Origin: Bacteroides pyogenes
Lineage (GTDB): Bacteria; Bacteroidota; Bacteroidia; Bacteroidales; Bacteroidaceae
Assembly (NCBI RefSeq): GCF_014196225.1
Contig: NZ_JACIDI010000005.1
Coordinates: forward strand, 1-64,000
Direction of reading: 5' to 3'
DNA: 64,000 nt
Numbering within the stretch: the first letter of the stretch is position 1; every line of letters begins with the position of its first letter. The notes under the pieces are model-generated. The model did no database searches, was not told where the DNA came from, and worked only from the letters and a program-made list of their open reading frames with translations. This document shows positions 1-64,000 of this stretch, one piece after another. The position numbers and the translations under genes were made by a program.

Positions 1-23
1 GCAACTTCTTCTCGTGTCATCAT
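1..23 (-). CDS. 5' end of an unidentified leftward gene (partial)
   Basis: Two adjacent ATG codons on the minus strand (21-23 and 18-20) open a frame reading M-M-T-R-E-E-V that leaves the window at base 1. A Bacteroidetes -7 box lies 19 bp upstream, which supports a real start. Too little protein is visible to name it. Confidence 0.4.
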
Positions 24-41
24 AAGTTTTATTTTTGGGCA

Positions 42-49
42 CAAAGATA
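42..49 (-). promoter_or_regulatory. -7 box of the leftward edge gene
   Basis: The minus strand reads TATCTTTG, an exact match to TAnnTTTG, about 19 bp before the double ATG. No clear -33 TTG is seen at the right distance. Confidence 0.45.
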
Positions 50-95
50 CTGGTCGAAGAGATTGCAGAAAATACGTGGTTTACCGGAGGCTTAC

Positions 96-160
96 AAACA
101 AACAGAGCCTCCGACTGAAACAAACAGAGCCTCCGATCCGTCCGATCAGAGGCTCTGTTC
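96..160 (-). terminator. Terminator hairpin with a duplicated arm
   Basis: AACAGAGCCTC (123-133) pairs with GAGGCTCTGTT (149-159). The first arm lies in a 19-bp segment present twice in direct orientation (96-114 and 118-136, period 22), so the right arm could pair with either copy. T-rich tracts flank it on both strands, so it may act for the gene ending at 180 and for opposing transcription. Confidence 0.6.
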
Positions 161-179
161 GTTTTTAGCAAAGTATGGT

Positions 180-3100
180 TTACGGAAAACTGATTTTGAT
201 GATTTCCGGAGTCCGGATTCCCGGTTTCAATTCGCCGTTGATTGAGAAGAACCGGTTGCCGATTCCAACCAATGCCGCTCCCGCGCGGGCGGTCGAAGAA
301 GTCTCCGTTATCTCTTGCCATTCATCGCTCCGTACATTGTACACCAGTACCTTGCGGTTGAAACGGTACCACTCGGCGGGGTGCAGCAAATAATCTTTTG
401 CCGGGGCGCGGAGAGCCGACAGAAAGATATCTTTATTCACCCCTCCCATGCAAAGGATAAGGCTGTCGTTCATCGCCGCCGCCACGCCGCCGCCCAACGA
501 CACGCTCTCTCCGTCGTCGCCCGCAGGTGCGGCAACGGGAATCCACCGTCCCGAAGAGGGGACATACGCATAGCCGTCGACGGAGAGGGTCGGTTCTTTC
601 CCGTCCGCCGCAGGCGCGAAACCGCCCCAAAGGTAGAAACAAGATTCCTTCCCGTTGTGTCCGACCGCCGAAACGGGCTGTATGCGCGGCGGACCGGGAA
701 AATCGGGAAGCGACTGCCACCCTTCGGACAAACGTTGCAAGTCGAGGCATAAGAACGTGTTCGAAGGCTTTCCGTCACGGTTGCCTCCCGCCACGAAAAT
801 CCGCTCTCCCGAAAGCGAAGCGGTGAAGTTGTCCAAGGCAAAAGGCAGCGAGGGCAACGGCTCTGCGAACGTCCGCCGCCGCGACTCGTCCCACCGAAGG
901 CGGTACACACCGTTCATCGCGCCTTTTTGATTCGTTCCTCCGATGCAAACCACTCCGTCGGCAGCGGTTACCGCCGCCCCGTATGCGGCAGGAGCAGGCA
1001 GCTCGCCCACCTTTCTCCACACGAAAACAGAGTCGGCATCGAAGTCCGCCGCATATACATGGCGGTAATACTTCTTCTTCCCGCCCTGAGCGGCCGGGAC
1101 GCCGGGGAAGTTGCAACCTCCCGCTATCAGCAACCGCCCGCTAAGGATGCCGGCATAGCAAGCGGATACCCCCTTGTCGAAACCTTTCTCCCCTTTCGGG
1201 AATCCCTTCATCGCCTGCATCCGGATATCGCTTGCAGGAGTCTGCCGGACTTCGGCACGGAAACCGGAAGCGGGAAGTCCCGCTCCGTTCACCAGATTGG
1301 CACGGGTGAAAGGTTCCCACGCATAACGCACGTAACGGGGACGCGCCACTTTGTCGGCATATACTTTTACTTTGCCGCCCGCCACTTCCGCCTTTGCGGG
1401 ATAGTAAAGCCCTTCCGTCTCCGCCAACTCGAAGGAGCGCAAAGGCATGCCGTCGGCACTGCCCATCGCCTCGCCGTAATCGAATGTCAGCCGGACGGCT
1501 CCTTCACGAAAATCGGCGCTACGGAACAAAGGACCGGAAGGCACTACCGTTTCTTTCCCGTAAGTACTGTGCAACGCCCAACGCGCCAACCGCTCGCCTA
1601 CCGGTTTCTTGTCGGCGGGATGAACGTTCAGCGAATCGCCCCGATCGGTGCATACCGCCATGCCCGTATATGGAACGGAAGCCATCAGCCTCCGCTGACT
1701 GTCGCGGAACCAAGGCCACGAAGGACGGTGGAGGCTCGAAAGCTGCACGTAATAGAAAGGCATGCTTTCATTTTTCCAGTTTTCACGCCAACTGCGGACC
1801 AGCAACCGGAAAAGCTTTTCATGCGTTGTTTCGTTGTGGGCATTCGATTCTCCCTGATACCAGATGACTCCTCTCAGCGGGTATCGTTGCAGCGGAAGAA
1901 TGCCCGACTCGAACAGGTAACACGGCTCGTAAGGATGCCGCGCGTACTTGCCCGCGCTTTTTTTCAGGTTGAGCGCAGCCCTTCCGCGTACCCAATCCTG
2001 AATATAATCGTTTTGCATCCAGTCTTTCAGTATCGCCGGGAATTCATATTCCAGCGTGCGGCGGTCTATCCACGCCTCCGTGGGCGAACCGCCCACGGCA
2101 TTGCAAATCAGTCCTACGGGAACTTGCAGGCTGTCGCGCAGCATCCGCCCGAAATGGTAAGCAACGGCGGAAAAAGCGGCGGCAGTGGAAGGAGTACATG
2201 GCTGCCAGCGGGTATCGGCATAATAGCGAAGGCGGTTGAGCGAGTCGAGCACGGCCGGCTCCCACTCCACCGCGTCGGTGCGCCAACGGGCTTTCATGTC
2301 GTAAAACATCAGCTGCTCGTCCGCAGCCTGCGGAATATCTTCTCCGGCGGAAGCCGCTTCTTTGAGCATAAACTCCATGTTCGACTGTCCGGAGCAAAGC
2401 CATACCTCCCCCACCCACACGTTGCGGAACTCAAACGAGCGGCGGGAACCGGCAATCTTAAGGACAAAAGGACCGCCCGCCCGCATCGGCAGCAAGTCCG
2501 CCTTCCATTTCCCGTCTGTTCCGGCACGTACATTCCGCTGCTGTCCGCCCACAGTTACCGTAACTCTTTCGCCCGCATCGGCAGTGCCGCAGATACTGAG
2601 CGGAACATCCCGCTGAAGCACCATATTGTCGGTATAGAGCGGCGAGAGTTTCAGTCCGCCGTAATCGCCCGTAACGGCGGAATAAACCGTTTTCGCAAGA
2701 AGCGCAGCCCCTTCGGCCGTAGGATGAACGGCATCGGGCAGTAAAAACGGATAAGGATAGAGTGGAGCGTGGAAATCGATGAGCCGGACGGAGGCGCAGC
2801 GGCCAACCGTTTCGATGGCTGCCTGTATCTCTCCGTGCCAATCGCGCGTGCCGGACAAGAAGCGCGGGTGTCTGTCGGCTATCGGCGTCATACGGGCAAT
2901 CAAGATGCGGACATCCGGATTTGCCTGACGGAAGGCGTCTATCAGGGCTATGTAGTCTTTGACGAACGAGTCGCGAAAGTGAGGCCAGTCGCGCGGGTCG
3001 GTATCATTGATACCCAGATGAATGACTGCAATGTCGGGTGCGAATTCAATCGCTTTCCGGTACTCTTCCTGCCGGATATAGGGTCGATGCCCGCTACTCA

Positions 3101-3311
3101 GGAGCGTAGCTCCCGATTTCCCGAAGTTGCCCACTTCGTATCCGTCGCCCAACATCTTTTGGAGCCGGGCTGGATATGCCTGAACCTCCCGGTCGGGCAA
3201 ACCGTATCCGTAGGTGATACTGTTTCCCACACAAGCAATTTTTATACGTTGCCGGGCAGCGGCAACCAGACAAACCAATAGGCAAAAAACGGCAAACAGG
3301 TATCTTTTCAT
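180..3311 (-). CDS. Three-domain SGNH esterase / sialate O-acetylesterase / NanM-like mutarotase
   Basis: 1043 aa with a Sec signal (hydrophobic residues 4-19). Residues about 22-212 form a GDSL/SGNH esterase: Ser31 in GNSITYG, GIND at 100-103, Asp193 and His196 in DAVHP. Residues about 220-690 form a sialate O-acetylesterase: Ser310 in GQSNME, later VIWYQGESN and a VHPADKKPVGERLA stretch. Residues about 701-1043 form a Kelch-type beta-propeller of the cyclically permuted mutarotase family (repeated AGG/GG blades, ending NGELKPGIRTPE), related to NanM. Predicted role: remove O-acetyl groups from sialic acid and equilibrate free Neu5Ac anomers, in the periplasm or outside. Its start overlaps the previous gene's stop by 4 bp (ATGA). 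These activities are usually separate proteins. Function is inferred from families. The gene is strikingly GC-rich. Confidence 0.88.
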   Translation of the reverse strand: MKRYLFAVFCLLVCLVAAARQRIKIACVGNSITYGYGLPDREVQAYPARLQKMLGDGYEVGNFGKSGATLLSSGHRPYIRQEEYRKAIEFAPDIAVIHLGINDTDPRDWPHFRDSFVKDYIALIDAFRQANPDVRILIARMTPIADRHPRFLSGTRDWHGEIQAAIETVGRCASVRLIDFHAPLYPYPFLLPDAVHPTAEGAALLAKTVYSAVTGDYGGLKLSPLYTDNMVLQRDVPLSICGTADAGERVTVTVGGQQRNVRAGTDGKWKADLLPMRAGGPFVLKIAGSRRSFEFRNVWVGEVWLCSGQSNMEFMLKEAASAGEDIPQAADEQLMFYDMKARWRTDAVEWEPAVLDSLNRLRYYADTRWQPCTPSTAAAFSAVAYHFGRMLRDSLQVPVGLICNAVGGSPTEAWIDRRTLEYEFPAILKDWMQNDYIQDWVRGRAALNLKKSAGKYARHPYEPCYLFESGILPLQRYPLRGVIWYQGESNAHNETTHEKLFRLLVRSWRENWKNESMPFYYVQLSSLHRPSWPWFRDSQRRLMASVPYTGMAVCTDRGDSLNVHPADKKPVGERLARWALHSTYGKETVVPSGPLFRSADFREGAVRLTFDYGEAMGSADGMPLRSFELAETEGLYYPAKAEVAGGKVKVYADKVARPRYVRYAWEPFTRANLVNGAGLPASGFRAEVRQTPASDIRMQAMKGFPKGEKGFDKGVSACYAGILSGRLLIAGGCNFPGVPAAQGGKKKYYRHVYAADFDADSVFVWRKVGELPAPAAYGAAVTAADGVVCIGGTNQKGAMNGVYRLRWDESRRRTFAEPLPSLPFALDNFTASLSGERIFVAGGNRDGKPSNTFLCLDLQRLSEGWQSLPDFPGPPRIQPVSAVGHNGKESCFYLWGGFAPAADGKEPTLSVDGYAYVPSSGRWIPVAAPAGDDGESVSLGGGVAAAMNDSLILCMGGVNKDIFLSALRAPAKDYLLHPAEWYRFNRKVLVYNVRSDEWQEITETSSTARAGAALVGIGNRFFSINGELKPGIRTPEIIKISFP

Positions 3312-3973
3312 CGCTTGTTCACGTAAGGTTTAACGATCTCCACCCACTTCAAATAGCCTTTTCCGAGCAGATGGAGCCCATCGTTGGTATATTCGGCTTT
3401 CATCTTTCCGGTCGCTCCGTCCACGAAATGCGAATAAAGGTCGATATACGTCGCCCCTTCCCTCCGGGCAAGCTCCTGCAACTGGCGGTTGATTTCGGGC
3501 ACCATCCGCCACCGGGAAGTGTGTCCCTTAAACATCCCGAACTCGTCCGTCACCGGCAAAACGCTTTGCAGATAGAGCTTGGTGCGGGGGGAATCGCTTT
3601 TGATTTTCCGCACGATTTGCCCGATATGATTCGCAATGGTATCGGCAGAAGCGCCTTTGTTCACGTCGTTGATGCCTATGAGCAGGAATATTTTGGCGGG
3701 CTTTCCTTTCAGAATCGGAGCCAGCCGGTCGTAAACTCCCATGCAGACATCCCCGCTGATGCCGCGGTTCTTCACCCGTTTGTTACGCAGCAATTCCGCC
3801 CATTCGGCGCCGTTCGTGATGCTGTTGCCCAAGAAAACGATATCTTTGGACGATACCGGCAAGGCTTCGAAGAGCGTAGCTCGCTGATAGTAAAAAGTGG
3901 AATATTTCTTTTCCTGCGCATATCCCGACGCGAATGCCCAACATAGAAGGGCGAAGAGAAAAAGTCTTTTCAT
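3308..3973 (-). CDS. Secreted SGNH/GDSL esterase
   Basis: 221 aa with a signal peptide ending near AFASGYAQ. SGNH blocks are visible: Ser51 in FLGNSITNG, the Gly of GISGD, GIND at about 100-103, and Asp198/His201 in NDGLHLLG. The family (PAF-acetylhydrolase-like/9-O-acetylesterase) hydrolyses acetyl esters. Next to a sialidase and a sialate O-acetylesterase it probably deacetylates sialic acid or another sugar. It sits between the GH20 gene (84-bp gap) and the three-domain esterase-mutarotase (4-bp overlap), so it is translationally coupled downstream. The exact substrate cannot be read from sequence. Confidence 0.85.
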   Translation of the reverse strand: MKRLFLFALLCWAFASGYAQEKKYSTFYYQRATLFEALPVSSKDIVFLGNSITNGAEWAELLRNKRVKNRGISGDVCMGVYDRLAPILKGKPAKIFLLIGINDVNKGASADTIANHIGQIVRKIKSDSPRTKLYLQSVLPVTDEFGMFKGHTSRWRMVPEINRQLQELARREGATYIDLYSHFVDGATGKMKAEYTNDGLHLLGKGYLKWVEIVKPYVNKR

Positions 3974-4057
3974 GATGATGAAAACAATAAAGATAGGTTA
4001 TATAACGAATAGAAATAGCGGAACACGCTTTTCCGCCCTCACGACAGCCGCCGCGTT

Positions 4058-6214
4058 TTAAGGCGCAGGCAACTCCCGCTCCGGCGAATAGACCAGCCCG
4101 TCCGCCGCTCTCTCCCCGTCGGGGGTGACAAAGACGCAGGTAAACATCCACTTCACGAGCCGCACTTCGGGGGTTTGAAACCGTCCGACGGGCAGTTTCA
4201 GCAGCACTTTGTTCCATCCTTCGCGCAGGTTGACACGGAGAGGCGGACGTGCGACGCAGTTCTCGTTACCCAACGGTATCTCGTTGCTGCGCGTCCGGTG
4301 GGTCGCCGTCCACACGGGAGGAAGAATCTCCCGGTCGTTGATCCAGATGCGGCTTCCCTTATAATCCCACTGTCCCTGAGGCGGAGGAAGGTCGCTTTCC
4401 GACCGTCCGTAGTTCTGGAACTCCGCCCATAAGCCGACTTCCTGATTGCGGGGAGAATAAACATAAGTATAAGCATAAGCGGTATGATTCTCCCGGGGCG
4501 ACTTATAGAACGCGGGAACCAGCGTGCCCCATACGTGACGCAAGTAGATGCCCGCTCCCACCGCCGGAGCGGTTCCGTAGGTTTTGCCTTCGTAAACGTA
4601 GCTTTCTTCCTGTTTTTCTTCCGGCGGGAACCGCATCGCGAGGTCTCCATGGTTGGGAAAAGCGTCGGTTATCCTCCACTTTACGTTTGTCTGCTTTACA
4701 TAAGCGAACGGATAACCCGCGAATTTCGTCTGTTTGTACCACAGCATCCGTCGCTCGAAATCGGCAAATTCGAGAAATGTTTCCGACTGCCCGTCGACAG
4801 GAAGAATCGTTCCCCGCCCGTCGAAATACTCGCTTCCCCCGCCCAGCCACGCACGTTCGGCAATGGCAAGCATGGCGGGGTAAAAGTTGTTTTCGAGCAG
4901 CATGTTTTGCTCCGCCGACAGTTGACGGTCGTTCCATACACCCACAATCACCCCTGCGATATCGTCGCTCCCCGTTTCGGCGTTGTAAATGCGGCTGTTG
5001 TAAAGCGCCACCAAATCGCCGAACGTATCGAAATGGTTGATGTAGTGGAAACGGGAGTCGATGGCGGGAATGCCTTTCTGAGCCTTGCCCCGGTAACTCC
5101 ACAACTGCGTCATGTCTATTTCTCCCGGTTGGTATTTCCATCCCGGATTCCATGAAATGACTTTTTTTCCTTTGGCGCGGACGTAGGATACCATCTCCGG
5201 CACGAAGCGGGGATTGGTGAATTCCACCTCATCGGTTCCGATATGCAGGTAAGGTACATCGAAGGTTTCGCAGACTTCATCCGTCAAAAGTTTCAGAATT
5301 CTCATTCCTTCCGGGCTTTGCATATCGTGGCGGAAGGTGCGCACGAAGGCTTCGCTATGTCCCGGCATATCTATTTCGGGAATCAACAGCACGTGGCGGG
5401 CTTTGCAGAAGGCGACCAGTTCTTTCGCTTCCTCCAAAGTATAATACTTGCCCGGAAGCCTCGTCATGTTGGCGCTGTCGTTTAGCATCGGGAAAATCTT
5501 GCTTTCGAGACGCCAAGCCTGATTCTCGGTGAGATGCCAGTGGAAGACGTTGATCTTGAATGCCGCCAATGCGTCGATCTCCCGCTTCAATTCCTCCAAC
5601 GGAAGATACCCCCGCCCCACGTCGTGCATGAACCCTCGCATCCGGAAGGCAGGCCAGTCCGTTATCTCGCAACACCGGAGCGATGTCCGCTTACCTTCGG
5701 TTTCGCCCCACTGCGACAATGTCTGCATGGCACGGTAAACCCCGCAATCGGTCACCGCTTCTATGCGGATGCGACGCTTCTCTATACGCAACCGGTAAGC
5801 CTCCTGCTGATTGAGCGGCGCTTCATCGACGGCGGGAACAATAACCACTTCTATCAGCGATGACGCGCGATGATCCGTAGAACCGCCTTTTTGCCTGATC
5901 CACTCCTCCCATTCGGATTGCATGACAGGAGTTTTGAGAGCGACTCTGCCCAAGAGGAAACTCCCCTCTCCCGGCTGAAAAATCTGTGGTTTCGGCAGCA
6001 AATATGAATCTCCTGACAGCCGAAAGCGTGAATGCGGGATATACGCTTCTTTATACTTCGGCAGTAAATATGAATCTCCTGACGGGTGTTCGGGGTTTGC
6101 CGCGCGGACTTCGGGCAGATTCCGGCATAAAGTGTTGCCGCATGCCTCTACCTTTACCGCAAACGCGACGCAGAAAAAACCGCAAAGGAAAAACAACGGA
6201 TAAAGACGCTTCAT
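4058..6214 (-). CDS. GH20 beta-N-acetylhexosaminidase
   Basis: 718 aa with a signal peptide. A GH20b-like N-terminal domain precedes the TIM barrel (from about residue 190, FRMRGFMHDVGRGY). The catalytic Asp-Glu pair is D328-E329 in HIGTDEVEF; barrel motifs NVFHWHLTENQ and PEIDMPGHSEA are intact. Such enzymes remove terminal beta-linked GlcNAc or GalNAc by substrate-assisted catalysis, the logical step after sialidase and galactosidase trimming of host glycans. A C-terminal beta-rich extension follows the barrel. Odd feature: SGDSYLLPK occurs twice near the N-terminus (45-53 and 67-75), from a 66-bp DNA repeat. It lies directly downstream of the sialidase gene with a 2-bp gap. Confidence 0.93.
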   Translation of the reverse strand: MKRLYPLFFLCGFFCVAFAVKVEACGNTLCRNLPEVRAANPEHPSGDSYLLPKYKEAYIPHSRFRLSGDSYLLPKPQIFQPGEGSFLLGRVALKTPVMQSEWEEWIRQKGGSTDHRASSLIEVVIVPAVDEAPLNQQEAYRLRIEKRRIRIEAVTDCGVYRAMQTLSQWGETEGKRTSLRCCEITDWPAFRMRGFMHDVGRGYLPLEELKREIDALAAFKINVFHWHLTENQAWRLESKIFPMLNDSANMTRLPGKYYTLEEAKELVAFCKARHVLLIPEIDMPGHSEAFVRTFRHDMQSPEGMRILKLLTDEVCETFDVPYLHIGTDEVEFTNPRFVPEMVSYVRAKGKKVISWNPGWKYQPGEIDMTQLWSYRGKAQKGIPAIDSRFHYINHFDTFGDLVALYNSRIYNAETGSDDIAGVIVGVWNDRQLSAEQNMLLENNFYPAMLAIAERAWLGGGSEYFDGRGTILPVDGQSETFLEFADFERRMLWYKQTKFAGYPFAYVKQTNVKWRITDAFPNHGDLAMRFPPEEKQEESYVYEGKTYGTAPAVGAGIYLRHVWGTLVPAFYKSPRENHTAYAYTYVYSPRNQEVGLWAEFQNYGRSESDLPPPQGQWDYKGSRIWINDREILPPVWTATHRTRSNEIPLGNENCVARPPLRVNLREGWNKVLLKLPVGRFQTPEVRLVKWMFTCVFVTPDGERAADGLVYSPERELPAP
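5991..6083. repeat. 66-bp-period direct repeat inside the GH20 gene
   Basis: A 27-bp segment at 5991-6017 recurs at 6057-6083 with one mismatch. It encodes SGDSYLLPK twice, 22 codons apart, and a weaker third echo (GEGSFLLGR) follows. It keeps the reading frame. Confidence 0.85.
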
Positions 6215-6216
6215 GA

Positions 6217-7860
6217 CTACTTGGCGGACTTTACAATGTCTTTCAATTTCACCGCTTGGAAGGTCATGTGCGCCACGCTGCTTTCATACAAGATGCCTAC
6301 GGTTTCCTTGTCGATCATGGTCAGACAAGTATACCCCCAGCCGTGTCCTTCGTCCAGCAACAGCTGGTTTTCGGGCAACCAGGTCACTCCTCCGTCCAAG
6401 CTTGCTTTGATGGTGATATGATGACGTCCCTTTGTCGTATTGGGATTGGAGAACAGCAGCACGTCACGGCCGAGTACGTTCTCGTTCGCCTTTACGTTGA
6501 TGAGGCTCGCCATACATACCGACTCGGGCAAGCTCTTGCGTGAAGAAACATGTTCGGTCCATGTCTTTCCCAAATCTTTCGTTATGGATACGGCACGGCT
6601 TCCGCCTCGATTGTCGCGCATATTGAGCATCAAAACGCCCGGTTCTATCTCCGCTACTTGCGCTTCGGTGGTATTGGTACGCGCAAGGTTGTGCATCTTC
6701 CACGTCTCTCCGCGGTCTTTGCTGTACATGATAGCCGCATTCGGCACGCGGGTGGAATCGATAAACTGGGTGGGGAATACCAATGTGCCGTCGCTCATCG
6801 TTATTCCGCGACCGGGACCTTGAAGTAGGAAATACCATGACGGATCTTTCACCTGCTCCGTAACATTAATCGGCTCCGACCATGTCTTACCGTCGTCCGT
6901 GCTCTTTGCCATCACCAACTGGGCGGTATGATTCAAATCCATGCCGGGATGCGAGCTCCACCAGGCGCGTTGGTTACCCATGCCGTGCGTCCATGCGGCA
7001 ACAATCCAAACGGTATTCGTCTTCGTATCCACTAAAATGGAAGGATCGCCCACTCCGTTTTGCGCGGCGGGGAGTCCGTCATACTCACCGAAAGCAAGAG
7101 GAAGACGCATTTTCTCCCATGTTTTTCCGCCATCGGTACTGCGGCTTAAGCCCACATCCACATGCTCCTGCAAATCGACGCTGGAGTTGTAACGGACATC
7201 GTACACCCCCAGTAAAGTTCCTTTGTTCGTAGTGACCAAACCCGGAATACGGAACGCTGCCGAACCGTCGTCGCCCGCATGGCGAACGCCGACTCCCATC
7301 CGATGCACGATCTGCTCGGGCGATGACGCATGCCATTGCGCTTCCTTTCCATCTATTTTCACGGAACACAGTTGGGAAGTTATTCGGGTAGTTAAGGAGG
7401 TTTCCGGCTTCATCTGCAAGCTGATCCAGAAAAAGTTGACACCGGGAAACAATTTGCGATCGGCTTTCAGTCGTACCTTTCCGGAGGGGCGGACAACCTC
7501 TGCGCATTTGACGGAATAAGACGGATTTGCTTGCAAAGTACCTGCCGTACCGCGATGGCTCGAGATATATTCCACCGGTGCAAAACGCTTTTTGTCGCGG
7601 TCTTGCAAAGCTTCCGTTCCTCCATAATATAGCTTGACAGCTTGTATATCGCTTGCCGAAGCGTTTTTACCGAAGTCCAACACAACCTCATCCAACACCC
7701 GGCTCTCTTTTGCATCCAACCGTAAATAAAGCAGCACATTGTCTTGTCGCTCTATCAGAACCGGTATTTGCGTCTCGTGCACAAATACAGTATCTGCTGC
7801 TTTCGCACAGAAAGCACTAATCAACAGAATAAAAAAAAGCAAATAACGTTTTTTCTTCAT
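6217..7860 (-). CDS. nanH: Exo-alpha-sialidase (GH33)
   Basis: 547 aa with a signal peptide (to about residue 21). Residues about 25-180 form the N-terminal beta-sandwich typical of Bacteroides sialidases. The six-bladed propeller follows, with FRIP at 203-206 and five Asp boxes at about 241-248 (STDGGKTW), 320-327, 380-387, 426-434 (degenerate) and 487-494. Probable carboxylate-binding arginines are R204, R415 and R479; a probable nucleophilic Tyr lies in WGYTCL (about 510). It releases terminal sialic acid from glycoconjugates. It is the first gene of the four-gene block nanH-GH20-SGNH-fusion, with a -7 box 29-36 bp upstream of its start. Family assignment is secure; linkage preference is not readable. 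Confidence 0.96.
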   Translation of the reverse strand: MKKKRYLLFFILLISAFCAKAADTVFVHETQIPVLIERQDNVLLYLRLDAKESRVLDEVVLDFGKNASASDIQAVKLYYGGTEALQDRDKKRFAPVEYISSHRGTAGTLQANPSYSVKCAEVVRPSGKVRLKADRKLFPGVNFFWISLQMKPETSLTTRITSQLCSVKIDGKEAQWHASSPEQIVHRMGVGVRHAGDDGSAAFRIPGLVTTNKGTLLGVYDVRYNSSVDLQEHVDVGLSRSTDGGKTWEKMRLPLAFGEYDGLPAAQNGVGDPSILVDTKTNTVWIVAAWTHGMGNQRAWWSSHPGMDLNHTAQLVMAKSTDDGKTWSEPINVTEQVKDPSWYFLLQGPGRGITMSDGTLVFPTQFIDSTRVPNAAIMYSKDRGETWKMHNLARTNTTEAQVAEIEPGVLMLNMRDNRGGSRAVSITKDLGKTWTEHVSSRKSLPESVCMASLINVKANENVLGRDVLLFSNPNTTKGRHHITIKASLDGGVTWLPENQLLLDEGHGWGYTCLTMIDKETVGILYESSVAHMTFQAVKLKDIVKSAK

Positions 7861-7888
7861 GATAAGGAAATTTATTTATTAATGCGAC

Positions 7889-7896
7889 CAAAGATA
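7889..7896 (-). promoter_or_regulatory. -7 box upstream of the sialidase block
   Basis: The minus strand reads TATCTTTG, exact to TAnnTTTG, in the 168-bp gap after the upstream esterase gene. No -33 TTG at normal spacing was found. It suggests the four-gene sialidase block can be transcribed separately from the long upstream operon. Confidence 0.5.
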
Positions 7897-8028
7897 AGAC
7901 TTTTTTTGCTAAAATGAATCATCGCAACAAGAACAACCTTATTTTTGGCATTTTTCCTCTTTCACCTGAAATGATGTTTCAACATGTACAAGTGAGAAGC
8001 CCCAAACGTTTATCTGCTTTTTTGCATC

Positions 8029-9102
8029 TTATTCTATCAGGTTTCGTATAACCGGTGTCAATAAATCCGCATACCGCATCATGCCTAAATCCGTAAAATG
8101 AATACCGTCGACCGTGGCCTCACCATCTGTTCCGAGCATGTCTTTCGATGAAACCAGAATGATATTTTGTTCGTTTTTCTGTTTCAGCTCATTGAAAAGC
8201 ATATTCAACACTTGATTCTTCGACTTCACCTCTTCAGCTATCCGGTTATCATACAAAGTGTGGGTAAAGATTGGATCTTCTACAAAAATGACAGGAGTAA
8301 GCGGTTGTTTATCGCGGATAACCTTATAAAAAGCCTCCATCCGCTCCTTCATCTGATCAACCGAAGCATTGGGAGCAAAATCCAGAATAATTGCAGACGC
8401 ATCTACTTGAGCAATCACTTCTGCAACCTCTAAATCCAGAAAAGCGTTTCCACTGAAGCCGAGATTGATACATTCGCGATTCAATCTGCGTGATATAATA
8501 TTGGTATGTGCCATCCCCGGACGGGAAGCACAACCGCCCTGCAAGATGCTGGTTCCGTAAAACACTATCGGTTTTCTGCGAACGGGAAGGTTTACCGCAG
8601 GTTGTTCTAAAAAAGACAAAGAATCGATTCCGATGGAGAGAGAACAGACACCATCGTAAAGCGGCAAATAAAGCATAAACTCTCTGTCTTCGACAGACAT
8701 ATTGGAAATAATGGTGGCTTCGTTCTTTTTACCTGTGGGCCATCCTGCATTGACAAAACGCCACTCGGCGTTTTTCTCCAGGCAATAAAGGTCCACTCCC
8801 TTTATACCGATAGAAGTCATATGGGCCATGCCATAATTTTGAAGCACTTCCCACCTTACAGCTATTTTTGTAGAATTAGTGCGAAAGCGCAAAGACATTC
8901 CCGCCGAATGACGACTTAATTTCCACAACTTCGGACGGGAAGTCTGCTCCAGCGAATCCGGCAACCGCGCATATCGCATATGAGTAGCTTGCGTCGCTTT
9001 CCCTAACAGCGGGAATGGAGCCGCGTCATAGTAAACGAGTTGTGCCTGTAACGTACATAAAAACAAGCACAATATACTGAAAGCAAATATCCTTTTCATC
9101 AT
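8029..9102 (-). CDS. Secreted GxDLY/GDSL-type esterase
   Basis: 357 aa with a signal peptide (to about residue 20). The N-terminal beta-rich domain carries GVDLY at 102-106, the signature of the GxDLY domain that precedes the Lipase_GDSL_3 SGNH domain. The catalytic part starts with Ser185 in YGTSILQGG. The Asp-His pair is in VDGIHFTDLG near the C-terminus. Probably a carbohydrate acetyl-esterase. Its start overlaps the stop of the phosphodiester glycosidase gene by 4 bp. A 168-bp gap separates it from the sialidase block. The substrate is unknown; O-acetylated sialic acid or another acetylated sugar of the same glycan are the reasonable options. Confidence 0.8.
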   Translation of the reverse strand: MMKRIFAFSILCLFLCTLQAQLVYYDAAPFPLLGKATQATHMRYARLPDSLEQTSRPKLWKLSRHSAGMSLRFRTNSTKIAVRWEVLQNYGMAHMTSIGIKGVDLYCLEKNAEWRFVNAGWPTGKKNEATIISNMSVEDREFMLYLPLYDGVCSLSIGIDSLSFLEQPAVNLPVRRKPIVFYGTSILQGGCASRPGMAHTNIISRRLNRECINLGFSGNAFLDLEVAEVIAQVDASAIILDFAPNASVDQMKERMEAFYKVIRDKQPLTPVIFVEDPIFTHTLYDNRIAEEVKSKNQVLNMLFNELKQKNEQNIILVSSKDMLGTDGEATVDGIHFTDLGMMRYADLLTPVIRNLIE

Positions 9103-10115
9103 CTGAGTCCAACAGCCGTTAATACCTTCCGTTGCTTTCCGTCACTTCCTTTAATGGTTTCCTTTCCGTTGACCAACATACAAGAAGAACCGCCTCCATC
9201 CAAATTCAACGCTTCTATACAACCCAGATTCTTCATGACGAGCGCCACATCCGCAGTTGTCAACCCCGCTACTGCTTCTGTCTGGTTGCGTCCTTCGCAT
9301 ACGAAGAGAATCATCTTTTTGTGCGGCGTGATACCAATTGCTGTACGGGGGTGATTGGCTGTAGCGCCTACTTCCAGCATCTCTTGCACATAAGTATTTT
9401 TAATTTCCCCTTTATTCAGCAATACAATGATTCCGCCGATAGCTGTTGTCGCTTCCAAAACCTCGGCATCGGCCGGAAAAGAGGCGGAAGGTACGGGCAG
9501 AGGTTCTTTCTTTATATCGTTTTCGGCGGGTGCGGGATAACAATAGTTAATTTTATCGGAAGTGAAATAGGTCCAAGTGGTTTTGAATGTGCCGTCTTTC
9601 ATCTGACAAAAAGCTCCGATCGTAGGATGCCAAAACTTCACCCAATCTTTAGAATAGTAATTTTGGTTAGGAGCTGACATTTTTCCATCACGAATAACCA
9701 TGTTCTGTGTATAATAGAAGCCTTTGGAATAGAAAAAGAGCCCGCCGTTTATAATTACAGGAGCTTTTGAAGACATATAGAATTCCGACGGAGTATGTAC
9801 CGAACTCCCCCCATATCCTTTGGCTTTCTCGGAATACGCAATATCTCCCAATACCTCAAACTTAGCTTTCGACATATCGGCAACAGCTATATATGCAATT
9901 GCTTTCTTTCCCGATAATTTATCTGGCGATTTATATACCTTGATATAATCCGGAAGCTCCCCAAGATTATCAACAACTACCCATCCTTGCTGTACAATCG
10001 AAGGATTTTCTTCCTGCTCTTCTTCCCACTCCCAAGGGTGTTCAGGATAGCTTTCACTGCATGAACAAAAAGGAAGAGCAAACAATAGCATCATTAAGAA
10101 TCGTCTGGTCATCAT
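9099..10115 (-). CDS. Phosphodiester glycosidase (NAGPA domain) lipoprotein
   Basis: 338 aa. A lipobox-like LPFCSC near residue 18 marks a lipoprotein. The C-terminal two thirds match the NAGPA family, with the diagnostic ALNLDGGGSSCM near the end and PRTAIGI before it. The human homologue removes GlcNAc from a GlcNAc-1-phospho-6-mannose diester; bacterial members are exported glycosidases acting on sugar-phosphodiesters. It lies 3 bp after the DUF5009 gene and overlaps the following esterase. Its presence in a sialidase locus is unusual and suggests the target glycan holds a sugar-1-phosphate diester. That suggestion is inference. Confidence 0.82.
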   Translation of the reverse strand: MMTRRFLMMLLFALPFCSCSESYPEHPWEWEEEQEENPSIVQQGWVVVDNLGELPDYIKVYKSPDKLSGKKAIAYIAVADMSKAKFEVLGDIAYSEKAKGYGGSSVHTPSEFYMSSKAPVIINGGLFFYSKGFYYTQNMVIRDGKMSAPNQNYYSKDWVKFWHPTIGAFCQMKDGTFKTTWTYFTSDKINYCYPAPAENDIKKEPLPVPSASFPADAEVLEATTAIGGIIVLLNKGEIKNTYVQEMLEVGATANHPRTAIGITPHKKMILFVCEGRNQTEAVAGLTTADVALVMKNLGCIEALNLDGGGSSCMLVNGKETIKGSDGKQRKVLTAVGLR

Positions 10116-10118
10116 AAA

Positions 10119-11534
10119 TCAAGTCCTCCAAAAACATTTTAATTTAGTAAACAATATTGTTATCAACAGAGCCAAAGAAGTCACGATTACTCCTCGTAAA
10201 AAGCCTAACCATGCATCATGCTCCAAATAAGACAAATATTTTCCTAATCCTGAAAGATTAAGTATCGGCATAACAACCAATTGTGTAGCAACATACGCAA
10301 TCATTGGATTTTGTCCGGCATATTCCAATGGATGTGTTATTTTACTCCATGAATATATATCACACATGATGGAGAAAGCAATCATTGCCATAAAAGAGAG
10401 TCCTGACGTTAAGAAATAGTAGCTATATGTGGAAGGATCTTTACGAACTCCCCCTTCATAAGCTTCCCAGAAAAGTCCTAACAATAACAAATAGGCACCC
10501 ACTCTCCACAGCTTATACCAATAATCAGCATTCTTCCCTTCGATTTGCAATAAGATATATAATATGTACAGCAATATAGATGTAAACAACAGATTAAACA
10601 GCAAATGACGAGTATAAAGCCCGTATAAATTTAATAGGATAATTCCTGCAGAACATAAAAGAATCCAAGGCATTCTTTTATGTTCATCCTTACTCATGGC
10701 AGTCTTCACTATTTCCGGACTGCTTTTTAACCATTCATAAAGATATTCGCCTGCGATTGTCCCGGGAATCACAATAAACAAGTATTTCAAGTAGGTAAAT
10801 TGATACATCCATGGCAAAGGAGAAAAATTCATTATACTAAAATTCCATGATTGTTCATTTTCACTTCCCAGAAAAACACCCATGATAAATGGAAGTATAG
10901 CTATACGAAACCAAACTTTATTGATAGTGGTAAGATAAAGAAGAGAACCAAAAACAGCCATATTCGCTAATACCAGAATGATTATATTGCTGTAGCTAAG
11001 ACTAAATTCTCTCCCATTGGCATAAGTAACGTTCAGCAACAATGCAATACCTATACAATAAGCCGATACTTTTATCAGCTTTCTCACATATTCCGGCATC
11101 TGAAAAGGAAATCTCATAAACATCGGAAACATCAGAGAAAATCCGAACAAGGCGATGCACCAAGAACGCGCATCCTGAGGAGAAGACAAGACATAAGGAT
11201 ATATGTGTTGGATAAAAACAGCAAAAAAGGTTAAGCGAAAACCTCTTACAATACAGTCATATGCTATCTTCCATCTTGAAATACCGTTCTTGTATTTATT
11301 ACCTATTGAAAACGGGAAAGCGGCTCCCATAGCAAACAAAAAGAAAGGGAACACCAAATCGACCCAGGTGATTCCATATACAGACCCATCGAACACAAAG
11401 TTGGAACGAGGGCCTACCTGGGCATGATACATCCAACCGGGAAGTATTCCCCAAGCTATATTGGCCGAAAGCACCATTGTCAGAATAGCGTATCCCCGGA
11501 AGGCATCCAAAGAAGAAGCACGCAGACGATTCAT
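10119..11534 (-). CDS. DUF5009 / NagX-like multi-pass membrane acyltransferase-like protein
   Basis: 471 aa with about 12 hydrophobic segments. It starts RASSLDAFRGYAILTM, the hallmark of the DUF5009/heparan-alpha-glucosaminide N-acetyltransferase-like family (the DAFRG motif is shared with acyltransferase-3-like proteins). The eukaryotic relative moves acetyl from cytosolic acetyl-CoA across a membrane to a terminal glucosamine. Bacterial members recur in GlcNAc loci, and their activity is poorly defined. The gene lies between the sialate O-acetylesterase (3-bp gap) and the phosphodiester glycosidase (3-bp gap), so it is cotranscribed with glycan deacetylation genes. Direction of acetyl transfer is unknown. 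Confidence 0.75.
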   Translation of the reverse strand: MNRLRASSLDAFRGYAILTMVLSANIAWGILPGWMYHAQVGPRSNFVFDGSVYGITWVDLVFPFFLFAMGAAFPFSIGNKYKNGISRWKIAYDCIVRGFRLTFFAVFIQHIYPYVLSSPQDARSWCIALFGFSLMFPMFMRFPFQMPEYVRKLIKVSAYCIGIALLLNVTYANGREFSLSYSNIIILVLANMAVFGSLLYLTTINKVWFRIAILPFIMGVFLGSENEQSWNFSIMNFSPLPWMYQFTYLKYLFIVIPGTIAGEYLYEWLKSSPEIVKTAMSKDEHKRMPWILLCSAGIILLNLYGLYTRHLLFNLLFTSILLYILYILLQIEGKNADYWYKLWRVGAYLLLLGLFWEAYEGGVRKDPSTYSYYFLTSGLSFMAMIAFSIMCDIYSWSKITHPLEYAGQNPMIAYVATQLVVMPILNLSGLGKYLSYLEHDAWLGFLRGVIVTSLALLITILFTKLKCFWRT

Positions 11535-11537
11535 AAT

Positions 11538-12968
11538 CTATTTCTTTGACTGTACTACAATTCGAAAAGGAGAGGCAGGAAGCTCTGCATTATTACAAAG
11601 ATTTCCTTCCATATAGTTTCGAAAACAATAACGTACTTCAGTTGGCTGAGAAACTGAGTCGTTCCAGACTTTTACACGCGCAGAGCCGTTAATCACCTCC
11701 GCTTTTGCCGGCAAAATCTTTCCGTAATTATCTACTATCTCAAATCCTTTTAAACATTGATTCTCCGGAATAAGTCCCTGGCTTCCGTGCTCAAAAGTGA
11801 TTTCTACCACATTTCCTTTCAATATGTGACTCTTATATAAAGGTCCCGAATACAGAAACCCCTCGTGCCCGTAGGTCTTAGCCAAGGCCCAATAAGCCAA
11901 ACGTTCTCCGACTTTAATCTTATGAGGAGGGTGTATAAACTTCTCACTGCCGGCATCCGTAGTCGTAACCATTCCTACATTAGAAACTTCGGCCATCAAC
12001 TCCAACTGACATTGGCGAAACCAGGCCCACCCGAAGTTGTCTTTCCCGTCAGACTGCCAAGGAGCAATTTGCACATAATAGAAAGGCATATCCGGATTCT
12101 GAAAGAATCGCCTCCATTGATTGACCATAGCGGGGAAAAGTTTTCTGTACAGTTCAGGAGCAGAGGAATTAGCTTCTCCCTGATACCAGATAACACCTTT
12201 AACAGAAAAACCCTTCCAAGGATGAACCATCGCATTCCATAACAAAGTAGGTGTTCCTGCCGGCCATTCAAATTCAGTTTGCGTTTGGTCGGGAAGTCTT
12301 ACTTCTGAAAAATGCAGTAAAGTATTCCGGTCCATCCAAGCTTCTATCTTTGAAGCGCTCCAGGAAGAATGAATCAACCCCACAGGAACGTTAAGCGAAC
12401 GTTGCAGTAAATCGCCAAAGAAATAAGCAACTGCACTAAAATCTCCAACTTCTTTTGGAGATAATTCTGTCCAAGAACCTGTTACATCTTCTTTCGCAGA
12501 AGTACTCAAATCGCGCTTAACCGTGAACAGACGCAAATGTCTTGTTCGATCGGCAGAAACAATGTGAGATTGAGAACCGTAAACGGGTTGACCGCGAAAC
12601 CCTCTGACCGGCATTTCCATATTCGACTGACCGGAACAGAACCAGACCTCTCCTATCAGAATATTATTAAGAATGAACTCTTCTCCATCAAAAAAACGAA
12701 TAGAGTATGGGCCACCAGCTGTAGGAGTAAACACCTTTGCCTTCCAATTGCCATATTCGTCACTTATAGTCGAAATCTTATGCCTGTCCCAAGAAACTTC
12801 AATCGTAATTTCTTTATTGGGCATGGCCTTTCCTTGAAAAAGGACCTCTGATTGTTGTTGCAATACCATATTATCTCCCCAAATGGAAGGCAGATAAACC
12901 TTGGCCTGGACTTCTATTAAAGGAAGAAAAAGGCAAATAATCCATAATTTACATAAAACAGCTTTCAT
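11538..12968 (-). CDS. Sialate O-acetylesterase (SGNH type)
   Basis: 476 aa with a signal peptide (to about residue 22). Ser115 lies in FCSGQSNMEMP. VKGVIWYQGEAN and IHPPHKIKVGERLA are the other conserved blocks, the latter with the catalytic His. It is full length and resembles the middle domain of the three-domain protein at 180-3311, so the locus has two copies of this family. It would remove O-acetyl groups that block sialidase or lyase action. Its ATG overlaps the preceding stop by 1 bp (TAATG), giving tight coupling to the GHL10-phosphoesterase gene. Confidence 0.9.
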   Translation of the reverse strand: MKAVLCKLWIICLFLPLIEVQAKVYLPSIWGDNMVLQQQSEVLFQGKAMPNKEITIEVSWDRHKISTISDEYGNWKAKVFTPTAGGPYSIRFFDGEEFILNNILIGEVWFCSGQSNMEMPVRGFRGQPVYGSQSHIVSADRTRHLRLFTVKRDLSTSAKEDVTGSWTELSPKEVGDFSAVAYFFGDLLQRSLNVPVGLIHSSWSASKIEAWMDRNTLLHFSEVRLPDQTQTEFEWPAGTPTLLWNAMVHPWKGFSVKGVIWYQGEANSSAPELYRKLFPAMVNQWRRFFQNPDMPFYYVQIAPWQSDGKDNFGWAWFRQCQLELMAEVSNVGMVTTTDAGSEKFIHPPHKIKVGERLAYWALAKTYGHEGFLYSGPLYKSHILKGNVVEITFEHGSQGLIPENQCLKGFEIVDNYGKILPAKAEVINGSARVKVWNDSVSQPTEVRYCFRNYMEGNLCNNAELPASPFRIVVQSKK

Positions 12969-15643
12969 TATTTCGTATTTAAAATGGTTTGTCGATACAC
13001 ATTACCGAAGCGATCTGTTACTCGAACTTCAATCTCGGCCCGCAGATTTCGAGGAGTTACACGAAACATGTGGTGTGTAGGAACTGCCGAAATCCAACTT
13101 TGCATGATTCCCTTTTTATCCTGGCACACCTTCTGAGCATATGGGTCAACGCCTTTGTACTGATGCATCTCTCCCATCAACTGCCCATTTTCCAGCCATT
13201 CCACTTTCCAATCCTTATCCCAATTCCAAACATTGACTATAATATCCTTAGGAAACTCTTTGGAAGAACCCATCGGATAAGCGCGAAACTGATATTCTTT
13301 CGGATGACCTGCACTTTTATAATACCATTGTACCTTGTTCCCATTTACTTCATACACTCCATATCCTTGAGGAGTTCCGTCTATACACACATCAGCATGC
13401 CACCAAATTCCGCATACAGCTCCCGTATTGTGCTCCATATGGCGGTCATTAAATACAACATTGGAATTAGAATGCAGATGTCCGGTAAGAAAATGTGTTT
13501 CATAACCCTCCAGCAATTTGAATAAAGGTTTCGCATTGATAGTCTCACCGGCGAGCAAAGCATAATCATAATTAAAAGGTCTTTCTTTCTCAGTGATACG
13601 AATTGGAATATGCGTAACCAAAAAAATCAGCGTGCCTTTGGGAACATATGATAAATCTTCTTTGATCCACTTCAAAGTCTTTTCATCTATATACCCGATA
13701 TAAAAGTGATCACGCCCGACATAAAAGCTATTATTGATTACAATATAATGCGCTCTTCCTTTATTAAAAGAATAGCGAGTCGGGCCGAAGTAGCCTTCAA
13801 AAGTATGATAAGACGTCTCATGGCTTCGGCCTCCATAATTCATATCATGATTGCCTATAGCTCTATATATAGGTAATCGCAGTTTCTCTACCCTTTCAAT
13901 ATAACTCGAGAAAAATGCTTCGGGAGTATCCCAAAAGAGATCTCCGCAATTAAGCCCAAAGACATCCTGATTCGAACAACCATCGATCAAAGATTTATAG
14001 TCTTCCAAAATCGGAGTATACAAATCCCAGTGTTCTTTTAATCCGGCCTGTACATCGGCCTCCACAACGAACAAATGCCTATCATCATTCAACGGATTTT
14101 TTTTCAATCGAAAATTATATTCAGTGGATTTATTCACATTAATCTCTTCATAAAATCTCGGAATAGTTTGACTGCATTCTGTCAAATAACCGGCAGGAGT
14201 GGAAATATACACAAAGCGGGTATCTCCTAAATTCGGAAGTTGAAAAAAACCATTCCGGTCCGTTGTTACACAACGCAGACCATCTGTCACAACAACATTA
14301 GAAATTCCTTTTCCATCACATGTAACCGTACCTTTAAGTATTCGAACCTCATCTTGGTTTTCCCTATTCAATGCTTCTTTCAGTTCATTCCACCAATTAT
14401 TTCGTATGATATGAACAATATCAAAAATCATTACCCCATCCGACTCTTTCAAGTTCATGCGTACAGCTTTCTGAAACTGAGCCGCGTCCATTTTATAATC
14501 TTCCACATAAAGGCCTCCATATACAGGTGTGGCATCTTTCAACAAATATTTGGAGTACCTGCATCCTCCCTCTACACAAAGATAATCTCCGCTGGAAAAG
14601 CCGCTATCTGTTTCATTCTTATGCTTTCCGGAAGATTTGTAATACTCATCCAACGTAACGTTCCAGTAATAATTGCCATTAGTATAGAAATCTATCAGTT
14701 CAGCATAGCCGTAATTCTTATATTCAGGAGTGGCCCAATCAAAATCTTGGCTGGCATCATAATTCCGGCTTGCCCAATTAACCCCTACTTCAAAATAAGT
14801 GGGATACCAAGCACCCGTATATGAGCCCAGCATACAGTCGGGTCTTATTTTCTTTATGGAAGCACGAACATTTTTTACAAAATTATAAATGATCGAGGCC
14901 CGCCAAGCCAGCCATTGACGGTAATAAACACCTTCTTTTCTATATACTTCTCCTTTATCATCAACCTTCCATTCAAAGATATCCTCCGGAAATCGTTCTA
15001 ATTTCTTTCCTATAAACTTCTCAAACATCTTTCTCGACTCAGGAGAAAAATCAGACTCGATACAATCGTAACGAGTACGATCGAGCATAATGCCATTGAA
15101 AGCATAATTGCGGACAACCTCTTTAATTATATCGATTTCATATTGCTGTACTTCTTTCAGTGCCGGATTTAAAAACATAGTTGCTTTCTCTTTTATTTCG
15201 GTAACCGGAATTAATCCTCTTTTGGCAATATAATTGACAGACTGCCACTTTTTATGTTTATCGTAAATAGCGCCTCGCTTGAGGATATTCTGTCCGTCAG
15301 CAAAAATATTCATGCCTGCAAAAATAACCATCTTATATTCATGGGCCACTTGTATAAAAGTGTTTATAAAATCAAAATCAGGCCGTTTGAAGTTTTTCCA
15401 TTCCTTTTTTTGTGCGGCATACTTGCTGGGATATAATACTTCTCCTGTATTCCCCTTAATATCCAGAACAAGATGGGTGATACCCACATCATGGCATTTT
15501 TCCACATAGTAGCGAATAGAATCGGGATAACTGAACCTTTCGAAGTTCGCCGAGCAGTCCAACCACATGATTTTGGGTTTCCCTGCGGCAAATGCAGAAA
15601 TTCCGATGCAGTACCAAAGAAACAAAACTAAACTCTTTTTCAT
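12968..15643 (-). CDS. GHL10 hydrolase fused to a calcineurin-like metallophosphoesterase
   Basis: 891 aa with a signal peptide. Residues about 22-430 are a family-10-like (GHL10) TIM barrel: IMWLDCSANFERF, THLVLDIKGNTGEVLYP, GIMLDRTRYD, WATPEYKNYGYAELIDFY. Residues about 440-515 are a small beta domain (RILKGTVTCDGKGISNVVV) typical of the N-terminal domain of some metallophosphoesterases. Residues about 530-780 are the phosphoesterase: NCGDLFWD, RAIGNHDMNYG, THIPI and GHLHSNSN carry the metal ligands. A beta-rich tail follows. The combination suggests one enzyme that cleaves a glycoside and a phospho-ester of the same substrate. It is paralogous in its first half to the next two upstream genes. 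Catalytic residues of GHL10 are not established. Confidence 0.82.
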   Translation of the reverse strand: MKKSLVLFLWYCIGISAFAAGKPKIMWLDCSANFERFSYPDSIRYYVEKCHDVGITHLVLDIKGNTGEVLYPSKYAAQKKEWKNFKRPDFDFINTFIQVAHEYKMVIFAGMNIFADGQNILKRGAIYDKHKKWQSVNYIAKRGLIPVTEIKEKATMFLNPALKEVQQYEIDIIKEVVRNYAFNGIMLDRTRYDCIESDFSPESRKMFEKFIGKKLERFPEDIFEWKVDDKGEVYRKEGVYYRQWLAWRASIIYNFVKNVRASIKKIRPDCMLGSYTGAWYPTYFEVGVNWASRNYDASQDFDWATPEYKNYGYAELIDFYTNGNYYWNVTLDEYYKSSGKHKNETDSGFSSGDYLCVEGGCRYSKYLLKDATPVYGGLYVEDYKMDAAQFQKAVRMNLKESDGVMIFDIVHIIRNNWWNELKEALNRENQDEVRILKGTVTCDGKGISNVVVTDGLRCVTTDRNGFFQLPNLGDTRFVYISTPAGYLTECSQTIPRFYEEINVNKSTEYNFRLKKNPLNDDRHLFVVEADVQAGLKEHWDLYTPILEDYKSLIDGCSNQDVFGLNCGDLFWDTPEAFFSSYIERVEKLRLPIYRAIGNHDMNYGGRSHETSYHTFEGYFGPTRYSFNKGRAHYIVINNSFYVGRDHFYIGYIDEKTLKWIKEDLSYVPKGTLIFLVTHIPIRITEKERPFNYDYALLAGETINAKPLFKLLEGYETHFLTGHLHSNSNVVFNDRHMEHNTGAVCGIWWHADVCIDGTPQGYGVYEVNGNKVQWYYKSAGHPKEYQFRAYPMGSSKEFPKDIIVNVWNWDKDWKVEWLENGQLMGEMHQYKGVDPYAQKVCQDKKGIMQSWISAVPTHHMFRVTPRNLRAEIEVRVTDRFGNVYRQTILNTK

Positions 15644-15677
15644 ACTTGTATTCTTACTAATTATTTCTTAGTTAATT

Positions 15678-17018
15678 CTACCTCAAAGCTCCTCCGGCCC
15701 TCATTCCATGTTCCACTTCTTTCCATAATCCCTTGCGGATAATATGTACTATATCAAATACCATCAATCCATCCGAGGCTTTCAAGTTCATTTCTATTGT
15801 TTTTGAGAGTTTCGGGGGATCATCATAAAATTGATCTACTAGAATTCCTCCAATAAATTTATTCTCTCCCAATATTTCACGTAAGTGCAGACAAGAGCCT
15901 TCGACACAATACCAAATTCCAGATTGCGCCTTTGAATCTGTTTCGTTCCAAACCGTTCTTTTCGTTTTCTTGTACTCCTCAATTGTTATATCTGTATAAT
16001 AGTTTCCCGTAACATATAAATCTATCAATTCAGCATAACCATACCTCTTATATTCGGGAGTAGCCCAATCAAAATCTTTGTTCGGATCGTATTGATTGCT
16101 TGCAAAATTAACACCGACTTCATAATAAGAAGGATACCAAGCACCGGTATAAGTTCCAAATGCAATGTTCGGGTTAATGGACTTCACCTCTTTACGTGCG
16201 CGAACCATAAAATCATAAATATTCTTTGTTCGCCATTCAATCCACTTCAGAAAGAGTTTCCCTCTCTCAGGATAATATTTTTTATTTTCATCCTGCCTCC
16301 ACTCAAAGATATCTTCCGGATATTTTTCAACCCTCTGCCCTATATATTCTTCAAACTTTTTACGAGAAAGAAAAGAAAAATCGGCAGAAATTCCGTCATA
16401 ACGAACTCTATCCAACATTAACCCGTCCAGACTTGGATATTTTTTGACCAAATCTTTCAAAACGTTCAAAATATGTGTTTGAAATTCTTCATTAATAGGA
16501 TTTACCATTGCCGAATACTTTTTCTTCTGAGTCGTAATAGCAACAATACCTTCAGGAGTATAGAGCGTGGAACTCCATTCGGGATGGGTAGAATACACTA
16601 ACCCGCGATCAAAATAATTATGTCCTGCTACAAAGACGTTGAGTGAAGCATAAACCTGCAGGCCTAACTCATGGGCTTTTCTAAGAAAATGTCCCAAGTA
16701 ATCAAAATCCGGACGTTCGAATCCTTCCCATTCACGCATTTTAGGTGCAGTCTCTGTTTCAAATAAAACTTCTCCCGTAATAGGACGCACATCAACAACA
16801 GCATGAGTAAAGCCTAAAGACTTCACCTTGGTCAAATAATAATCGATCGAGTCAGGATTGCTGAATCTTTCGAAGTTTGCTTCCGCGTCAAACCACATCA
16901 GAGCCGGCTTATTCGTTTCACCAACTATTTGTTTTCCTCTCGTTTTGCATGCACTTAAAACAAAAACAAGCATTGTTATTAATAAAAGTGGTAATGTTAT
17001 TTTTCTCATATTTCGCAT
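15678..17018 (-). CDS. GHL10 family glycoside hydrolase-like lipoprotein
   Basis: 446 aa. A lipoprotein signal ends VFVLSAC (Cys at about 23). The rest is a single GHL10 barrel with LMWFDAEANFERF, THAVVDVRPITGEVLF, GLMLDRVRYDG and WATPEYKRYGYAELIDLY. It is closely paralogous to the barrel of the downstream fusion and to the upstream gene, so three tandem copies exist. It is probably surface or periplasm anchored and acts on an oligosaccharide of this locus. The bond cleaved is unknown. It is spaced 34 bp from the fusion gene. Confidence 0.8.
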   Translation of the reverse strand: MRNMRKITLPLLLITMLVFVLSACKTRGKQIVGETNKPALMWFDAEANFERFSNPDSIDYYLTKVKSLGFTHAVVDVRPITGEVLFETETAPKMREWEGFERPDFDYLGHFLRKAHELGLQVYASLNVFVAGHNYFDRGLVYSTHPEWSSTLYTPEGIVAITTQKKKYSAMVNPINEEFQTHILNVLKDLVKKYPSLDGLMLDRVRYDGISADFSFLSRKKFEEYIGQRVEKYPEDIFEWRQDENKKYYPERGKLFLKWIEWRTKNIYDFMVRARKEVKSINPNIAFGTYTGAWYPSYYEVGVNFASNQYDPNKDFDWATPEYKRYGYAELIDLYVTGNYYTDITIEEYKKTKRTVWNETDSKAQSGIWYCVEGSCLHLREILGENKFIGGILVDQFYDDPPKLSKTIEMNLKASDGLMVFDIVHIIRKGLWKEVEHGMRAGGALR

Positions 17019-17088
17019 TGAACTTTCTTAAAAACCATTCTTATAACGACGTCTAAATATTTTCAGTACTCCTATCGTATATCAAAAC

Positions 17089-18447
17089 TCACTTTATAGC
17101 AAGTTCGATTCCTTTTTTGGCATATTGCCATTGTAGCTGTTTTTTCAGATGAATCATATCAAACAGAAAATAACCGTCACAAGCATCCATACAAGCTTTG
17201 ACAGATTCAACAATCGCCTGATTCTCTTGTTCTTGAGTCGCTTTATTTTCAGGATCCCAATTACCGACATCAGGCCCTCCCGCTACAATAGAGCATTCAC
17301 TCTTTATTTTAGCTTTTGCAAGTGAGCAGAAGCCTTGCATAGTCCATTCGGTAGTTCCGTAAACTCTCAGTGGAGAAGCATAAGCGCCTATTAAAATCTG
17401 ATCCATGATTGCAGCATAACCGTAATTCTTATATTTAGATGTTGCCCAATTATAAAACTGAGAAGTATCATAAGTAGAAGCTGCCCAATTAACTCCAACT
17501 TCATAATAGGTGCTGTACCAACCACCGACATAGACTCCAAATTTGATTTTTGAATTCACACTCTTCACTGCATTGGATGCTTTTTGCATGAAGTCGTAAA
17601 TCACTTTAGTTCGAAATTCCAACCATTTGGTAAGATACTTGGGATATTGAGCAGGCAATCTCTTAGTTCCCGGTAGCAATATCTCATCCGGATAGTTTTG
17701 AATCCGGATGCCTCCCATATAGGCCTCAAATTGCTTACGAGAATAATCGGAAAAGTCGGATTGCAAATTCAGATAACGCCCTCTATCCAGAAAAATGCCA
17801 TCTAAATCATATTTAGCAAGATCTCTGAGCAGATTACATAAAAACTGCTGCACATCGGGGTGTGCAGGATTAAAAAACTTATCCTTTTCTCCCGTATCCA
17901 TTATGTTTATAATGCCTGTCCCAGTATTAAGTTGTGTAGCCCAACCTTTTTTAGATGGATCTCTATGAAGTAATCCGGTTCCGCCATCTATGGAATTTCC
18001 TCCGATAAACGTATTGATAGCTGCATGTACACGAAGTTTCTGCTTACGCGCTTCGTCGATAAATGCCTGCAAATAATCCCATGTGGCATTCCTTTCTATC
18101 TTCGTATAGCGTCCGTTGACCCATGCATAAAGGAATCTTACTTGATCTACTATGCTTGTTTTGAAAAGTACATCTCCGGTAGTAGGGCGTACATCAACGA
18201 CAACATCTGTGAACCCGGCATCTTTGGCTAATGCCAAATCACGGGCTATATTCTCTTTATTGTCGGCAAAGTCAGGGAAGTTAGCAGCTGCATCTATCCA
18301 AATATAACGTGGTTTTGCAACATTTGGATTTTCCGAGGGGTTTCCTGAACTCCCTCCATTCGTATTTCCCCAATAATCTTTTGGATTCCCTTTTCCACAT
18401 CCTATAAAAAAACAAATGAATATGAATATCCCAAATCTAAGTTTCAT
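17089..18447 (-). CDS. GHL10 family glycoside hydrolase-like lipoprotein
   Basis: About 452 aa when started at ATG 18447 (MKLRFGIFIFICFFIGC, a clean lipoprotein signal). The frame stays open upstream to 18495, but that adds 16 residues without a signal. A Gly/Asn/Ser-rich linker follows the lipid Cys. The barrel has YIWIDAAANFPDF, VVVDVRPTTGDVLF, GIFLDRGRYLN and WATSKYKNYGYAAIMD. It is the most divergent of the three paralogues and the first transcribed, directly after the SusCD/DUF5018 surface genes. Substrate unknown. Confidence 0.8.
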   Translation of the reverse strand: MKLRFGIFIFICFFIGCGKGNPKDYWGNTNGGSSGNPSENPNVAKPRYIWIDAAANFPDFADNKENIARDLALAKDAGFTDVVVDVRPTTGDVLFKTSIVDQVRFLYAWVNGRYTKIERNATWDYLQAFIDEARKQKLRVHAAINTFIGGNSIDGGTGLLHRDPSKKGWATQLNTGTGIINIMDTGEKDKFFNPAHPDVQQFLCNLLRDLAKYDLDGIFLDRGRYLNLQSDFSDYSRKQFEAYMGGIRIQNYPDEILLPGTKRLPAQYPKYLTKWLEFRTKVIYDFMQKASNAVKSVNSKIKFGVYVGGWYSTYYEVGVNWAASTYDTSQFYNWATSKYKNYGYAAIMDQILIGAYASPLRVYGTTEWTMQGFCSLAKAKIKSECSIVAGGPDVGNWDPENKATQEQENQAIVESVKACMDACDGYFLFDMIHLKKQLQWQYAKKGIELAIK

Positions 18448-18541
18448 CGTAACATCCCTCTCTTTTATCATTTTAAGATGACAGATAGAGCCCATGACCG
18501 AAATAAGGCATGGGCCCTATATTTAAAAACAATTATTCGAA

Positions 18542-20227
18542 TCACATATCAATACAGTCGCAACGCACACAGCCTACATACCCATTTGTAAACATGAAAT
18601 AAATATACAGATAGTAGCCGTTATCGGAAACCTTGAATGCTACATCACCCGTTCCATTACCATTCACGTTACCTAATGCTTTAGCACCGTAATTTCCATT
18701 GATACCTAATCCATCATCACCGAAATTAATTGGTTGATTAGTCAAAGAGTTACCAGATAAATCAAATAAGTAAATAGAGTCGTCTTTACCCCATGTAAAA
18801 CTATTTATAGAGTTTGAAACAGCGAATCGAGATTTATTAAATACAGTATAATCTACCGCATTTTGAATCCAATTTGAACTAATATCAGGTCCTTTATACT
18901 TAATCGTATTTGTTTTCCCATCGAACCAACAGAAATTTCGTGGTGTCGTATAGAATGCCGCATAATAATCGCTTGTAGGATCGGTTGGATCAGAATAAAT
19001 TACATCAGCATTAATTTTCCAATTACCCAAACCTTGAGCTGCAACCTTTTCCGGAGTTTGTGATCGCAAAGCACCTCCAACCACCTGCCAGCGTGAAAAC
19101 TCACCCTGAGTATTATAATGTGGAGCTGTAATAATAGCATTCTCATTTAAGCTTCCTACTACTGACAATTTACGCCCCATGGCAATTCCTGTTTCGTATT
19201 CGATATACTTTTCGGGTATTCCGTTCACACCGTTTACTCTCCATACGATGAATGTAGGTTTCTCTTTAGGACCCGCATTAGGAGCCAAGTTTGTAAACAG
19301 AATATTATCCTCATCATCGGCTGTTATATAGAAGTTTGTCAAACTTCCAGCAAATAAACTGATATCAATATGTCCGACATTCTCTCCAGTTTCACCATTC
19401 AAATAAATAGCTTTACTATTACCACGATCATTAATTACTACATGCTCTCTTGTCACTGCAAATCCTGTAGCCATGTTCGAGCTTGTAATTCCTATATCAG
19501 TAAGCTTTTTGGCCCATAACAATTTGGCACTATTGGTGCGCAATCCCGCAGCAAGCTTTTTCGGAACCTCTTTTTTAACAGTATATACTGCCTTATCCGT
19601 ACCGTTTTGAGCGGTCACAGTTAACTTTTGTTCCTGATCATAATTCAGCGCCTGTTTTGCCGGATCAGGAGTAATAGTAGCTCCATGTGAAATTGCGACA
19701 TCTGCTATGTTTTCCCCTATATTATCCGCTGAGATTAAAGATATGGTTTTTGTCTCTTCATTAATGATACCGGACAGGTTTAGTGCTTTCAACTCAAATC
19801 TGGTAATTGCACACTGATCGCTTTTACGAATTTCTGCGATTATTTTATATTCAGCTACCTTTCCGCTTTGCTCTTTTACAGTAATAAAATTATCTTTCGT
19901 GAAATCTAAAAAGAGTAAAGAAGGAGAGATGTATACGTTATTATCTAAATCAGCGATTACTCTCATTTTTTTCAATGCAGACTTTTCCAACACATTATCT
20001 GAAAAACGAGGATAATTGTACGGAAATACAACTGTAATTACATGATTCTGATAATCGATTTCGCTTGTAAAACGATTCTCATCTCTATCATCATCAGGGA
20101 AAGATGCAATCAGGTTATTAATTCCGTTCCTTTCCACATTCGGTTTAAATTCTTCCGGACTATGGCATGCGCTCATTCCTATGAGTAGCGCAATGACAGA
20201 AGTGACTGATAATATTTTATTTTTCAT
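18542..20227 (-). CDS. DUF5018-type surface lipoprotein
   Basis: About 561 aa from ATG 20227, giving a lipoprotein signal ending LIGMSAC. An open start at 20269 would overlap the SusD gene by 26 bp and lack a signal at its N-terminus. Two short beta domains come first (to about residue 220), followed by a beta-propeller-like region. The arrangement matches DUF5018 lipoproteins, found as the third gene after SusC/SusD in Bacteroidetes loci. It is probably a surface glycan-binding protein with a SusE/F-like place in the complex. Function is inferred from position and family only. Confidence 0.75.
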   Translation of the reverse strand: MKNKILSVTSVIALLIGMSACHSPEEFKPNVERNGINNLIASFPDDDRDENRFTSEIDYQNHVITVVFPYNYPRFSDNVLEKSALKKMRVIADLDNNVYISPSLLFLDFTKDNFITVKEQSGKVAEYKIIAEIRKSDQCAITRFELKALNLSGIINEETKTISLISADNIGENIADVAISHGATITPDPAKQALNYDQEQKLTVTAQNGTDKAVYTVKKEVPKKLAAGLRTNSAKLLWAKKLTDIGITSSNMATGFAVTREHVVINDRGNSKAIYLNGETGENVGHIDISLFAGSLTNFYITADDEDNILFTNLAPNAGPKEKPTFIVWRVNGVNGIPEKYIEYETGIAMGRKLSVVGSLNENAIITAPHYNTQGEFSRWQVVGGALRSQTPEKVAAQGLGNWKINADVIYSDPTDPTSDYYAAFYTTPRNFCWFDGKTNTIKYKGPDISSNWIQNAVDYTVFNKSRFAVSNSINSFTWGKDDSIYLFDLSGNSLTNQPINFGDDGLGINGNYGAKALGNVNGNGTGDVAFKVSDNGYYLYIYFMFTNGYVGCVRCDCIDM

Positions 20228-20243
20228 TGCGTGATTTTTTAAA

Positions 20244-21863
20244 TTATTTCCATTCATCATATTGCTCAATTAGCGAGTTATTCTTCAGCTCAGAAGTTGG
20301 TACAGGAAGAACGTAAAGTTTTTTAGGGAATTTGCGGTCCTGACCATCGCAATCAATATATTCGTATGTCCCATTTGTTATTTTAATACCGTGACAACGA
20401 TAATTATTATATTCTATATGAGCCAGCTTCCAACGTCGCATATCCCAAAATAAATGTCCTTCATATGCCAACTCTATTTTACGTTCGTTCCGATAATCTT
20501 TGAACCAAGCTTCTCCAGTAGATAATTTAGCAGGTAAATCAACTCCCTTACGTCCACGAACACGGTTCATTAAACTTTGTGCTTCTCCGCCTTTATTGAG
20601 CCGATAGGCAGCTTCTGCTTTATTTAGCAAAACCTCTGCAAAACGAATTTCTACCCAAGGTTGAGAGCTCTTTGTACCTTTTATATCTATGAGTTTTTCA
20701 TCTAATAATTTCCGTAAAAAATAGCCGGTAGTTGTTTTTCCGTAAGAATACGACTGTTCTCTATAAGGCATAAAAGCTCCATTTGTGCCTCCTACGCTGC
20801 AATCCATCTTTTTTCCTTTCCAAGTGCTTCCAGCATAAATAACCGTAGCCGCAAAGCGAGGTTCCAATTCATCATACGGTGGGACCTCTGTGGTTATGCC
20901 ATGCCACTTGCTCCAATCCACTTTCTTTCCGTCTTTCGTTTCATACGATTCCACCATTTCTTGAGTCGGCGTTCCCAAAGCCCCAAAATCATAGCCATCA
21001 CATTGCGGTACATAGAATTGATCGAAAGTATGATTCGGCCCACTGTCTTTGTTGTAGTCGAATTCCAGTATCGCCTCTTTATTGTTTCCCTTCCATGCAT
21101 TAGCGTAGCCTTCCACCAAATCATACAACTCCAGCTTTTCTACTTCACTCGCAGCATCATATGCATCTTGCCAGCGTTCTGCATATAACATAGCCCGTGA
21201 TTTCAGTGCATATGCAGCACCTTTTGTCACACGACCTTTTTCTTGCGCTCCCCACTCTTTAGGTAAATTTTGTGCAGCAAAATCTAAATCATCAGCAATA
21301 AAATTCCAAGTATCATTTGCTGAACTTCTTTCCTTATCATTAGACGTAGGTAATTTATCATATAGTATTACTCCTCCATGCCGCTTCGCCAGTTGGAAAT
21401 ATAAAAAGGCACGAAAAAAGCGGGCTTGTGCTTCCCATCTTACATTCTTTTCTTCGGGAAATGCGGAATATTTCTTCTGCATCTCCAAAAACTGATTAAT
21501 CTGGCGAATACTTCCATAAGCCAAACTTTCTGTCCATATATTATAACGACAGCCATCAGGACTGATTACATCCGGATTAGTAACATAATTATTAGGATGC
21601 CCTGCCCGGTCTCCCAATGCCACAGAGCCATATTTAAATGTTTCTGTCAAACTTTCTGTTAAACTACCACTAAATTGAGCGTCTCCAAAAGGGCCATATT
21701 TATGCAGATAAGTATAAAAAGCATTCACGTTTTTATTCACATACTCTTCATCTTGCCAGACGATTTCATCACTTATATTCTCTGTTTGTTCTACACCATC
21801 CAGCCAATTATTACATGAACTTATCATAAAGCTCAATACGAACAATGATATAATCTTTTTCAT
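20244..21863 (-). CDS. SusD/RagB-family glycan-binding lipoprotein
   Basis: 539 aa. Lipobox MISSC at about residues 14-18. TPR-like SusD helices and the typical C-terminal block LNKAEAAYRLNKG...RNERKIELAYEGHLFWDMRRW are present. It would be the lid of the SusC channel and bind the target glycan at the cell surface. It is encoded 11 bp after susC. In Tannerella a related pair (NanO/NanU) binds sialic acid; whether this is the equivalent cannot be decided from sequence alone. Confidence 0.95.
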   Translation of the reverse strand: MKKIISLFVLSFMISSCNNWLDGVEQTENISDEIVWQDEEYVNKNVNAFYTYLHKYGPFGDAQFSGSLTESLTETFKYGSVALGDRAGHPNNYVTNPDVISPDGCRYNIWTESLAYGSIRQINQFLEMQKKYSAFPEEKNVRWEAQARFFRAFLYFQLAKRHGGVILYDKLPTSNDKERSSANDTWNFIADDLDFAAQNLPKEWGAQEKGRVTKGAAYALKSRAMLYAERWQDAYDAASEVEKLELYDLVEGYANAWKGNNKEAILEFDYNKDSGPNHTFDQFYVPQCDGYDFGALGTPTQEMVESYETKDGKKVDWSKWHGITTEVPPYDELEPRFAATVIYAGSTWKGKKMDCSVGGTNGAFMPYREQSYSYGKTTTGYFLRKLLDEKLIDIKGTKSSQPWVEIRFAEVLLNKAEAAYRLNKGGEAQSLMNRVRGRKGVDLPAKLSTGEAWFKDYRNERKIELAYEGHLFWDMRRWKLAHIEYNNYRCHGIKITNGTYEYIDCDGQDRKFPKKLYVLPVPTSELKNNSLIEQYDEWK

Positions 21864-21874
21864 ATTTTTTCGTT

Positions 21875-24800
21875 TTAGAATGTTAACTTTACCCCCATCG
21901 TATAAGTTCTTTGCTGGGGATAGTATCCGTTGTTTACTGCGGGTGATTCCGGATCAATATTATACTTGATTAGGCTGCTCAGAGTAAACAAATTGTATCC
22001 TTCCACATACAACCTCAATGCTTGTATGCCTGTTGAATATAACCATTTTTTAGGGAAATTATATCCTAACTGCGCTGTTTTCAAGCGTAAATAATCACCT
22101 TTCCTATACCAGAAAGTAGAGGAAAAACCATTATTATTACTTGGTCCGGCAATCTCTAAACGAGGGAATTCTGCATTACGATTTTCCGGAGTCCATGAGT
22201 TCTCCACTAGAAAAGTCGGAGAATTTCCGCCATGATAAAATGGCTTTGTGAAAGATGTATTATCTTGCACTCCTTCAGAACCTGTAGCGGTATATTGTCC
22301 CGTCAATGCTACAACACTATTCAACCCCCAAGAAAAAAGTAAGTCCAAATCGAATCCTCTCCAATTACCAAAAAGATTCAATGAGCCAGTGTGGGTGGGA
22401 GTAGAACTTTTGCCTACATATCCCTGATCTTGAGCTGCTGTTATGATACCGTCACCATTTCTATCGACATATTTAATATAGCCGGGAAGGGCTTTATAAC
22501 CTCTAACTGTGGCAGAATTTGCTATTTCTTCATCTGACTGAAACAATCCATCAGCAATAAACCCATATTTTGCTCCGATCTGTTTACCCGTAGCCCTTTG
22601 ATATTCCGGAGAATTGTCAGAATCACCGGCATACTTGAGCCAGCGACCATACGCATACGACCAAATCAATTTAGCTCCATAATTAAAATCTCTAATATTA
22701 TTATGGTGAGTTAAAGTAATTTCATAGCCTTTATAGTCACATTTGTTCGAATTTGCATATTGATAATAATATCCTCCTCTTGACGGAGAAAATGAACCGG
22801 TTACTCCTGACAACTTATCGAATTCATATTTATAAAAAACATCTATTTCTGCTCCTAATAAACCATTCCACAAAGTTGCGTCAACTCCCAAGTTGTAATT
22901 TAAGCATTCAGACCATTTCAAGTATGGATTTCCTAAAACAGAAGCGTACAGCATTGACTGGCTACTTCCTCCCAATATAATCGCATTTTTTGATAAATTC
23001 ATCAAATTTCTCCATTGAAAAGGCTTTAAATTACTTGTTGCCGTTTTTCCTGCACCGATTCTAAACTTAAGATTATTTATAACCGAAGAGACGTTAAACC
23101 AATCTTCTTTATTAATTCTCCAACCAACAGATATACCCGGTAATGTTATCCAACGTTTATTCATTCCACCGAACAAATAACTACCATCGTAACGCAAGGA
23201 TGCTTCCAAATAATATTTATCATCATAATTATAATTCAAACGTCCCACAAAACCTGCGACACGCCTATGGCCACTATAACCACCTATGCCCGGATATTTT
23301 TCAGATCCGTCTCCCGTCCGATTTGTTATTTTATTAAGTTCATCCAATTGAATAAAGTCTAATCCATATCCGGTTGCACTCAAAGCATTACTCTTGTTCT
23401 CACGAGTCTCTGCCAATAACAAGCCTCCAACTGAATGTTTGTCGAACTTATTATTATAGACAATACTTGTTTGTGTAGTAAATGCATACCCGCGAGAAGC
23501 AGCCTCACTCAAGCTTATAGTGTTGCCTACGGCATCATAGCCTTTATGATAAGTTAACTCCGAAGAGTCTGCCGTAGGAAGATTCATTATCATCACGTCA
23601 TAAGGATTATTTAATATCTTACTAAAAGTAAAGGTCAGATCATAAGCACCTTGAAACTTAAAACTCAAACCTTTTAACCAAGGAGCATCATATTGCAGAA
23701 CAAAGTTGGATTGAAAATAAGAATAATTAGATCTACTATATCCTGATTCATTAATAGACGCCAATGGTGCTACCGGAGAAGAAGCTGTTGGTGTAGAGAC
23801 ATTATAACGTTTCCCTTGATATTCGTAAGTGTCAGGCACATAAGGCAAAGCTCTAATGATTTGCTGCGGCACATTATGCCAATCGTTCGGATTAGCAGAA
23901 TAGCGCGGAGCATTTCTTTTTTCAACACGTCCGGAGACACCTAACTGAAAAGTCAAACTCTTAGTCAACTTAGCATCAATATTAGAGCGAAGATTCAATC
24001 GCTCATAATTATAGTTGTCGATATTTCCGTTTTCTTTTAAATAACCTATGGAAGCGAAAAACTTAATCCTTTCACTACCACCGGTAGCTGATATATTATG
24101 GTGAGTCCGGGTACCTGTCCCATAAATCTTATCATACCAGTTAGTGTTTCCCCAACCGTCTTTGCCTTCTCTCATTTTTTGTACCATCTTATTAGTAAAA
24201 ACAATAGGATCGCCCTGCAATTCACGGGCCTTATTATACCAATAAGCATATCCCGGTCCGTCCAACCATTGTTGTTGAGCAGCATTTTGACTGATACCTA
24301 CGGTTCCGGTATATGTGATAGACATTTTATCTACTTGTCCTTTCTTGGTGGTCACGATAAACGCCCCACTTGCATCAAGGCCGTATACTGCCACGGCAGA
24401 AGCATCCTTTAGAATAGAAACAGATTCTATTACATTCGGGTCTAATCCATTAAAGTCGGCAGAAGTGCGCCGGATTCCGTCAATTACATAAATTATACCG
24501 TCTTGTCCACGCATGGTTAAAGCAGCATTATCCGATCCGGGCTGTCCGCTGGACTGCACGGCAGCTACTCCCGCAATGCGCGATCCTACAATATTACTGA
24601 TACTCATTGTCGGAGCTTTCAGTAATTCTTTATCAGACACGGTAGATACAGCTCCGGTAATACTGCCTCGTTTTTGTGTTCCGTATCCCACAACTACAAT
24701 CTCATCCAAAGAAGCCACATCATCTTTCATTTTAACCGAAACGGAACTACGCCCATTTACTCTAACTTCTTGGGTAGTCATTCCAATGTAAGAAAAGATT

Positions 24801-25024
24801 AATATATCTTTATCTTTAGCGTTAATACTGTACTTACCATTAATATCTGTAACAGTACCTATCGTAGTACCTTTCACAGCCACAGAAACTCCGGGCAACG
24901 GTTCATCATTACCATCGGTTACAGTCCCTTTTATCACATTTTGTGCAGAGATATTAATGCTACACATAAATGCGATAATCAATGAGGTTATAAACCTCGC
25001 ATTCCATCTGATTCTTTTTTTCAT
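21875..25024 (-). CDS. SusC/RagA-family TonB-dependent outer-membrane transporter
   Basis: 1049 aa. Signal peptide, then a carboxypeptidase-regulatory-like domain (IKGTVTDGNDEPLPGVSVAV, about 31-110), a TonB-box-like DEIVVVGYGTQKRG at the plug start, the plug, and a 22-strand barrel. The plug carries the SusC-type sequence DGIRRTSADFNGLDPNVIESV. It would import glycan fragments to the periplasm with the SusD partner. It lies 22 bp after the DUF4434 gene, so it has no room for its own promoter and should be read from upstream. Confidence 0.96.
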   Translation of the reverse strand: MKKRIRWNARFITSLIIAFMCSINISAQNVIKGTVTDGNDEPLPGVSVAVKGTTIGTVTDINGKYSINAKDKDILIFSYIGMTTQEVRVNGRSSVSVKMKDDVASLDEIVVVGYGTQKRGSITGAVSTVSDKELLKAPTMSISNIVGSRIAGVAAVQSSGQPGSDNAALTMRGQDGIIYVIDGIRRTSADFNGLDPNVIESVSILKDASAVAVYGLDASGAFIVTTKKGQVDKMSITYTGTVGISQNAAQQQWLDGPGYAYWYNKARELQGDPIVFTNKMVQKMREGKDGWGNTNWYDKIYGTGTRTHHNISATGGSERIKFFASIGYLKENGNIDNYNYERLNLRSNIDAKLTKSLTFQLGVSGRVEKRNAPRYSANPNDWHNVPQQIIRALPYVPDTYEYQGKRYNVSTPTASSPVAPLASINESGYSRSNYSYFQSNFVLQYDAPWLKGLSFKFQGAYDLTFTFSKILNNPYDVMIMNLPTADSSELTYHKGYDAVGNTISLSEAASRGYAFTTQTSIVYNNKFDKHSVGGLLLAETRENKSNALSATGYGLDFIQLDELNKITNRTGDGSEKYPGIGGYSGHRRVAGFVGRLNYNYDDKYYLEASLRYDGSYLFGGMNKRWITLPGISVGWRINKEDWFNVSSVINNLKFRIGAGKTATSNLKPFQWRNLMNLSKNAIILGGSSQSMLYASVLGNPYLKWSECLNYNLGVDATLWNGLLGAEIDVFYKYEFDKLSGVTGSFSPSRGGYYYQYANSNKCDYKGYEITLTHHNNIRDFNYGAKLIWSYAYGRWLKYAGDSDNSPEYQRATGKQIGAKYGFIADGLFQSDEEIANSATVRGYKALPGYIKYVDRNGDGIITAAQDQGYVGKSSTPTHTGSLNLFGNWRGFDLDLLFSWGLNSVVALTGQYTATGSEGVQDNTSFTKPFYHGGNSPTFLVENSWTPENRNAEFPRLEIAGPSNNNGFSSTFWYRKGDYLRLKTAQLGYNFPKKWLYSTGIQALRLYVEGYNLFTLSSLIKYNIDPESPAVNNGYYPQQRTYTMGVKLTF

Positions 25025-25046
25025 TGCATTATAATATTAGATAGGT

Positions 25047-26123
25047 TTATTGTATAAAATGTTCACAATATCTGTTGTATAGATGCCCCGCTTGTAAATA
25101 TGCAGAATTTGGACTCATAAAGTGAGAAAACTCAAACGTTATTGCATTTTCCATTCCTGCTTTTCTTGCGGCCTCCAATTTCAAAAGTAGTTTTTCCCAT
25201 TTGATGGGTAAAAAGCGAATTGGCATATCTCGGTCGAAAGATTCAATATTGGTCCAGCACCTCATGCCATATTTATCAGCCAGTTTTTTATTGACAAGCA
25301 AATAGTCATATAATTCATGGTAGTCAACTTGGCCGTCTTGAAATGCAAGAATATCAACAGCTCCTTTTACATTATGCAAAATTTCATCCCATTCTTCCTC
25401 ATGTTCTTTTACAGACAATGCTTTGTCACCTGCCATGACTTGATCCGTTTTTATTCCATGAATATAAGGAGAAACCAACGTGGTCAGATTACCGGATACC
25501 GCTTTGGCATGTTTACCAACCTCCGCATATATTTTTGACATGTTTTTAGTGCGCCGACTTATCTCCTGCGACAAGTACCACCCCTTAAATGATTTATGGT
25601 GACCGTATTTCTTCCAGACCTCATCGATGAGATACATATTCAGATCTATTTCTTTCTGAAACAACCCCTCTTGCCAATACTTTCCAGAATCATACATTCC
25701 AAAGTAAAATGCCATATCATATTTATCAGATAGCGTCAGAAACATTTCGACCAAATCGACAGGCGGATAATATACGGCCTCTTTCTCCAACAGCGATTTG
25801 AAAGGAGAAGCAATCCATTTCCCCAATCCGGCACGAATCAGAACAACTGTGTTAATCCCCATCTTTTTCATTGCCCTGAAATCCGTGTCCCACTCTTTTG
25901 CTCCCCAGTTCTGATGGGGAATATCCCAACTTATTTCATCTAAAAAAGTAGCTGTTATGGGCATACCTTTCATCACATGAGGTGTCGCAAACGAATCTAA
26001 AGATTCATCGCTCTTTACTCTCCTCTTATTATTAAAAGAGGAACAAGCTGTCAGAAACCTGCTTCCGACAACCAATGAACATGCTGTTGCTGCTGTTTTA
26101 AGAAAATTACGACGTCCTACCAT
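25047..26123 (-). CDS. DUF4434 protein with twin-arginine-like signal
   Basis: About 358 aa from ATG 26123 (MVGRRNFLKTAATACS); a start at 26138 is also possible. The signal has the R-R-x-F-L-K core of Tat substrates plus a later Cys (FLTAC), so it could be a lipoprotein. The body matches DUF4434, a TIM-barrel family distantly related to glycoside hydrolases: FLDEISWDIPHQNWG, WYLSQEISRRTK, FEFSHFMSPNSAYL. It is a clear paralogue of the gene at 27686-28792, and the two flank a sugar-porter gene. No activity is established for the family, so substrate and reaction are unknown. Confidence 0.78.
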   Translation of the reverse strand: MVGRRNFLKTAATACSLVVGSRFLTACSSFNNKRRVKSDESLDSFATPHVMKGMPITATFLDEISWDIPHQNWGAKEWDTDFRAMKKMGINTVVLIRAGLGKWIASPFKSLLEKEAVYYPPVDLVEMFLTLSDKYDMAFYFGMYDSGKYWQEGLFQKEIDLNMYLIDEVWKKYGHHKSFKGWYLSQEISRRTKNMSKIYAEVGKHAKAVSGNLTTLVSPYIHGIKTDQVMAGDKALSVKEHEEEWDEILHNVKGAVDILAFQDGQVDYHELYDYLLVNKKLADKYGMRCWTNIESFDRDMPIRFLPIKWEKLLLKLEAARKAGMENAITFEFSHFMSPNSAYLQAGHLYNRYCEHFIQ

Positions 26124-26259
26124 AATTTCATTATTCAATAATTACACAGTAAACACCTTAAGAACTCTGTTTCCTGAAAAACATCATACCCTCCCATCCC
26201 TTCTCTTCCCTACTTTTACCGCTATATGGAGACAGAGAAGCATATTGTCTACAACTTGG

Positions 26260-27681
26260 TTAAAGCCTTATATTCTCCTGCTTCGAACGTGTCCAATAGC
26301 GTTCTATCTCTTCAAGTGACTTTCCGGCAGTTTCGGGTATCAGCTTCCATACTATAAGCATGTAAGGGACACACATAACAGCAAACAGGAAAAATGTCCC
26401 GGCGGGAGTGAGATTCTGAAGCAACCAAGGAGTGAGTTGTCCGATAAGATACGTTCCGACCCAAAGAGCAAATCCTGCGATAGACATTGCCAATCCACGC
26501 ACTTTAGTGGGATACATCTCGGACAACAGCACGAAGATCACAGCGCAGATAGAGACTGCACAGCAAAATACATAAAACAAAAAGAAGGAGAGCAGAAAGA
26601 GGCTCGAAACTCCCCATGAATCGCCAAAAAGGAAATAAAGTCCTATCAGAATAAGGGAAGCGATCATTCCCGATACTCCATAATACACAAGTTGTTTACG
26701 CCCGACCTTATCTATTATAACCAAAGCCAGAATAGTAGTCAGCATATTCACGAGCCCCACAAGTACTTGATAAAACAGAGAGTCTCCGCCCGAAAGACCT
26801 GCATTTTCAAAAATAGAAGGACCGTAATACAATACGGCATTTACTCCCATGAACTGCCCCAAAATAGCAATACATACGCCAATTATAACAGCCTTGAAGA
26901 TTCCGGGTCTCAGAAGAAGAGACCACTCGGATCTACTCTCCGAAGTTAAAACTGACTTTGTTTCGGATAGCTGGTGTTTTGCAAGAGACAATGAATGGTA
27001 TATTCTATCTAGAATATTCAAAGCTTTGGACTCTTGCCCTTTTACTATCAACCAGCGGGGACTTTCGGGAATAAAAAAGATGATGATAAAGAATAATACC
27101 GCCGGAAGTGTCTCCATGCCAAGCATACCTCGCCATACTTCGGAGACAAATATCTTCTGCAACCAAGCCATGCTCAACCGAACGCCGCTTTCGGACCAAG
27201 CCAACAATTGATAATTGACCAAATACGCACCTAAAAAACCAACAGTCACAGCCAACTGATACAAAGAAACCAATCGCCCTCTATATTCCGCAACGGAAAC
27301 CTCAGAAATATAAAGGGGTGAAACAATAGATACAATACCAATTCCTATTCCTCCGATAATGCGATAAATCACCAACTGAGTAAAATCAACGCAAAGAGCG
27401 CAGCCCAAGGCAGAAGTGGAGAATAAAACGGCAGAAATAATCATAGTGAGTTTACGTCCCAGCTTGTCACTTAAAATTCCAGCAAACAGAACACCTACAA
27501 TAGACCCGACCAATGCACACCCCACATACCATCCCTGTTGTAAAGCATCCAGATGAAAGAGATTCGTAACCTGAGCAATCGTTCCTGATATGACAGCCGT
27601 ATCATACCCGAACAGAAATCCCCCTAACGCGGCAACGACCGAAAGGAAGATAAGATAGCCGAAATTAACATCAGTCTTCAT
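26260..27681 (-). CDS. Sugar-porter-family MFS transporter
   Basis: 473 aa with 12 predicted membrane segments. Signatures of the sugar porter family: GGFLFGYDTAVISG near the start, DKLGRKLTM between TM2 and TM3, PESPRWLIVKGQ before the central loop, and PETAGKSLEEIERYW at the end. It would move a monosaccharide or disaccharide across the inner membrane by proton symport. This is a second inner-membrane transporter besides NanT, suggesting the locus yields another sugar as well as sialic acid. It sits 4 bp after one DUF4434 gene. A 121-bp gap without an evident promoter follows it. Confidence 0.9.
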   Translation of the reverse strand: MKTDVNFGYLIFLSVVAALGGFLFGYDTAVISGTIAQVTNLFHLDALQQGWYVGCALVGSIVGVLFAGILSDKLGRKLTMIISAVLFSTSALGCALCVDFTQLVIYRIIGGIGIGIVSIVSPLYISEVSVAEYRGRLVSLYQLAVTVGFLGAYLVNYQLLAWSESGVRLSMAWLQKIFVSEVWRGMLGMETLPAVLFFIIIFFIPESPRWLIVKGQESKALNILDRIYHSLSLAKHQLSETKSVLTSESRSEWSLLLRPGIFKAVIIGVCIAILGQFMGVNAVLYYGPSIFENAGLSGGDSLFYQVLVGLVNMLTTILALVIIDKVGRKQLVYYGVSGMIASLILIGLYFLFGDSWGVSSLFLLSFFLFYVFCCAVSICAVIFVLLSEMYPTKVRGLAMSIAGFALWVGTYLIGQLTPWLLQNLTPAGTFFLFAVMCVPYMLIVWKLIPETAGKSLEEIERYWTRSKQENIRL

Positions 27682-27685
27682 AGCC

Positions 27686-28792
27686 TTACTTTATTTCGAA
27701 ATATTCTCTGTATCTGTCATATAAATGTCCTGCCTGCAAATATGCCGATTGGGGACTCATAAAGTGAGAGAACTCGAACGTTATCGCTTTATCATATCCC
27801 GCCCGTTTGGCAGCTTCCAGTTTCATCCGGAGCTTATCAAACTTAATAGGAAGAAAATTAATAGGCATATCGCGATCGAAAGATTCCGCATTAGTCCAGC
27901 ATTGCATGCCATACTTATCCGCCAGTTTTTTATTTACCGAGAAAAAAGCATCTAATTCATCATAATCGATATGTCCGTCTTGAAAAGCGCACGCATCTAC
28001 CACATCATGAATCCCATCGAATATCTCATTCCACTCTTTCTCGTGTTGCTGCACAGAAACAGCATCTTCATTCGTCAGTTTATTAGTACCCATAATGGCC
28101 TTTTTCCCATCAATCCAAGGAGAAATGAATGTAGGCAGTCCGTTCGAAACATCCTTACACTGTTTCCCCATGGCATGAAAAGCATCTATAGCCCCTTTAG
28201 TCTGCCGGCTGATTTCTCCACTGATATACCAGCCTCCGAAGCTCTTGTATTTTTCGCCGTACATTTTCCATACCTCGTCAATCACATACTTATTATCCTC
28301 GATTTCCCAGCTTAAATCCTTTGTATCCCAATAACGGCCGGAGTCGTACAGACCAAAATAAAACTTCATTTTATACTTCTCCGCCAATCGCAAAAACATA
28401 TCCAACAAGTCGACTGATGGCATATAACAACCTTTATTCAATAAATAAGGAGAAGGATAAGTTATAAATTTACGATATCCGGAGCGAATCATGATTACCG
28501 TATCGATTCCGATTCGCTTCATGTATTGAAAATCGAGGTCCCATTCCTTCTCTCCCCAATTCTGATGAGGAATATCGTGGGAAATCTCATCCAAAAAGGT
28601 CCCCGTAATGTTTAAACCGTTCTTCTTTGGAACAATCAAACGACCATCTCCCATCCATTCTTCCGGCATCTGCTCCGGAGAAGGAATTCCGGTTTTATTA
28701 CTCTCTTTAGCCAGCAACGAAGGGGCGATGAAAGCCGAAGCTCCCGCCAAAGCTGCACTCTTTAAAAAGTCTCTGCGATTATTTTCTCTCAT
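27686..28792 (-). CDS. DUF4434 protein with twin-arginine-like signal (paralogue)
   Basis: 368 aa. It begins MRENNRRDFLKSAALAGA, a Tat-like signal (RRDFLK). The DUF4434 barrel shows FLDEISHDIPHQNWGEKEWD, GWYISGEISRQTKG and TFEFSHFMSPQSAYLQAGH, nearly the same as the paralogue at 25047. It stands between the FAD-dependent oxidoreductase gene (46-bp gap) and the MFS gene (4-bp gap). Probably a glycoside-hydrolase-like enzyme in the periplasm or on the membrane; activity unknown. Confidence 0.8.
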   Translation of the reverse strand: MRENNRRDFLKSAALAGASAFIAPSLLAKESNKTGIPSPEQMPEEWMGDGRLIVPKKNGLNITGTFLDEISHDIPHQNWGEKEWDLDFQYMKRIGIDTVIMIRSGYRKFITYPSPYLLNKGCYMPSVDLLDMFLRLAEKYKMKFYFGLYDSGRYWDTKDLSWEIEDNKYVIDEVWKMYGEKYKSFGGWYISGEISRQTKGAIDAFHAMGKQCKDVSNGLPTFISPWIDGKKAIMGTNKLTNEDAVSVQQHEKEWNEIFDGIHDVVDACAFQDGHIDYDELDAFFSVNKKLADKYGMQCWTNAESFDRDMPINFLPIKFDKLRMKLEAAKRAGYDKAITFEFSHFMSPQSAYLQAGHLYDRYREYFEIK

Positions 28793-28838
28793 TGTTTCCT
28801 CTTTTTTATTATATCAGCGATATTACTACTAAGCAATC

Positions 28839-30719
28839 TCATTCGATATATTCTCCGGTTATATTCACCTGCTTTCTATTGAAAGGATCTAAAACCTGAT
28901 CGATAAGCAGTGCCATCTCTCCTCTTAGAATATCTCGTTTAGGGTTAAGATTCTGTAAACCATAATTCCGCCATATTTCATCCAAGTCGACGGTTGCATC
29001 CAAACCTTCCGTTTCGGAGATGTTCCTGACAAGTGAAACGGCTTCTTGGATGCTTAAGGTTTCTGCGCTCTTTTTCTCAAATATTTCTTTTGATTTCGGG
29101 TATATTTCAAACAAACCATCCAACTCGGAAATTAATAAAAGTGTATCCGCTCTTAGCCAAGTCTGATTGCTCCATCCTACATTTTTCCCTACTCCTTTGA
29201 GTATTCCTGTAGCCCCGATACGCTGATAAGGAATGAACTTCACATCCGAAACGGGAACATCCAAATAAGGAAGCAGGTAACCTTTCGCATGTAAAACTGC
29301 ATTTTGGACTTCGCGGACAGGAACTTGTCCGATTGCGCATTTTTTCTTCACGCTCAAAGCCGCCAATGCTCCGGCTGCCTGTCCGATCTGCAGGACAACC
29401 GGTTGCAAACGTGTGGTTCCGTTAATTATATTAGAAACAGATATAGATTTTTCCGCAACGATGAGTCCTTCTACGTTAAGGGGAATCAATACTCCTAACG
29501 GAAGACCGTACGAAGGTATCGGATGAAAATAAAGATTCGGCAATTCCTCATGACCATGATAGCGGGTGTGATGGTGGTCTACCGGATAATCGCCTACTGC
29601 AATGGCAGTACGGTATAATTTTTGTTTTTGCTCATAAGGGGCTGTCACGTCATTCAGGGTAAACCTGACGAGCCCATGAATCCTGCGTGATTCCCTGTGA
29701 TAAGGAATAAAAGGTAAACGGTCTGCCGTAGGATATTCGTCATCCGCCAGCCCCAACGTGTTATACCCCAGCTCGTGTTGGAGGAAGTAGACAAAGCACA
29801 TTGTGTGATGCTTTGCAAGCTCCAATGCCTTGGCACGCTCTTCCGGTGTTTTTTCTATCAGATTGACGTAATAATCATTCCCCTCTATGGGCCAATTAAT
29901 CATATATTTATGGTTGGGAAGTTTCCCATAAGTAATCATCATCTCCTTAGACCACAAGCGGTCGGGTTCTTTCGGTGACAAACACAGCGAGTTATCACAG
30001 GCGCAGGCAAACACTGCGGGATCATATCCTTCAGGGCGGGGAATCGTTACATCTTTCCCATAATCTTTCAGTATGGCTACATAAGTCATATCCTGCACGA
30101 TATCATTCGATTTTTCAGGAGCCACATCTTCTTGTGTGTCGCTACGGCTCTCCATCCCAATGTCGTATTTCACTCCACACATCTTGGCAATATCTCCTAA
30201 TTCGGTTGCATCAATCAATATCTCTGCACGGATAGTCTTCGTTTTCTGATCCTCTGTCAGTACTTCAACAATCCATTCGTTCTGCTCTTTTTTCACAGTC
30301 TTCAAAAAGGTGTTTTTCCATATGCGCAGGTTCTTTTCCGCAGCAGCCATTTCATGAAAAATATTATTGCCGACCGAAGGCTCGAAAAGGACATGGCTTA
30401 CCCATCCCGTCTTGAGAGAGTCTATTCCTCCATAATAATCGGATAACCTGTCTTTAAATTCGCCCCATAATCCTGCCGGTAAATTATAGTTACCGTCCAC
30501 AGCGCTGACCCCTGCCGAGGTCAACATGCCACCCAACCAAGCCGTTTCTTCGATTATCAATACATTCACCCCCATTCGGGCAGCTTGTATACCTGATGTC
30601 ATGCCACTGGCGCCGCCGCCTACAACCAAGACATCTGTCCGGTTTACATCCGAACGCTTGCAAGATGTAAAAATCAAGACAAAAATAAGAATGCAAAAAA
30701 GGAAATATAGGTTTTTCAT
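28839..30719 (-). CDS. Exported FAD-dependent oxidoreductase (FAD_oxidored family)
   Basis: 626 aa. Lipoprotein-like signal ending LIFTSC (Cys about 20). A classic dinucleotide-binding motif VLVVGGGASGMTSG follows at about 30-43, then EETAWLGGMLTS, which is typical of the FAD_oxidored family common in Bacteroidetes glycan loci. The C-terminal 120 residues hold an SLH-like segment (NPKRDILRGEMALLIDQV). It may oxidise a sugar hydroxyl in the periplasm. How an FAD enzyme with a Sec-type lipobox would receive its cofactor is unclear. First gene of the long operon, with a good promoter 46-76 bp upstream. Confidence 0.83.
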   Translation of the reverse strand: MKNLYFLFCILIFVLIFTSCKRSDVNRTDVLVVGGGASGMTSGIQAARMGVNVLIIEETAWLGGMLTSAGVSAVDGNYNLPAGLWGEFKDRLSDYYGGIDSLKTGWVSHVLFEPSVGNNIFHEMAAAEKNLRIWKNTFLKTVKKEQNEWIVEVLTEDQKTKTIRAEILIDATELGDIAKMCGVKYDIGMESRSDTQEDVAPEKSNDIVQDMTYVAILKDYGKDVTIPRPEGYDPAVFACACDNSLCLSPKEPDRLWSKEMMITYGKLPNHKYMINWPIEGNDYYVNLIEKTPEERAKALELAKHHTMCFVYFLQHELGYNTLGLADDEYPTADRLPFIPYHRESRRIHGLVRFTLNDVTAPYEQKQKLYRTAIAVGDYPVDHHHTRYHGHEELPNLYFHPIPSYGLPLGVLIPLNVEGLIVAEKSISVSNIINGTTRLQPVVLQIGQAAGALAALSVKKKCAIGQVPVREVQNAVLHAKGYLLPYLDVPVSDVKFIPYQRIGATGILKGVGKNVGWSNQTWLRADTLLLISELDGLFEIYPKSKEIFEKKSAETLSIQEAVSLVRNISETEGLDATVDLDEIWRNYGLQNLNPKRDILRGEMALLIDQVLDPFNRKQVNITGEYIE

Positions 30720-30764
30720 GCTTACAATAATAGGTTAACATTCTTTTTGGCTAAAACTCTGCTA

Positions 30765-30795
30765 CAAACATAGCTATATTTATAATAAAAACAAA
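30765..30795 (-). promoter_or_regulatory. Promoter of the long glycan-utilisation operon
   Basis: On the minus strand -33 TTTG (30792-30795), a 19-bp spacer, and -7 TATGTTTG (30765-30772) match the Bacteroidetes consensus exactly. Transcription should begin near 30758, leaving a leader of about 40 nt. Just upstream, TTATAATAAAAA occurs twice (30780 and 30797), an AT-rich possible operator. Confidence 0.75.
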
Positions 30796-31168
30796 TTATA
30801 ATAAAAAAAATTATTATTAAAAGTGATATACAACATATAAAATCACTAAATAAAATTACCTATAATCAAAAACTACAAATTAAAATCCGCAAATATTATT
30901 AATATCATCCAAAAGCTACAAAAATGAGATAAACTAAAAAGATTTTGTTTTAAACAGAATAAGACAAAAATATTCATAAATCTCAAGTGAAATTCTTAGT
31001 GGAATATCATACGTGTAAAAGGTTTGTTATTCATAAAAAGATATCTCCAAAAGCGCCATTAACTTCAAAAAGCTTCTTTTTCAGGTATCTCTTTGCCTCC
31101 GGATAGCTAGAATATTATTATTTTTTCCCATACCTTAATCAAAATATAATGAACTTCTATTCCATATA
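30796..31168. other. AT-rich intergenic stretch without a gene
   Basis: Very AT-rich DNA between the operon promoter and the repeat array. No frame of useful length was found on either strand. A loose inverted repeat (about 31036-31090, AGATATCT and AGGTATCTC arms) is the only structure seen. It may hold upstream control elements. Confidence 0.5.
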
Positions 31169-31314
31169 TAGTCACCACGGTGGATATATATGGCTACCAC
31201 GCTGACAATATATGGCTACCACGCTGGCAATATATGGCTACCACGCTGGCAATATATAGCCACCATGCCGGTAATATATAGCCATCATGACGGTAATATA
31301 TTACCGGCATGATG
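31169..31314. repeat. 22-bp tandem repeat array ending in a long palindrome
   Basis: Six head-to-tail 22-bp units span 31169-31300, with consensus close to TGGCTACCACGCTGGCAATA followed by TA. Units 2-4 are nearly identical and the outer ones diverge. The last unit meets an inverted copy, forming 16-bp arms with one mismatch (31283-31298 and 31299-31314, centred on ATAT). There are no unique spacers, so it is not a CRISPR array. It lies between the nan terminator and the large operon's promoter. Confidence 0.9.
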
Positions 31315-31390
31315 AAGAATCTTCTTCTCTCCTATTCTCCCTGTTTCGGCGGATATCTAAAAATATTATCTTGCGGTGTGAGGAAACGAA

Positions 31391-31439
31391 ATAAAAAAAC
31401 TTTCTTCTTTTTCTCAGAAAGGCGAAAAAGAAGAAAGTT
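31391..31439 (-). terminator. Terminator of nanT-nanL-nanE
   Basis: Perfect 16-bp arms (31398-31413 and 31424-31439) around a 10-nt loop, followed on the minus strand by a T-run. It lies 31 bp past the nanE stop and should end the operon. Confidence 0.88.
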
Positions 31440-31469
31440 AAAAAATGGATGGATAGATAGAACTTGCTA

Positions 31470-32654
31470 TTACCTGCTTTTAAGAATCTCCTCACAAAGC
31501 AAGTGACTGCGGATCATCATTCGAGGGATGTGAAAAGGCCCTTTGAAAATATTTCCTTTAGCAGGTTGCGCTACCGAACCGTCGCGACGAAGATAACCAT
31601 ACCACTCTCCATATTCCTTATCGGGGAAATGCGCATAAGTCCATTCACTAATTTGTTTATGCATTTCAAGGTACTTCTCATCGCGGGTCATTTTGTAGGC
31701 GTAAAGAGTAGCGATGATAGCTTCGGTTTGCGGCCACCAAAATTTCATATCCTGCGAATAGTCTTGCGGAGGAAAGTTGCGGCAATCGCGGAAATTAATG
31801 ATTCCGCCAAACTCTTTGTCCCATCCCCACTCCCATGACCAGTCGAGAATTTGGAGAGCCAACTGCATAAGCTCGTTGTCATCGTTCCGATAACGCGCTT
31901 CTTCCATAATAAACCATGCTGTTTCAATGCAGTGCCCCGGATTGATCACACGTCCGTTGCAAGTATCGATAAGTTCGCCCTGCGGTCCGACCATCTCAAG
32001 TAAGGCTTTAAACTCCGGATGAATGAAATATTTCCTCAATGCCGCAATCGATTCATCGATCTGCCTATCCAACACCGGGTCGCTAATAACTTCACGAATA
32101 CGGGCAGCCGTATTGATCAGAATCATGGTAATAGAATGTCCGCGAGCCTCTAATGCCGGAAGATATTTAGGTTCCAGGAGTCCCGGAGTATTCAGAAAGT
32201 ATTGTGTACGCTTAAATATTTCCAAAGCTCTCTCCGCATATTTTTTCTCTCCCGTCGCCGCGGCGTATTCTGCCAGGGCAATGGCGGCAAATCCTTCGGA
32301 AAAGACATAGCGGCGTTTACGCAACGGGCGTCCGTCTTCGGTCACTTCGAAAAACATGTGCCTGTCTTTGTCAAAACAATGGGCTTCAAGAAAGTCGATA
32401 CAACTCTTCGACGCCTCCAGCCATTCGGGGTTCTTCTCAATATGATTGTAAGCATAAGCCGATATAAAGCCGAAACGACCTTGGAACCATACAGATTTGG
32501 TAGTATCCATCAAAGTTCCGTCTCTATCGACACAAGTATACACACCGCCATGTTTACGGTCGAGACCGTTCTTAAGCCAGAACGGCATAATGTTATTTTC
32601 CAAGTCATCTTTATAAGATGCAGACCATGATGTCAAGTATTCAGTCACGTTCAT
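31470..32654 (-). CDS. nanE: N-acylglucosamine 2-epimerase (AGE family)
   Basis: 394 aa, the normal length for the family, with no signal, so cytoplasmic. The (alpha/alpha)6-barrel motifs are HGGVYTCVDRDG near the start, SVWFQGRFGFI, GHCIETAWFIMEEARY and KFWWPQTEAIIA. It interconverts ManNAc and GlcNAc, feeding the lyase product toward GlcNAc 6-phosphate. Bacteroides species use this AGE-type epimerase rather than the NanK/NanE route of enterobacteria. Last gene of nanT-nanL-nanE, 11 bp after nanL. Confidence 0.94.
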   Translation of the reverse strand: MNVTEYLTSWSASYKDDLENNIMPFWLKNGLDRKHGGVYTCVDRDGTLMDTTKSVWFQGRFGFISAYAYNHIEKNPEWLEASKSCIDFLEAHCFDKDRHMFFEVTEDGRPLRKRRYVFSEGFAAIALAEYAAATGEKKYAERALEIFKRTQYFLNTPGLLEPKYLPALEARGHSITMILINTAARIREVISDPVLDRQIDESIAALRKYFIHPEFKALLEMVGPQGELIDTCNGRVINPGHCIETAWFIMEEARYRNDDNELMQLALQILDWSWEWGWDKEFGGIINFRDCRNFPPQDYSQDMKFWWPQTEAIIATLYAYKMTRDEKYLEMHKQISEWTYAHFPDKEYGEWYGYLRRDGSVAQPAKGNIFKGPFHIPRMMIRSHLLCEEILKSR

Positions 32655-32665
32655 ACACTTGATAC

Positions 32666-33589
32666 TTAAAATTTATTGCATCGGTCGAAAAATCCGATAG
32701 CCTCCAACTCCAATTTCATTTGTCGCTCTTCTTCGTCGGTCATATTCTGGAAAGGAGTACGGTTTTTGCCCAAATCTAAACCTATTAATTTCATAATGCG
32801 TTTTCCGCCCACAATATTTCCCCGGAAATGGCAGATCACATTAATCACTTCCTGAGAGAAATTCTGACGTTCGCGGGCCAATTCCAAATCCCCTTTCTCC
32901 CACGCTTCGATAATGCCTACCAGCTCGCGACCATTGTAATTGGTTGTTCCGCCGATGCCTCCACGAGCTCCACCCATAGCGAGACATGGAAGGATTGTTT
33001 CGTCCTGCCCGTGCAGCATATCATATTTCCCCCCCTTATACAAACGGCACTGGTTATACTCATACATGCTTTCGAATGTATATTTAATACCTGCAAAGTT
33101 CGGTACACGCCCGTCTACCGCTTCAAGCAATTTCACCATCGGCAAGAAAGCGCCGTTGAAAGCTGGTATATGATAATAATAAAAAGGAAGATTCGGAGCA
33201 CCCGAAGCTATTTCTTCAATATATTTCACCAGCTCTTCAACACGTCCGATTTTAGGGAATGGAGGAGCCATGGCACCAATGCCCCAAGCGCCGATTTTTT
33301 GCGCGTGTTCTGCCAACATCCGACTTGCTTTCACACAACAGCTTCCCACATGCACTATTACTTTAAAACCCTCGGGAGCAACAGAGATCCAGCGTTCGGC
33401 CAACTTCATTCTCTCTTCTTCTGCCAACATATACCCTTCACCCGACGAACCATTGATGAAAACTCCTTGCAGTCCGTTCTTTACTAACATTTTAGCATAT
33501 CTTTCAATCGGTTCAAGATTCACTTCACCATTCTCGTAAAAAGGTGTGAACGGTGCATCGATAAGTCCAATAATTCGTTCCATAACCAT
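32666..33589 (-). CDS. nanL: N-acetylneuraminate lyase
   Basis: 307 aa from the first ATG; ATG at 33583 (MERIIGLIDAPFTPF) is an equally good start. DHDPS/NAL class I aldolase: GSSGE at 47-51 binds the pyruvate carboxylate, Tyr139 lies in FYYYHIPA, and the Schiff-base Lys169 lies in FAGIKYTF. It splits Neu5Ac into ManNAc and pyruvate in the cytoplasm. It is followed by nanE, which takes the ManNAc, and preceded by nanT. Identification is firm from motif and operon together. Confidence 0.96.
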   Translation of the reverse strand: MVMERIIGLIDAPFTPFYENGEVNLEPIERYAKMLVKNGLQGVFINGSSGEGYMLAEEERMKLAERWISVAPEGFKVIVHVGSCCVKASRMLAEHAQKIGAWGIGAMAPPFPKIGRVEELVKYIEEIASGAPNLPFYYYHIPAFNGAFLPMVKLLEAVDGRVPNFAGIKYTFESMYEYNQCRLYKGGKYDMLHGQDETILPCLAMGGARGGIGGTTNYNGRELVGIIEAWEKGDLELARERQNFSQEVINVICHFRGNIVGGKRIMKLIGLDLGKNRTPFQNMTDEEERQMKLELEAIGFFDRCNKF

Positions 33590-33616
33590 ACTATTTTTTA
33601 ACGTTATTATAAGTAT

Positions 33617-34855
33617 TCAATCTTCCATATTATCCGTAGTGGGACGTAAAAAATAAATTTGCAATGCCAAAGCTACAGCTACCACTACACTCAACAGGGC
33701 AAATCCCAAACCTAAGTTACCTCCATCTGTCCATTTGCCCAATACTTCTGTCACCGCAGCCCCGGCAAAGACACCCGTCATATTCATAATTCCATAAGCG
33801 GTTGCCCGATGCTTGGTCGATACAAACTGACAAAGAATAGGCATATTGTTAGCATCAAAAATACCAAAGCCAATGCCAAAGAGCAAACCTGCACCGATCA
33901 CACTGACAAAACTATGTCCAAAACCGAGTAGGAGTAAAGCCGGTATCGTCATACCCAAGCCGATAGCGCCGGTATAAACACGTCCACGAATATTTCTTTG
34001 CACCCAGCGGTCGGAAAGAATACCTCCTGATATCACACCGATAAAACAAGAAAGTGCAATGGTAATCGTAGAGATAGGTCCGGCCTCAGACATCGGGATT
34101 CCTAAGCTGCTGGAGAATAGTGTAGGAAGCCAGTTCTTAGTGGCCCATCCCGGCAGACTCGGAGCTGCAAAATAAAACAGAATGATCCAGAATGCCCAAT
34201 TAGAGAAGAGAAGAGACAGTCCTCCGAATAAAGAAGCTTTTTTCTTACCCGGTATATCAGACTGCTTTTGGGCCGTATTATGTATCCGGTTCTCATGTAG
34301 AAAGAATATCAAAACAAGAGAATAAAAGACCCCTACTATACCAAACCAATGAAAAGTAGCCTGCCACGAAAAAGCAGCGGCGGCCGTTGCTCCAAAACCT
34401 CCGATGGCTTGCCCGGCATAAAGCCCCGTCATATGCACTCCTACCGCCAAAGAGCGAGACTTTCCTTGATGCCAATCCGCAATCAACGATAAACCTGCCG
34501 GAATATATAATGCTTCACTTACTCCCATTATGGCGCGAAGCCAATAAAGTTGGCGGAAACTCTCGGCATATCCCATTAAAAAAGTAACAGCCGACCACAC
34601 AAACAAACTACCTATTACCAGCCATTTACGACTAACCCGATCGGCAATCATTCCTGCAACAGGACTCATAAATCCATAAATCCATAGAAAAACAGCCATT
34701 AAGGCTCCGAAAGCCTCAGCCTTATTTAGTTCGACAATATCAATCTTCATAGCCTCTTGCATGGTAGAAAGCATCTGACGATCCATATAATTAAGCAATG
34801 CCACTCCCCATAATAAGCCAACTAAAACCCAGGGATAAATGTTTTTATCTTTCAT
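33617..34855 (-). CDS. nanT: Sialic acid MFS permease
   Basis: 412 aa with 12 membrane segments. MFS motif GMIADRVSRKWLVIG lies between TM2 and TM3, and a related GGILSDRWVQRNIRG in the second half. It belongs to the anion:cation symporter-like MFS group, as does Bacteroides NanT, and is unlike the sugar porter at 26260. It would carry free Neu5Ac across the inner membrane. First gene of its operon, with a promoter whose -7 region overlaps a long inverted repeat, and divergent from the ROK regulator. Confidence 0.88.
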   Translation of the reverse strand: MKDKNIYPWVLVGLLWGVALLNYMDRQMLSTMQEAMKIDIVELNKAEAFGALMAVFLWIYGFMSPVAGMIADRVSRKWLVIGSLFVWSAVTFLMGYAESFRQLYWLRAIMGVSEALYIPAGLSLIADWHQGKSRSLAVGVHMTGLYAGQAIGGFGATAAAAFSWQATFHWFGIVGVFYSLVLIFFLHENRIHNTAQKQSDIPGKKKASLFGGLSLLFSNWAFWIILFYFAAPSLPGWATKNWLPTLFSSSLGIPMSEAGPISTITIALSCFIGVISGGILSDRWVQRNIRGRVYTGAIGLGMTIPALLLLGFGHSFVSVIGAGLLFGIGFGIFDANNMPILCQFVSTKHRATAYGIMNMTGVFAGAAVTEVLGKWTDGGNLGLGFALLSVVVAVALALQIYFLRPTTDNMED

Positions 34856-34865
34856 AAAAAAGAAC

Positions 34866-34907
34866 GTTTTATGTTATGCAAATAATAAAGTTTTGCAAAC
34901 ATAAAAC
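34866..34907. promoter_or_regulatory. Inverted repeat overlapping the nanT promoter (putative operator)
   Basis: GTTTTATGTTATGCAAA (34866-34882) and TTTGCAAACATAAAAC (34892-34907) are complementary except for one bulged base, with a 9-bp centre. The right arm covers the nanT -7 box. Most of the right arm lies upstream of the expected start of transcription, so it acts better as a DNA operator than as an RNA hairpin. The divergent ROK regulator is the obvious candidate to bind it. Confidence 0.65.
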
Positions 34908-34926
34908 TTTTTTCATCTACACACAA
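34896..34926 (-). promoter_or_regulatory. nanTLE promoter
   Basis: Minus strand -33 TTG (34924-34926), 20-bp spacer, -7 TATGTTTG (34896-34903). Predicted start near 34889, a leader of about 34 nt before the nanT ATG. Confidence 0.7.
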
Positions 34927-35215
34927 GAATTTAATAAAATACTTGTATATATGCCGCCCTTTTAATTAAAAAGAAAAGTAATCGACACAACATAGAAGAA
35001 AAAACATGCAAAAGAAGATCCCAAGTCAACTGAAATAAAAATCAACCGGGATTATCTTCATTTCTCGAAGTAAAGTATTTATAAACTAACACAATGGAAG
35101 AATGCAACAATATTCATTGAATATAGAAACACCTGCTATGAAACATTAAACGAATGCAAAAGAAAACCTAAATAGAAAATTATTTTATTTACAGTAGAAT
35201 AGAAGATAAAATTAG

Positions 35216-35223
35216 TATATTTG
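35216..35223 (+). promoter_or_regulatory. -7 box of the ROK regulator gene
   Basis: TATATTTG matches TAnnTTTG exactly and lies 31 bp before the ATG at 35255. The -33 element is weak (TTTA near 35188). The rest of the 399-bp divergent gap (34856-35254) is AT-rich, without a gene. Confidence 0.6.
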
Positions 35224-35254
35224 CGTTTATTAATATAAGAAGAATACTGAAAAT

Positions 35255-36463
35255 ATGAAACAGCACCTGCTAAAAGAAATAGAGCTTGGCACCAAGAATG
35301 CCCTCCAGAAGAAGAAGATCATCAAGCATTATATATACAACGGAAGCTCTACCCTTACAGACTTGGCACGGGAAATGGATTTAAGTGTTCCGACGGTTAC
35401 CAAATTCATCAGCGAAATGTGTGAAGAAGGGTATATCAACGATTATGGGAAATTAGAAACAAGCGGAGGCAGACATCCAAGCTTATATGGACTCAATCCG
35501 GAATCAGGCTATTTCATTGGTGTGGATATCAAACAATTTTCCATAAACATCGGATTAATGAACTTTAAAGGAGATATAGTCGAACTTAAAATGAATATTC
35601 CTCATAAGTTTGAAAACACACCGGATGCTCTTGATATACTTTGCAAACATGTAACCTCTTTTATAGAGAAAATCAATATCAATCCGGAAAAGATACTCAA
35701 CATTAATATAAATATATCCGGAAGAGTAAATCCTGAATCAGGATATAGTTTCAGTTTGTTCAATTTTGAGGAACGTCCATTAGCAGAGATTCTGACTGAA
35801 AAAATAGGTCATAGTGTAAGTATTGATAACGATACACGAGCAATGACATACGGAGAATTTCTAAAAGGGTGTGTAAAAGGAGAAAAAGATATCATATTTG
35901 TCAATGTAAGTTGGGGAGTTGGAATCGGGATTATTATTGATGGAAAAATATATACTGGCAAATCCGGGTTCTCCGGAGAGTTCGGACATACAAATGTTTT
36001 CGACAACGAAATCATCTGTCATTGCGGAAAAAAAGGATGTCTGGAGACGGAAACCTCCGGCTCTGCCTTGCACCGCATATTGATTGAACGAGTTCAAAAG
36101 GGTGAAAACTCTATTCTATCCGAACGAATTGCAATGAAAGATAATCCGCTTACTCTTGACGAGATAATCTCAGCAGTAAACAAAGAAGATGTGCTCTGTA
36201 TCGAAATAATAGAAGAAATAGGGCAAAAATTAGGCAAACAGATTGCGGGACTAATCAATATATTCAATCCAGAACTGGTTGTAATCGGAGGGACCCTCTC
36301 AATGACAGGAGATTATTTAACCCAACCTATCAAAACAGCGGTTCGCAAATATTCGCTCAATTTAGTAAACAAAGACTCGGCCATCCTTACGTCTAAATTA
36401 AAAGACAGAGCGGGCATTATTGGCGCATGCATGTTGGCGCGTAGCAGAATGTTTGAAAGCTGA
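35255..36463 (+). CDS. ROK-family transcriptional regulator (NagC/Mlc type)
   Basis: 402 aa. Residues about 18-75 form a winged helix (STLTDLAREMDLSVPTVTKFI). The ROK fold follows: NVSWGVGIGIIIDGK, then GEFGHTNVF and the zinc site CHCGKKGCLE. The ATP-phosphate loop, normally DIGGT in ROK kinases, reads DIKQF here (Asp91), so kinase activity is unlikely although the Asp of IDNDTRA is kept. It probably binds an amino sugar (ManNAc, GlcNAc or a phosphate) and represses or activates the divergent nan genes, and perhaps the large operon, as no other regulator lies in the locus. Effector and targets are inferred. Confidence 0.88.
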   Translation: MKQHLLKEIELGTKNALQKKKIIKHYIYNGSSTLTDLAREMDLSVPTVTKFISEMCEEGYINDYGKLETSGGRHPSLYGLNPESGYFIGVDIKQFSINIGLMNFKGDIVELKMNIPHKFENTPDALDILCKHVTSFIEKININPEKILNININISGRVNPESGYSFSLFNFEERPLAEILTEKIGHSVSIDNDTRAMTYGEFLKGCVKGEKDIIFVNVSWGVGIGIIIDGKIYTGKSGFSGEFGHTNVFDNEIICHCGKKGCLETETSGSALHRILIERVQKGENSILSERIAMKDNPLTLDEIISAVNKEDVLCIEIIEEIGQKLGKQIAGLINIFNPELVVIGGTLSMTGDYLTQPIKTAVRKYSLNLVNKDSAILTSKLKDRAGIIGACMLARSRMFES

Positions 36464-36569
36464 AATATATCCTCCAGAGTGCTTACTTCTCTTTATTATC
36501 CAAAAGAGAGAATACGGAAAAGCAAACAATATTATTTTAGTTTTTGCATGCAAAAAGATTCAAAATCCT

Positions 36570-36599
36570 TTTGTTTTTTCAAATAAAGCTGTAATTTTG
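36570..36599 (+). promoter_or_regulatory. tRNA-Thr promoter
   Basis: -33 TTTG (36570-36573), 18-bp spacer, -7 TAATTTTG (36592-36599), directly before the tRNA. Confidence 0.6.
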
Positions 36600-36620
36600 C
36601 ACGCCGTAATAAAAGGAAAT

Positions 36621-36693
<73 letters not shown>

Positions 36694-36698
36694 CAAAA

Positions 36699-36753
36699 AA
36701 AGAGATAAGAAGCGAGGTGGAATGAACTTTTGTTTCTTATCTCTTCTTTTTTG
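36699..36753 (+). terminator. Terminator after tRNA-Thr
   Basis: AGAGATAAGAA (36701-36711) pairs with TTCTTATCTCT (36734-36744), followed by a T-run. Confidence 0.8.
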
Positions 36754-36790
36754 TTGAACCGATATCTGCAGGATACAAATCGAATTCTAT

Positions 36791-36830
36791 ACAAAACAAA
36801 AGAGACTATCCCGAAAGACAGTCTCCTTTT
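36791..36830 (-). terminator. Terminator of the OmpA-family gene
   Basis: GAGACT (36802-36807) and AGTCTC (36820-36825) close an imperfect stem, followed on the minus strand by TTTTGTTTTGT. It lies about 60 bp past the stop of the OmpA-family gene. Confidence 0.6.
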
Positions 36831-36890
36831 CTATCATTAATCACAAGTTTTTTAAATACAAAGAAAAATGATTGTCGGCTAAAAAACTAT

Positions 36891-38027
36891 TTATTTTTGG
36901 GCTTCCTTAATAGTACAGATACTTACGCGATTCCAATCAGGCTCAGAAAACATATCGCCAACGCCTTGTCCTTCGGTCGAAATACGAGCAGCAGAAATTT
37001 TATATCTCTTGATCAAAGTATTCTTAACAACTTCGGCACGCTGTCTGGCAATTCTATCGTTCACCTCTTGGCTGCCTTCCGGAGAGGCATACCCCTTAAT
37101 AACCACTGTAGATTCCGGATATTTATTCAAATACACAGCAATACGCTCCACATTAGGAAGCTGAGAAGCATCAATTGTAGTTCTTCCCTGACGGAAAGTT
37201 ACTACAGATTCCAACATCTGAGATTTTTCAGTAACGGTCTGAACTATCGGTTTTTTATTACGGCATTCCTCCAATTGCTGTTGCAACTCGCCTACCCTGC
37301 GATTAGCTTCCATCAATGAAGCTTCTGTGTCTTGGGCCTGACCACGCAATTCATTTACTCTTGCGTTCAATATATCCACTTCTGCCTGATCGTAAGCTCT
37401 TCCGAATGACATATGATGTTCACCATTACTGCCTCTGAAATGATAAGTTAATCCTGCCAAAACTTCAACAGTAGCATTGTTAGCGTTGAACTTCAGACTA
37501 GGCATTGCCTGATTGCCTCCCAGAGCATATACCAATGCAGGTTTCAAAGCCAGAGTCCAAGCTTTTCTTTCACCCAGATTAAAGTTGAAGTTCAAACCAA
37601 CTTTGGAACTCAAAAAGTTACGGCTTTCTAAAACATTTCCATAAAAATGCAACCAACCAGCACCAGCTACAGCTTCCATTTCAAAACAACGAGGAGCACC
37701 TTGATATGAACCAAACAGATTATTTAAATTCACTCTACCTAATAAACTCACATTTGAATTGTCGAATGCCGTATGGCTTTCAGTGGTATTGATATATCCC
37801 ATACCTTCGATAGTAAAACCGACAATCGGCGTCAATTGCTTACCGATTTCAACTCCTACTGCAGGGCGCATGTTTTTAAAAAATGCACTGTGAGTAAGGG
37901 GTGTCACTCCGCCAACGTTTATACCCATAGACCAATTATCAAAAACCTTACTACCTTGCAATAAATTCTGGCTTGAAGCAGAAACAGCCAAAAAGCCAAA
38001 CATAGCAAAAATAAAAATCTTCTTCAT
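36891..38027 (-). CDS. OmpA-family outer-membrane protein
   Basis: 378 aa. Signal peptide ending SASSQ. An N-terminal 8-strand-like beta-barrel region (to about 210) is followed by a short helical, probably coiled-coil linker rich in Glu/Gln/Asn (about 215-265). The C-terminal OmpA peptidoglycan-binding domain has VVIKGYASPEGSQEVNDRIA and RQRAEVVKNTLI. It anchors the outer membrane to the cell wall; this class is among the major outer-membrane proteins of Bacteroides. Monocistronic by context. No exact promoter lies close to its start, but a good one on the same strand lies about 500 bp upstream. Confidence 0.93.
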   Translation of the reverse strand: MKKIFIFAMFGFLAVSASSQNLLQGSKVFDNWSMGINVGGVTPLTHSAFFKNMRPAVGVEIGKQLTPIVGFTIEGMGYINTTESHTAFDNSNVSLLGRVNLNNLFGSYQGAPRCFEMEAVAGAGWLHFYGNVLESRNFLSSKVGLNFNFNLGERKAWTLALKPALVYALGGNQAMPSLKFNANNATVEVLAGLTYHFRGSNGEHHMSFGRAYDQAEVDILNARVNELRGQAQDTEASLMEANRRVGELQQQLEECRNKKPIVQTVTEKSQMLESVVTFRQGRTTIDASQLPNVERIAVYLNKYPESTVVIKGYASPEGSQEVNDRIARQRAEVVKNTLIKRYKISAARISTEGQGVGDMFSEPDWNRVSICTIKEAQK

Positions 38028-38424
38028 AAAAATTCTTTTTAAAAGTTACATTATATTCAACAATAAAATAGAAAAAAAGTTTTGTTATATAGCACTTAAG
38101 TTTCAAATACAAACGAACAATCTACATGCATAAATGTTTTAAAAGAAGAGCTTAAACTTTTCATACGGTCATACGGTCTGTGAAGATAGTGGACCGTTTC
38201 TTACGCTTACATACAATCTAAAATCGTATGAAAGGTTTTACTTCTGCATATCTATTAGATTTACAAAAAGTTACTCTTTCTTCTCGGCTCACATCCACAA
38301 AATCGGTTGACTGTAAAATAACTGATGGGAAAATGTAGGTTTAATTACAGAAATCACAGTTCTAAAACTGTTTCCATAATCTTATTTATATTCATGTTAA
38401 GGAAAGAGGTTAATAGTACTCCAC

Positions 38425-38523
38425 AAAAAAGAGTTTTTCTCATTATTATTATCAATGATTGTTCATAAATTAATTTATCAACTTAATCTATTAAGCTGAA
38501 CAGCAATTGGAGTAGTCCAATAT
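38425..38523 (-). ncRNA. Candidate small RNA or distal ompA leader
   Basis: A consensus promoter (38530-38560) drives leftward transcription with no gene near. The first ~100 nt contain a strong hairpin (38474-38494: CAGCTTAAT pairing with ATTAAGTTG), a closing GTTCA/TGAAC pair, a small GAG-AAAAA-CTC hairpin and six T (38425-38430) that could end it. It may instead be the start of a 496-nt leader for the OmpA-family gene. No match to a known RNA family was recognised. Confidence 0.35.
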
Positions 38524-38529
38524 CGGGGA

Positions 38530-38560
38530 CAAAGATACAAAAAAAACATGTAATTACAAA
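38530..38560 (-). promoter_or_regulatory. Orphan leftward promoter
   Basis: Minus-strand -33 TTTG (38557-38560), exactly 19 bp, -7 TATCTTTG (38530-38537). It is about 500 bp from the only downstream gene, the OmpA-family gene. Confidence 0.65.
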
Positions 38561-38724
38561 ATAAATACCAAAAACTCATCATTTTCAGTCTGTTTATCCT
38601 AAAAAGAAGAAAGCAAAACAAATGTAAGAACAGCTATATATAGCTTTTATAGACATTGCACCTGTCAACTAAAGATAGAACAAAAAATACATTTTTCACG
38701 GACTATTTTCTATTAAATTCTTCT

Positions 38725-38732
38725 TATCTTTG
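38725..38732 (+). promoter_or_regulatory. mltG -7 box
   Basis: TATCTTTG lies 33 bp before the first mltG ATG. The -33 element is not obvious. The 738-bp gap 38028-38765 otherwise holds two CATACGGT direct repeats (38162, 38171) and no gene. Confidence 0.55.
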
Positions 38733-38765
38733 AACCCGAGAAAAGAGTAACGCATCTATTATACA

Positions 38766-39806
38766 ATGATTATGGTAAGGAAGAAAAGAATTCTGCAATG
38801 GGTTTTCACTGGAATTATTTTACTTGGCATCGTGAGTGGAGGAATAGTATATTATTATTTATTCTATCCTCAACTTCATCCGTCCAAAACCGTATATGTC
38901 TATGTAGACCGTGACGATACGGCGGATTCCATATATAATAAGATAGAAAAAAATGGCTCTGCCGCCAACCTTATAGGCCTCAAATGGTTGGTCCGATACA
39001 AAAGCCCTCCTTTCCAAGTGCGTACCGGACGCTATGCAATTCGTCCACAAGATAATGCATATCATGTCTTCAGCCGCTTATATCGAGGACATCAGGAACC
39101 TGTGAATCTGACTATCGGAAGTGTCAGAACCTTGGACAGATTGGCTCGGAATATAGGCAAGCAATTGATGATAGACTCTGCCGAAATTGCCCGACAAATG
39201 TTCGATTCCACTTTTCAACTCCAGATAGGATATAATAACGCAACTTTGCCTTGTCTCTTCATTCCTGAGACCTATCAAGTATATTGGAACATGAGCGTAG
39301 AGGATTTTTTCAAGCGGATGCAAAAAGAACATGAACTATTTTGGAATGACAAACGAATGGCTCAGGCCTCTATTCTTGGGATGACCCCCACAGAAGTTTG
39401 CACATTGGCTTCCATAGTCGAAGAAGAAACGAACAATAATGAAGAAAAGCCGGTGGTAGCAGGATTATATATGAACCGTCTGTACATGAATATGCCCTTA
39501 CAGGCCGATCCGACTGTCAAATTTGCTTTGCAGGACTTTGCTTTGCGACGCATCAGCAACGAAAATCTTCAGATAAACTCTCCTTATAATACTTATATAA
39601 ATACAGGGCTACCACCCGGACCCATCCGCATTCCTACCAAGAAAGGCATTGAGAGTGTGCTCAACTATACAAAGCATGACTATATTTATATGTGTGCTAA
39701 AGAAGACTTTTCGGGCACACACAACTTTGCATCCAATTATGCCGATCACATGACAAATGCAAGGAAGTATTGGAAAGCGTTGAATGAGAGGAAGATTTTC
39801 AAATAA
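38766..39806 (+). CDS. mltG: Endolytic murein transglycosylase MltG
   Basis: 346 aa from ATG 38766; ATG 38772 is also possible. One N-terminal membrane segment (about 13-33) anchors the protein, followed by a LysM-like region and the YceG domain. The catalytic block ASIVEEET has its Glu at about residue 219, followed by PVVAGLYMNRL, MPLQADPTVKFAL and the C-terminal DFSGTHNFASNYADH. It cleaves nascent glycan strands and limits their length. Housekeeping gene with its own -7 box. Confidence 0.95.
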   Translation: MIMVRKKRILQWVFTGIILLGIVSGGIVYYYLFYPQLHPSKTVYVYVDRDDTADSIYNKIEKNGSAANLIGLKWLVRYKSPPFQVRTGRYAIRPQDNAYHVFSRLYRGHQEPVNLTIGSVRTLDRLARNIGKQLMIDSAEIARQMFDSTFQLQIGYNNATLPCLFIPETYQVYWNMSVEDFFKRMQKEHELFWNDKRMAQASILGMTPTEVCTLASIVEEETNNNEEKPVVAGLYMNRLYMNMPLQADPTVKFALQDFALRRISNENLQINSPYNTYINTGLPPGPIRIPTKKGIESVLNYTKHDYIYMCAKEDFSGTHNFASNYADHMTNARKYWKALNERKIFK

Positions 39807-39887
39807 CCTTATAATAAAGAGAGTAGAAAGTTTTATCTTTACCCGATAAAGAATAAACTATGAATAACACTAAAAAACTTAGAAGAA

Positions 39888-41480
39888 ATGAGCAAAAAAC
39901 TCTTACTTGGCGACGAAGCCATTGCGCAGGCGGCATTAGATGCCGGACTTTCGGGTGTATATGCTTATCCCGGAACCCCTTCTACAGAGATTACAGAGTA
40001 CATTCAGGCAGCTCTCGTCAGCACCGAACGGCAAATACACAGCCGTTGGTGTGCGAATGAGAAGACAGCGATGGAAGCAGCACTCGGAATGTCGTTTGTC
40101 GGGAAAAGAGCTTTAGTCTGCATGAAGCACGTAGGCCTGAACGTGGCTGCAGACTGTTTTGTTAATTCAGCTGTCACGGGGGTGAAAGGAGGATTGATCG
40201 TGGTAGCCGCTGACGACCCCGGTATGCACTCTTCGCAGAACGAACAAGACAGTCGGTTCTATGGAGACTTTTCGCTCATTCCCATGTATGAGCCGAGCAG
40301 CCAGCAGGAGGCTTACGACATGGTATACCACGGATTCGATTTTTCCGAAAAGACAGGAGAACCCTTATTACTACGTATCGTAACCCGTCTCGCACATTCC
40401 CGATCGGGAGTGGAACCCAAAGAGCAAAAGCCTCAGAATGAACTTTCTTTCAGCGATGATCCCCGACAGTTTATCTTGCTTCCGGGTATTGCGCGCAAGC
40501 GCTACAAAGCATTGCTTACCCGTCAAGAAAATTTCATTAAAGCTTCCGAAGAGTCACCCTACAATAAATACATTGACGGTCCTAATAAAAAAGTGGGCAT
40601 TGTTGCTTGCGGTATCGGCTACAATTATCTGATGGAGAACTATTCTGAGGGATGCGAATATCCGGTACTTAAGATCGGACAGTATCCGTTGCCCAGGAAA
40701 CAACTTCTCCGGTTGGTAGAATCCTGCGAAGAGATACTGGTGCTGGAAGACGGACAACCCTTTGTAGAAAAGCAGCTGAAAGGTTATTTAGGACTGGGCA
40801 TCAACGTAAAAGGACGTTTAGACGGAACCCTTTCACAGGACGGAGAATTGAATCCGGACTCTGTTGCGCGTGCCGTAGGCAAAGAAAACAAGTCGATGTT
40901 CGGCGTGCCTGCCCTTGTCGAAATGCGTCCGCCCGCTCTCTGTCAGGGATGCGGCCATCGCGACATGTATACCACCCTGACCGAAGTGCTCAGAGAAGAG
41001 TATCCTACCCACAAAGTATTCAGCGACATCGGATGCTATACATTAGGCTCCAATGCACCTTTCAATGCCATCGACTCTTGTGTGGACATGGGAGCTTCCA
41101 TCACCATGGCGAAGGGAGCGGCCGACGGAGGACTTCATCCAGCGATAGCCGTGATCGGAGATTCCACCTTTACCCATTCTGGAATGACTGGCCTGCTCGA
41201 TTGCGTGAATGCGAACGCCAATGTCACCGTCATCATATCCGACAACGAAACAACAGCAATGACTGGCGGACAAGACTCTGCCGGGACGGGGCGAATAGAA
41301 GCTATCTGCGAAGGCTTGGGAGTATCTCCTTCACACATTCGCGTAGTGGTTCCGCTGAAAAAGAATTACGAAGAAATGAAGCAGATCATACGCGAAGAAA
41401 TCGAATACCGTGGCGTATCTGTCATCATCCCGCGCAGAGAATGTATCCAAACATTATCACGTAAAAAAAGGAGCAAGTAA
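39888..41480 (+). CDS. iorA: Indolepyruvate:ferredoxin oxidoreductase alpha subunit
   Basis: 530 aa. The N-terminal pyruvate-oxidoreductase domain has GVYAYPGTPSTEITEY; the C-terminal TPP-binding domain has CQGCGHRDMY, GDSTFTHSGMTGL and NETTAMTGGQDS. It oxidatively decarboxylates arylpyruvates from aromatic amino acids to aryl-acetyl-CoA. Many IorA proteins end in a two-cluster ferredoxin domain; this one stops soon after VIIPRRECIQ with no Cys-rich motif, so electrons must pass to a separate carrier. It is followed 3 bp later by iorB. Confidence 0.93.
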   Translation: MSKKLLLGDEAIAQAALDAGLSGVYAYPGTPSTEITEYIQAALVSTERQIHSRWCANEKTAMEAALGMSFVGKRALVCMKHVGLNVAADCFVNSAVTGVKGGLIVVAADDPGMHSSQNEQDSRFYGDFSLIPMYEPSSQQEAYDMVYHGFDFSEKTGEPLLLRIVTRLAHSRSGVEPKEQKPQNELSFSDDPRQFILLPGIARKRYKALLTRQENFIKASEESPYNKYIDGPNKKVGIVACGIGYNYLMENYSEGCEYPVLKIGQYPLPRKQLLRLVESCEEILVLEDGQPFVEKQLKGYLGLGINVKGRLDGTLSQDGELNPDSVARAVGKENKSMFGVPALVEMRPPALCQGCGHRDMYTTLTEVLREEYPTHKVFSDIGCYTLGSNAPFNAIDSCVDMGASITMAKGAADGGLHPAIAVIGDSTFTHSGMTGLLDCVNANANVTVIISDNETTAMTGGQDSAGTGRIEAICEGLGVSPSHIRVVVPLKKNYEEMKQIIREEIEYRGVSVIIPRRECIQTLSRKKRSK

Positions 41481-41483
41481 ATC

Positions 41484-42065
41484 ATGAAAAAAGATATTAT
41501 ATTGGCAGGAGTAGGCGGACAGGGAATTTTATCCATCGCCACAGTGATCGGTAAAGCAGCTCTGAAAGAAGGTCTGTATATGAAGCAGGCCGAAGTGCAC
41601 GGAATGAGTCAACGCGGCGGAGACGTACAATCGAATCTCCGCATCAGCGACCGCCCCATCGCCTCCGATTTGATTCCATTGGGCAAATGTGACCTCATTA
41701 TCTCGCTCGAACCCATGGAGGGGCTACGCTATCTCCCCTACCTCAGCCCCGAAGGATGGCTGGTGACCAACGATACTCCGTTTATCAACATCCCCCACTA
41801 TCCCGAAGAGCATATGTTGATGGCGGAAATCGACAAGCTTCCGCATAAAATTGTGCTGAGTGTAGACAAAATAGCCAAGGAAACCGGTTCTGCACGAGTG
41901 GCGAACATCGTACTATTGGGAGCCACCATTCCTTTCCTCGGTATCGACTACCGGAAAGTGCAAGAAAGCATTCGTGAAATCTTCCAACGGAAAGGGGAAG
42001 AAATCGTTGAAATGAACCTGAAAGCATTGGCTGCCGGTAAAGAAATGGCAGAAAAGCTGATGTAA
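41484..42065 (+). CDS. iorB: Indolepyruvate oxidoreductase beta subunit
   Basis: 193 aa. It starts IILAGVGGQGILSIATVIG and has EVHGMSQRGGDVQSNLRI, the standard signatures of the gamma-type domain of 2-oxoacid:acceptor oxidoreductases. It forms the complex with IorA. Full length. The next reading frame is a remnant of the phenylacetate-CoA ligase gene that usually completes this operon. Confidence 0.94.
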   Translation: MKKDIILAGVGGQGILSIATVIGKAALKEGLYMKQAEVHGMSQRGGDVQSNLRISDRPIASDLIPLGKCDLIISLEPMEGLRYLPYLSPEGWLVTNDTPFINIPHYPEEHMLMAEIDKLPHKIVLSVDKIAKETGSARVANIVLLGATIPFLGIDYRKVQESIREIFQRKGEEIVEMNLKALAAGKEMAEKLM

Positions 42066-42077
42066 TAAATAACAACG

Positions 42078-42414
42078 ATGGATAGAAAATACTGGGAAGA
42101 AGATTATCATTAAAGGAGCGAACATCTTCCCCATGCAGGTAGAGAAAATTCTGGTACGTTTTCCCGCATTGGGGAGCAACTACCTTATCACGTTGCAAAC
42201 GGTGAACCATCAAGACGAAATGGTGGTGGAAGTGGAGTTGAGCGACCTTTGTACCGACAATTATATAGAGTTGGAAAAAACACGCAAAGAAATCGCCCGC
42301 CGGTTGAAAGATGAAATCCTCGTTACTCCCAAAGTAAAACTGGTAAAGAAAGGCTCTTTACCGCAGAGCGAAGGAAAAGCCGTGCGAGTAAAAGACATAA
42401 GGGAGAATCAATAA
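42078..42414 (+). pseudogene. paaK: Phenylacetate-CoA ligase remnant with internal deletion
   Basis: A 13-bp gap after iorB is followed by ATG 42078, reading MDRKYWEEDYH and then a stop (42111-42113). In another frame, 42103-42414 reads IIIKGANIFPMQVEKIL and continues through the PaaK C-terminal domain (ELSDL, VKLVKKGSLPQSEGKAVRV). The IIIKGAN stretch precedes the first available ATG (42133) and is normally mid-protein. About 330 codons, including the AMP-binding core, are missing and the frame is shifted. A 93-aa free C-terminal domain could be made from 42133, but ligase activity is impossible. Confidence 0.8.
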
Positions 42415-42436
42415 CCACAAATAAATAACATATAAG

Positions 42437-43006
42437 ATGCAATTATTAAAAAAGAGAATTCTGCAAGACGGGAAATGCTACGAAGGAGGAATCCTGAAAG
42501 TGGACAGTTTTATTAATCACCAGATGGATCCGGTCTTAATGAAATCGATAGGTGTAGAGTTTGTCCGTCGTTTTGCAGCAACCAATGTCAACAAGATTAT
42601 GACTATCGAAGCGAGCGGAATCGCTCCGGCTATCATGACGGGCTATTTGATGGACCTGCCGGTTGTTTTTGCGAAAAAGAAATCTCCTAAAACAATACAG
42701 AATGTACTGAGTACGACTGTACACTCTTTCACGAAGGACAGAGATTATGAAGTCGTTATCAGCGCCGACTTTTTGACTCCGGACGACAACATTCTTTTTG
42801 TAGACGATTTTCTGGCTTATGGTAATGCCGCCTTAGGAGTCATCGATTTAGTGAAACAGGCGGGCGCCAATCTTGTCGGTATGGGGTTCATCATTGAGAA
42901 ATCTTTCCAAGACGGACGAAGGATTCTGGAAGAGCAGGGCGTACGTGTAGAAAGTCTGGCTATCATCGAAGATTTGTCGAATTGCTGCATTAAAATCAGG
43001 GAATAA
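42437..43006 (+). CDS. xpt: Xanthine phosphoribosyltransferase
   Basis: 189 aa, the usual length. The type I PRTase PRPP loop [14 protein letters not shown] lies at about 119-132. The xanthine-specific family features [12 protein letters not shown] and [11 protein letters not shown] are intact. It converts xanthine and PRPP to XMP in purine salvage. Cytoplasmic. Followed by a clear terminator. Confidence 0.95.
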
Positions 43007-43086
43007 AAGCCGGTTGTCTGTCGGCATGATAGGGTGGAAAACCAAAGCATTTGCTTTAATTAGGGATATCCACATATATTAATATC

Positions 43087-43126
43087 AAAGCCAACTAATT
43101 CATTGCGAGTCAGTTGGCTTTTTTGT
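43087..43126 (+). terminator. Terminator of xpt
   Basis: AAAGCCAACT (43087-43096) pairs with AGTTGGCTTT (43112-43121), followed by T residues. Confidence 0.82.
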
Positions 43127-43190
43127 ATCTTTAAGCATTCCCCGCAAAAGTGGTTTGGCGCCAAAACAGGGAAAACTTGCTAAAACACAT

Positions 43191-43569
43191 ATGGCAAAGA
43201 TACATAAAATCTGCGAAATCCAACCTGCTTCAGGTTTTATCGGGTTCGATACTCAGAAAGATATCACCGGAGTTTTGCATGCAGTGAGCCGAGGCATGTG
43301 CATTCTGTTTTTCCTTTCCAAGAGTTGGCATATAGGATGGGTCTGAAAGAGTCTGATTATAGGCGTAAGAACTACTTTTCTGCTGAAGGCAGGATCGCTT
43401 TAATGGTTCTTAAATCCTACACAGGATTTTCAGACAGAGATTTGATAGCATACCTGAACGGCAGGAAACTTTTGAAACTTCCCAATGATTGTTTCGGTCG
43501 TCATCATTGTACCTCGAAACAGTACAGTTTAGCGCGACAGCCTCTTATCAAACAAACCAAACCCTAACT
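43191..43569 (+). pseudogene. Truncated, frameshifted transposase remnant (IS1182-like)
   Basis: From ATG 43191 one frame reads MAKIHKICEIQPASGFIGFD to about 43310. A second frame then continues with PFQELAYRMGLKESDYRRKN, AEGRIALMVLKSYTGFSDRDLI and LNG. The join falls at a T-run near 43306-43315, as if one base was gained or lost. Only the N-terminal part of the transposase is left; the DDE catalytic region is absent and the tail after LNG looks unrelated. Family name from the look of the N-terminus only; inverted repeats were not identified. Confidence 0.65.
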
Positions 43570-43573
43570 GATG

Positions 43574-43936
43574 CTAAAACGCATTACTTTGCAAAACTCT
43601 CTGAAGCAAATCGGACATTTCCAATTCTTCGCATACGATTTCCGACAAAGCCTTTTTGCCTTTCCTCGTAAGCGAAAAATACATCTGTCTCTTGTCCACA
43701 ACTCCCATCACGCGTTCTACCAACCCTTTGTCTTCAACAGACCGGATAACCTTGGAAGCATTGGAATTCGTCAGTCCCAATGTTTCGGCTATCTCGCCCG
43801 AAGAAAGCCGGTCTACTTTGGAAAGGCTGCATAGCAACATGCCCTCGTTTAAACAAAGATGGTGCTTCTTTTCCATCTCCAACTCAAATGCTATGATGGC
43901 ACGATAGACATCTCTTATTCTGCACAATGTTTCCAT
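43574..43936 (-). CDS. MarR-family transcriptional regulator
   Basis: About 120 aa from ATG 43936 (METLCRIRDVYRAI). The frame is open to a TTG at 44008, but that lies in the promoter, so the shorter start is chosen. Winged-helix features: SSGEIAETLGLTNSNASKVI (recognition helix), then VDKRQMYFSLTRKGKKAL (wing). It is the last gene of the efflux cassette but has its own promoter with a perfect inverted repeat over it, which suggests autorepression. The ligand is unknown; the neighbouring pump suggests a toxic organic compound. Confidence 0.85.
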   Translation of the reverse strand: METLCRIRDVYRAIIAFELEMEKKHHLCLNEGMLLCSLSKVDRLSSGEIAETLGLTNSNASKVIRSVEDKGLVERVMGVVDKRQMYFSLTRKGKKALSEIVCEELEMSDLLQRVLQSNAF

Positions 43937-43975
43937 ATCTGTTTCTACTGATTTATTTTCCGAAATAAATAGATT

Positions 43976-43998
43976 GACAAATATACGTTTTATTTGTC
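43976..43998. promoter_or_regulatory. Putative MarR operator
   Basis: GACAAATA (43976-43983), 7 bp, TATTTGTC (43991-43998): a perfect 8-bp inverted repeat lying on the -7 box of the marR promoter. Size and layout fit a dimeric MarR site. Confidence 0.65.
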
Positions 43999-44008
43999 CA
44001 TGTAACAA
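43978..44008 (-). promoter_or_regulatory. marR promoter
   Basis: Minus strand -33 TTG (44006-44008), 20-bp spacer, -7 TATATTTG (43978-43985); start expected near 43971, about 35 nt before ATG 43936. Confidence 0.65.
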
Positions 44009-44040
44009 GTATCCTTCGGAAAACGGATATTTCGTTGTTA

Positions 44041-44226
44041 TTATTTAACGCCTGATTTATCCAGAAAATATTCGAGCGGACAAAATCCGGTAAAAGAAGA
44101 CTGCACGAGATTGGCTCCTACGAACAAGGGCAAAAGCAACCATGCAGAGGATACGAAATAAGCGAGTGAGGTGCCGGCAAGCACCATGCTGCCGACTACC
44201 AAACGGATGATATATTCTTTTTTCAT
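44041..44226 (-). CDS. DUF2892 small membrane protein
   Basis: 61 aa with two membrane helices (about 6-24 and 28-45) and the family's NLVQSSFTGFCPLEYFL end. DUF2892 includes the membrane part of YgaP. It is usually found beside rhodanese, thioredoxin or efflux genes; biochemical role unknown. It sits 4 bp after the PII-like gene and 104 bp before marR. A second family member lies at 50767. Confidence 0.82.
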   Translation of the reverse strand: MKKEYIIRLVVGSMVLAGTSLAYFVSSAWLLLPLFVGANLVQSSFTGFCPLEYFLDKSGVK

Positions 44227-44230
44227 TATA

Positions 44231-44548
44231 TTATATGAATTTTGAAAAGTTTTCTACTTCCAACACGAATCCATGAACGGGAAATAAATCTCCGCATTCC
44301 GCATTGCAATGCTCGATGTGGCGGATCGCATCGTTGACAATCTCTTCGGGAGCGAAACTGAAGAGCATGAGCGAATTGGTCTTGGCTCCCGAGGCTCCTC
44401 TTCCGAACCAATTCAAAGAAGCCCTCTCTTTACCTTTCTTATATCCGGTAATGTTTACCGTGCTGAAACGGACAATCCCCGCTTCGTGCAGCAAACGTGC
44501 TACACGCTCCTGATATTCGGCGATACTTAATACGACTATAAGTTTCAT
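44231..44548 (-). CDS. Small PII-like protein next to the RND pump
   Basis: 105 aa, no signal. The predicted beta-alpha-beta-beta-alpha-beta order and the start KLIVVLSIAEYQERVARLLHEAG fit the GlnB/PII-like fold, as in DUF3240-type proteins encoded beside heavy-metal or RND efflux genes. The T-loop position (about 37-60) is rich in Lys/Gly. It may sense a small ligand and adjust the pump; this is inferred from fold and position. Gap to the RND gene is 6 bp. Confidence 0.55.
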   Translation of the reverse strand: MKLIVVLSIAEYQERVARLLHEAGIVRFSTVNITGYKKGKERASLNWFGRGASGAKTNSLMLFSFAPEEIVNDAIRHIEHCNAECGDLFPVHGFVLEVENFSKFI

Positions 44549-44554
44549 AGCTGT

Positions 44555-47500
44555 TTATTTTACTTTGTTCTTCAACATTTTGAAATACAATAACGGCACT
44601 ACCACGAGGGTGAGCATGGTGGAAGTAATGGTTCCTCCCATCAGTGATATGGCAAGACCTTGGAAAATGGGGTCGAACAACATCACAATGGCACCCAGCA
44701 CCACACCGCCCGCCGTGAGTATAATAGGTGTCGTACGCACGGCTCCGGCTTCGATAACCGCTTGTTTGAGAGGAATGCCGTCTTTCAGCCGGATATCGAT
44801 AAAATCGATGAGCAGTACGGAGTTGCGCACCATGATGCCTGCGAGAGCGATGAAACCGATCATCGACGGAGCGCTGAAGTAAGCTCCCATCACCCAATGT
44901 CCCAAAATGATTCCTATCAGCGACAAGGGAATAGCCGCCAGTTGCACCAACGGAGTGATGAAGTTCTGGAACCAGCCGACAATGAGCATGTATATGATGA
45001 CGAGCACAAAGAGGAAGGCAAGTCCCAAGTCGCGGAATACTTCATAAGTGATTTTCCACTCTCCGTCCCATTTCAGCGAGAAGTCGTCTTCCCGTTCGGG
45101 TTGCCGGCTGTATTCTTCGCGGATACTGTAGCCTGCGGGAAGCTGTATCTTCGACAGCTCTGACGAAACATCGGCCATGGCATAAACCGGACTTTCCAAG
45201 TCTCCCGCCACTTCGGCCAATACATAGACTACCCGTTTCTGATTCTTTCTGTAAATGCTCTTCGCCTTTTCACCTTTTGTCACACTCACCAGATTCCCGA
45301 TCGGCTCGACTGCGCCCTGCCGGCTCACCACTTTCATACTCATCACCTCTTCCATATTCGATTTGTCTTGTTCGGGCAGTTGAAGCATAATACCCACTTG
45401 GTTCACAGTCGATGGCTGATGCAGTATTCCCACAGTCATGCCGGACAAGGCGCCACGCATATTTTCCACAATCTGCCCGGCAGGGATGCCGCGCTTCATG
45501 GCCTTATCTTTATCCACTTCGAACCGATATTCGGGCTGGTCGCTCTCTACCGTCCAGTCTACGTCGACCACGTTGGGCGTACGCGCAAGAATTTCTTTAA
45601 TCCGGTCGGCTATCTCGATTTGTTTTTCGTAATCGGGTCCATATACTTCGGCCACAACGGTCGACATCACGGGAGGCCCGGGCGGCACTTCCACAATCTT
45701 CACGTTCGCACCGAAACGTTTGCCTATCTCCTGCAGGCCGTCGCGCATGGATTTGGCAATGTCGTGGCTCTGCTCGCTGCGTTCTCCTTTATCTACAAGG
45801 TTCACCTGTATATCTCCCACATTGTCTCCCGAGCGCAAGTCGTAATGACGCACCAAGCCATTAAAGCTGATAGGCGCGGAAGTGCCTACATACGTCTGAT
45901 AGTTGGTTACCTTCTCATTTTTGCCGATGTATATGCCCAGCTCTTTTGCCACAGCTGCCGTACGTTCGAGCGTAGTCCCTTCGGGCATATCGATGACTAC
46001 CTGAAATTCATTCTTATTGTCGAACGGAAGCATCTTGACGGATACGGATTTGGTATAGAACAGTACGAACGAACTGAGCAAAACCACCGTCAGGCCAAGC
46101 ATAAACGCCCACCGTTTCTTTCTGCTTTCGAGGAAAGGCGTCGTTATGGCAGAATAAACTTTGTATATGCGGCTCTGATGCAGTTCCTCACCATTTTCCT
46201 CCTCTTCGTTGGTTGCGGATTCGTCGGCATGTTTTCCCTTATATTGAAGAAACAAAAAGCCGAAATAGGGTGTCAGTGTAAGAGCCACCAGCAAAGAAAA
46301 TATCATGGCGATAGAAGAACCGATAGGCATCGGGCTCATGTATGGCCCCATCATGCCGGAGACAAAAGCCATCGGCAGAACGGACGCAATGACTGTAAGC
46401 GTAGCCAGAATAGTGGGGTTGCCCACTTCATTGATGGCATACAGCGCAGCCTGCATGGGAGGCAGCTTCTTCATTTTGAAATGCCGGTACATATTTTCCG
46501 CAATAATAATGGAGTCGTCGGTAACGATACCCGTCACAAACACCAAAGCGAAGAGAGTGATGCGATTCAACGTATATCCCAGGAAATAGTAGGCGAACAA
46601 TGTGAGCGCAAAGGTGATGGGAACGGAAATAAACACCACCAATCCGCCACGCCATCCCATAGCCAGCATCACAAACAAGGTGACGATAATAATCGCTATG
46701 GACAAATGCCATAAAAGTTCGGAAACTTTGTGCGAAGCGGTGAGGCCATAATTCCGGGTTACCTCCACATTCAGATCTTCGGTGATCAAATCTTTTTTCA
46801 GTTGTTCCATTTTATCGATGGCGACATCGGCAAGCTTCATCGCATCGGCGCCTTTTTTCTTCGCCACTGATATAGTGACGGCGGCATAATCAGAAGGATG
46901 CTTGGCACGGAGTTCGGGATTGGCCGATCCGAAGCCGAACGAAACATAGTTGCGAGGGACTTCGGGACCGTCTTCCACCGACGCTATTTGATGCAAATAG
47001 ACCGGGTGACCGTCGGTCACTCCCACAATCGTATTTTTAACCTCTTCCACACTTGAAAAGAAGTTTCCTGTGCGAACGGAGTAAACCTTGTCGCCGCTCA
47101 ATATATTACCGCTGTGCATTTGGGCGTTATTGGCCTGCAAAGCTTGTACGACCGTACCGAAATCTATTTTGCTTCCGGCCATTTTGTCTTTATCCGGCAA
47201 GATTCTCACTTGCCGGCTTTGTCCGCCTATCACATTGACCTGTGCCACATCGGGAATCTTCTTGATTTCATTCGCTACCACTTCGGAGACTTGGCGAATC
47301 CGGTAGTCTCCCATTTTATCGCTCCAAAGCGTAAACGACAGAGCCGGTACGTCATCGATCGATCTTGTCTTTACCAGAGGCATTGTGGCGCCTTGAGGTA
47401 TGCGGTCCATATTCTTCATCAACTCATTGTACAGCTTCACCAGCGAGCGTTCCACATCCTCTCCGACATAGAACTGCACGGTAATCATGGCCATACCGTT

Positions 47501-47770
47501 CATCGAAGTGGAATATACGTCTTCCACCCCTTTGATATTCGAAATGATTTTTTCAATCGGTTGCACCACGCTGCTTTCCACCTCTTGCGGGGTAGCTCCG
47601 GGATAACCGATCATGATGTCCGCCATGGGAACCTCTATTTGAGGCTCTTCCTCGCGCGGAATAAAATATATACTGAACGCCCCCAACATCAAGAAAGCAA
47701 CCATCAACAGAATGCTTAGCTTTGATGTAATAAAGGCTTTGGCAATTTTTCCTGATATTCCTTGTTCCAT
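44555..47770 (-). CDS. RND-superfamily efflux permease
   Basis: 1071 aa with the standard RND layout: TM1, a large periplasmic loop, TM2-6, a second loop, TM8-12. The proton-relay Asp pair is in GIVTDDSIIIAEN (TM4). The start FIPREEEPQIEVPMADI is typical of a subgroup distinct from AcrB and CusA. It would drive export of a small molecule from periplasm or inner membrane through the TolC-like partner. It follows the adaptor gene by 10 bp and precedes the PII-like gene by 6 bp. Substrate cannot be read; there is no methionine-rich metal site evident. Confidence 0.92.
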   Translation of the reverse strand: MEQGISGKIAKAFITSKLSILLMVAFLMLGAFSIYFIPREEEPQIEVPMADIMIGYPGATPQEVESSVVQPIEKIISNIKGVEDVYSTSMNGMAMITVQFYVGEDVERSLVKLYNELMKNMDRIPQGATMPLVKTRSIDDVPALSFTLWSDKMGDYRIRQVSEVVANEIKKIPDVAQVNVIGGQSRQVRILPDKDKMAGSKIDFGTVVQALQANNAQMHSGNILSGDKVYSVRTGNFFSSVEEVKNTIVGVTDGHPVYLHQIASVEDGPEVPRNYVSFGFGSANPELRAKHPSDYAAVTISVAKKKGADAMKLADVAIDKMEQLKKDLITEDLNVEVTRNYGLTASHKVSELLWHLSIAIIIVTLFVMLAMGWRGGLVVFISVPITFALTLFAYYFLGYTLNRITLFALVFVTGIVTDDSIIIAENMYRHFKMKKLPPMQAALYAINEVGNPTILATLTVIASVLPMAFVSGMMGPYMSPMPIGSSIAMIFSLLVALTLTPYFGFLFLQYKGKHADESATNEEEENGEELHQSRIYKVYSAITTPFLESRKKRWAFMLGLTVVLLSSFVLFYTKSVSVKMLPFDNKNEFQVVIDMPEGTTLERTAAVAKELGIYIGKNEKVTNYQTYVGTSAPISFNGLVRHYDLRSGDNVGDIQVNLVDKGERSEQSHDIAKSMRDGLQEIGKRFGANVKIVEVPPGPPVMSTVVAEVYGPDYEKQIEIADRIKEILARTPNVVDVDWTVESDQPEYRFEVDKDKAMKRGIPAGQIVENMRGALSGMTVGILHQPSTVNQVGIMLQLPEQDKSNMEEVMSMKVVSRQGAVEPIGNLVSVTKGEKAKSIYRKNQKRVVYVLAEVAGDLESPVYAMADVSSELSKIQLPAGYSIREEYSRQPEREDDFSLKWDGEWKITYEVFRDLGLAFLFVLVIIYMLIVGWFQNFITPLVQLAAIPLSLIGIILGHWVMGAYFSAPSMIGFIALAGIMVRNSVLLIDFIDIRLKDGIPLKQAVIEAGAVRTTPIILTAGGVVLGAIVMLFDPIFQGLAISLMGGTITSTMLTLVVVPLLYFKMLKNKVK

Positions 47771-47780
47771 AATCGTGCTG

Positions 47781-48860
47781 TTATTTTAATACGGTTATGC
47801 TTTTACCATTATAAAGTTCTCCGGTGACGTTTTCAATGATTCGGTCGTTTTCATCCAATCCGGACAAGACTTCGATCTGTTCACCCATTTTTTTACCCAA
47901 TCTCACCCAACGAAGCACGGCATGATTGCCGGAACCGACCACATATACTCCGGTGAGCTGTTCGCGGCGGATAACGGAAGACTCATTGATTAAAATATTC
48001 CGCAGACTTTCTCCGTTGCCTTTGCCGGGAATAAAAATACCTGCATACATTCCCGAGCGAAGGTTTGCCTTATCTTTTGCGGAAATAGCGACTTTCATCG
48101 CATACTGTCCGCCGGTCAAAGAAGCGGAAGGGCTCAATTCGCTGATTTTTCCTTCAATGCGACGGCCTAAAGATTTGATATCTACCTTTACAGAATCACC
48201 GACATTGAGATATTGCACATAATTCTCGGGAACAGTGGCCTGAACGTCCATTTCTCCCGACTGTTCAACGACCAGAAGCGGCATACCGGGGCTTGCCATG
48301 CTTCCTTCGTCTATCTTCTTTTGGGTAACCACGCCCGAAAAAGGAGCTTTTATATGCGTATAAGCAAGCATCGATTTCACTTCGTTGAGCGATTGAAGAG
48401 CCATTTGTTTTTTTGCATCTATAGATGTTTTATTCAGCTCTATATTTTCCAGCTCTTTATCCGATACGCTTTTCTGACTGTGCAGTTTTTTAAACCTTTC
48501 ATAATCGCGTGCCGCATTCTTAGCCGCGGCTTCAGCTTCGATCACCATGGCTTCGGCTTGGGATTTCTTCGCTTTCAAATCGTCGCTGTTGACAATTATC
48601 AACAATTGTCCGGCAGTCACCCTGTCGCCCTGCTTTACATATATTTTATCTACAAATCCCATGTTTCGGGTGCTGATGATGGCTGTTTGCCTGGCGGACA
48701 CCATTCCACTGACAAAAAGACCGTCAGCGGTTAACTTTGCAGGTGAATACACTTTTACTCCTACGGGTGCTTCTTCTTTTTTCTTTGTCGCATCGGACGA
48801 GCAAGCAGAAAAAAAGGAAACAGCCGCCATCCCCAATATCATTGTTCGAATCGTTTTCAT
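47781..48860 (-). CDS. Periplasmic adaptor (membrane fusion protein) of the RND pump
   Basis: 359 aa. Lipoprotein signal ending SFFSAC. The split lipoyl motif region (GFVDKIYVKQGDRVTAGQLL and YTHIKAPFSGVVTQKKIDEG) flanks an alpha-hairpin (about 105-160), followed by beta-barrel and membrane-proximal domains. It links the RND permease to the outer-membrane channel. Encoded between the TolC-like gene (13-bp gap) and the permease (10-bp gap). Confidence 0.92.
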   Translation of the reverse strand: MKTIRTMILGMAAVSFFSACSSDATKKKEEAPVGVKVYSPAKLTADGLFVSGMVSARQTAIISTRNMGFVDKIYVKQGDRVTAGQLLIIVNSDDLKAKKSQAEAMVIEAEAAAKNAARDYERFKKLHSQKSVSDKELENIELNKTSIDAKKQMALQSLNEVKSMLAYTHIKAPFSGVVTQKKIDEGSMASPGMPLLVVEQSGEMDVQATVPENYVQYLNVGDSVKVDIKSLGRRIEGKISELSPSASLTGGQYAMKVAISAKDKANLRSGMYAGIFIPGKGNGESLRNILINESSVIRREQLTGVYVVGSGNHAVLRWVRLGKKMGEQIEVLSGLDENDRIIENVTGELYNGKSITVLK

Positions 48861-48873
48861 AACTGTTTATGCA

Positions 48874-50190
48874 TTATTTGTTTGTTGTAAGTAATTCTTG
48901 ATAATACCCGGCAATGTTATAAGCCATCACCGCTTGAGCGTGCGTAAGACGCTGTTGCGACAGTTGCACCTGAGACAGAAGAAGGTCCGTGGTACTGGCC
49001 AACCCTTCCTTATGCCTGTCGGTGAGTATCCGAAGCGCCTCGGTAGCCTGCTCCACACTTGCCTCCTGTTTCCTGATTTCGAACTGCAAGTCGAGCAAAT
49101 CGCGCGCAGTTTTATCTACCTCTATGCGGCTCTTATCGATATGCAGCTCGAGTTCTTTCTGCATTTTATCCCGTTGCATCAAAGCCGATCTCAGTTTGCT
49201 TCGGTTCCGGTTGCCCGAAAACAGATTCCAGCTCAGACTGATTCCTGCCAGGTAAGAGTCTTCTTTAAATTTGAAGATTTGGGTATCGTTAAACTGATAG
49301 GTACCGAAAGCGTTAATCGTAGGCAGAAAAGTGGTATAAGACGACTTCACCATCATTTTAGACGCTTCCAATGCTTTTTGCATCGCCACGACGTCCGATC
49401 GCGTCTCAGAGAATGCCGGCGCCGATATCGTCGGGGTTTTCTGAATTAAGGAATCGGGAATATATACGTTCGTTTCGGACGATGAGCCGCCCATCAGCAG
49501 TTTCAATCCATCCGATGCATTGATGACGCTGCTCTCCGCTTTTGCCAATGCGCTTTCTACCGTATTTACTTGTACCTGAGCATTTAAAACATCCGATTTC
49601 TGCACTAACCCCTGATCGTAAAAGTTCTTGACCGACTGATAAATCCGGCGGACATCCTCCAAAGTATGGGTCAATATATCACGGGCTTGATAAGCGAACT
49701 GAAGCTGCGTATAGGCTTTTTGTACCTCAAACCTGATATAATCTTTCGTATATTGCTCTTTGTTTTTATATACCTCTTCTTGCAGCTTTGCGCCTTTGCG
49801 GGCGAATATGCGGTCGACATTCAACAAAGGCATCTTAACCTCCACGCCGGCGTTGTAATTTCGAGAGGCTCCGGGATGGTTCAACCGCGAGGGATCGAAG
49901 TCCTGTGCTGTAACTCGGCTTTGCTGCAATAAAAAACCGAAAGCATTCAACGGATTGTTTGTAACCATCGCATTGTAGCTTACCGAAACTTGGGGTAAGA
50001 ATATTGCGTCGGTCTGATGATAGTTTGCGTTTGATATTTTACGATCCAATTTAGACAGCTTTATATTGGCATTATTCCCCACCGCAATATTTACCGCTTC
50101 ACCCATTGTCAGGCGGTTACTTTGTTGGGCATTCGCCGTAACAGCGAATATGCAACACGCCACTAACAGCATTTTTCTTTTTCTATTCAT
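48874..50190 (-). CDS. TolC-family outer-membrane efflux channel
   Basis: About 438 aa from ATG 50190 (MNRKRKMLLVACCIFAVTANA, a good signal); a start at 50211 adds seven residues. Two repeated OEP domains: NRLTMGEAVNIAVGNNANI and VSYNAMVTNNP in the first half, ISLSWNLFSGNRNRSKL in the second, with long helices between. It forms the exit duct of the tripartite pump. It is separated from the upstream thioredoxin gene by 104 bp that contain an inverted repeat. Confidence 0.9.
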   Translation of the reverse strand: MNRKRKMLLVACCIFAVTANAQQSNRLTMGEAVNIAVGNNANIKLSKLDRKISNANYHQTDAIFLPQVSVSYNAMVTNNPLNAFGFLLQQSRVTAQDFDPSRLNHPGASRNYNAGVEVKMPLLNVDRIFARKGAKLQEEVYKNKEQYTKDYIRFEVQKAYTQLQFAYQARDILTHTLEDVRRIYQSVKNFYDQGLVQKSDVLNAQVQVNTVESALAKAESSVINASDGLKLLMGGSSSETNVYIPDSLIQKTPTISAPAFSETRSDVVAMQKALEASKMMVKSSYTTFLPTINAFGTYQFNDTQIFKFKEDSYLAGISLSWNLFSGNRNRSKLRSALMQRDKMQKELELHIDKSRIEVDKTARDLLDLQFEIRKQEASVEQATEALRILTDRHKEGLASTTDLLLSQVQLSQQRLTHAQAVMAYNIAGYYQELLTTNK

Positions 50191-50261
50191 ATTTAAAAAT
50201 CTGAACTCCATTATAAGTTACTGAAAAACATTTATATTATCTTCTTGCCTCCTTACTTATT

Positions 50262-50272
50262 TTCCTAAGGAA
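50262..50272. promoter_or_regulatory. TTCC-N3-GGAA inverted repeat
   Basis: TTCCTAAGGAA lies 72 bp upstream of the TolC-like gene. The same motif occurs at 51237-51247 and, with one change, at 51304-51314 upstream of the cassette's first gene. Confidence 0.4.
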
Positions 50273-50294
50273 ATTACATAAATAAAAAAAAGGA

Positions 50295-50657
50295 TTATTT
50301 GTTCAACAGCACACTTTGTATGGCTTTCTTAAAATCTGCTTTCGACATCGCTCCCATTGCCATTTGCGGTTGTCCTTCCATTGGAACAAACAACAAAGAC
50401 GGGATGGAGCGGATACCGAATACGGAAGACAATTCTCTCTCCTCTTCTGTATTTACCTTATAGATGTACAACTCATCGGCATATTCCGCCGCCAATTCTT
50501 CCAAAATCGGCGCTATCATTTTGCAAGGACCGCACCAAGAGGCATAAAAATCGATGATGGCAGGTTTATCACCCAGGTATTTCCATTCATTCGGACTCGT
50601 TTCATAATCGGCAACTCGCTTTAAAAATTCACTCTTAGTCAATTGGATTGTTTTCAT
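50295..50657 (-). CDS. Thioredoxin-like protein
   Basis: About 120 aa from ATG 50657 (MKTIQLTKSEFLKRV); the frame is open to 50684 without support. Active site WCGPC at 41-45 in IDFYASWCGPCKMIAP; cis-Pro in IRSIPSLLFV. No signal, so a cytoplasmic disulfide reductase. Located between two small membrane proteins and the efflux genes, which suggests redox-linked stress defence. Confidence 0.92.
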   Translation of the reverse strand: MKTIQLTKSEFLKRVADYETSPNEWKYLGDKPAIIDFYASWCGPCKMIAPILEELAAEYADELYIYKVNTEEERELSSVFGIRSIPSLLFVPMEGQPQMAMGAMSKADFKKAIQSVLLNK

Positions 50658-50766
50658 ATTCTTCTGTTTTTTATTATTTATCACTCAATTAATTGTTTTC
50701 TTAGTATCGTTTATCTGAAACTTACAGACAAAATATTCTATTACATACAAGGGCCGGATATTCTGC

Positions 50767-51009
50767 CTATGATTCTTTTTCAGGATCGTACGGCTTGATA
50801 ATATCTTTATATACCTGATTCTCCGAAGAATCCGAAGCACAAGCACCGGACGCGCAACATGGAATGTTCAAAATGGCTTGCGCCAGGAAGAAAATCGCCA
50901 AAAAGAGAAACGGATATTCTTTTGACGCTATTGCGTAAACTCCCAATCCAATACCTGCGACCAAGCGAATGATACGCGCCGCATTCCATTGTCTCAATAC
51001 ATTATTCAT
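50767..51009 (-). CDS. DUF2892-like small membrane protein
   Basis: About 80 aa from ATG 51009 (MNNVLRQWNAARIIRLVAG). Two hydrophobic helices, then a Cys-rich segment (IPCCASGACAS) and a charged tail. Similar in design to the DUF2892 protein at 44041. Its start overlaps the end of the DUF6132 gene by 8 bp, so they are coupled. The cysteines and the thioredoxin gene next door may be functionally linked, which is inference. Confidence 0.7.
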   Translation of the reverse strand: MNNVLRQWNAARIIRLVAGIGLGVYAIASKEYPFLFLAIFFLAQAILNIPCCASGACASDSSENQVYKDIIKPYDPEKES

Positions 51010-51208
51010 CTTTCTTTTCTGTTTGAAATACATTAAATAGTAAACCTCCCATTACTGCTCCCCATATCGAACTGCTTACAGGCGATGAGGTTATCGGACA
51101 AGATCCTCCGGAACATCCGACAAATCTCCAATAAAAATACCCGCCTATGCTGCCAATGATGACTCCTACTATCGTAAGTCCATATTTGCTCAAAAAACTT
51201 TCTTTCAT
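51002..51208 (-). CDS. DUF6132-like small membrane protein
   Basis: About 68 aa from ATG 51208 (MKESFLSKYGLTIVG). One or two membrane helices flank CSGGSCPITSSPVSSSIWG, a conserved cysteine-bearing loop seen in this Bacteroidetes family. First gene of the efflux/redox cassette. Function unknown. Confidence 0.7.
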   Translation of the reverse strand: MKESFLSKYGLTIVGVIIGSIGGYFYWRFVGCSGGSCPITSSPVSSSIWGAVMGGLLFNVFQTEKKDE

Positions 51209-51236
51209 ATATTGTATCAAAAAGTATAAAATTAAA

Positions 51237-51314
51237 TTCCAAAGGAATAAGTCTCAATTAGAAAACGTTGCAAAGACAATATATGTTTTCTTGGAATATT
51301 AATTTCTAAAGGAA
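51237..51314. promoter_or_regulatory. Paired TTCC-N3-GGAA-like sites upstream of the efflux cassette
   Basis: TTCCAAAGGAA (51237-51247) and TTCTAAAGGAA (51304-51314), 67 bp apart, precede the first gene. Between them is a near-consensus minus-strand -7 box (TGTCTTTG, 51271-51278, one mismatch). The rest of 51315-51438 is AT-rich without a gene. Confidence 0.4.
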
Positions 51315-51438
51315 TATTTTTAATTAAAACGATAAGTAGATTATAAGAATCTATTTATCAATTGATTATCTAAAAGTTAAATAAACATTATTTTATTATC
51401 AACAATCGATTGATAGTTGGTGAAATACAAATGGGAAG

Positions 51439-51494
51439 AAATAAAATTAGGCTGCTCCGGTGATTTAAACTTCAGGAGCAGCCTAATTTTATTT
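51439..51494 (-). terminator. Terminator after the tRNA-Asp pair
   Basis: Perfect 20-bp arms (51439-51458 and 51475-51494) with a 16-nt loop. The GC-rich core GGCTGCTCC is flanked by A/T tracts on both sides, so it can work on either strand. Confidence 0.88.
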
Positions 51495-51505
51495 TAATAA
51501 GAGTG

Positions 51506-51579
51506 CGGTGCGTACGGGACTCGAACCCGTGACCCCATGCGTGACAGGCATGTATTCTAACCAACTGAACTAACGCACC
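51506..51579 (-). tRNA. tRNA-Asp (anticodon GTC), second copy
   Basis: 74 nt on the minus strand. Acceptor GGTGCGT/ACGCACC with discriminator G, D arm TAGTTCAGTTGGTTAGAA, anticodon loop CTGTCAC, T loop TTCGAGT. Identical over its whole length to the copy at 51633-51706. Confidence 0.96.
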
Positions 51580-51632
51580 GGAATAGTTTTAATGAAACTT
51601 TCCGAATGTTTTTTGAACCTTCATTTCAAAAG

Positions 51633-51706
51633 CGGTGCGTACGGGACTCGAACCCGTGACCCCATGCGTGACAGGCATGTATTCTAACCAACTGAACTAA
51701 CGCACC
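51633..51706 (-). tRNA. tRNA-Asp (anticodon GTC), first copy
   Basis: 74 nt, identical to the downstream copy 127 bp away. Preceded by a consensus promoter; the two are probably cotranscribed and end at the 51439-51494 hairpin. Confidence 0.96.
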
Positions 51707-51751
51707 TCAAAAAAATCTTTGTCAACCTGCAACTTCTCTCAATTGCGAGTG

Positions 51752-51781
51752 CAAAGGTAGCTATTTTTTCGAATCCTGCAA
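51752..51781 (-). promoter_or_regulatory. tRNA-Asp promoter
   Basis: Minus strand -33 TTG (51779-51781), 19-bp spacer, -7 TACCTTTG (51752-51759). Confidence 0.68.
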
Positions 51782-51832
51782 TAGCCCATATCTCTTTTTT
51801 CATAAAAAGTGCATATATTAAAATTTATCATG

Positions 51833-51840
51833 TACATTTG
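51833..51840 (+). promoter_or_regulatory. -7 box of the aminotransferase gene
   Basis: TACATTTG, exact consensus. Transcription should start near 51847, which excludes the GTG at 51843 as start and supports ATG 51867. Confidence 0.6.
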
Positions 51841-51866
51841 CAGTGAATGCAATAAATCAATATGCA

Positions 51867-53192
51867 ATGAAAAATACACCTATCGAACGAAACATCATTG
51901 ATAATGCCATTGATGAACTTCAAATTGCAGACTTCTCCAAAGCTACCATCCGGGAAGTAAAGGCAATTGCTTCAAAAGCCGAAACCGAATCGGGCGTAGA
52001 ATTTATAAAAATGGAGATGGGAGTGCCCGGACTGCCCCCTTCATCCGTAGGAGTAAAAGCGGAAATCGAAGCCTTGCAAAGAGGAGTGGCAAGCCTTTAT
52101 CCGGATATCAACGGAGTACCGGAACTGAAGAAGGCGGCTTCCGATTTTATCAAGGCTTTTATCAATGCAGAAGTCAGCCCCGAAGGATGCGTACCTGTCA
52201 CCGGATCGATGCAGGGAACATTCGCTTCTTTTCTGGCTTGCAGCCAATGCAATGAAAAGAAAGACACGATTTTGTTTATCGACCCCGGCTTTCCTGTACA
52301 GAAGCAACAGCTGACCGTAATGGGGCAAAAGTACGAAACGTTCGATGTGTACGACTACCGCGGCGAAAGGCTGAAAGACAAACTGGAAAGCTATATGAAA
52401 AAAGGAAATATATCGGCTGTCATCTATTCCAATCCGAACAATCCGAGCTGGATCTGCCTGAAAGACGAAGAGTTGCGGATTATCGGCGAACTTGCTACCC
52501 GGTATGATGTAATCGTACTCGAAGATCTGGCCTATTTTGCCATGGATTTCCGAAAAGACCTGAGCAAGCCTTACCAACCTCCTTTCCAACCCTCGATAGC
52601 TCATTATACGGATCATTACATCTTGCTTATCTCCGGTTCGAAAGCTTTCAGTTATGCCGGACAACGAATAGGTGTAAGCTGCATTTCCGACAAACTTTAT
52701 CACCGTAAATACCCGGCACTGACGAAGCGATACGGCGGGGGGAGTTTCGGGACAGTGTTTATCCACCGTATTCTTTACGCGCTTTCTTCCGGAACGAGCC
52801 ATTCGGCACAATATGCCATGACGGCCATGCTGAGGGCAGCCGGTGAGGGGCGATACAATTTCCTCGAAGAAGTCAGAGTATATGGTGAAAGAGCACAGAA
52901 ACTAAAAGAGATATTCATCCGCCATGGGTTTCATCTGGTATATGACAAAGACTTGGACGACCCGGTTGCCGACGGATTTTATTTCACCATCGGCTATCCC
53001 GGCATGAGCAGCGGAGAACTCGCCCAAGAATTGATGTATTACGGGGTAAGCGCCATCTCACTGGTCACCACGGGAAGCCATCAGGAAGGGCTGCGCGCCT
53101 GCACTTCCTTCATCAAAGATCACCAATACGCCCAACTCGAAGAGCGTATGAAACTTTTTGCCGAAAACCATCCCGTCAATCAATCGCTGTGA
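51867..53192 (+). CDS. PLP-dependent class I/II aminotransferase
   Basis: About 441 aa from ATG 51867 (MKNTPIERNIIDNAIDEL). Fold type I aminotransferase: PGLPPSSVG region binding substrate, YPDINGVPELKKA, VIYSNPNNPSW, VVLEDLAY-type Asp/Tyr (VIVLEDLAYFAMD), PLP lysine in SGSKAFSYAGQRIG, and C-terminal Arg in GLRACTSF. Substrate probably an aromatic or other hydrophobic amino acid, but not determinable. It stands alone, with promoter and terminator of its own. Confidence 0.88.
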   Translation: MKNTPIERNIIDNAIDELQIADFSKATIREVKAIASKAETESGVEFIKMEMGVPGLPPSSVGVKAEIEALQRGVASLYPDINGVPELKKAASDFIKAFINAEVSPEGCVPVTGSMQGTFASFLACSQCNEKKDTILFIDPGFPVQKQQLTVMGQKYETFDVYDYRGERLKDKLESYMKKGNISAVIYSNPNNPSWICLKDEELRIIGELATRYDVIVLEDLAYFAMDFRKDLSKPYQPPFQPSIAHYTDHYILLISGSKAFSYAGQRIGVSCISDKLYHRKYPALTKRYGGGSFGTVFIHRILYALSSGTSHSAQYAMTAMLRAAGEGRYNFLEEVRVYGERAQKLKEIFIRHGFHLVYDKDLDDPVADGFYFTIGYPGMSSGELAQELMYYGVSAISLVTTGSHQEGLRACTSFIKDHQYAQLEERMKLFAENHPVNQSL

Positions 53193-53225
53193 AGAATGAA
53201 GAGCTCCATAAAGCATTTATGATAT

Positions 53226-53262
53226 AAAAAACGGAAAAAATCTTCTTTTTTCCGTTTTTTTT
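53226..53262 (+). terminator. Terminator of the aminotransferase gene
   Basis: AAAAAACGGAAAAA pairs with TTTTTTCCGTTTTTTT around a short loop, ending in T residues. Confidence 0.8.
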
Positions 53263-53276
53263 CATAAATTAGTGGC

Positions 53277-53867
53277 ATGAATAGCGAGTCCGACATATTT
53301 AAAATTCAATCCAACAATGTAGTTCCTGCACGAGGGAAGGTGCTGATATCCGAACCCTTCCTGCGAGACACCACCTTCGGGCGGTCTGTTATATTATTGA
53401 TAGACCATAGTAACGAGGGGAGCATGGGACTTATTATCAACAAGCAATTGCCTCTTTGCCTGAACGACATTATCAAAGAGTTGAAGTACGAGGATGAAAT
53501 ACCATTGTATAAAGGAGGTCCCGTGGCTACAGACACGCTGTTTTTCATTCACACTTTGCCCGACATATCCGGATCGCTATCCATAAACAAAGGACTCTAT
53601 CTGAACGGCGACTTCGACGAAATAAAAAAATACATTCTGCAAGGCAATAAGGTAAACAACCGAATCCGTTTCTTTTTGGGATATTCCGGTTGGGAGAGCG
53701 ATCAATTGGACTCTGAAATCAAAGAGAACACCTGGCTTATATCCAAGGAAGACAATGCTTATCTCATGAGGGAAGACATAAAAGACATGTGGAAAAGGTC
53801 GCTCGAAAAATTAGGGAGCAAGTATGAGACATGGGCTCGTTTTCCGCAAGTGCCCACACTCAACTGA
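53277..53867 (+). CDS. YqgE/AlgH family protein (UPF0301)
   Basis: 196 aa. Family blocks [50 protein letters not shown] and [17 protein letters not shown]. Conserved cytoplasmic protein of unknown biochemical role. Its stop abuts the stop of the convergent GNAT gene without any gap. Confidence 0.92.
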
Positions 53868-54419
53868 TTACTTCCCGCTTTCCTTTCTTTTCGGATTCAA
53901 AAACTGAAGAAATGCTACATCTTTATATACTCCCCCCATCTGCAACCAATCTTTCAATGTGCCCGTTTGGGTGAAACCGCAAGAGACAAAGAGATCGATA
54001 CAGTCTTCATTGTCAACAGCGACATGGGCATAGAGTTGCTTTAACGATAAGAACTCAAAAGCATATTCGCAAAGCAGCTTCAGCGCATCGGCCGCATATC
54101 CCTGTCCTCGGAAATGACGGCACAAAGCAATCCCCACTTCGCCACGCGAGTGGAGAGGAACAAAGTCGGTAATGTCGATTGTTCCCAATACACGGTAGTC
54201 GGAGCGGCGAACAATCATCAAACGCAGTTGCTTGTCGGCAAAAACATCGCATTGCGAGTTTTCGATGTATTGGCGCAACACATAGCGGGAATAAGGCACT
54301 GTGAAATTACTTATATCCCACATAAGAGGATCGTTCTCCATTTCATACATAATGTTCAGATCCTCCGGTTCCACGGCGCGAAGGATAATTCTGTCGCTCG
54401 TCAAAAACGCTTTTTTCAT
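53868..54419 (-). CDS. GNAT N-acetyltransferase (RimJ/RimL type)
   Basis: 183 aa. It opens ITSDRIILRAVEPEDL-like (TSDRIILRAVEPEDLNIMY), as RimJ/RimL proteins do. The acetyl-CoA loop is RGQGYAADALKLLCEYAF, followed by HVAVDNEDCIDLFVSCGF. It transfers acetyl to a protein N-terminus or small amine; the target is unknown. Last of the recR-membrane protein-GNAT set. Confidence 0.88.
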   Translation of the reverse strand: MKKAFLTSDRIILRAVEPEDLNIMYEMENDPLMWDISNFTVPYSRYVLRQYIENSQCDVFADKQLRLMIVRRSDYRVLGTIDITDFVPLHSRGEVGIALCRHFRGQGYAADALKLLCEYAFEFLSLKQLYAHVAVDNEDCIDLFVSCGFTQTGTLKDWLQMGGVYKDVAFLQFLNPKRKESGK

Positions 54420-54425
54420 ACTCTT

Positions 54426-54875
54426 CTATTCTTCATTGATATGCAGTTCGTTGCGAAGCCTCTTCTCTCCCGGCAGGCAAAAGAGCGAAGCCGTCAGCCC
54501 GATGAGCATACATAAATTTCCCGTATTGCTGAGCGTCAAATAATAGCATAGCAGGTTGAACAAAACAACCACCTCAAGAATTCCCAAACGAACGATGCTC
54601 CACAACACATAGCGCTTTAAGGCCAGCGTAACGGTGAGCTCGTTTATCTTGTTCTTCAACACCATGCTGAACAGCTTCAACGACAGCGGTACACAGACTG
54701 CCGTCAATAGGATGCCGATGGTCTCTAAATAATATACGGCTTCGGCATCATCCGCCAGCCCCCCGACCGGCATCAGCTCCAACTCCCCCGCCCCCATCAG
54801 AAAAGCCGGAAGTACCCAAAAGAAAATATAACTGATGTTCAAGCTCCTGACAGCGCGTTTTATCTGTTTTTTCAT
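54426..54875 (-). CDS. Hypothetical four-helix membrane protein
   Basis: 149 aa with four hydrophobic segments (about 13-32, 48-70, 85-112, 115-135). No catalytic motif and no recognised family. Conserved-looking composition and tight placement between recR (25-bp gap) and the GNAT gene (6-bp gap) support it as real. Confidence 0.7.
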   Translation of the reverse strand: MKKQIKRAVRSLNISYIFFWVLPAFLMGAGELELMPVGGLADDAEAVYYLETIGILLTAVCVPLSLKLFSMVLKNKINELTVTLALKRYVLWSIVRLGILEVVVLFNLLCYYLTLSNTGNLCMLIGLTASLFCLPGEKRLRNELHINEE

Positions 54876-54900
54876 GATTCGTTTGAATAGTTAATGCGAT

Positions 54901-55518
54901 CTATATGGTTCCGGTAAAGAGAGTCCGGTTCACTATGCTACGTCCCAACGTTACCTCATCGGCATATTCCAGTTCATCGCCCACAGAAATTCCACGCGCA
55001 ATGACACTCAGCCTGACGTTCATCTTCTCCAGTTTGCGGTAAATATAAAAGTTTGTCGTATCCCCCTCCATTGTCGTGCTCAGAGCCAGAATCACTTCTT
55101 CGACACCTCCCGCTGCCACGCGTTTCACAAGGCTGTCTATTTGCAAATCGCCCGGTCCTACCCCGTCCATCGGCGAAATGACTCCTCCCAACACGTGGTA
55201 GAGCCCGCGGTATTGCTGGGTAGCTTCCACCGCCATCACATCGCGAATGTTCTCCACCACACAAACCGTTGAAGCGTCGCGCTGGGGATTGGCGCAGATG
55301 CGGCAGGTTTCCGTGTCCGAAATGTTATGGCACACATTGCAATACTTCACTTCGCGTTTCAGCGTAACGATGGCATTTCCAAAAGCCTCTACGGCAGACG
55401 CGTCCTGACGGAGCAGATGCAGTACGAGCCGCATCGCCGTTTTGCGTCCCACACCGGGAAGCTTGGAAAATTCGCTTACCGCCTTTTCGAGTAATACAGA
55501 AGGATATTGTTGGCTCAT
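54901..55518 (-). CDS. recR: Recombination mediator protein RecR
   Basis: About 205 aa from ATG 55518 ([20 protein letters not shown]). The open frame reaches 55554, but a -7 box covers that region. Helix-hairpin-helix [14 protein letters not shown], zinc finger [16 protein letters not shown], Toprim [14 protein letters not shown] and the C-terminal Walker-B-like end. It loads RecA at gaps with RecO/RecF. Confidence 0.96.
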
Positions 55519-55551
55519 AAACGTTGAATGGTCTTTCTTTACTTTGGGGCA

Positions 55552-55559
55552 CAAAGATA
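55552..55559 (-). promoter_or_regulatory. recR -7 box
   Basis: Minus strand TATCTTTG, about 33 bp before ATG 55518. Confidence 0.55.
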
Positions 55560-55614
55560 CGGATATTGTTTTTAAAACCTATCTACTGCGAAAGCTATTT
55601 ATCAATAAAAGTAT

Positions 55615-55622
55615 TACCTTTG
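55615..55622 (+). promoter_or_regulatory. engB -7 box
   Basis: TACCTTTG, leaving a leader of about 100 nt before the engB ATG. The leader has a CCGG-containing hairpin (55650-55695) but no recognised riboswitch. Confidence 0.5.
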
Positions 55623-55728
55623 CACAGTTATTCCGCTTGCCTCCGGTCAGAAGAAAGACGAACAACAGCAGCGGCAGAATGCCGGGAAACACCGGAGAAC
55701 AAAAAAATACATTACATAAATTATCGAT

Positions 55729-56334
55729 ATGGAAATAACAAACGCTGAATTTATAATAAGCAATACGGACGTGAAGAAATGTCCTGAAGGAGTTTTCCCC
55801 GAATACGCATTCATCGGCCGTTCGAATGTAGGAAAATCAAGCCTGATCAATATGCTCACCGGACGAAAAGGGTTGGCCATGACCTCATCCACTCCGGGAA
55901 AAACGATGCTGATCAACCATTTTCTCATCAACAAAAGCTGGTATCTGGTCGACCTGCCCGGTTACGGATACGCACGGCGCGGACAAAAAGGACAGGAACA
56001 GATACGCACAATCATCGAAGATTACATATTGGAACGGGAGCAGATGACGAATCTCTTCGTTCTGATAGACAGCCGGCTCGCTCCCCAGCCCATCGATCTG
56101 GAATTTATGGAATGGTTGGGCGAAAACGGCATTCCTTTCTCCATCATCTTTACCAAAGCCGACAAACTGAAAGGAGGGCGGCTGAAGATGAATATCAACG
56201 CTTATCTGCAAGAAATGAGAAAACAGTGGGAAGACCTCCCCCCCCATTTCATTTCTTCATCGGAAAACCGTACCGGACGCACCGAAATATTAGACTATAT
56301 TGAAAATATCAACAAAGAGCTCAACACCAAATAA
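55729..56334 (+). CDS. engB: Ribosome-biogenesis GTPase EngB/YsxC/YihA
   Basis: 201 aa. G1 GRSNVGKS at 30-37, G3 [12 protein letters not shown]4 TKADK, and [11 protein letters not shown] as the G5-like end. TrmE-Era-type GTPase needed for 50S assembly and cell division. Full length. The DUF4923 gene starts 2 bp after its stop. Confidence 0.96.
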
Positions 56335-56335
56335 A

Positions 56336-56938
56336 ATGAAAAAAAACACTGCCTGCCTTGCATTTATCGCATTCTTCTCATTGCTGTCGGCAAATTGCCA
56401 TGCCCAATCGTGGAAAGACCTGCTCGGCAAAGACAACATTTCGAAAGTCGTAGAAGCCGTGACGGGACAAACGTCTACGAAGGTCGACCTGACAGGAACA
56501 TGGAGCTATGAAAGTTCGGCCGTTGAATTCAAGTCGGAAAACCTGTTGATGAAAGCCGGAGGGATGGCGGCGGCAACGATGGCGGAAAGCAAACTGAATG
56601 AACAACTGGGCAAAGTGGGAATCAGAGCCGGACAAATGAGCTTTACGTTCAATGCCGACAGCACATTTGTAAGCAAAGTAGGAGGCCATACCATGAAAGG
56701 TACCTACTCTTACGACTCTTCAACCAAACGAGTGCAGCTGAAGTTTCTAAAGCTGCTGAACATGTATGCCAAAGTAAACTACAGACCCGGCTCTATGGAA
56801 CTGCTGTTCAACTCCGATAAACTGTTGAAACTGATGACCTTCATCGGGAGCAACACGAACAATACCGCAATAAGAAGCGGTAGTTCGCTGGCAAAGAATT
56901 ACGACGGAATGATGCTTGGATTCGGCATGAAAAAATAG
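56336..56938 (+). CDS. DUF4923 exported protein
   Basis: About 200 aa from ATG 56336 (MKKNTACLAFIAFFSLLSANCHAQ, a clear signal peptide). A start upstream at 56300 would overlap engB and lack a signal. The body matches DUF4923: SWKDLLGKDNISKVVEAVTG, DLTGTWSYESSAVEF and a lipocalin-like pattern of short strands (TFNADSTFVSKVGGHTMKGTY). Periplasmic or lipid-facing role is guessed from fold; function unknown. Cotranscribed with engB. Confidence 0.82.
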   Translation: MKKNTACLAFIAFFSLLSANCHAQSWKDLLGKDNISKVVEAVTGQTSTKVDLTGTWSYESSAVEFKSENLLMKAGGMAAATMAESKLNEQLGKVGIRAGQMSFTFNADSTFVSKVGGHTMKGTYSYDSSTKRVQLKFLKLLNMYAKVNYRPGSMELLFNSDKLLKLMTFIGSNTNNTAIRSGSSLAKNYDGMMLGFGMKK

Positions 56939-56977
56939 CCCGGAAACCTTGAGCGAAACACATCGAGACGATCTAAA

Positions 56978-57064
56978 AAAAAGCCCGCCGGCTTTGAAAA
57001 AAACACGGCGGGCTTTGAAATCAAACACGGCCGGCTTTGAAAAAAACACGGCCGGCTTTTTTTT
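56978..57064 (+). terminator. Repeat-built terminator after DUF4923
   Basis: AAAAAAGCC at the start and GGCTTTTTTTT at the end form the outer stem. Between them GGCTTTGAAAAAAACACGGC recurs with starts at about 56990, 57011, 57033 and 57054 (period 21-22), each containing GCCGGC or GGCCGG, so several alternative hairpins are possible. Confidence 0.65.
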
Positions 57065-57209
57065 CAGGCAATATAACGTAATTATTGCATTCGACAAATC
57101 TTCTCCGAAAAGCTCATTCTTCCTATATAAAAACACGCCGGAAAAACCTGTTTAAATCTATTTGACAATCAATATACTTTATTTTCAGATAAAAAACCTT
57201 ACCTTTGCA

Positions 57210-57217
57210 CGTTGTAA
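57210..57217 (+). promoter_or_regulatory. -7 box of the DUF1573 gene
   Basis: TACCTTTG lies 23 bp before the ATG at 57240. No -33 at normal spacing was found. Confidence 0.5.
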
Positions 57218-57239
57218 ATTATAAATTAAGAAAAGAACA

Positions 57240-57626
57240 ATGAAAAAGATAGTTTCTTTAATCGCCCTATTGGCGATAAGCATCGGTTTCACATTCGCTC
57301 AAACCAATGCGAATATCAAGTTCGATAAAACGACACACAACTTCGGAAAATTCTCGGAAAACAGTCCGGTAGTAACGTGCACATTCACATTCACCAACAT
57401 CGGAGACGCTCCTCTTGTCATTCATCAGGCAGTGGCATCCTGCGGATGTGCTGTTCCGGAATACACCAAAGAGCCGATCATGCCCGGAAAGAAAGGGAAC
57501 ATTAAGGTAACTTACAACGGAACAGGAAAATATCCGGGACACTTCAAGAAGTCGATTACCCTGCGCACCAATGCGAAAACAGAAATGGTGCGGCTCTACA
57601 TCGAAGGTGAAATGGAGGCAAAATAG
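57240..57626 (+). CDS. DUF1573 exported protein
   Basis: 128 aa with a signal peptide (to about residue 21). A single immunoglobulin-like domain: FDKTTHNFGKFSE, CTFTFTNIGDAPLVI, ASCGCAVPEYTKEPI, GKYPGHFKKSITLRTN. DUF1573 proteins are small exported Bacteroidetes proteins of unknown function with an ASH/MSP-like fold. Two conserved Cys sit in SCGC. Own promoter and terminator. Confidence 0.88.
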   Translation: MKKIVSLIALLAISIGFTFAQTNANIKFDKTTHNFGKFSENSPVVTCTFTFTNIGDAPLVIHQAVASCGCAVPEYTKEPIMPGKKGNIKVTYNGTGKYPGHFKKSITLRTNAKTEMVRLYIEGEMEAK

Positions 57627-57656
57627 CATAGAATGTAAAAAACAACCTATATCGTA

Positions 57657-57687
57657 AAGGAGAATCTTTTGATTCTCCTTTTTTTTT
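57657..57687 (+). terminator. Terminator of the DUF1573 gene
   Basis: AAGGAGAATC and GATTCTCCTT pair around TTTT, followed by seven T. Confidence 0.88.
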
Positions 57688-57788
57688 GCTTACTTTGGAG
57701 CTTGAAAAAAACATTTAACAGACCGATGCTCCAATGAACGAAAACAGCATTGGATACATTGACAGAATCAGCAAACAATAAAAGTAGT

Positions 57789-59777
57789 ATGAAACAGGAA
57801 GAAGAAAAAGTTGCCGGATTGCCCGAGAACGCGTTCAGAGAATTGAAGCCGGGCGAAGTTTACTCACCCTTGATGAAACCTTCGGGCAATTATCCGGAAG
57901 TCAATTTATGGTCGGTGACATGGGGAATTGCCATGGCTATCCTCTTCTCTGCCGCGGCCGCCTATCTTGGGCTGAAAGTGGGACAGGTTTTCGAAGCCGC
58001 CATCCCCATTGCAATCATAGCCGTAGGAGTTTCGGGAGCAGCAAAAAGAAAAAACGCATTGGGAGAGAACGTAATCATACAATCTATCGGAGCTTGCTCC
58101 GGTGTCATTGTAGCCGGCGCCATATTCACCCTCCCGGCACTCTATATCCTTCAGGCCAAATATCCCGAAATGACGGTGACTTTCATGCAAGTATTCATCA
58201 GTTCGCTATTGGGCGGCGTATTGGGAATTTTATTCCTGATTCCTTTCCGCAAATACTTCGTAAGCGACATGCACGGTAAGTATCCTTTTCCTGAAGCCAC
58301 CGCAACGACTCAGGTATTGGTTTCGGGCGAAAAAGGCGGAAACCAGGCGAAACCTTTGCTGATGGCGGGAATCATCGGCGGTTTATACGACTTTGCAGTG
58401 GCTACCTTCGGATGGTTGAACGAAAACTTCACAACGCGTGTATGCGGCATCGGAGAGACATTGGCAGAAAAGGCCAAGCTGGTGTTCAAAGTAAATACCG
58501 GCGCGGCTGTTCTCGGACTCGGATATATCGTCGGCTTAAAATACGCCTCTATCATATGCGCCGGTTCGTTGGCGGTATGGTGGATCATCATTCCGGGCAT
58601 GTCGGCTCTTTGGGGCGACAGCGTACTGAACGCATGGAACCCTGAAATCACCGCTACGGTAGGCATGATGAGCCCCGAAGAGATATTCAAGCATTATGCC
58701 AAAAGCATCGGTATAGGCGGCATCGCTATGGCAGGCGTCATCGGCATCATCCGCTCGTGGGGAATCATCAAAAGCGCCGTCGGGCTGGCAGCCAAAGAAA
58801 TGGGCGGAAAAAGCGATGTGAAAACGAGTATTGTGCGTACACAACGGGACCTGTCGATGAAAGTCATCGCCATCGGCTCCATATTGACGCTGATTTTAGT
58901 GGTGCTCTTCTTCTATTTCGACGTAATGCACGGGAATATGTTGCACACCCTGGTCGCCATTCTACTGGTGGCGGTCATCGCTTTCCTCTTTACAACGGTG
59001 GCAGCCAACGCAATTGCTATCGTAGGAACCAATCCGGTATCGGGCATGACACTGATGACATTGATTCTGGCATCGGTGGTGATGGTTGCATTCGGGCTGA
59101 AAGGTCCTTCGGGAATGGTGGCGGCTCTCGTAATGGGCGGCGTGGTGTGTACGGCCCTTTCCATGGCGGGCGGTTTCATTACCGATCTGAAGATAGGATA
59201 CTGGCTGGGAAGCACCCCAGCCAAGCAGGAGGCATGGAAGTTTCTGGGCACTATCGTATCGGCGGCAACCGTAGGCGGCGTAATGATTATATTGAATAAA
59301 ACGTACGGATTCACAAGCGGCGCTCTGGCAGCGCCGCAAGCCAATGCGATGGCGGCAGTGATCGAGCCGTTGATGAGCGGAGTCGGAGCTCCTTGGCTGC
59401 TATATGGCATCGGAGCGATACTGGCAATCGTACTGACTCTTTTCAGGATACCGGCATTAGCCTTCGCCCTCGGAATGTTCATCCCGTTGGAGCTGAACGT
59501 CCCACTGGTTGTCGGAGGAGCGGTCAACTGGTATGTGACAACTCGCAGTAAAGAAACGGCACTGAATACGCAACGGGGCGAAAAAGGAACCCTGTTGGCT
59601 TCCGGATTCATCGCCGGCGGCGCGCTCATGGGCGTAGTCAGTGCGGCAATGCGTTTCGGCGGTATCAATTTAGTTAACGAGGCCTGGCTGAACAACACTT
59701 GGTCGGAAGTATTGGCATTGGGAGCATACGCGCTGTTGATTCTATATTTCATCAAAGCATCTATGAAAGTGAGATAA
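57789..59777 (+). CDS. OPT-family oligopeptide transporter
   Basis: About 662 aa from ATG 57789 (MKQEEEKVAGLPENAFRELK); the frame is open to a TTG at 57750. About 14-16 membrane helices. Family motif LTLRAVILG is replaced by NLWSVTWGIAMAILFSAAAA; YLGLKVGQVFEAAIPIAI and GKYPFPEATATTQVLVSG are typical of bacterial OPT proteins. Proton-coupled import of peptides or metal-chelates; substrate unknown. First of a three-gene operon with a murein-amidase-like protein, which suggests cell-wall peptide uptake. That link is inference. Confidence 0.93.
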   Translation: MKQEEEKVAGLPENAFRELKPGEVYSPLMKPSGNYPEVNLWSVTWGIAMAILFSAAAAYLGLKVGQVFEAAIPIAIIAVGVSGAAKRKNALGENVIIQSIGACSGVIVAGAIFTLPALYILQAKYPEMTVTFMQVFISSLLGGVLGILFLIPFRKYFVSDMHGKYPFPEATATTQVLVSGEKGGNQAKPLLMAGIIGGLYDFAVATFGWLNENFTTRVCGIGETLAEKAKLVFKVNTGAAVLGLGYIVGLKYASIICAGSLAVWWIIIPGMSALWGDSVLNAWNPEITATVGMMSPEEIFKHYAKSIGIGGIAMAGVIGIIRSWGIIKSAVGLAAKEMGGKSDVKTSIVRTQRDLSMKVIAIGSILTLILVVLFFYFDVMHGNMLHTLVAILLVAVIAFLFTTVAANAIAIVGTNPVSGMTLMTLILASVVMVAFGLKGPSGMVAALVMGGVVCTALSMAGGFITDLKIGYWLGSTPAKQEAWKFLGTIVSAATVGGVMIILNKTYGFTSGALAAPQANAMAAVIEPLMSGVGAPWLLYGIGAILAIVLTLFRIPALAFALGMFIPLELNVPLVVGGAVNWYVTTRSKETALNTQRGEKGTLLASGFIAGGALMGVVSAAMRFGGINLVNEAWLNNTWSEVLALGAYALLILYFIKASMKVR

Positions 59778-59779
59778 AC

Positions 59780-60676
59780 ATGAAAAAGATTTTAGCTGTT
59801 ATCGTACTGCTTGCAACAGAAATGACTTTTGCACAGCAACCTGCCGGGGCGGTTTCGCACTCCGGAAGCGGGTATTGCAAGCAAAAGACCGAGGGCATCT
59901 TGCGAACCGTCGGAAGCGCTTTACACTCCGCAGGCGGTTCCGCTCCAAACGTGGCAATGGACAGCAATGGGCAAACAAACCCGATGCTCAAAATCGGAAA
60001 GAGATATCTCGGAACAACGTATGTAGCCCATACGCTCGACCGAAATACGGAAGAAAAACTGGTGGTTCAACGCGATTCGGTCGACTGTCTGACGTTCGTC
60101 GAATACGTGACGGCAGAAGCGATGGGCCCGTGCTTTGACGAAAATCTTCAAAAGATACGCTACCGCGACGGCATTATCGACGGTTACCCCTCACGGCTGC
60201 ACTACACATCCGACTGGATCGACAACGGTGTCCGCCACGGGCTCATAAAAGACATAACGGCAGAACATAGTCCGTACACCATCGAATTGTCGATATCGTA
60301 TATGTCCGCCCATCCGCAGAAATACAAGCAATTGGCCGATTCGCCGGCGAATGTGGCGCGAATGGCGGCATACGAAAAAGCGCTCTCGGGGAAGAGCGTA
60401 CACTGGTTGCCCAAAAACAAACTTCCCGATCAGGGACTTCCATGGATCATGAACGGCGACATCATAGCATTCACCACATCTGTGAAAGGGCTCGACATCG
60501 CACATGTGGGAATAGCCCAATATATTCGCGGCAAATTGCATTTGCTGCACGCTTCCTCTACGCAGAAGAAAGTAGTAACGAGTGAAAAGCCTGTCAGCAA
60601 GATGTTCGAAGACAATAAATCGTGGACGGGCATACGTGTCGTCCGAGTACCTCAACCTTCAAAAAGCAGCTTATGA
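59780..60676 (+). CDS. DUF1460 (N-acetylmuramoyl-L-alanine amidase-like) exported protein
   Basis: About 298 aa from ATG 59780 (MKKILAVIVLLATEMTFAQQ, signal peptide), 2 bp after the OPT stop. The DUF1460 domain has the probable nucleophile in RDSVDCLTFVEYV, a GDIIAFTT strand and the His in GLDIAHVGIA, like NlpC/P60 cysteine peptidases. Members act on murein fragments as amidases. The gene pair with a peptide transporter suggests turnover and uptake of wall peptides. Confidence 0.88.
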   Translation: MKKILAVIVLLATEMTFAQQPAGAVSHSGSGYCKQKTEGILRTVGSALHSAGGSAPNVAMDSNGQTNPMLKIGKRYLGTTYVAHTLDRNTEEKLVVQRDSVDCLTFVEYVTAEAMGPCFDENLQKIRYRDGIIDGYPSRLHYTSDWIDNGVRHGLIKDITAEHSPYTIELSISYMSAHPQKYKQLADSPANVARMAAYEKALSGKSVHWLPKNKLPDQGLPWIMNGDIIAFTTSVKGLDIAHVGIAQYIRGKLHLLHASSTQKKVVTSEKPVSKMFEDNKSWTGIRVVRVPQPSKSSL

Positions 60677-61605
60677 AACGACTGAAATTATTCCTTTTTG
60701 TTGCATGCCTCGCTCCTGTTCTGCCAAAAGCACAGGGAATTACAGGCATCTATTTCCCGGAAATCATTCCGGACGCGCAATCCACAAGTATGGGAGGCGC
60801 CGGATTAGCCGTTACAAACAATCCGAGTATAGCCATTTATCACAATGCTTCCACCATCGCTTTCTCACAAGAAGTAATGGGGTTCACTTATTCTTACGCA
60901 GACATAAAGAACGATCATCCGTTGCACAGCGCGTCTCTCTTTTACCGGATGGGGAGGCAAGGAAAACAAGGCTTCACTGCGGCTTTCCGACACGTCAGGG
61001 CTCCCGAAATCGTCTATGAAGGGAGTGATAAGCCCTTACGTCCGATGGCATGGAGCTTGGGAGCCGGATATTTCAACCGGATAACGGAGAGTTTATCGCT
61101 TTCGTTAACACTCCAATACCTGCGCGCCAAAACAATTCTCAACGAAAGCAAAGGCACGGCTTATGTAGACTTGGGAGCTACTTACCATCAGTATCTGCCG
61201 ATACTGAATCAAATGGCAACGTGGTCGATAGGTGTTCAGGCGGCCAATTTAGGAGGAAAATTAGATGGTGTGCGTTTACCTTCGCGGTTAGGCATAGGAA
61301 GTGCGATTATCCTCCCGTTCAACATACAGCACAGCCTGCAGATAGCTTGCGACATCAAATACTTTTTCCCTTCCGATTACCGCAGTTTCGAAACCGCATT
61401 GGGCGCCGAGTACAGTTTCCTCAAATACGGAATCGTTCGTGCCGGATATAATTTCGGAGACAAGGACAAATGGGTGGGAAACTATGCAACGTTGGGAGGA
61501 GGCATACACTATTGGCCTGTATGTATAGACTTCTCTTATGCTTTGGCAGCCAATAACAGCTTCATGAACCGCACTTGGCAACTCAGCCTGGGAATCGTTT
61601 TCTGA
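60673..61605 (+). CDS. PorV/PorQ-family outer-membrane beta-barrel protein
   Basis: About 310 aa from ATG 60673 (MKRLKLFLFVACLAPVLPKAQG, signal peptide), overlapping the previous stop by 4 bp. FadL-like barrel: AQSTSMGGAGLAVTNNPSIA, HNASTIAF at the N-terminus, alternating strands, and terminal aromatic LSLGIVF. PorV/PorQ proteins of type IX secretion are related, but short family members exist without that role. The 3' end overlaps the end of lipB by 23 bp (convergent). Confidence 0.82.
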   Translation: MKRLKLFLFVACLAPVLPKAQGITGIYFPEIIPDAQSTSMGGAGLAVTNNPSIAIYHNASTIAFSQEVMGFTYSYADIKNDHPLHSASLFYRMGRQGKQGFTAAFRHVRAPEIVYEGSDKPLRPMAWSLGAGYFNRITESLSLSLTLQYLRAKTILNESKGTAYVDLGATYHQYLPILNQMATWSIGVQAANLGGKLDGVRLPSRLGIGSAIILPFNIQHSLQIACDIKYFFPSDYRSFETALGAEYSFLKYGIVRAGYNFGDKDKWVGNYATLGGGIHYWPVCIDFSYALAANNSFMNRTWQLSLGIVF

Positions 61606-62245
61606 GTTCGCAACCGAGACGCTGCTTCACTTCGTCCATGGAAACTTCATTCTTCAGTTCCCGGCGAAGGGAAGTAACGCCTTTATCGATAAACCCGCAA
61701 GGATTTATGTAGCTGAAATAACGTAAATCCGTATTCACGTTCAAGGCCAATCCGTGCATCGTAACGTAATGGCTGCTCCGAACCCCGATAGCGCAGATTT
61801 TTCGTGCGCGTGAAGTATCGGCATCGATCCATACTCCGGTAGCTTTCTCCAGTCGCCCCGCCTCAATGCCGTAAGAAGCGCAAACATTGATTACGGCCTC
61901 TTCCAGAAAATGGACATATTCCTTTAGCCCCATCCGGAACTCTTCAAGATTCAATATCGGATAGCAAACCAATTGTCCGGGACCGTGATATGTAATGTCC
62001 CCTCCCCGGTCGATATGATAGAGCGTTGCGCCGATAGCTCTCAGTTGTTCGTCACCGAGCAGCATATTGTTTTCCTTTCCGCTACGTCCTAATGTATATA
62101 CGTGCGGATGTTCGCAAAATATAATCCCGTTCTCATACGTTTCTCCATGAGCTTTGGCGCGAACCACCCCGTCAAACCGTTCCGACTGGCGCTTCCACGC
62201 CTCGCCGTACCCGATAAGTCCCCAATCAATAATTTCAGTTTTCAT
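61583..62245 (-). CDS. lipB: Lipoyl(octanoyl) transferase LipB
   Basis: About 220 aa from ATG 62245 (MKTEIIDWGLIGYGEAW); an ATG at 62254 adds three residues. Motif RGGDITYHGPGQLVCYP, the catalytic Lys in KICAIGVRSSHYVTMHGLALNV (near 150) and Cys183 in INPCGF. It moves octanoyl from ACP to lipoyl domains. Its 3' end overlaps the convergent PorV-like gene. It follows the copper ATPase gene in the same direction with a 70-bp gap. Confidence 0.95.
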   Translation of the reverse strand: MKTEIIDWGLIGYGEAWKRQSERFDGVVRAKAHGETYENGIIFCEHPHVYTLGRSGKENNMLLGDEQLRAIGATLYHIDRGGDITYHGPGQLVCYPILNLEEFRMGLKEYVHFLEEAVINVCASYGIEAGRLEKATGVWIDADTSRARKICAIGVRSSHYVTMHGLALNVNTDLRYFSYINPCGFIDKGVTSLRRELKNEVSMDEVKQRLGCELRKRFPG

Positions 62246-62315
62246 CAAAAACAAAAGTTATAAAAAATAATCCTTACATATCCTGCAAGAACAGGAGCGC
62301 AAGAAAGCCCCCGGG

Positions 62316-64000
62316 CTACTTCCTTCTACTCAAACTCAATGAATTGAGTACCACACTCACACTCGAGAAAGCCATAGCGGCACTTGCCAGCATCGGATTC
62401 AACAACAGCCCGCTTACGGGAAACAATACGCCGGCGGCAACGGGAATACCGATGAGGTTGTAAATGAAAGCCCAAAACAGATTCTGATGAATGAGGCGTA
62501 CCGTTTGTCTCGACAGTTCAAAAGCTTTCGGGAGAAGTAACAAATCGGAAGTCATCAGCGTAACCATAGCCACATCCATTGCAATATCTGTTCCTTTCCC
62601 CATTGCTATACTTACATCCGCCACCGCCAATGCCTGAGAATCATTGATGCCATCGCCCACCATCGCCACTTTTTTCCCTTGTTCCTGGAGTTGGCGCACA
62701 AAACGCTCCTTCTCATCGGGCAGAGCATCTGCAATGAAATGACGAATACCCAGGCGGGAAGCGACTGCCGCACCTACACGCTGGCCGTCGCCCGTAAGCA
62801 TATAAATTTCGATTCCTTGCCGTTGAAGTTCTTTTATAGCCTGGGCCGAAGTTGCTTTAACGGGATCTGCGACGGCAATAATGGCAAGGAGTTCACTTTC
62901 ACGACCGAAATAGACAATTCCCTGCCCGTCAGCTTCGTATATGGCCAGCATTTCTGCCATCACATCGGGCAGAACGGCATTAAAATCTTTCAGGAACTTA
63001 TGGCTTCCCACCCAATAAACAGTCCCTTCACAAACCACTTTTACGCCTTTACCGGTTATACTTTCAAAACCCTCGAGAACAGCCGGGCGAACTCCCTCCT
63101 GTTCGCGGAGAACATCGACAATGGCTCCCGCAAGAGGATGTTCCGACTTCAATTCGGCTGCCAGCAATATGTTTTTGAATTGCACGTCCTGAGTCTGTGC
63201 CCACAACCATCCCGTAGCAGTAGGACGACCTTCCGTCAAAGTACCCGTTTTATCGAGAACTACCACATCGACTTTTCGCATCTGTTCCAAAGCTACGGCA
63301 TCTTTTATCAGAATGTGCCGACCGGCAGCTTTGCCTATTCCCACCATCAATGCGGTAGGAGTAGCCAAACCCAAAGCGCAGGGACAGGCTATGACCAAAA
63401 CGGATACGGCAGAGAGTACGGCGTAAGATATATATTCCTTGCCCCCGATGAGCAACCATAATATAAAAGTAAGAACCGACAAGCCAAGCACTACCGGAAC
63501 AAAAAAGCCCGTGATACGATCGACAATACGTTGTACCGGAGCTTTACTGCCCTGCGCATCCTGCACCATACGGATGATACGCGCCAATACCGTCTCTTCC
63601 CCTACCTGAGAGGCGGAGATAACAAAAGCTCCGCGCTGATTGATTGTCCCTGCCAATACTTTGTCACCTGCCTTCTTATCCACCGGAACAGGTTCGCCGC
63701 TAATCATGCTTTCATCCACATATGATTCGCCCTCGACAAGGATACCGTCTACCGGAATCTGCTCGCCCGGACGCACGACTACCGCATCTCCCACCTGCAA
63801 CTCTTCGATCAAAATTTCTTCCTCCGTGCCGTTTCTCACAATGCGGGCAACCTTAGGCTGCATCCCCATCAGTTTACGGATAGCTGCCGAAGTATTTCCT
63901 TTGGCGCGTTCCTCCATCAATTTGCCTGTCAGCACAAAGGCGATAATCACTGCAGAGGCCTCGTAATAGACATGAGGTTCCAGCCCCCGGGAATACCAGA
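62316..64000 (-). CDS. copA: Copper-type P1B ATPase (partial, continues beyond 64000)
   Basis: 561 codons visible; the N-terminus, with any metal-binding domains, lies outside the window. The frame continues past 63950 (a GTG) with [13 protein letters not shown] to the edge, so 63950 is not the start. Visible: actuator motif [11 protein letters not shown] in [19 protein letters not shown], phosphorylation site [29 protein letters not shown], and a C-terminus ending [13 protein letters not shown], typical of CopA. It exports Cu(I) or Ag(I) from the cytoplasm. Confidence 0.94.

What the first reader, a model, noticed from the sequence alone, without database searches (positions are those of the whole stretch)
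180..30719. Long sialoglycan locus with phosphodiester-directed and unassigned enzymes: candidate undescribed pathway
Sialidase, GH20, NanS-like esterases and nanLET are known parts. Around them, apparently in one about 18-gene transcription unit, sit an NAGPA phosphodiester glycosidase, a GHL10 protein fused to a metallophosphoesterase, two further GHL10 paralogues, two DUF4434 paralogues, a DUF5009 acyltransferase-like protein, an FAD lipoprotein and a second sugar transporter. Together they suggest a target that is sialylated, O-acetylated and contains a sugar-phosphodiester. The substrate is inference.
Basis: partly seen in the sequence, partly recalled or inferred. Interest (0 to 1): 0.82.

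Follow-up and report, generated by a model that had tools for sequence, protein, structure and literature searches.

The report
Phosphodiester-glycan cassette spliced into sialic locus
What looked like one long sialic-acid operon in a Bacteroides bacterium is two sugar-eating systems side by side, an ordinary sialic-acid block and an independent 14-gene cassette that likely digests a phosphate-linked bacterial sugar polymer; in several related species such cassettes sit in facing pairs between long inverted repeats, and one pair of genomes shows the whole block flipped, so the pair may act as a DNA switch.

Summary
The 18 genes are there, but they are not one sialoglycan pathway. They fall into a 14-gene cassette (30719 to 8029) and a 4-gene sialidase block (7860 to 180), each with its own promoter-like site found again in relatives; nanTLE lies between the cassette and its divergent ROK regulator. 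In 119 genomes of the genus the cassette marker DUF4434a tracks a GlcNAc 2-epimerase (33 of 39 carriers, 3 of 80 others) and not the sialidase or nanL. G032, without a sialidase match, keeps the cassette with SASA esterase, GHL10s and metallophosphoesterase. So the phosphodiester and ester part of the reading stands as a lead; the sialylated target does not. The epimerase link, the Cwp19/mannosidase-like fold of DUF4434 and the GpdQ-like phosphoesterase make a ManNAc-containing bacterial wall or capsule polymer the likeliest, untested, substrate. Unexpected result: in five sister genomes two opposed cassettes lie between inverted repeats of about 1.7 kb (transporter tail plus epimerase), and G251 and G238 carry the same roughly 32-kb interior in opposite orientations. 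The window itself is a single-cassette form without such repeats. Switching is inferred.

The parts
35255..36463 (+). ROK-family (NagC-like) regulator; ortholog of the ROK gene that stands directly beside FADox/DUF4434a in relatives
   Evidence: NagC/ROK models; best full-length matches next to FADox or DUF4434a 79-82%, more distant ones down to about 46%
33617..34855 (-). nanT-like MFS transporter
   Evidence: named by position beside nanL, no NCBIfam model reached its cut-off
32666..33589 (-). nanL, N-acetylneuraminate lyase type (DHDPS family)
   Evidence: matches of 79-100% identity in 42 of 119 genomes, window included, one of them partial
31470..32654 (-). nanE, AGE-type N-acylglucosamine 2-epimerase
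   Evidence: (8bry, E 1e-128)
30765..30803 (-). predicted promoter/operator of the cassette: AT-rich site plus TATGTTTG -7 box
   Evidence: 28.9 bits, next best site in the 64-kb window 13.4 bits
28839..30719 (-). FAD-dependent oxidoreductase (PF12831)
27686..28792 (-). DUF4434a, TIM-barrel glycosidase-like protein with TAT-type signal; E193 and E303 invariant after strands 4 and 7
   Evidence: 4h41 = BT_0435, 90% identity
26260..27681 (-). SP-family MFS sugar transporter
26139..26259 (.). gap at the place where relatives carry the PUL-type GlcNAc 2-epimerase; no remnant found
25047..26138 (-). DUF4434b paralogue
21875..25024 (-). SusC-type TonB-dependent transporter
20244..21863 (-). SusD-type lipoprotein
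18542..20269 (-). DUF5018 protein after SusD (true start probably inside the listed ORF, which overlaps SusD)
17089..18495 (-). GHL10-DUF4985 a
15678..17018 (-). GHL10-DUF4985 b
12968..15643 (-). GHL10-DUF4985 c fused to a metallophosphoesterase with intact metal-site motifs
11538..12968 (-). SASA-family esterase of the cassette
   Evidence: 64% ortholog in G032, which has no sialidase match
10119..11534 (-). DUF5009 membrane protein, weakly NagX-like C-terminus (35 bits, cut-off 480)
9099..10115 (-). NAGPA-family phosphodiester glycosidase-like protein with the HPRTAIG and NLDGGGSS stretches
8029..9102 (-). GxDLY-SGNH esterase, last gene of the cassette
7889..7896 (-). TATCTTTG, predicted -7 box of the sialidase block's own promoter
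6217..7860 (-). BNR sialidase
4058..6214 (-). GH20 hexosaminidase
3308..3973 (-). SGNH esterase
180..3311 (-). GDSL esterase + SASA + NanM-type mutarotase in one protein, end of the sialidase block
   Evidence: terminator-like hairpin below 180 seen by eye

Best explanation
The stretch is a 14-gene PUL cassette and a 4-gene sialidase block lying side by side, each predicted to run from its own promoter, and the cassette likely breaks down a phosphodiester-linked, ester-bearing N-acetylhexosamine polymer of bacterial origin rather than a sialoglycan. Shown by sequence: the cassette and its ROK regulator occur apart from sialidase and nanL in other genomes; relatives carry a GlcNAc 2-epimerase after the transporter; in the window that gene is missing while nanTLE, with its own epimerase nanE, sits between ROK and the cassette. 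Inferred working order: surface GHL10 proteins and the SusC/D pair cut and import the polymer; SASA and SGNH esterases strip acyl groups; the GHL10-phosphoesterase and the NAGPA protein open phosphodiesters; the exported DUF4434 proteins, which carry a clan GH-A type Glu pair, release a terminal HexNAc, most likely ManNAc; the SP transporter brings it in; the epimerase (here NanE) turns ManNAc into GlcNAc. Sialic-acid breakdown also yields ManNAc, so one epimerase could serve both, which would explain why the two loci merged here. In sister species two cassettes face each other between inverted repeats, and the G251/G238 pair shows that an inversion has exchanged which cassette follows the shared arm.
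Confidence: 0.55

Rival explanations
1. One pathway: sialidase, esterases, phosphodiester glycosidase and GHL10-phosphoesterase act in turn on one sialylated, O-acetylated, phosphodiester-containing glycan.
For: Adjacency is kept in the window and its near twin, and in five sister genomes the sialidase borders the two-cassette site. SASA/SGNH esterases occur in both blocks.
Against: No association of DUF4434a with the sialidase and a negative one with nanL; 16 of 39 carriers without a sialidase match; the cassette next to the sialidase is a different one in 4 of the 5 sister genomes; separate promoter-like sites; the cassette's SASA esterase persists in G032, which has no sialidase match.
Confidence: 0.12
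2. The cassette is independent of sialic acid but targets a host glycan with phosphodiesters or alpha-GlcNAc, such as GlcNAc-phospho-mannose N-glycans, GPI glycans or gastric mucin.
For: NAGPA is named for the mammalian mannose-6-phosphate uncovering enzyme (alignment to 6pki); GH89 in sister cassettes; B. [quoted passage not shown] BT_0439 seen on GOS and milk oligosaccharides (PMC5238430, passages).
Against: A GlcNAc 2-epimerase has no obvious use for a host glycan without sialic acid; no fucosidase, sulfatase or N-glycan endoglycosidase among the 14 window cassette proteins or the 20 proteins of relatives scanned, though not every sister-cassette gene was scanned; DUF4434a's nearest solved structure outside its own family is Cwp19, with GH164 tied.
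Confidence: 0.27
3. The facing cassettes in sister genomes are a frozen duplication; the single inversion between G251 and G238 is a chance rearrangement or assembly error and not a switch.
For: No recombinase gene at the loci among the listed matches (list cut); repeat identity in G238 is only 83.5%; G238 is a 30-contig draft; only one pair of genomes shows both orientations; the epimerase copies are most alike within the genome in only 2 of 5 genomes, and the epimerase beside the same cassette differs (80.7%) between G251 and G238, which a bare inversion does not explain.
Against: The 17.5-kb and 13.8-kb inverted blocks end in the repeats and the outer flanks stay collinear at 96-98%; the transporter-tail repeats are most alike within the genome in 4 of 5 genomes, as recombination between arms would give; in G206, G248 and G151 contigs end at transporter residues 320, 300 and 333, close to the repeat start at 291-303.
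Confidence: 0.4

Closest known systems
nan locus of Bacteroidetes (nanLET, NanOU, NanH, esterases; as in Tannerella and B. fragilis, recalled)
   Same: nanL, nanE and the sialidase-GH20-SGNH-SASA/NanM genes also form the nan PUL of G149 (L031)
   Different: here they are split by a 14-gene cassette, and no relative of the G149 nan SusD (taken as NanU by position) is found in the genome; no nanT match was seen in L031
B. thetaiotaomicron BT_0435 region, with operons BT0439-BT0443 and BT0453-BT0449 and sialidase BT_0455
   Same: DUF4434a is 90% identical to BT_0435 (4h41); the two operons run in opposite directions by their numbering, next to the sialidase number, as in the five sister genomes
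   Different: the B. theta genome was not read here; the layout is inferred from locus tags in the passages; substrates reported unknown
Site-specific invertible SusC/SusD loci of B. fragilis and BT2264-BT2268
   Same: inversion linked to expression of SusC/D genes (passages in PMC6080902 and PMC12632263)
   Different: here the repeats are up to about 1.8 kb of coding sequence and the inverted part is about 32 kb holding two whole PULs; no recombinase seen at the loci; the window itself has no such repeat
DUF4434 / 4h41, GHL10 / Cwp19 (and E. coli DigH, recalled)
   Same: fold and, for DUF4434, a Glu pair in clan GH-A positions
   Different: no activity is known for DUF4434 in the papers searched (0 papers)

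Membership tests
Polysaccharide utilization locus (SusC/SusD-type) | adjacent SusC and SusD genes with glycan-active enzymes | tested here: met
nan sialic-acid locus | nanL, nanE, nanT and sialidase | tested here: met
   for nanTLE and the sialidase block, not for the cassette; nanT by position and MFS family only
nan sialic-acid locus | NanO/NanU outer-membrane pair | tested here: not met
   no match at E 1e-20 in G000 (42 candidates scored) to the G149 nan SusD; cassette SusD scores 20 bits against the NanU model, cut-off 425
One sialoglycan pathway over 180-30719 | blocks co-occur in other genomes | tested here: not met
   p 0.17 with sialidase, negative with nanL; but 7 of 23 double carriers are linked within 45 kb
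NAGPA phosphodiester glycosidase (PF09992) | family profile and conserved C-terminal motifs | tested here: met
NAGPA phosphodiester glycosidase (PF09992) | hydrolysis of a sugar-1-phosphodiester | not testable with these tools
   needs enzyme assay
Calcineurin-like phosphodiesterase | fold and metal-ligand motifs | tested here: met
Clan GH-A glycosidase (DUF4434a) | TIM barrel with Glu after strands 4 and 7 | tested here: met
beta-N-acetylmannosaminidase (DUF4434a) | release of ManNAc | not testable with these tools
   inference from the epimerase link and mannosidase-like neighbours
Invertible PUL locus | long inverted repeats flanking the cassette in the window | tested here: not met
   only direct repeats in window 1-40000 at E 1e-10
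Invertible PUL locus | inverted repeats and both orientations in relatives | tested here: met
   (repeats in 5 of the 5 two-arm loci read whole; both orientations in one pair)
Tsr-type site-specific inversion | recombinase gene at the locus | tested here: inconclusive
   none of the listed PF00589 matches lies in the five loci, but the list was cut

The most novel reading that the evidence does not exclude
Bacteroides carry an invertible two-PUL switch: a fixed arm (ROK repressor, DUF4434a, SP transporter, GlcNAc 2-epimerase) that catabolises ManNAc, and two interchangeable whole PULs facing each other between transporter/epimerase repeats of about 1.7 kb, each built for a different phosphodiester-linked bacterial wall or capsule polymer such as the ManNAc-GlcNAc-phosphate linkage unit of wall teichoic acid. 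DUF4434 would be a new beta-N-acetylmannosaminidase family. The window shows a locus where one cassette was locked in and the epimerase handed over to an inserted sialic-acid operon.
Probability: 0.14. Interest if true: 0.87.

Novelty: new variant of a known kind. Interest (0 to 1): 0.62.

Why it matters
It separates a widespread but unassigned PUL module from sialic acid and gives it a concrete, testable product (ManNAc) and target class (phosphodiester polymers of other bacteria). The listings of the searches run here show no paper on a Bacteroides PUL for teichoic-acid-like polymers and none that holds the word DUF4434. It also points to the BT_0435-BT_0455 region of a laboratory strain, whose in vivo inducer is reported unknown, as a possible PUL-scale inversion locus.

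Tried and rejected
One sialoglycan operon: dropped on co-occurrence and promoter-like sites. A remnant of the lost epimerase or of a truncated transporter in the window: none found; the only full epimerase match is nanE. Shared ROK operator at nanT or the sialidase: none (best near the sialidase 9.4 bits). Recombinase at the inversion loci: none among listed matches, list cut. Anti-phage reading of the odd enzymes: no PADLOC match at E 1e-5 for 4 of 4 proteins tried. GPI-glycan target: fits the phosphoesterase and DUF5009 but gives no role to a GlcNAc 2-epimerase; kept only as part of a rival. ADP-ribose or ribose target suggested by B. oleiciplenus L041 (ADP-ribosylglycohydrolase; ribokinase-like start read by eye) was not followed further. 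Locus-tag literature searches for the BT genes gave many unrelated salmon-clone papers. The 80-locus survey sees at most 10 kb either side, so its 1 of 80 sialidase count does not test linkage at 25-40 kb; searches do. In one search the label nanE_AGE mixes NanE-type and PUL-type epimerases.
Full report
What is there. Eighteen minus-strand ORFs run from 30719 to 180. In order of transcription: FAD oxidoreductase, DUF4434a, SP transporter, DUF4434b, SusC, SusD, DUF5018, GHL10a, GHL10b, GHL10c fused to a metallophosphoesterase, SASA esterase, DUF5009 (weakly NagX-like C-terminus), NAGPA, GxDLY-SGNH esterase; then sialidase, GH20, SGNH esterase, and a GDSL-SASA-NanM protein. Upstream lie nanE, nanL and a nanT-like transporter (31470-34855) and a divergent ROK gene (35255-36463). 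The window is the start of contig C5 of a 3.39-Mb genome. Its nearest relative in the set is G074, whose contig of 31881 bases has the length of the B. pyogenes DSM 20611 contig (DUF4434a 98% identical), so the genus is taken as Bacteroides.

Not one transcription unit, by sequence. The sialidase has a 168-bp upstream gap with TATCTTTG. Aligned with eight other sialidase upstream regions, seven (G251, G238, G171, G191, G179, G206, G248) have TATCTTTA or TATCTTTG at the same place and G149 does not. For the cassette, 24 intergenic regions between ROK and FADox or DUF4434a were taken from relatives. Twelve of 24, two of them duplicates, share an AT-rich 22-base site within 4 mismatches, followed by a TAnnTTTG box; the other twelve match it poorly. 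A matrix built from the 16 non-duplicate regions with up to 6 mismatches, without the window, finds one strong site in the window, 28.9 bits at 30770-30803, just upstream of FADox; the next best is 13.4 bits. The strong sites of relatives score 37-51 bits, so the window site is a weaker version. Nothing comparable lies before nanT or the sialidase. So the cassette keeps a ROK-linked promoter-like site, and nanTLE sits between ROK and that site. That ROK binds there is inference.

The cassette stands alone elsewhere. In 151 genomes of the family, DUF4434 (a or b, E 1e-20) is in 9, the sialidase (1e-30) in 26, nanL (1e-30) in 50, NAGPA (1e-10) in 3. G002, G003, G012, G018 and G032 have DUF4434 with neither sialidase nor nanL; the short G012 stretch shows no other cassette gene. 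G149 carries the cassette near 1.97 Mb and a nan PUL with nanL, nanE, a SusC/SusD pair, NanM, sialidase, GH20, SGNH and SASA genes near 1.50-1.51 Mb. Most of these genes lie in the window on the two sides of the cassette, but not the SusC/SusD pair. No relative of that SusD (taken as NanU by position) is found at E 1e-20 in G000 or G074.

Statistics in the genus. In 119 genomes, window included, DUF4434a (E 1e-140) is in 39, the sialidase (1e-150) in 58, nanL (1e-100) in 42 and a PUL-type epimerase (at least 70% identical to that of G149) in 36. DUF4434a and that epimerase occur together in 33 genomes, DUF4434a alone in 6, epimerase alone in 3, neither in 77 (Fisher p 7e-20). With the sialidase the numbers are 23, 16, 35, 45 (p 0.17); with nanL 8, 31, 34, 46 (p 0.02, negative). 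These p-values ignore shared ancestry and missing contigs. The epimerase is within 6 kb of DUF4434a in 31 of 37 carriers other than the window and its twin. Its best solved relatives are the GlcNAc 2-epimerases 6f04 and 2gz6. In the window this gene is absent at its usual place, a 121-bp gap, and NanE is the only epimerase match there. Of the six carriers without it, G000, G074 and G237 have nanL and a NanE-type epimerase; G151 and G248 have contig ends at that point; G176 has neither.

The inversion. In G251, G238, G171, G191 and G179 the locus reads: ROK, (FADox), DUF4434a, transporter, epimerase, cassette 1, then cassette 2 in the opposite direction, a second epimerase, a transporter fragment whose match begins at residue 291-303, and the sialidase. 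ROK was seen in four of the five; the G179 stretch ended inside FADox. The two transporter-tail/epimerase arms are inverted repeats: 1709 bp at 98.4% in G179, 1782 bp at 97.5% in G191, 507 bp at 96.8% plus 1163 bp at 90.9% in G251, 529 bp at 96.8% plus 1173 bp at 82.7% in G171, 1708 bp at 83.5% in G238. G251 and G238 have collinear flanks (97.6% and 96.1%) and an inverted interior in blocks of 17.5 kb (93.9%) and 13.8 kb (95.8%). So each has a different cassette next to the shared arm. The transporter tails are most alike within the genome in 4 of 5 genomes, G238 being the exception; the epimerases are so in only 2 of 5 (G179, G191), and the epimerase beside the same cassette is only 80.7% alike between G251 and G238, so a bare inversion is not the whole history and gene conversion between arms is likely. 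G206 has one contig running from epimerase to epimerase with two facing cassettes; the contigs of G206, G248 and G151 end at transporter residues 320, 300 and 333, and the sialidase contigs of G206 and G248 start about 140 and 80 bases before the sialidase. The cassette that faces the sialidase in G191 is the window's cassette, 69-86% identical over its 11 proteins. The window has it in the other direction, with no second cassette, no epimerase arm and no inverted repeat. That inversion is a phase-variable switch is inferred; invertible SusC/D loci with a site-specific invertase are known (passages in PMC6080902 and PMC12632263).

Literature. [quoted passage not shown] PMC5238430 (passages) lists SusC BT_0439 on galactooligosaccharides and milk oligosaccharides. 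PMC10579405 (one passage) reports BT_0455 up with mucin. PMC13114119 and PMC10939037 were read in passages only and describe promoter inversions and inversions near susC/susD. No paper holds the word DUF4434. Searches for PUL inversion by repeats and for teichoic-acid or ManNAc PULs listed none that describes this system, judged from titles, abstract starts and the passages named; subscription papers are mostly not in the library.

Verdict. The ordinary part is the sialic-acid block. The part worth attention is the independent cassette, its likely ManNAc product, and the finding that in sister species it belongs to a two-cassette inversion locus.

Noticed in passing
G255:C1 (L128-L130, L138, L139): In this single-contig genome the ROK-FADox-DUF4434a arm, the two-cassette interior and the sialidase lie at three distant places (1.95, 5.22 and 1.07 Mb); the transporter match covers 305 of 473 residues and both epimerases lack about their first 61-68 residues. 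Rearrangement or assembly error.
   Followed up: partly
window 31164-31312: Imperfect 22-bp tandem repeat (about 5-6 copies) between nanE and FADox, at the junction where nanTLE meets the cassette; the G074 (B. pyogenes) contig ends about 0.9 kb upstream of FADox, near this region.
   Followed up: no
L041 (B. oleiciplenus) 2608-19830: DUF4434 proteins beside ADP-ribosylglycohydrolases, a sugar-kinase-like gene (by eye) and a 728-aa phosphoesterase-DUF4434 fusion; this genome also has two DUF4434a copies 25 kb apart in the same direction (G262).
   Followed up: partly
L119:12757-14232: GDPD fused to a 3-keto-disaccharide hydrolase domain (PF06439) beside a DUF4855 protein in the G179 locus; may link oxidation of sugars to phosphodiester cleavage.
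   Followed up: no
window 38766-42065: YceG and 2-oxoacid ferredoxin oxidoreductase genes lie beyond ROK here and on the ROK side of DUF4434a in B. faecalis, B. finegoldii and, in part, B. oleiciplenus, B. timonensis and L048: the chromosomal site is conserved in these.
   Followed up: yes
window 44555-50211: AcrB-type RND efflux operon (pump, membrane-fusion protein, outer-membrane channel).
   Followed up: no
window 56976-57059: 21-bp tandem repeat, four copies.
   Followed up: no
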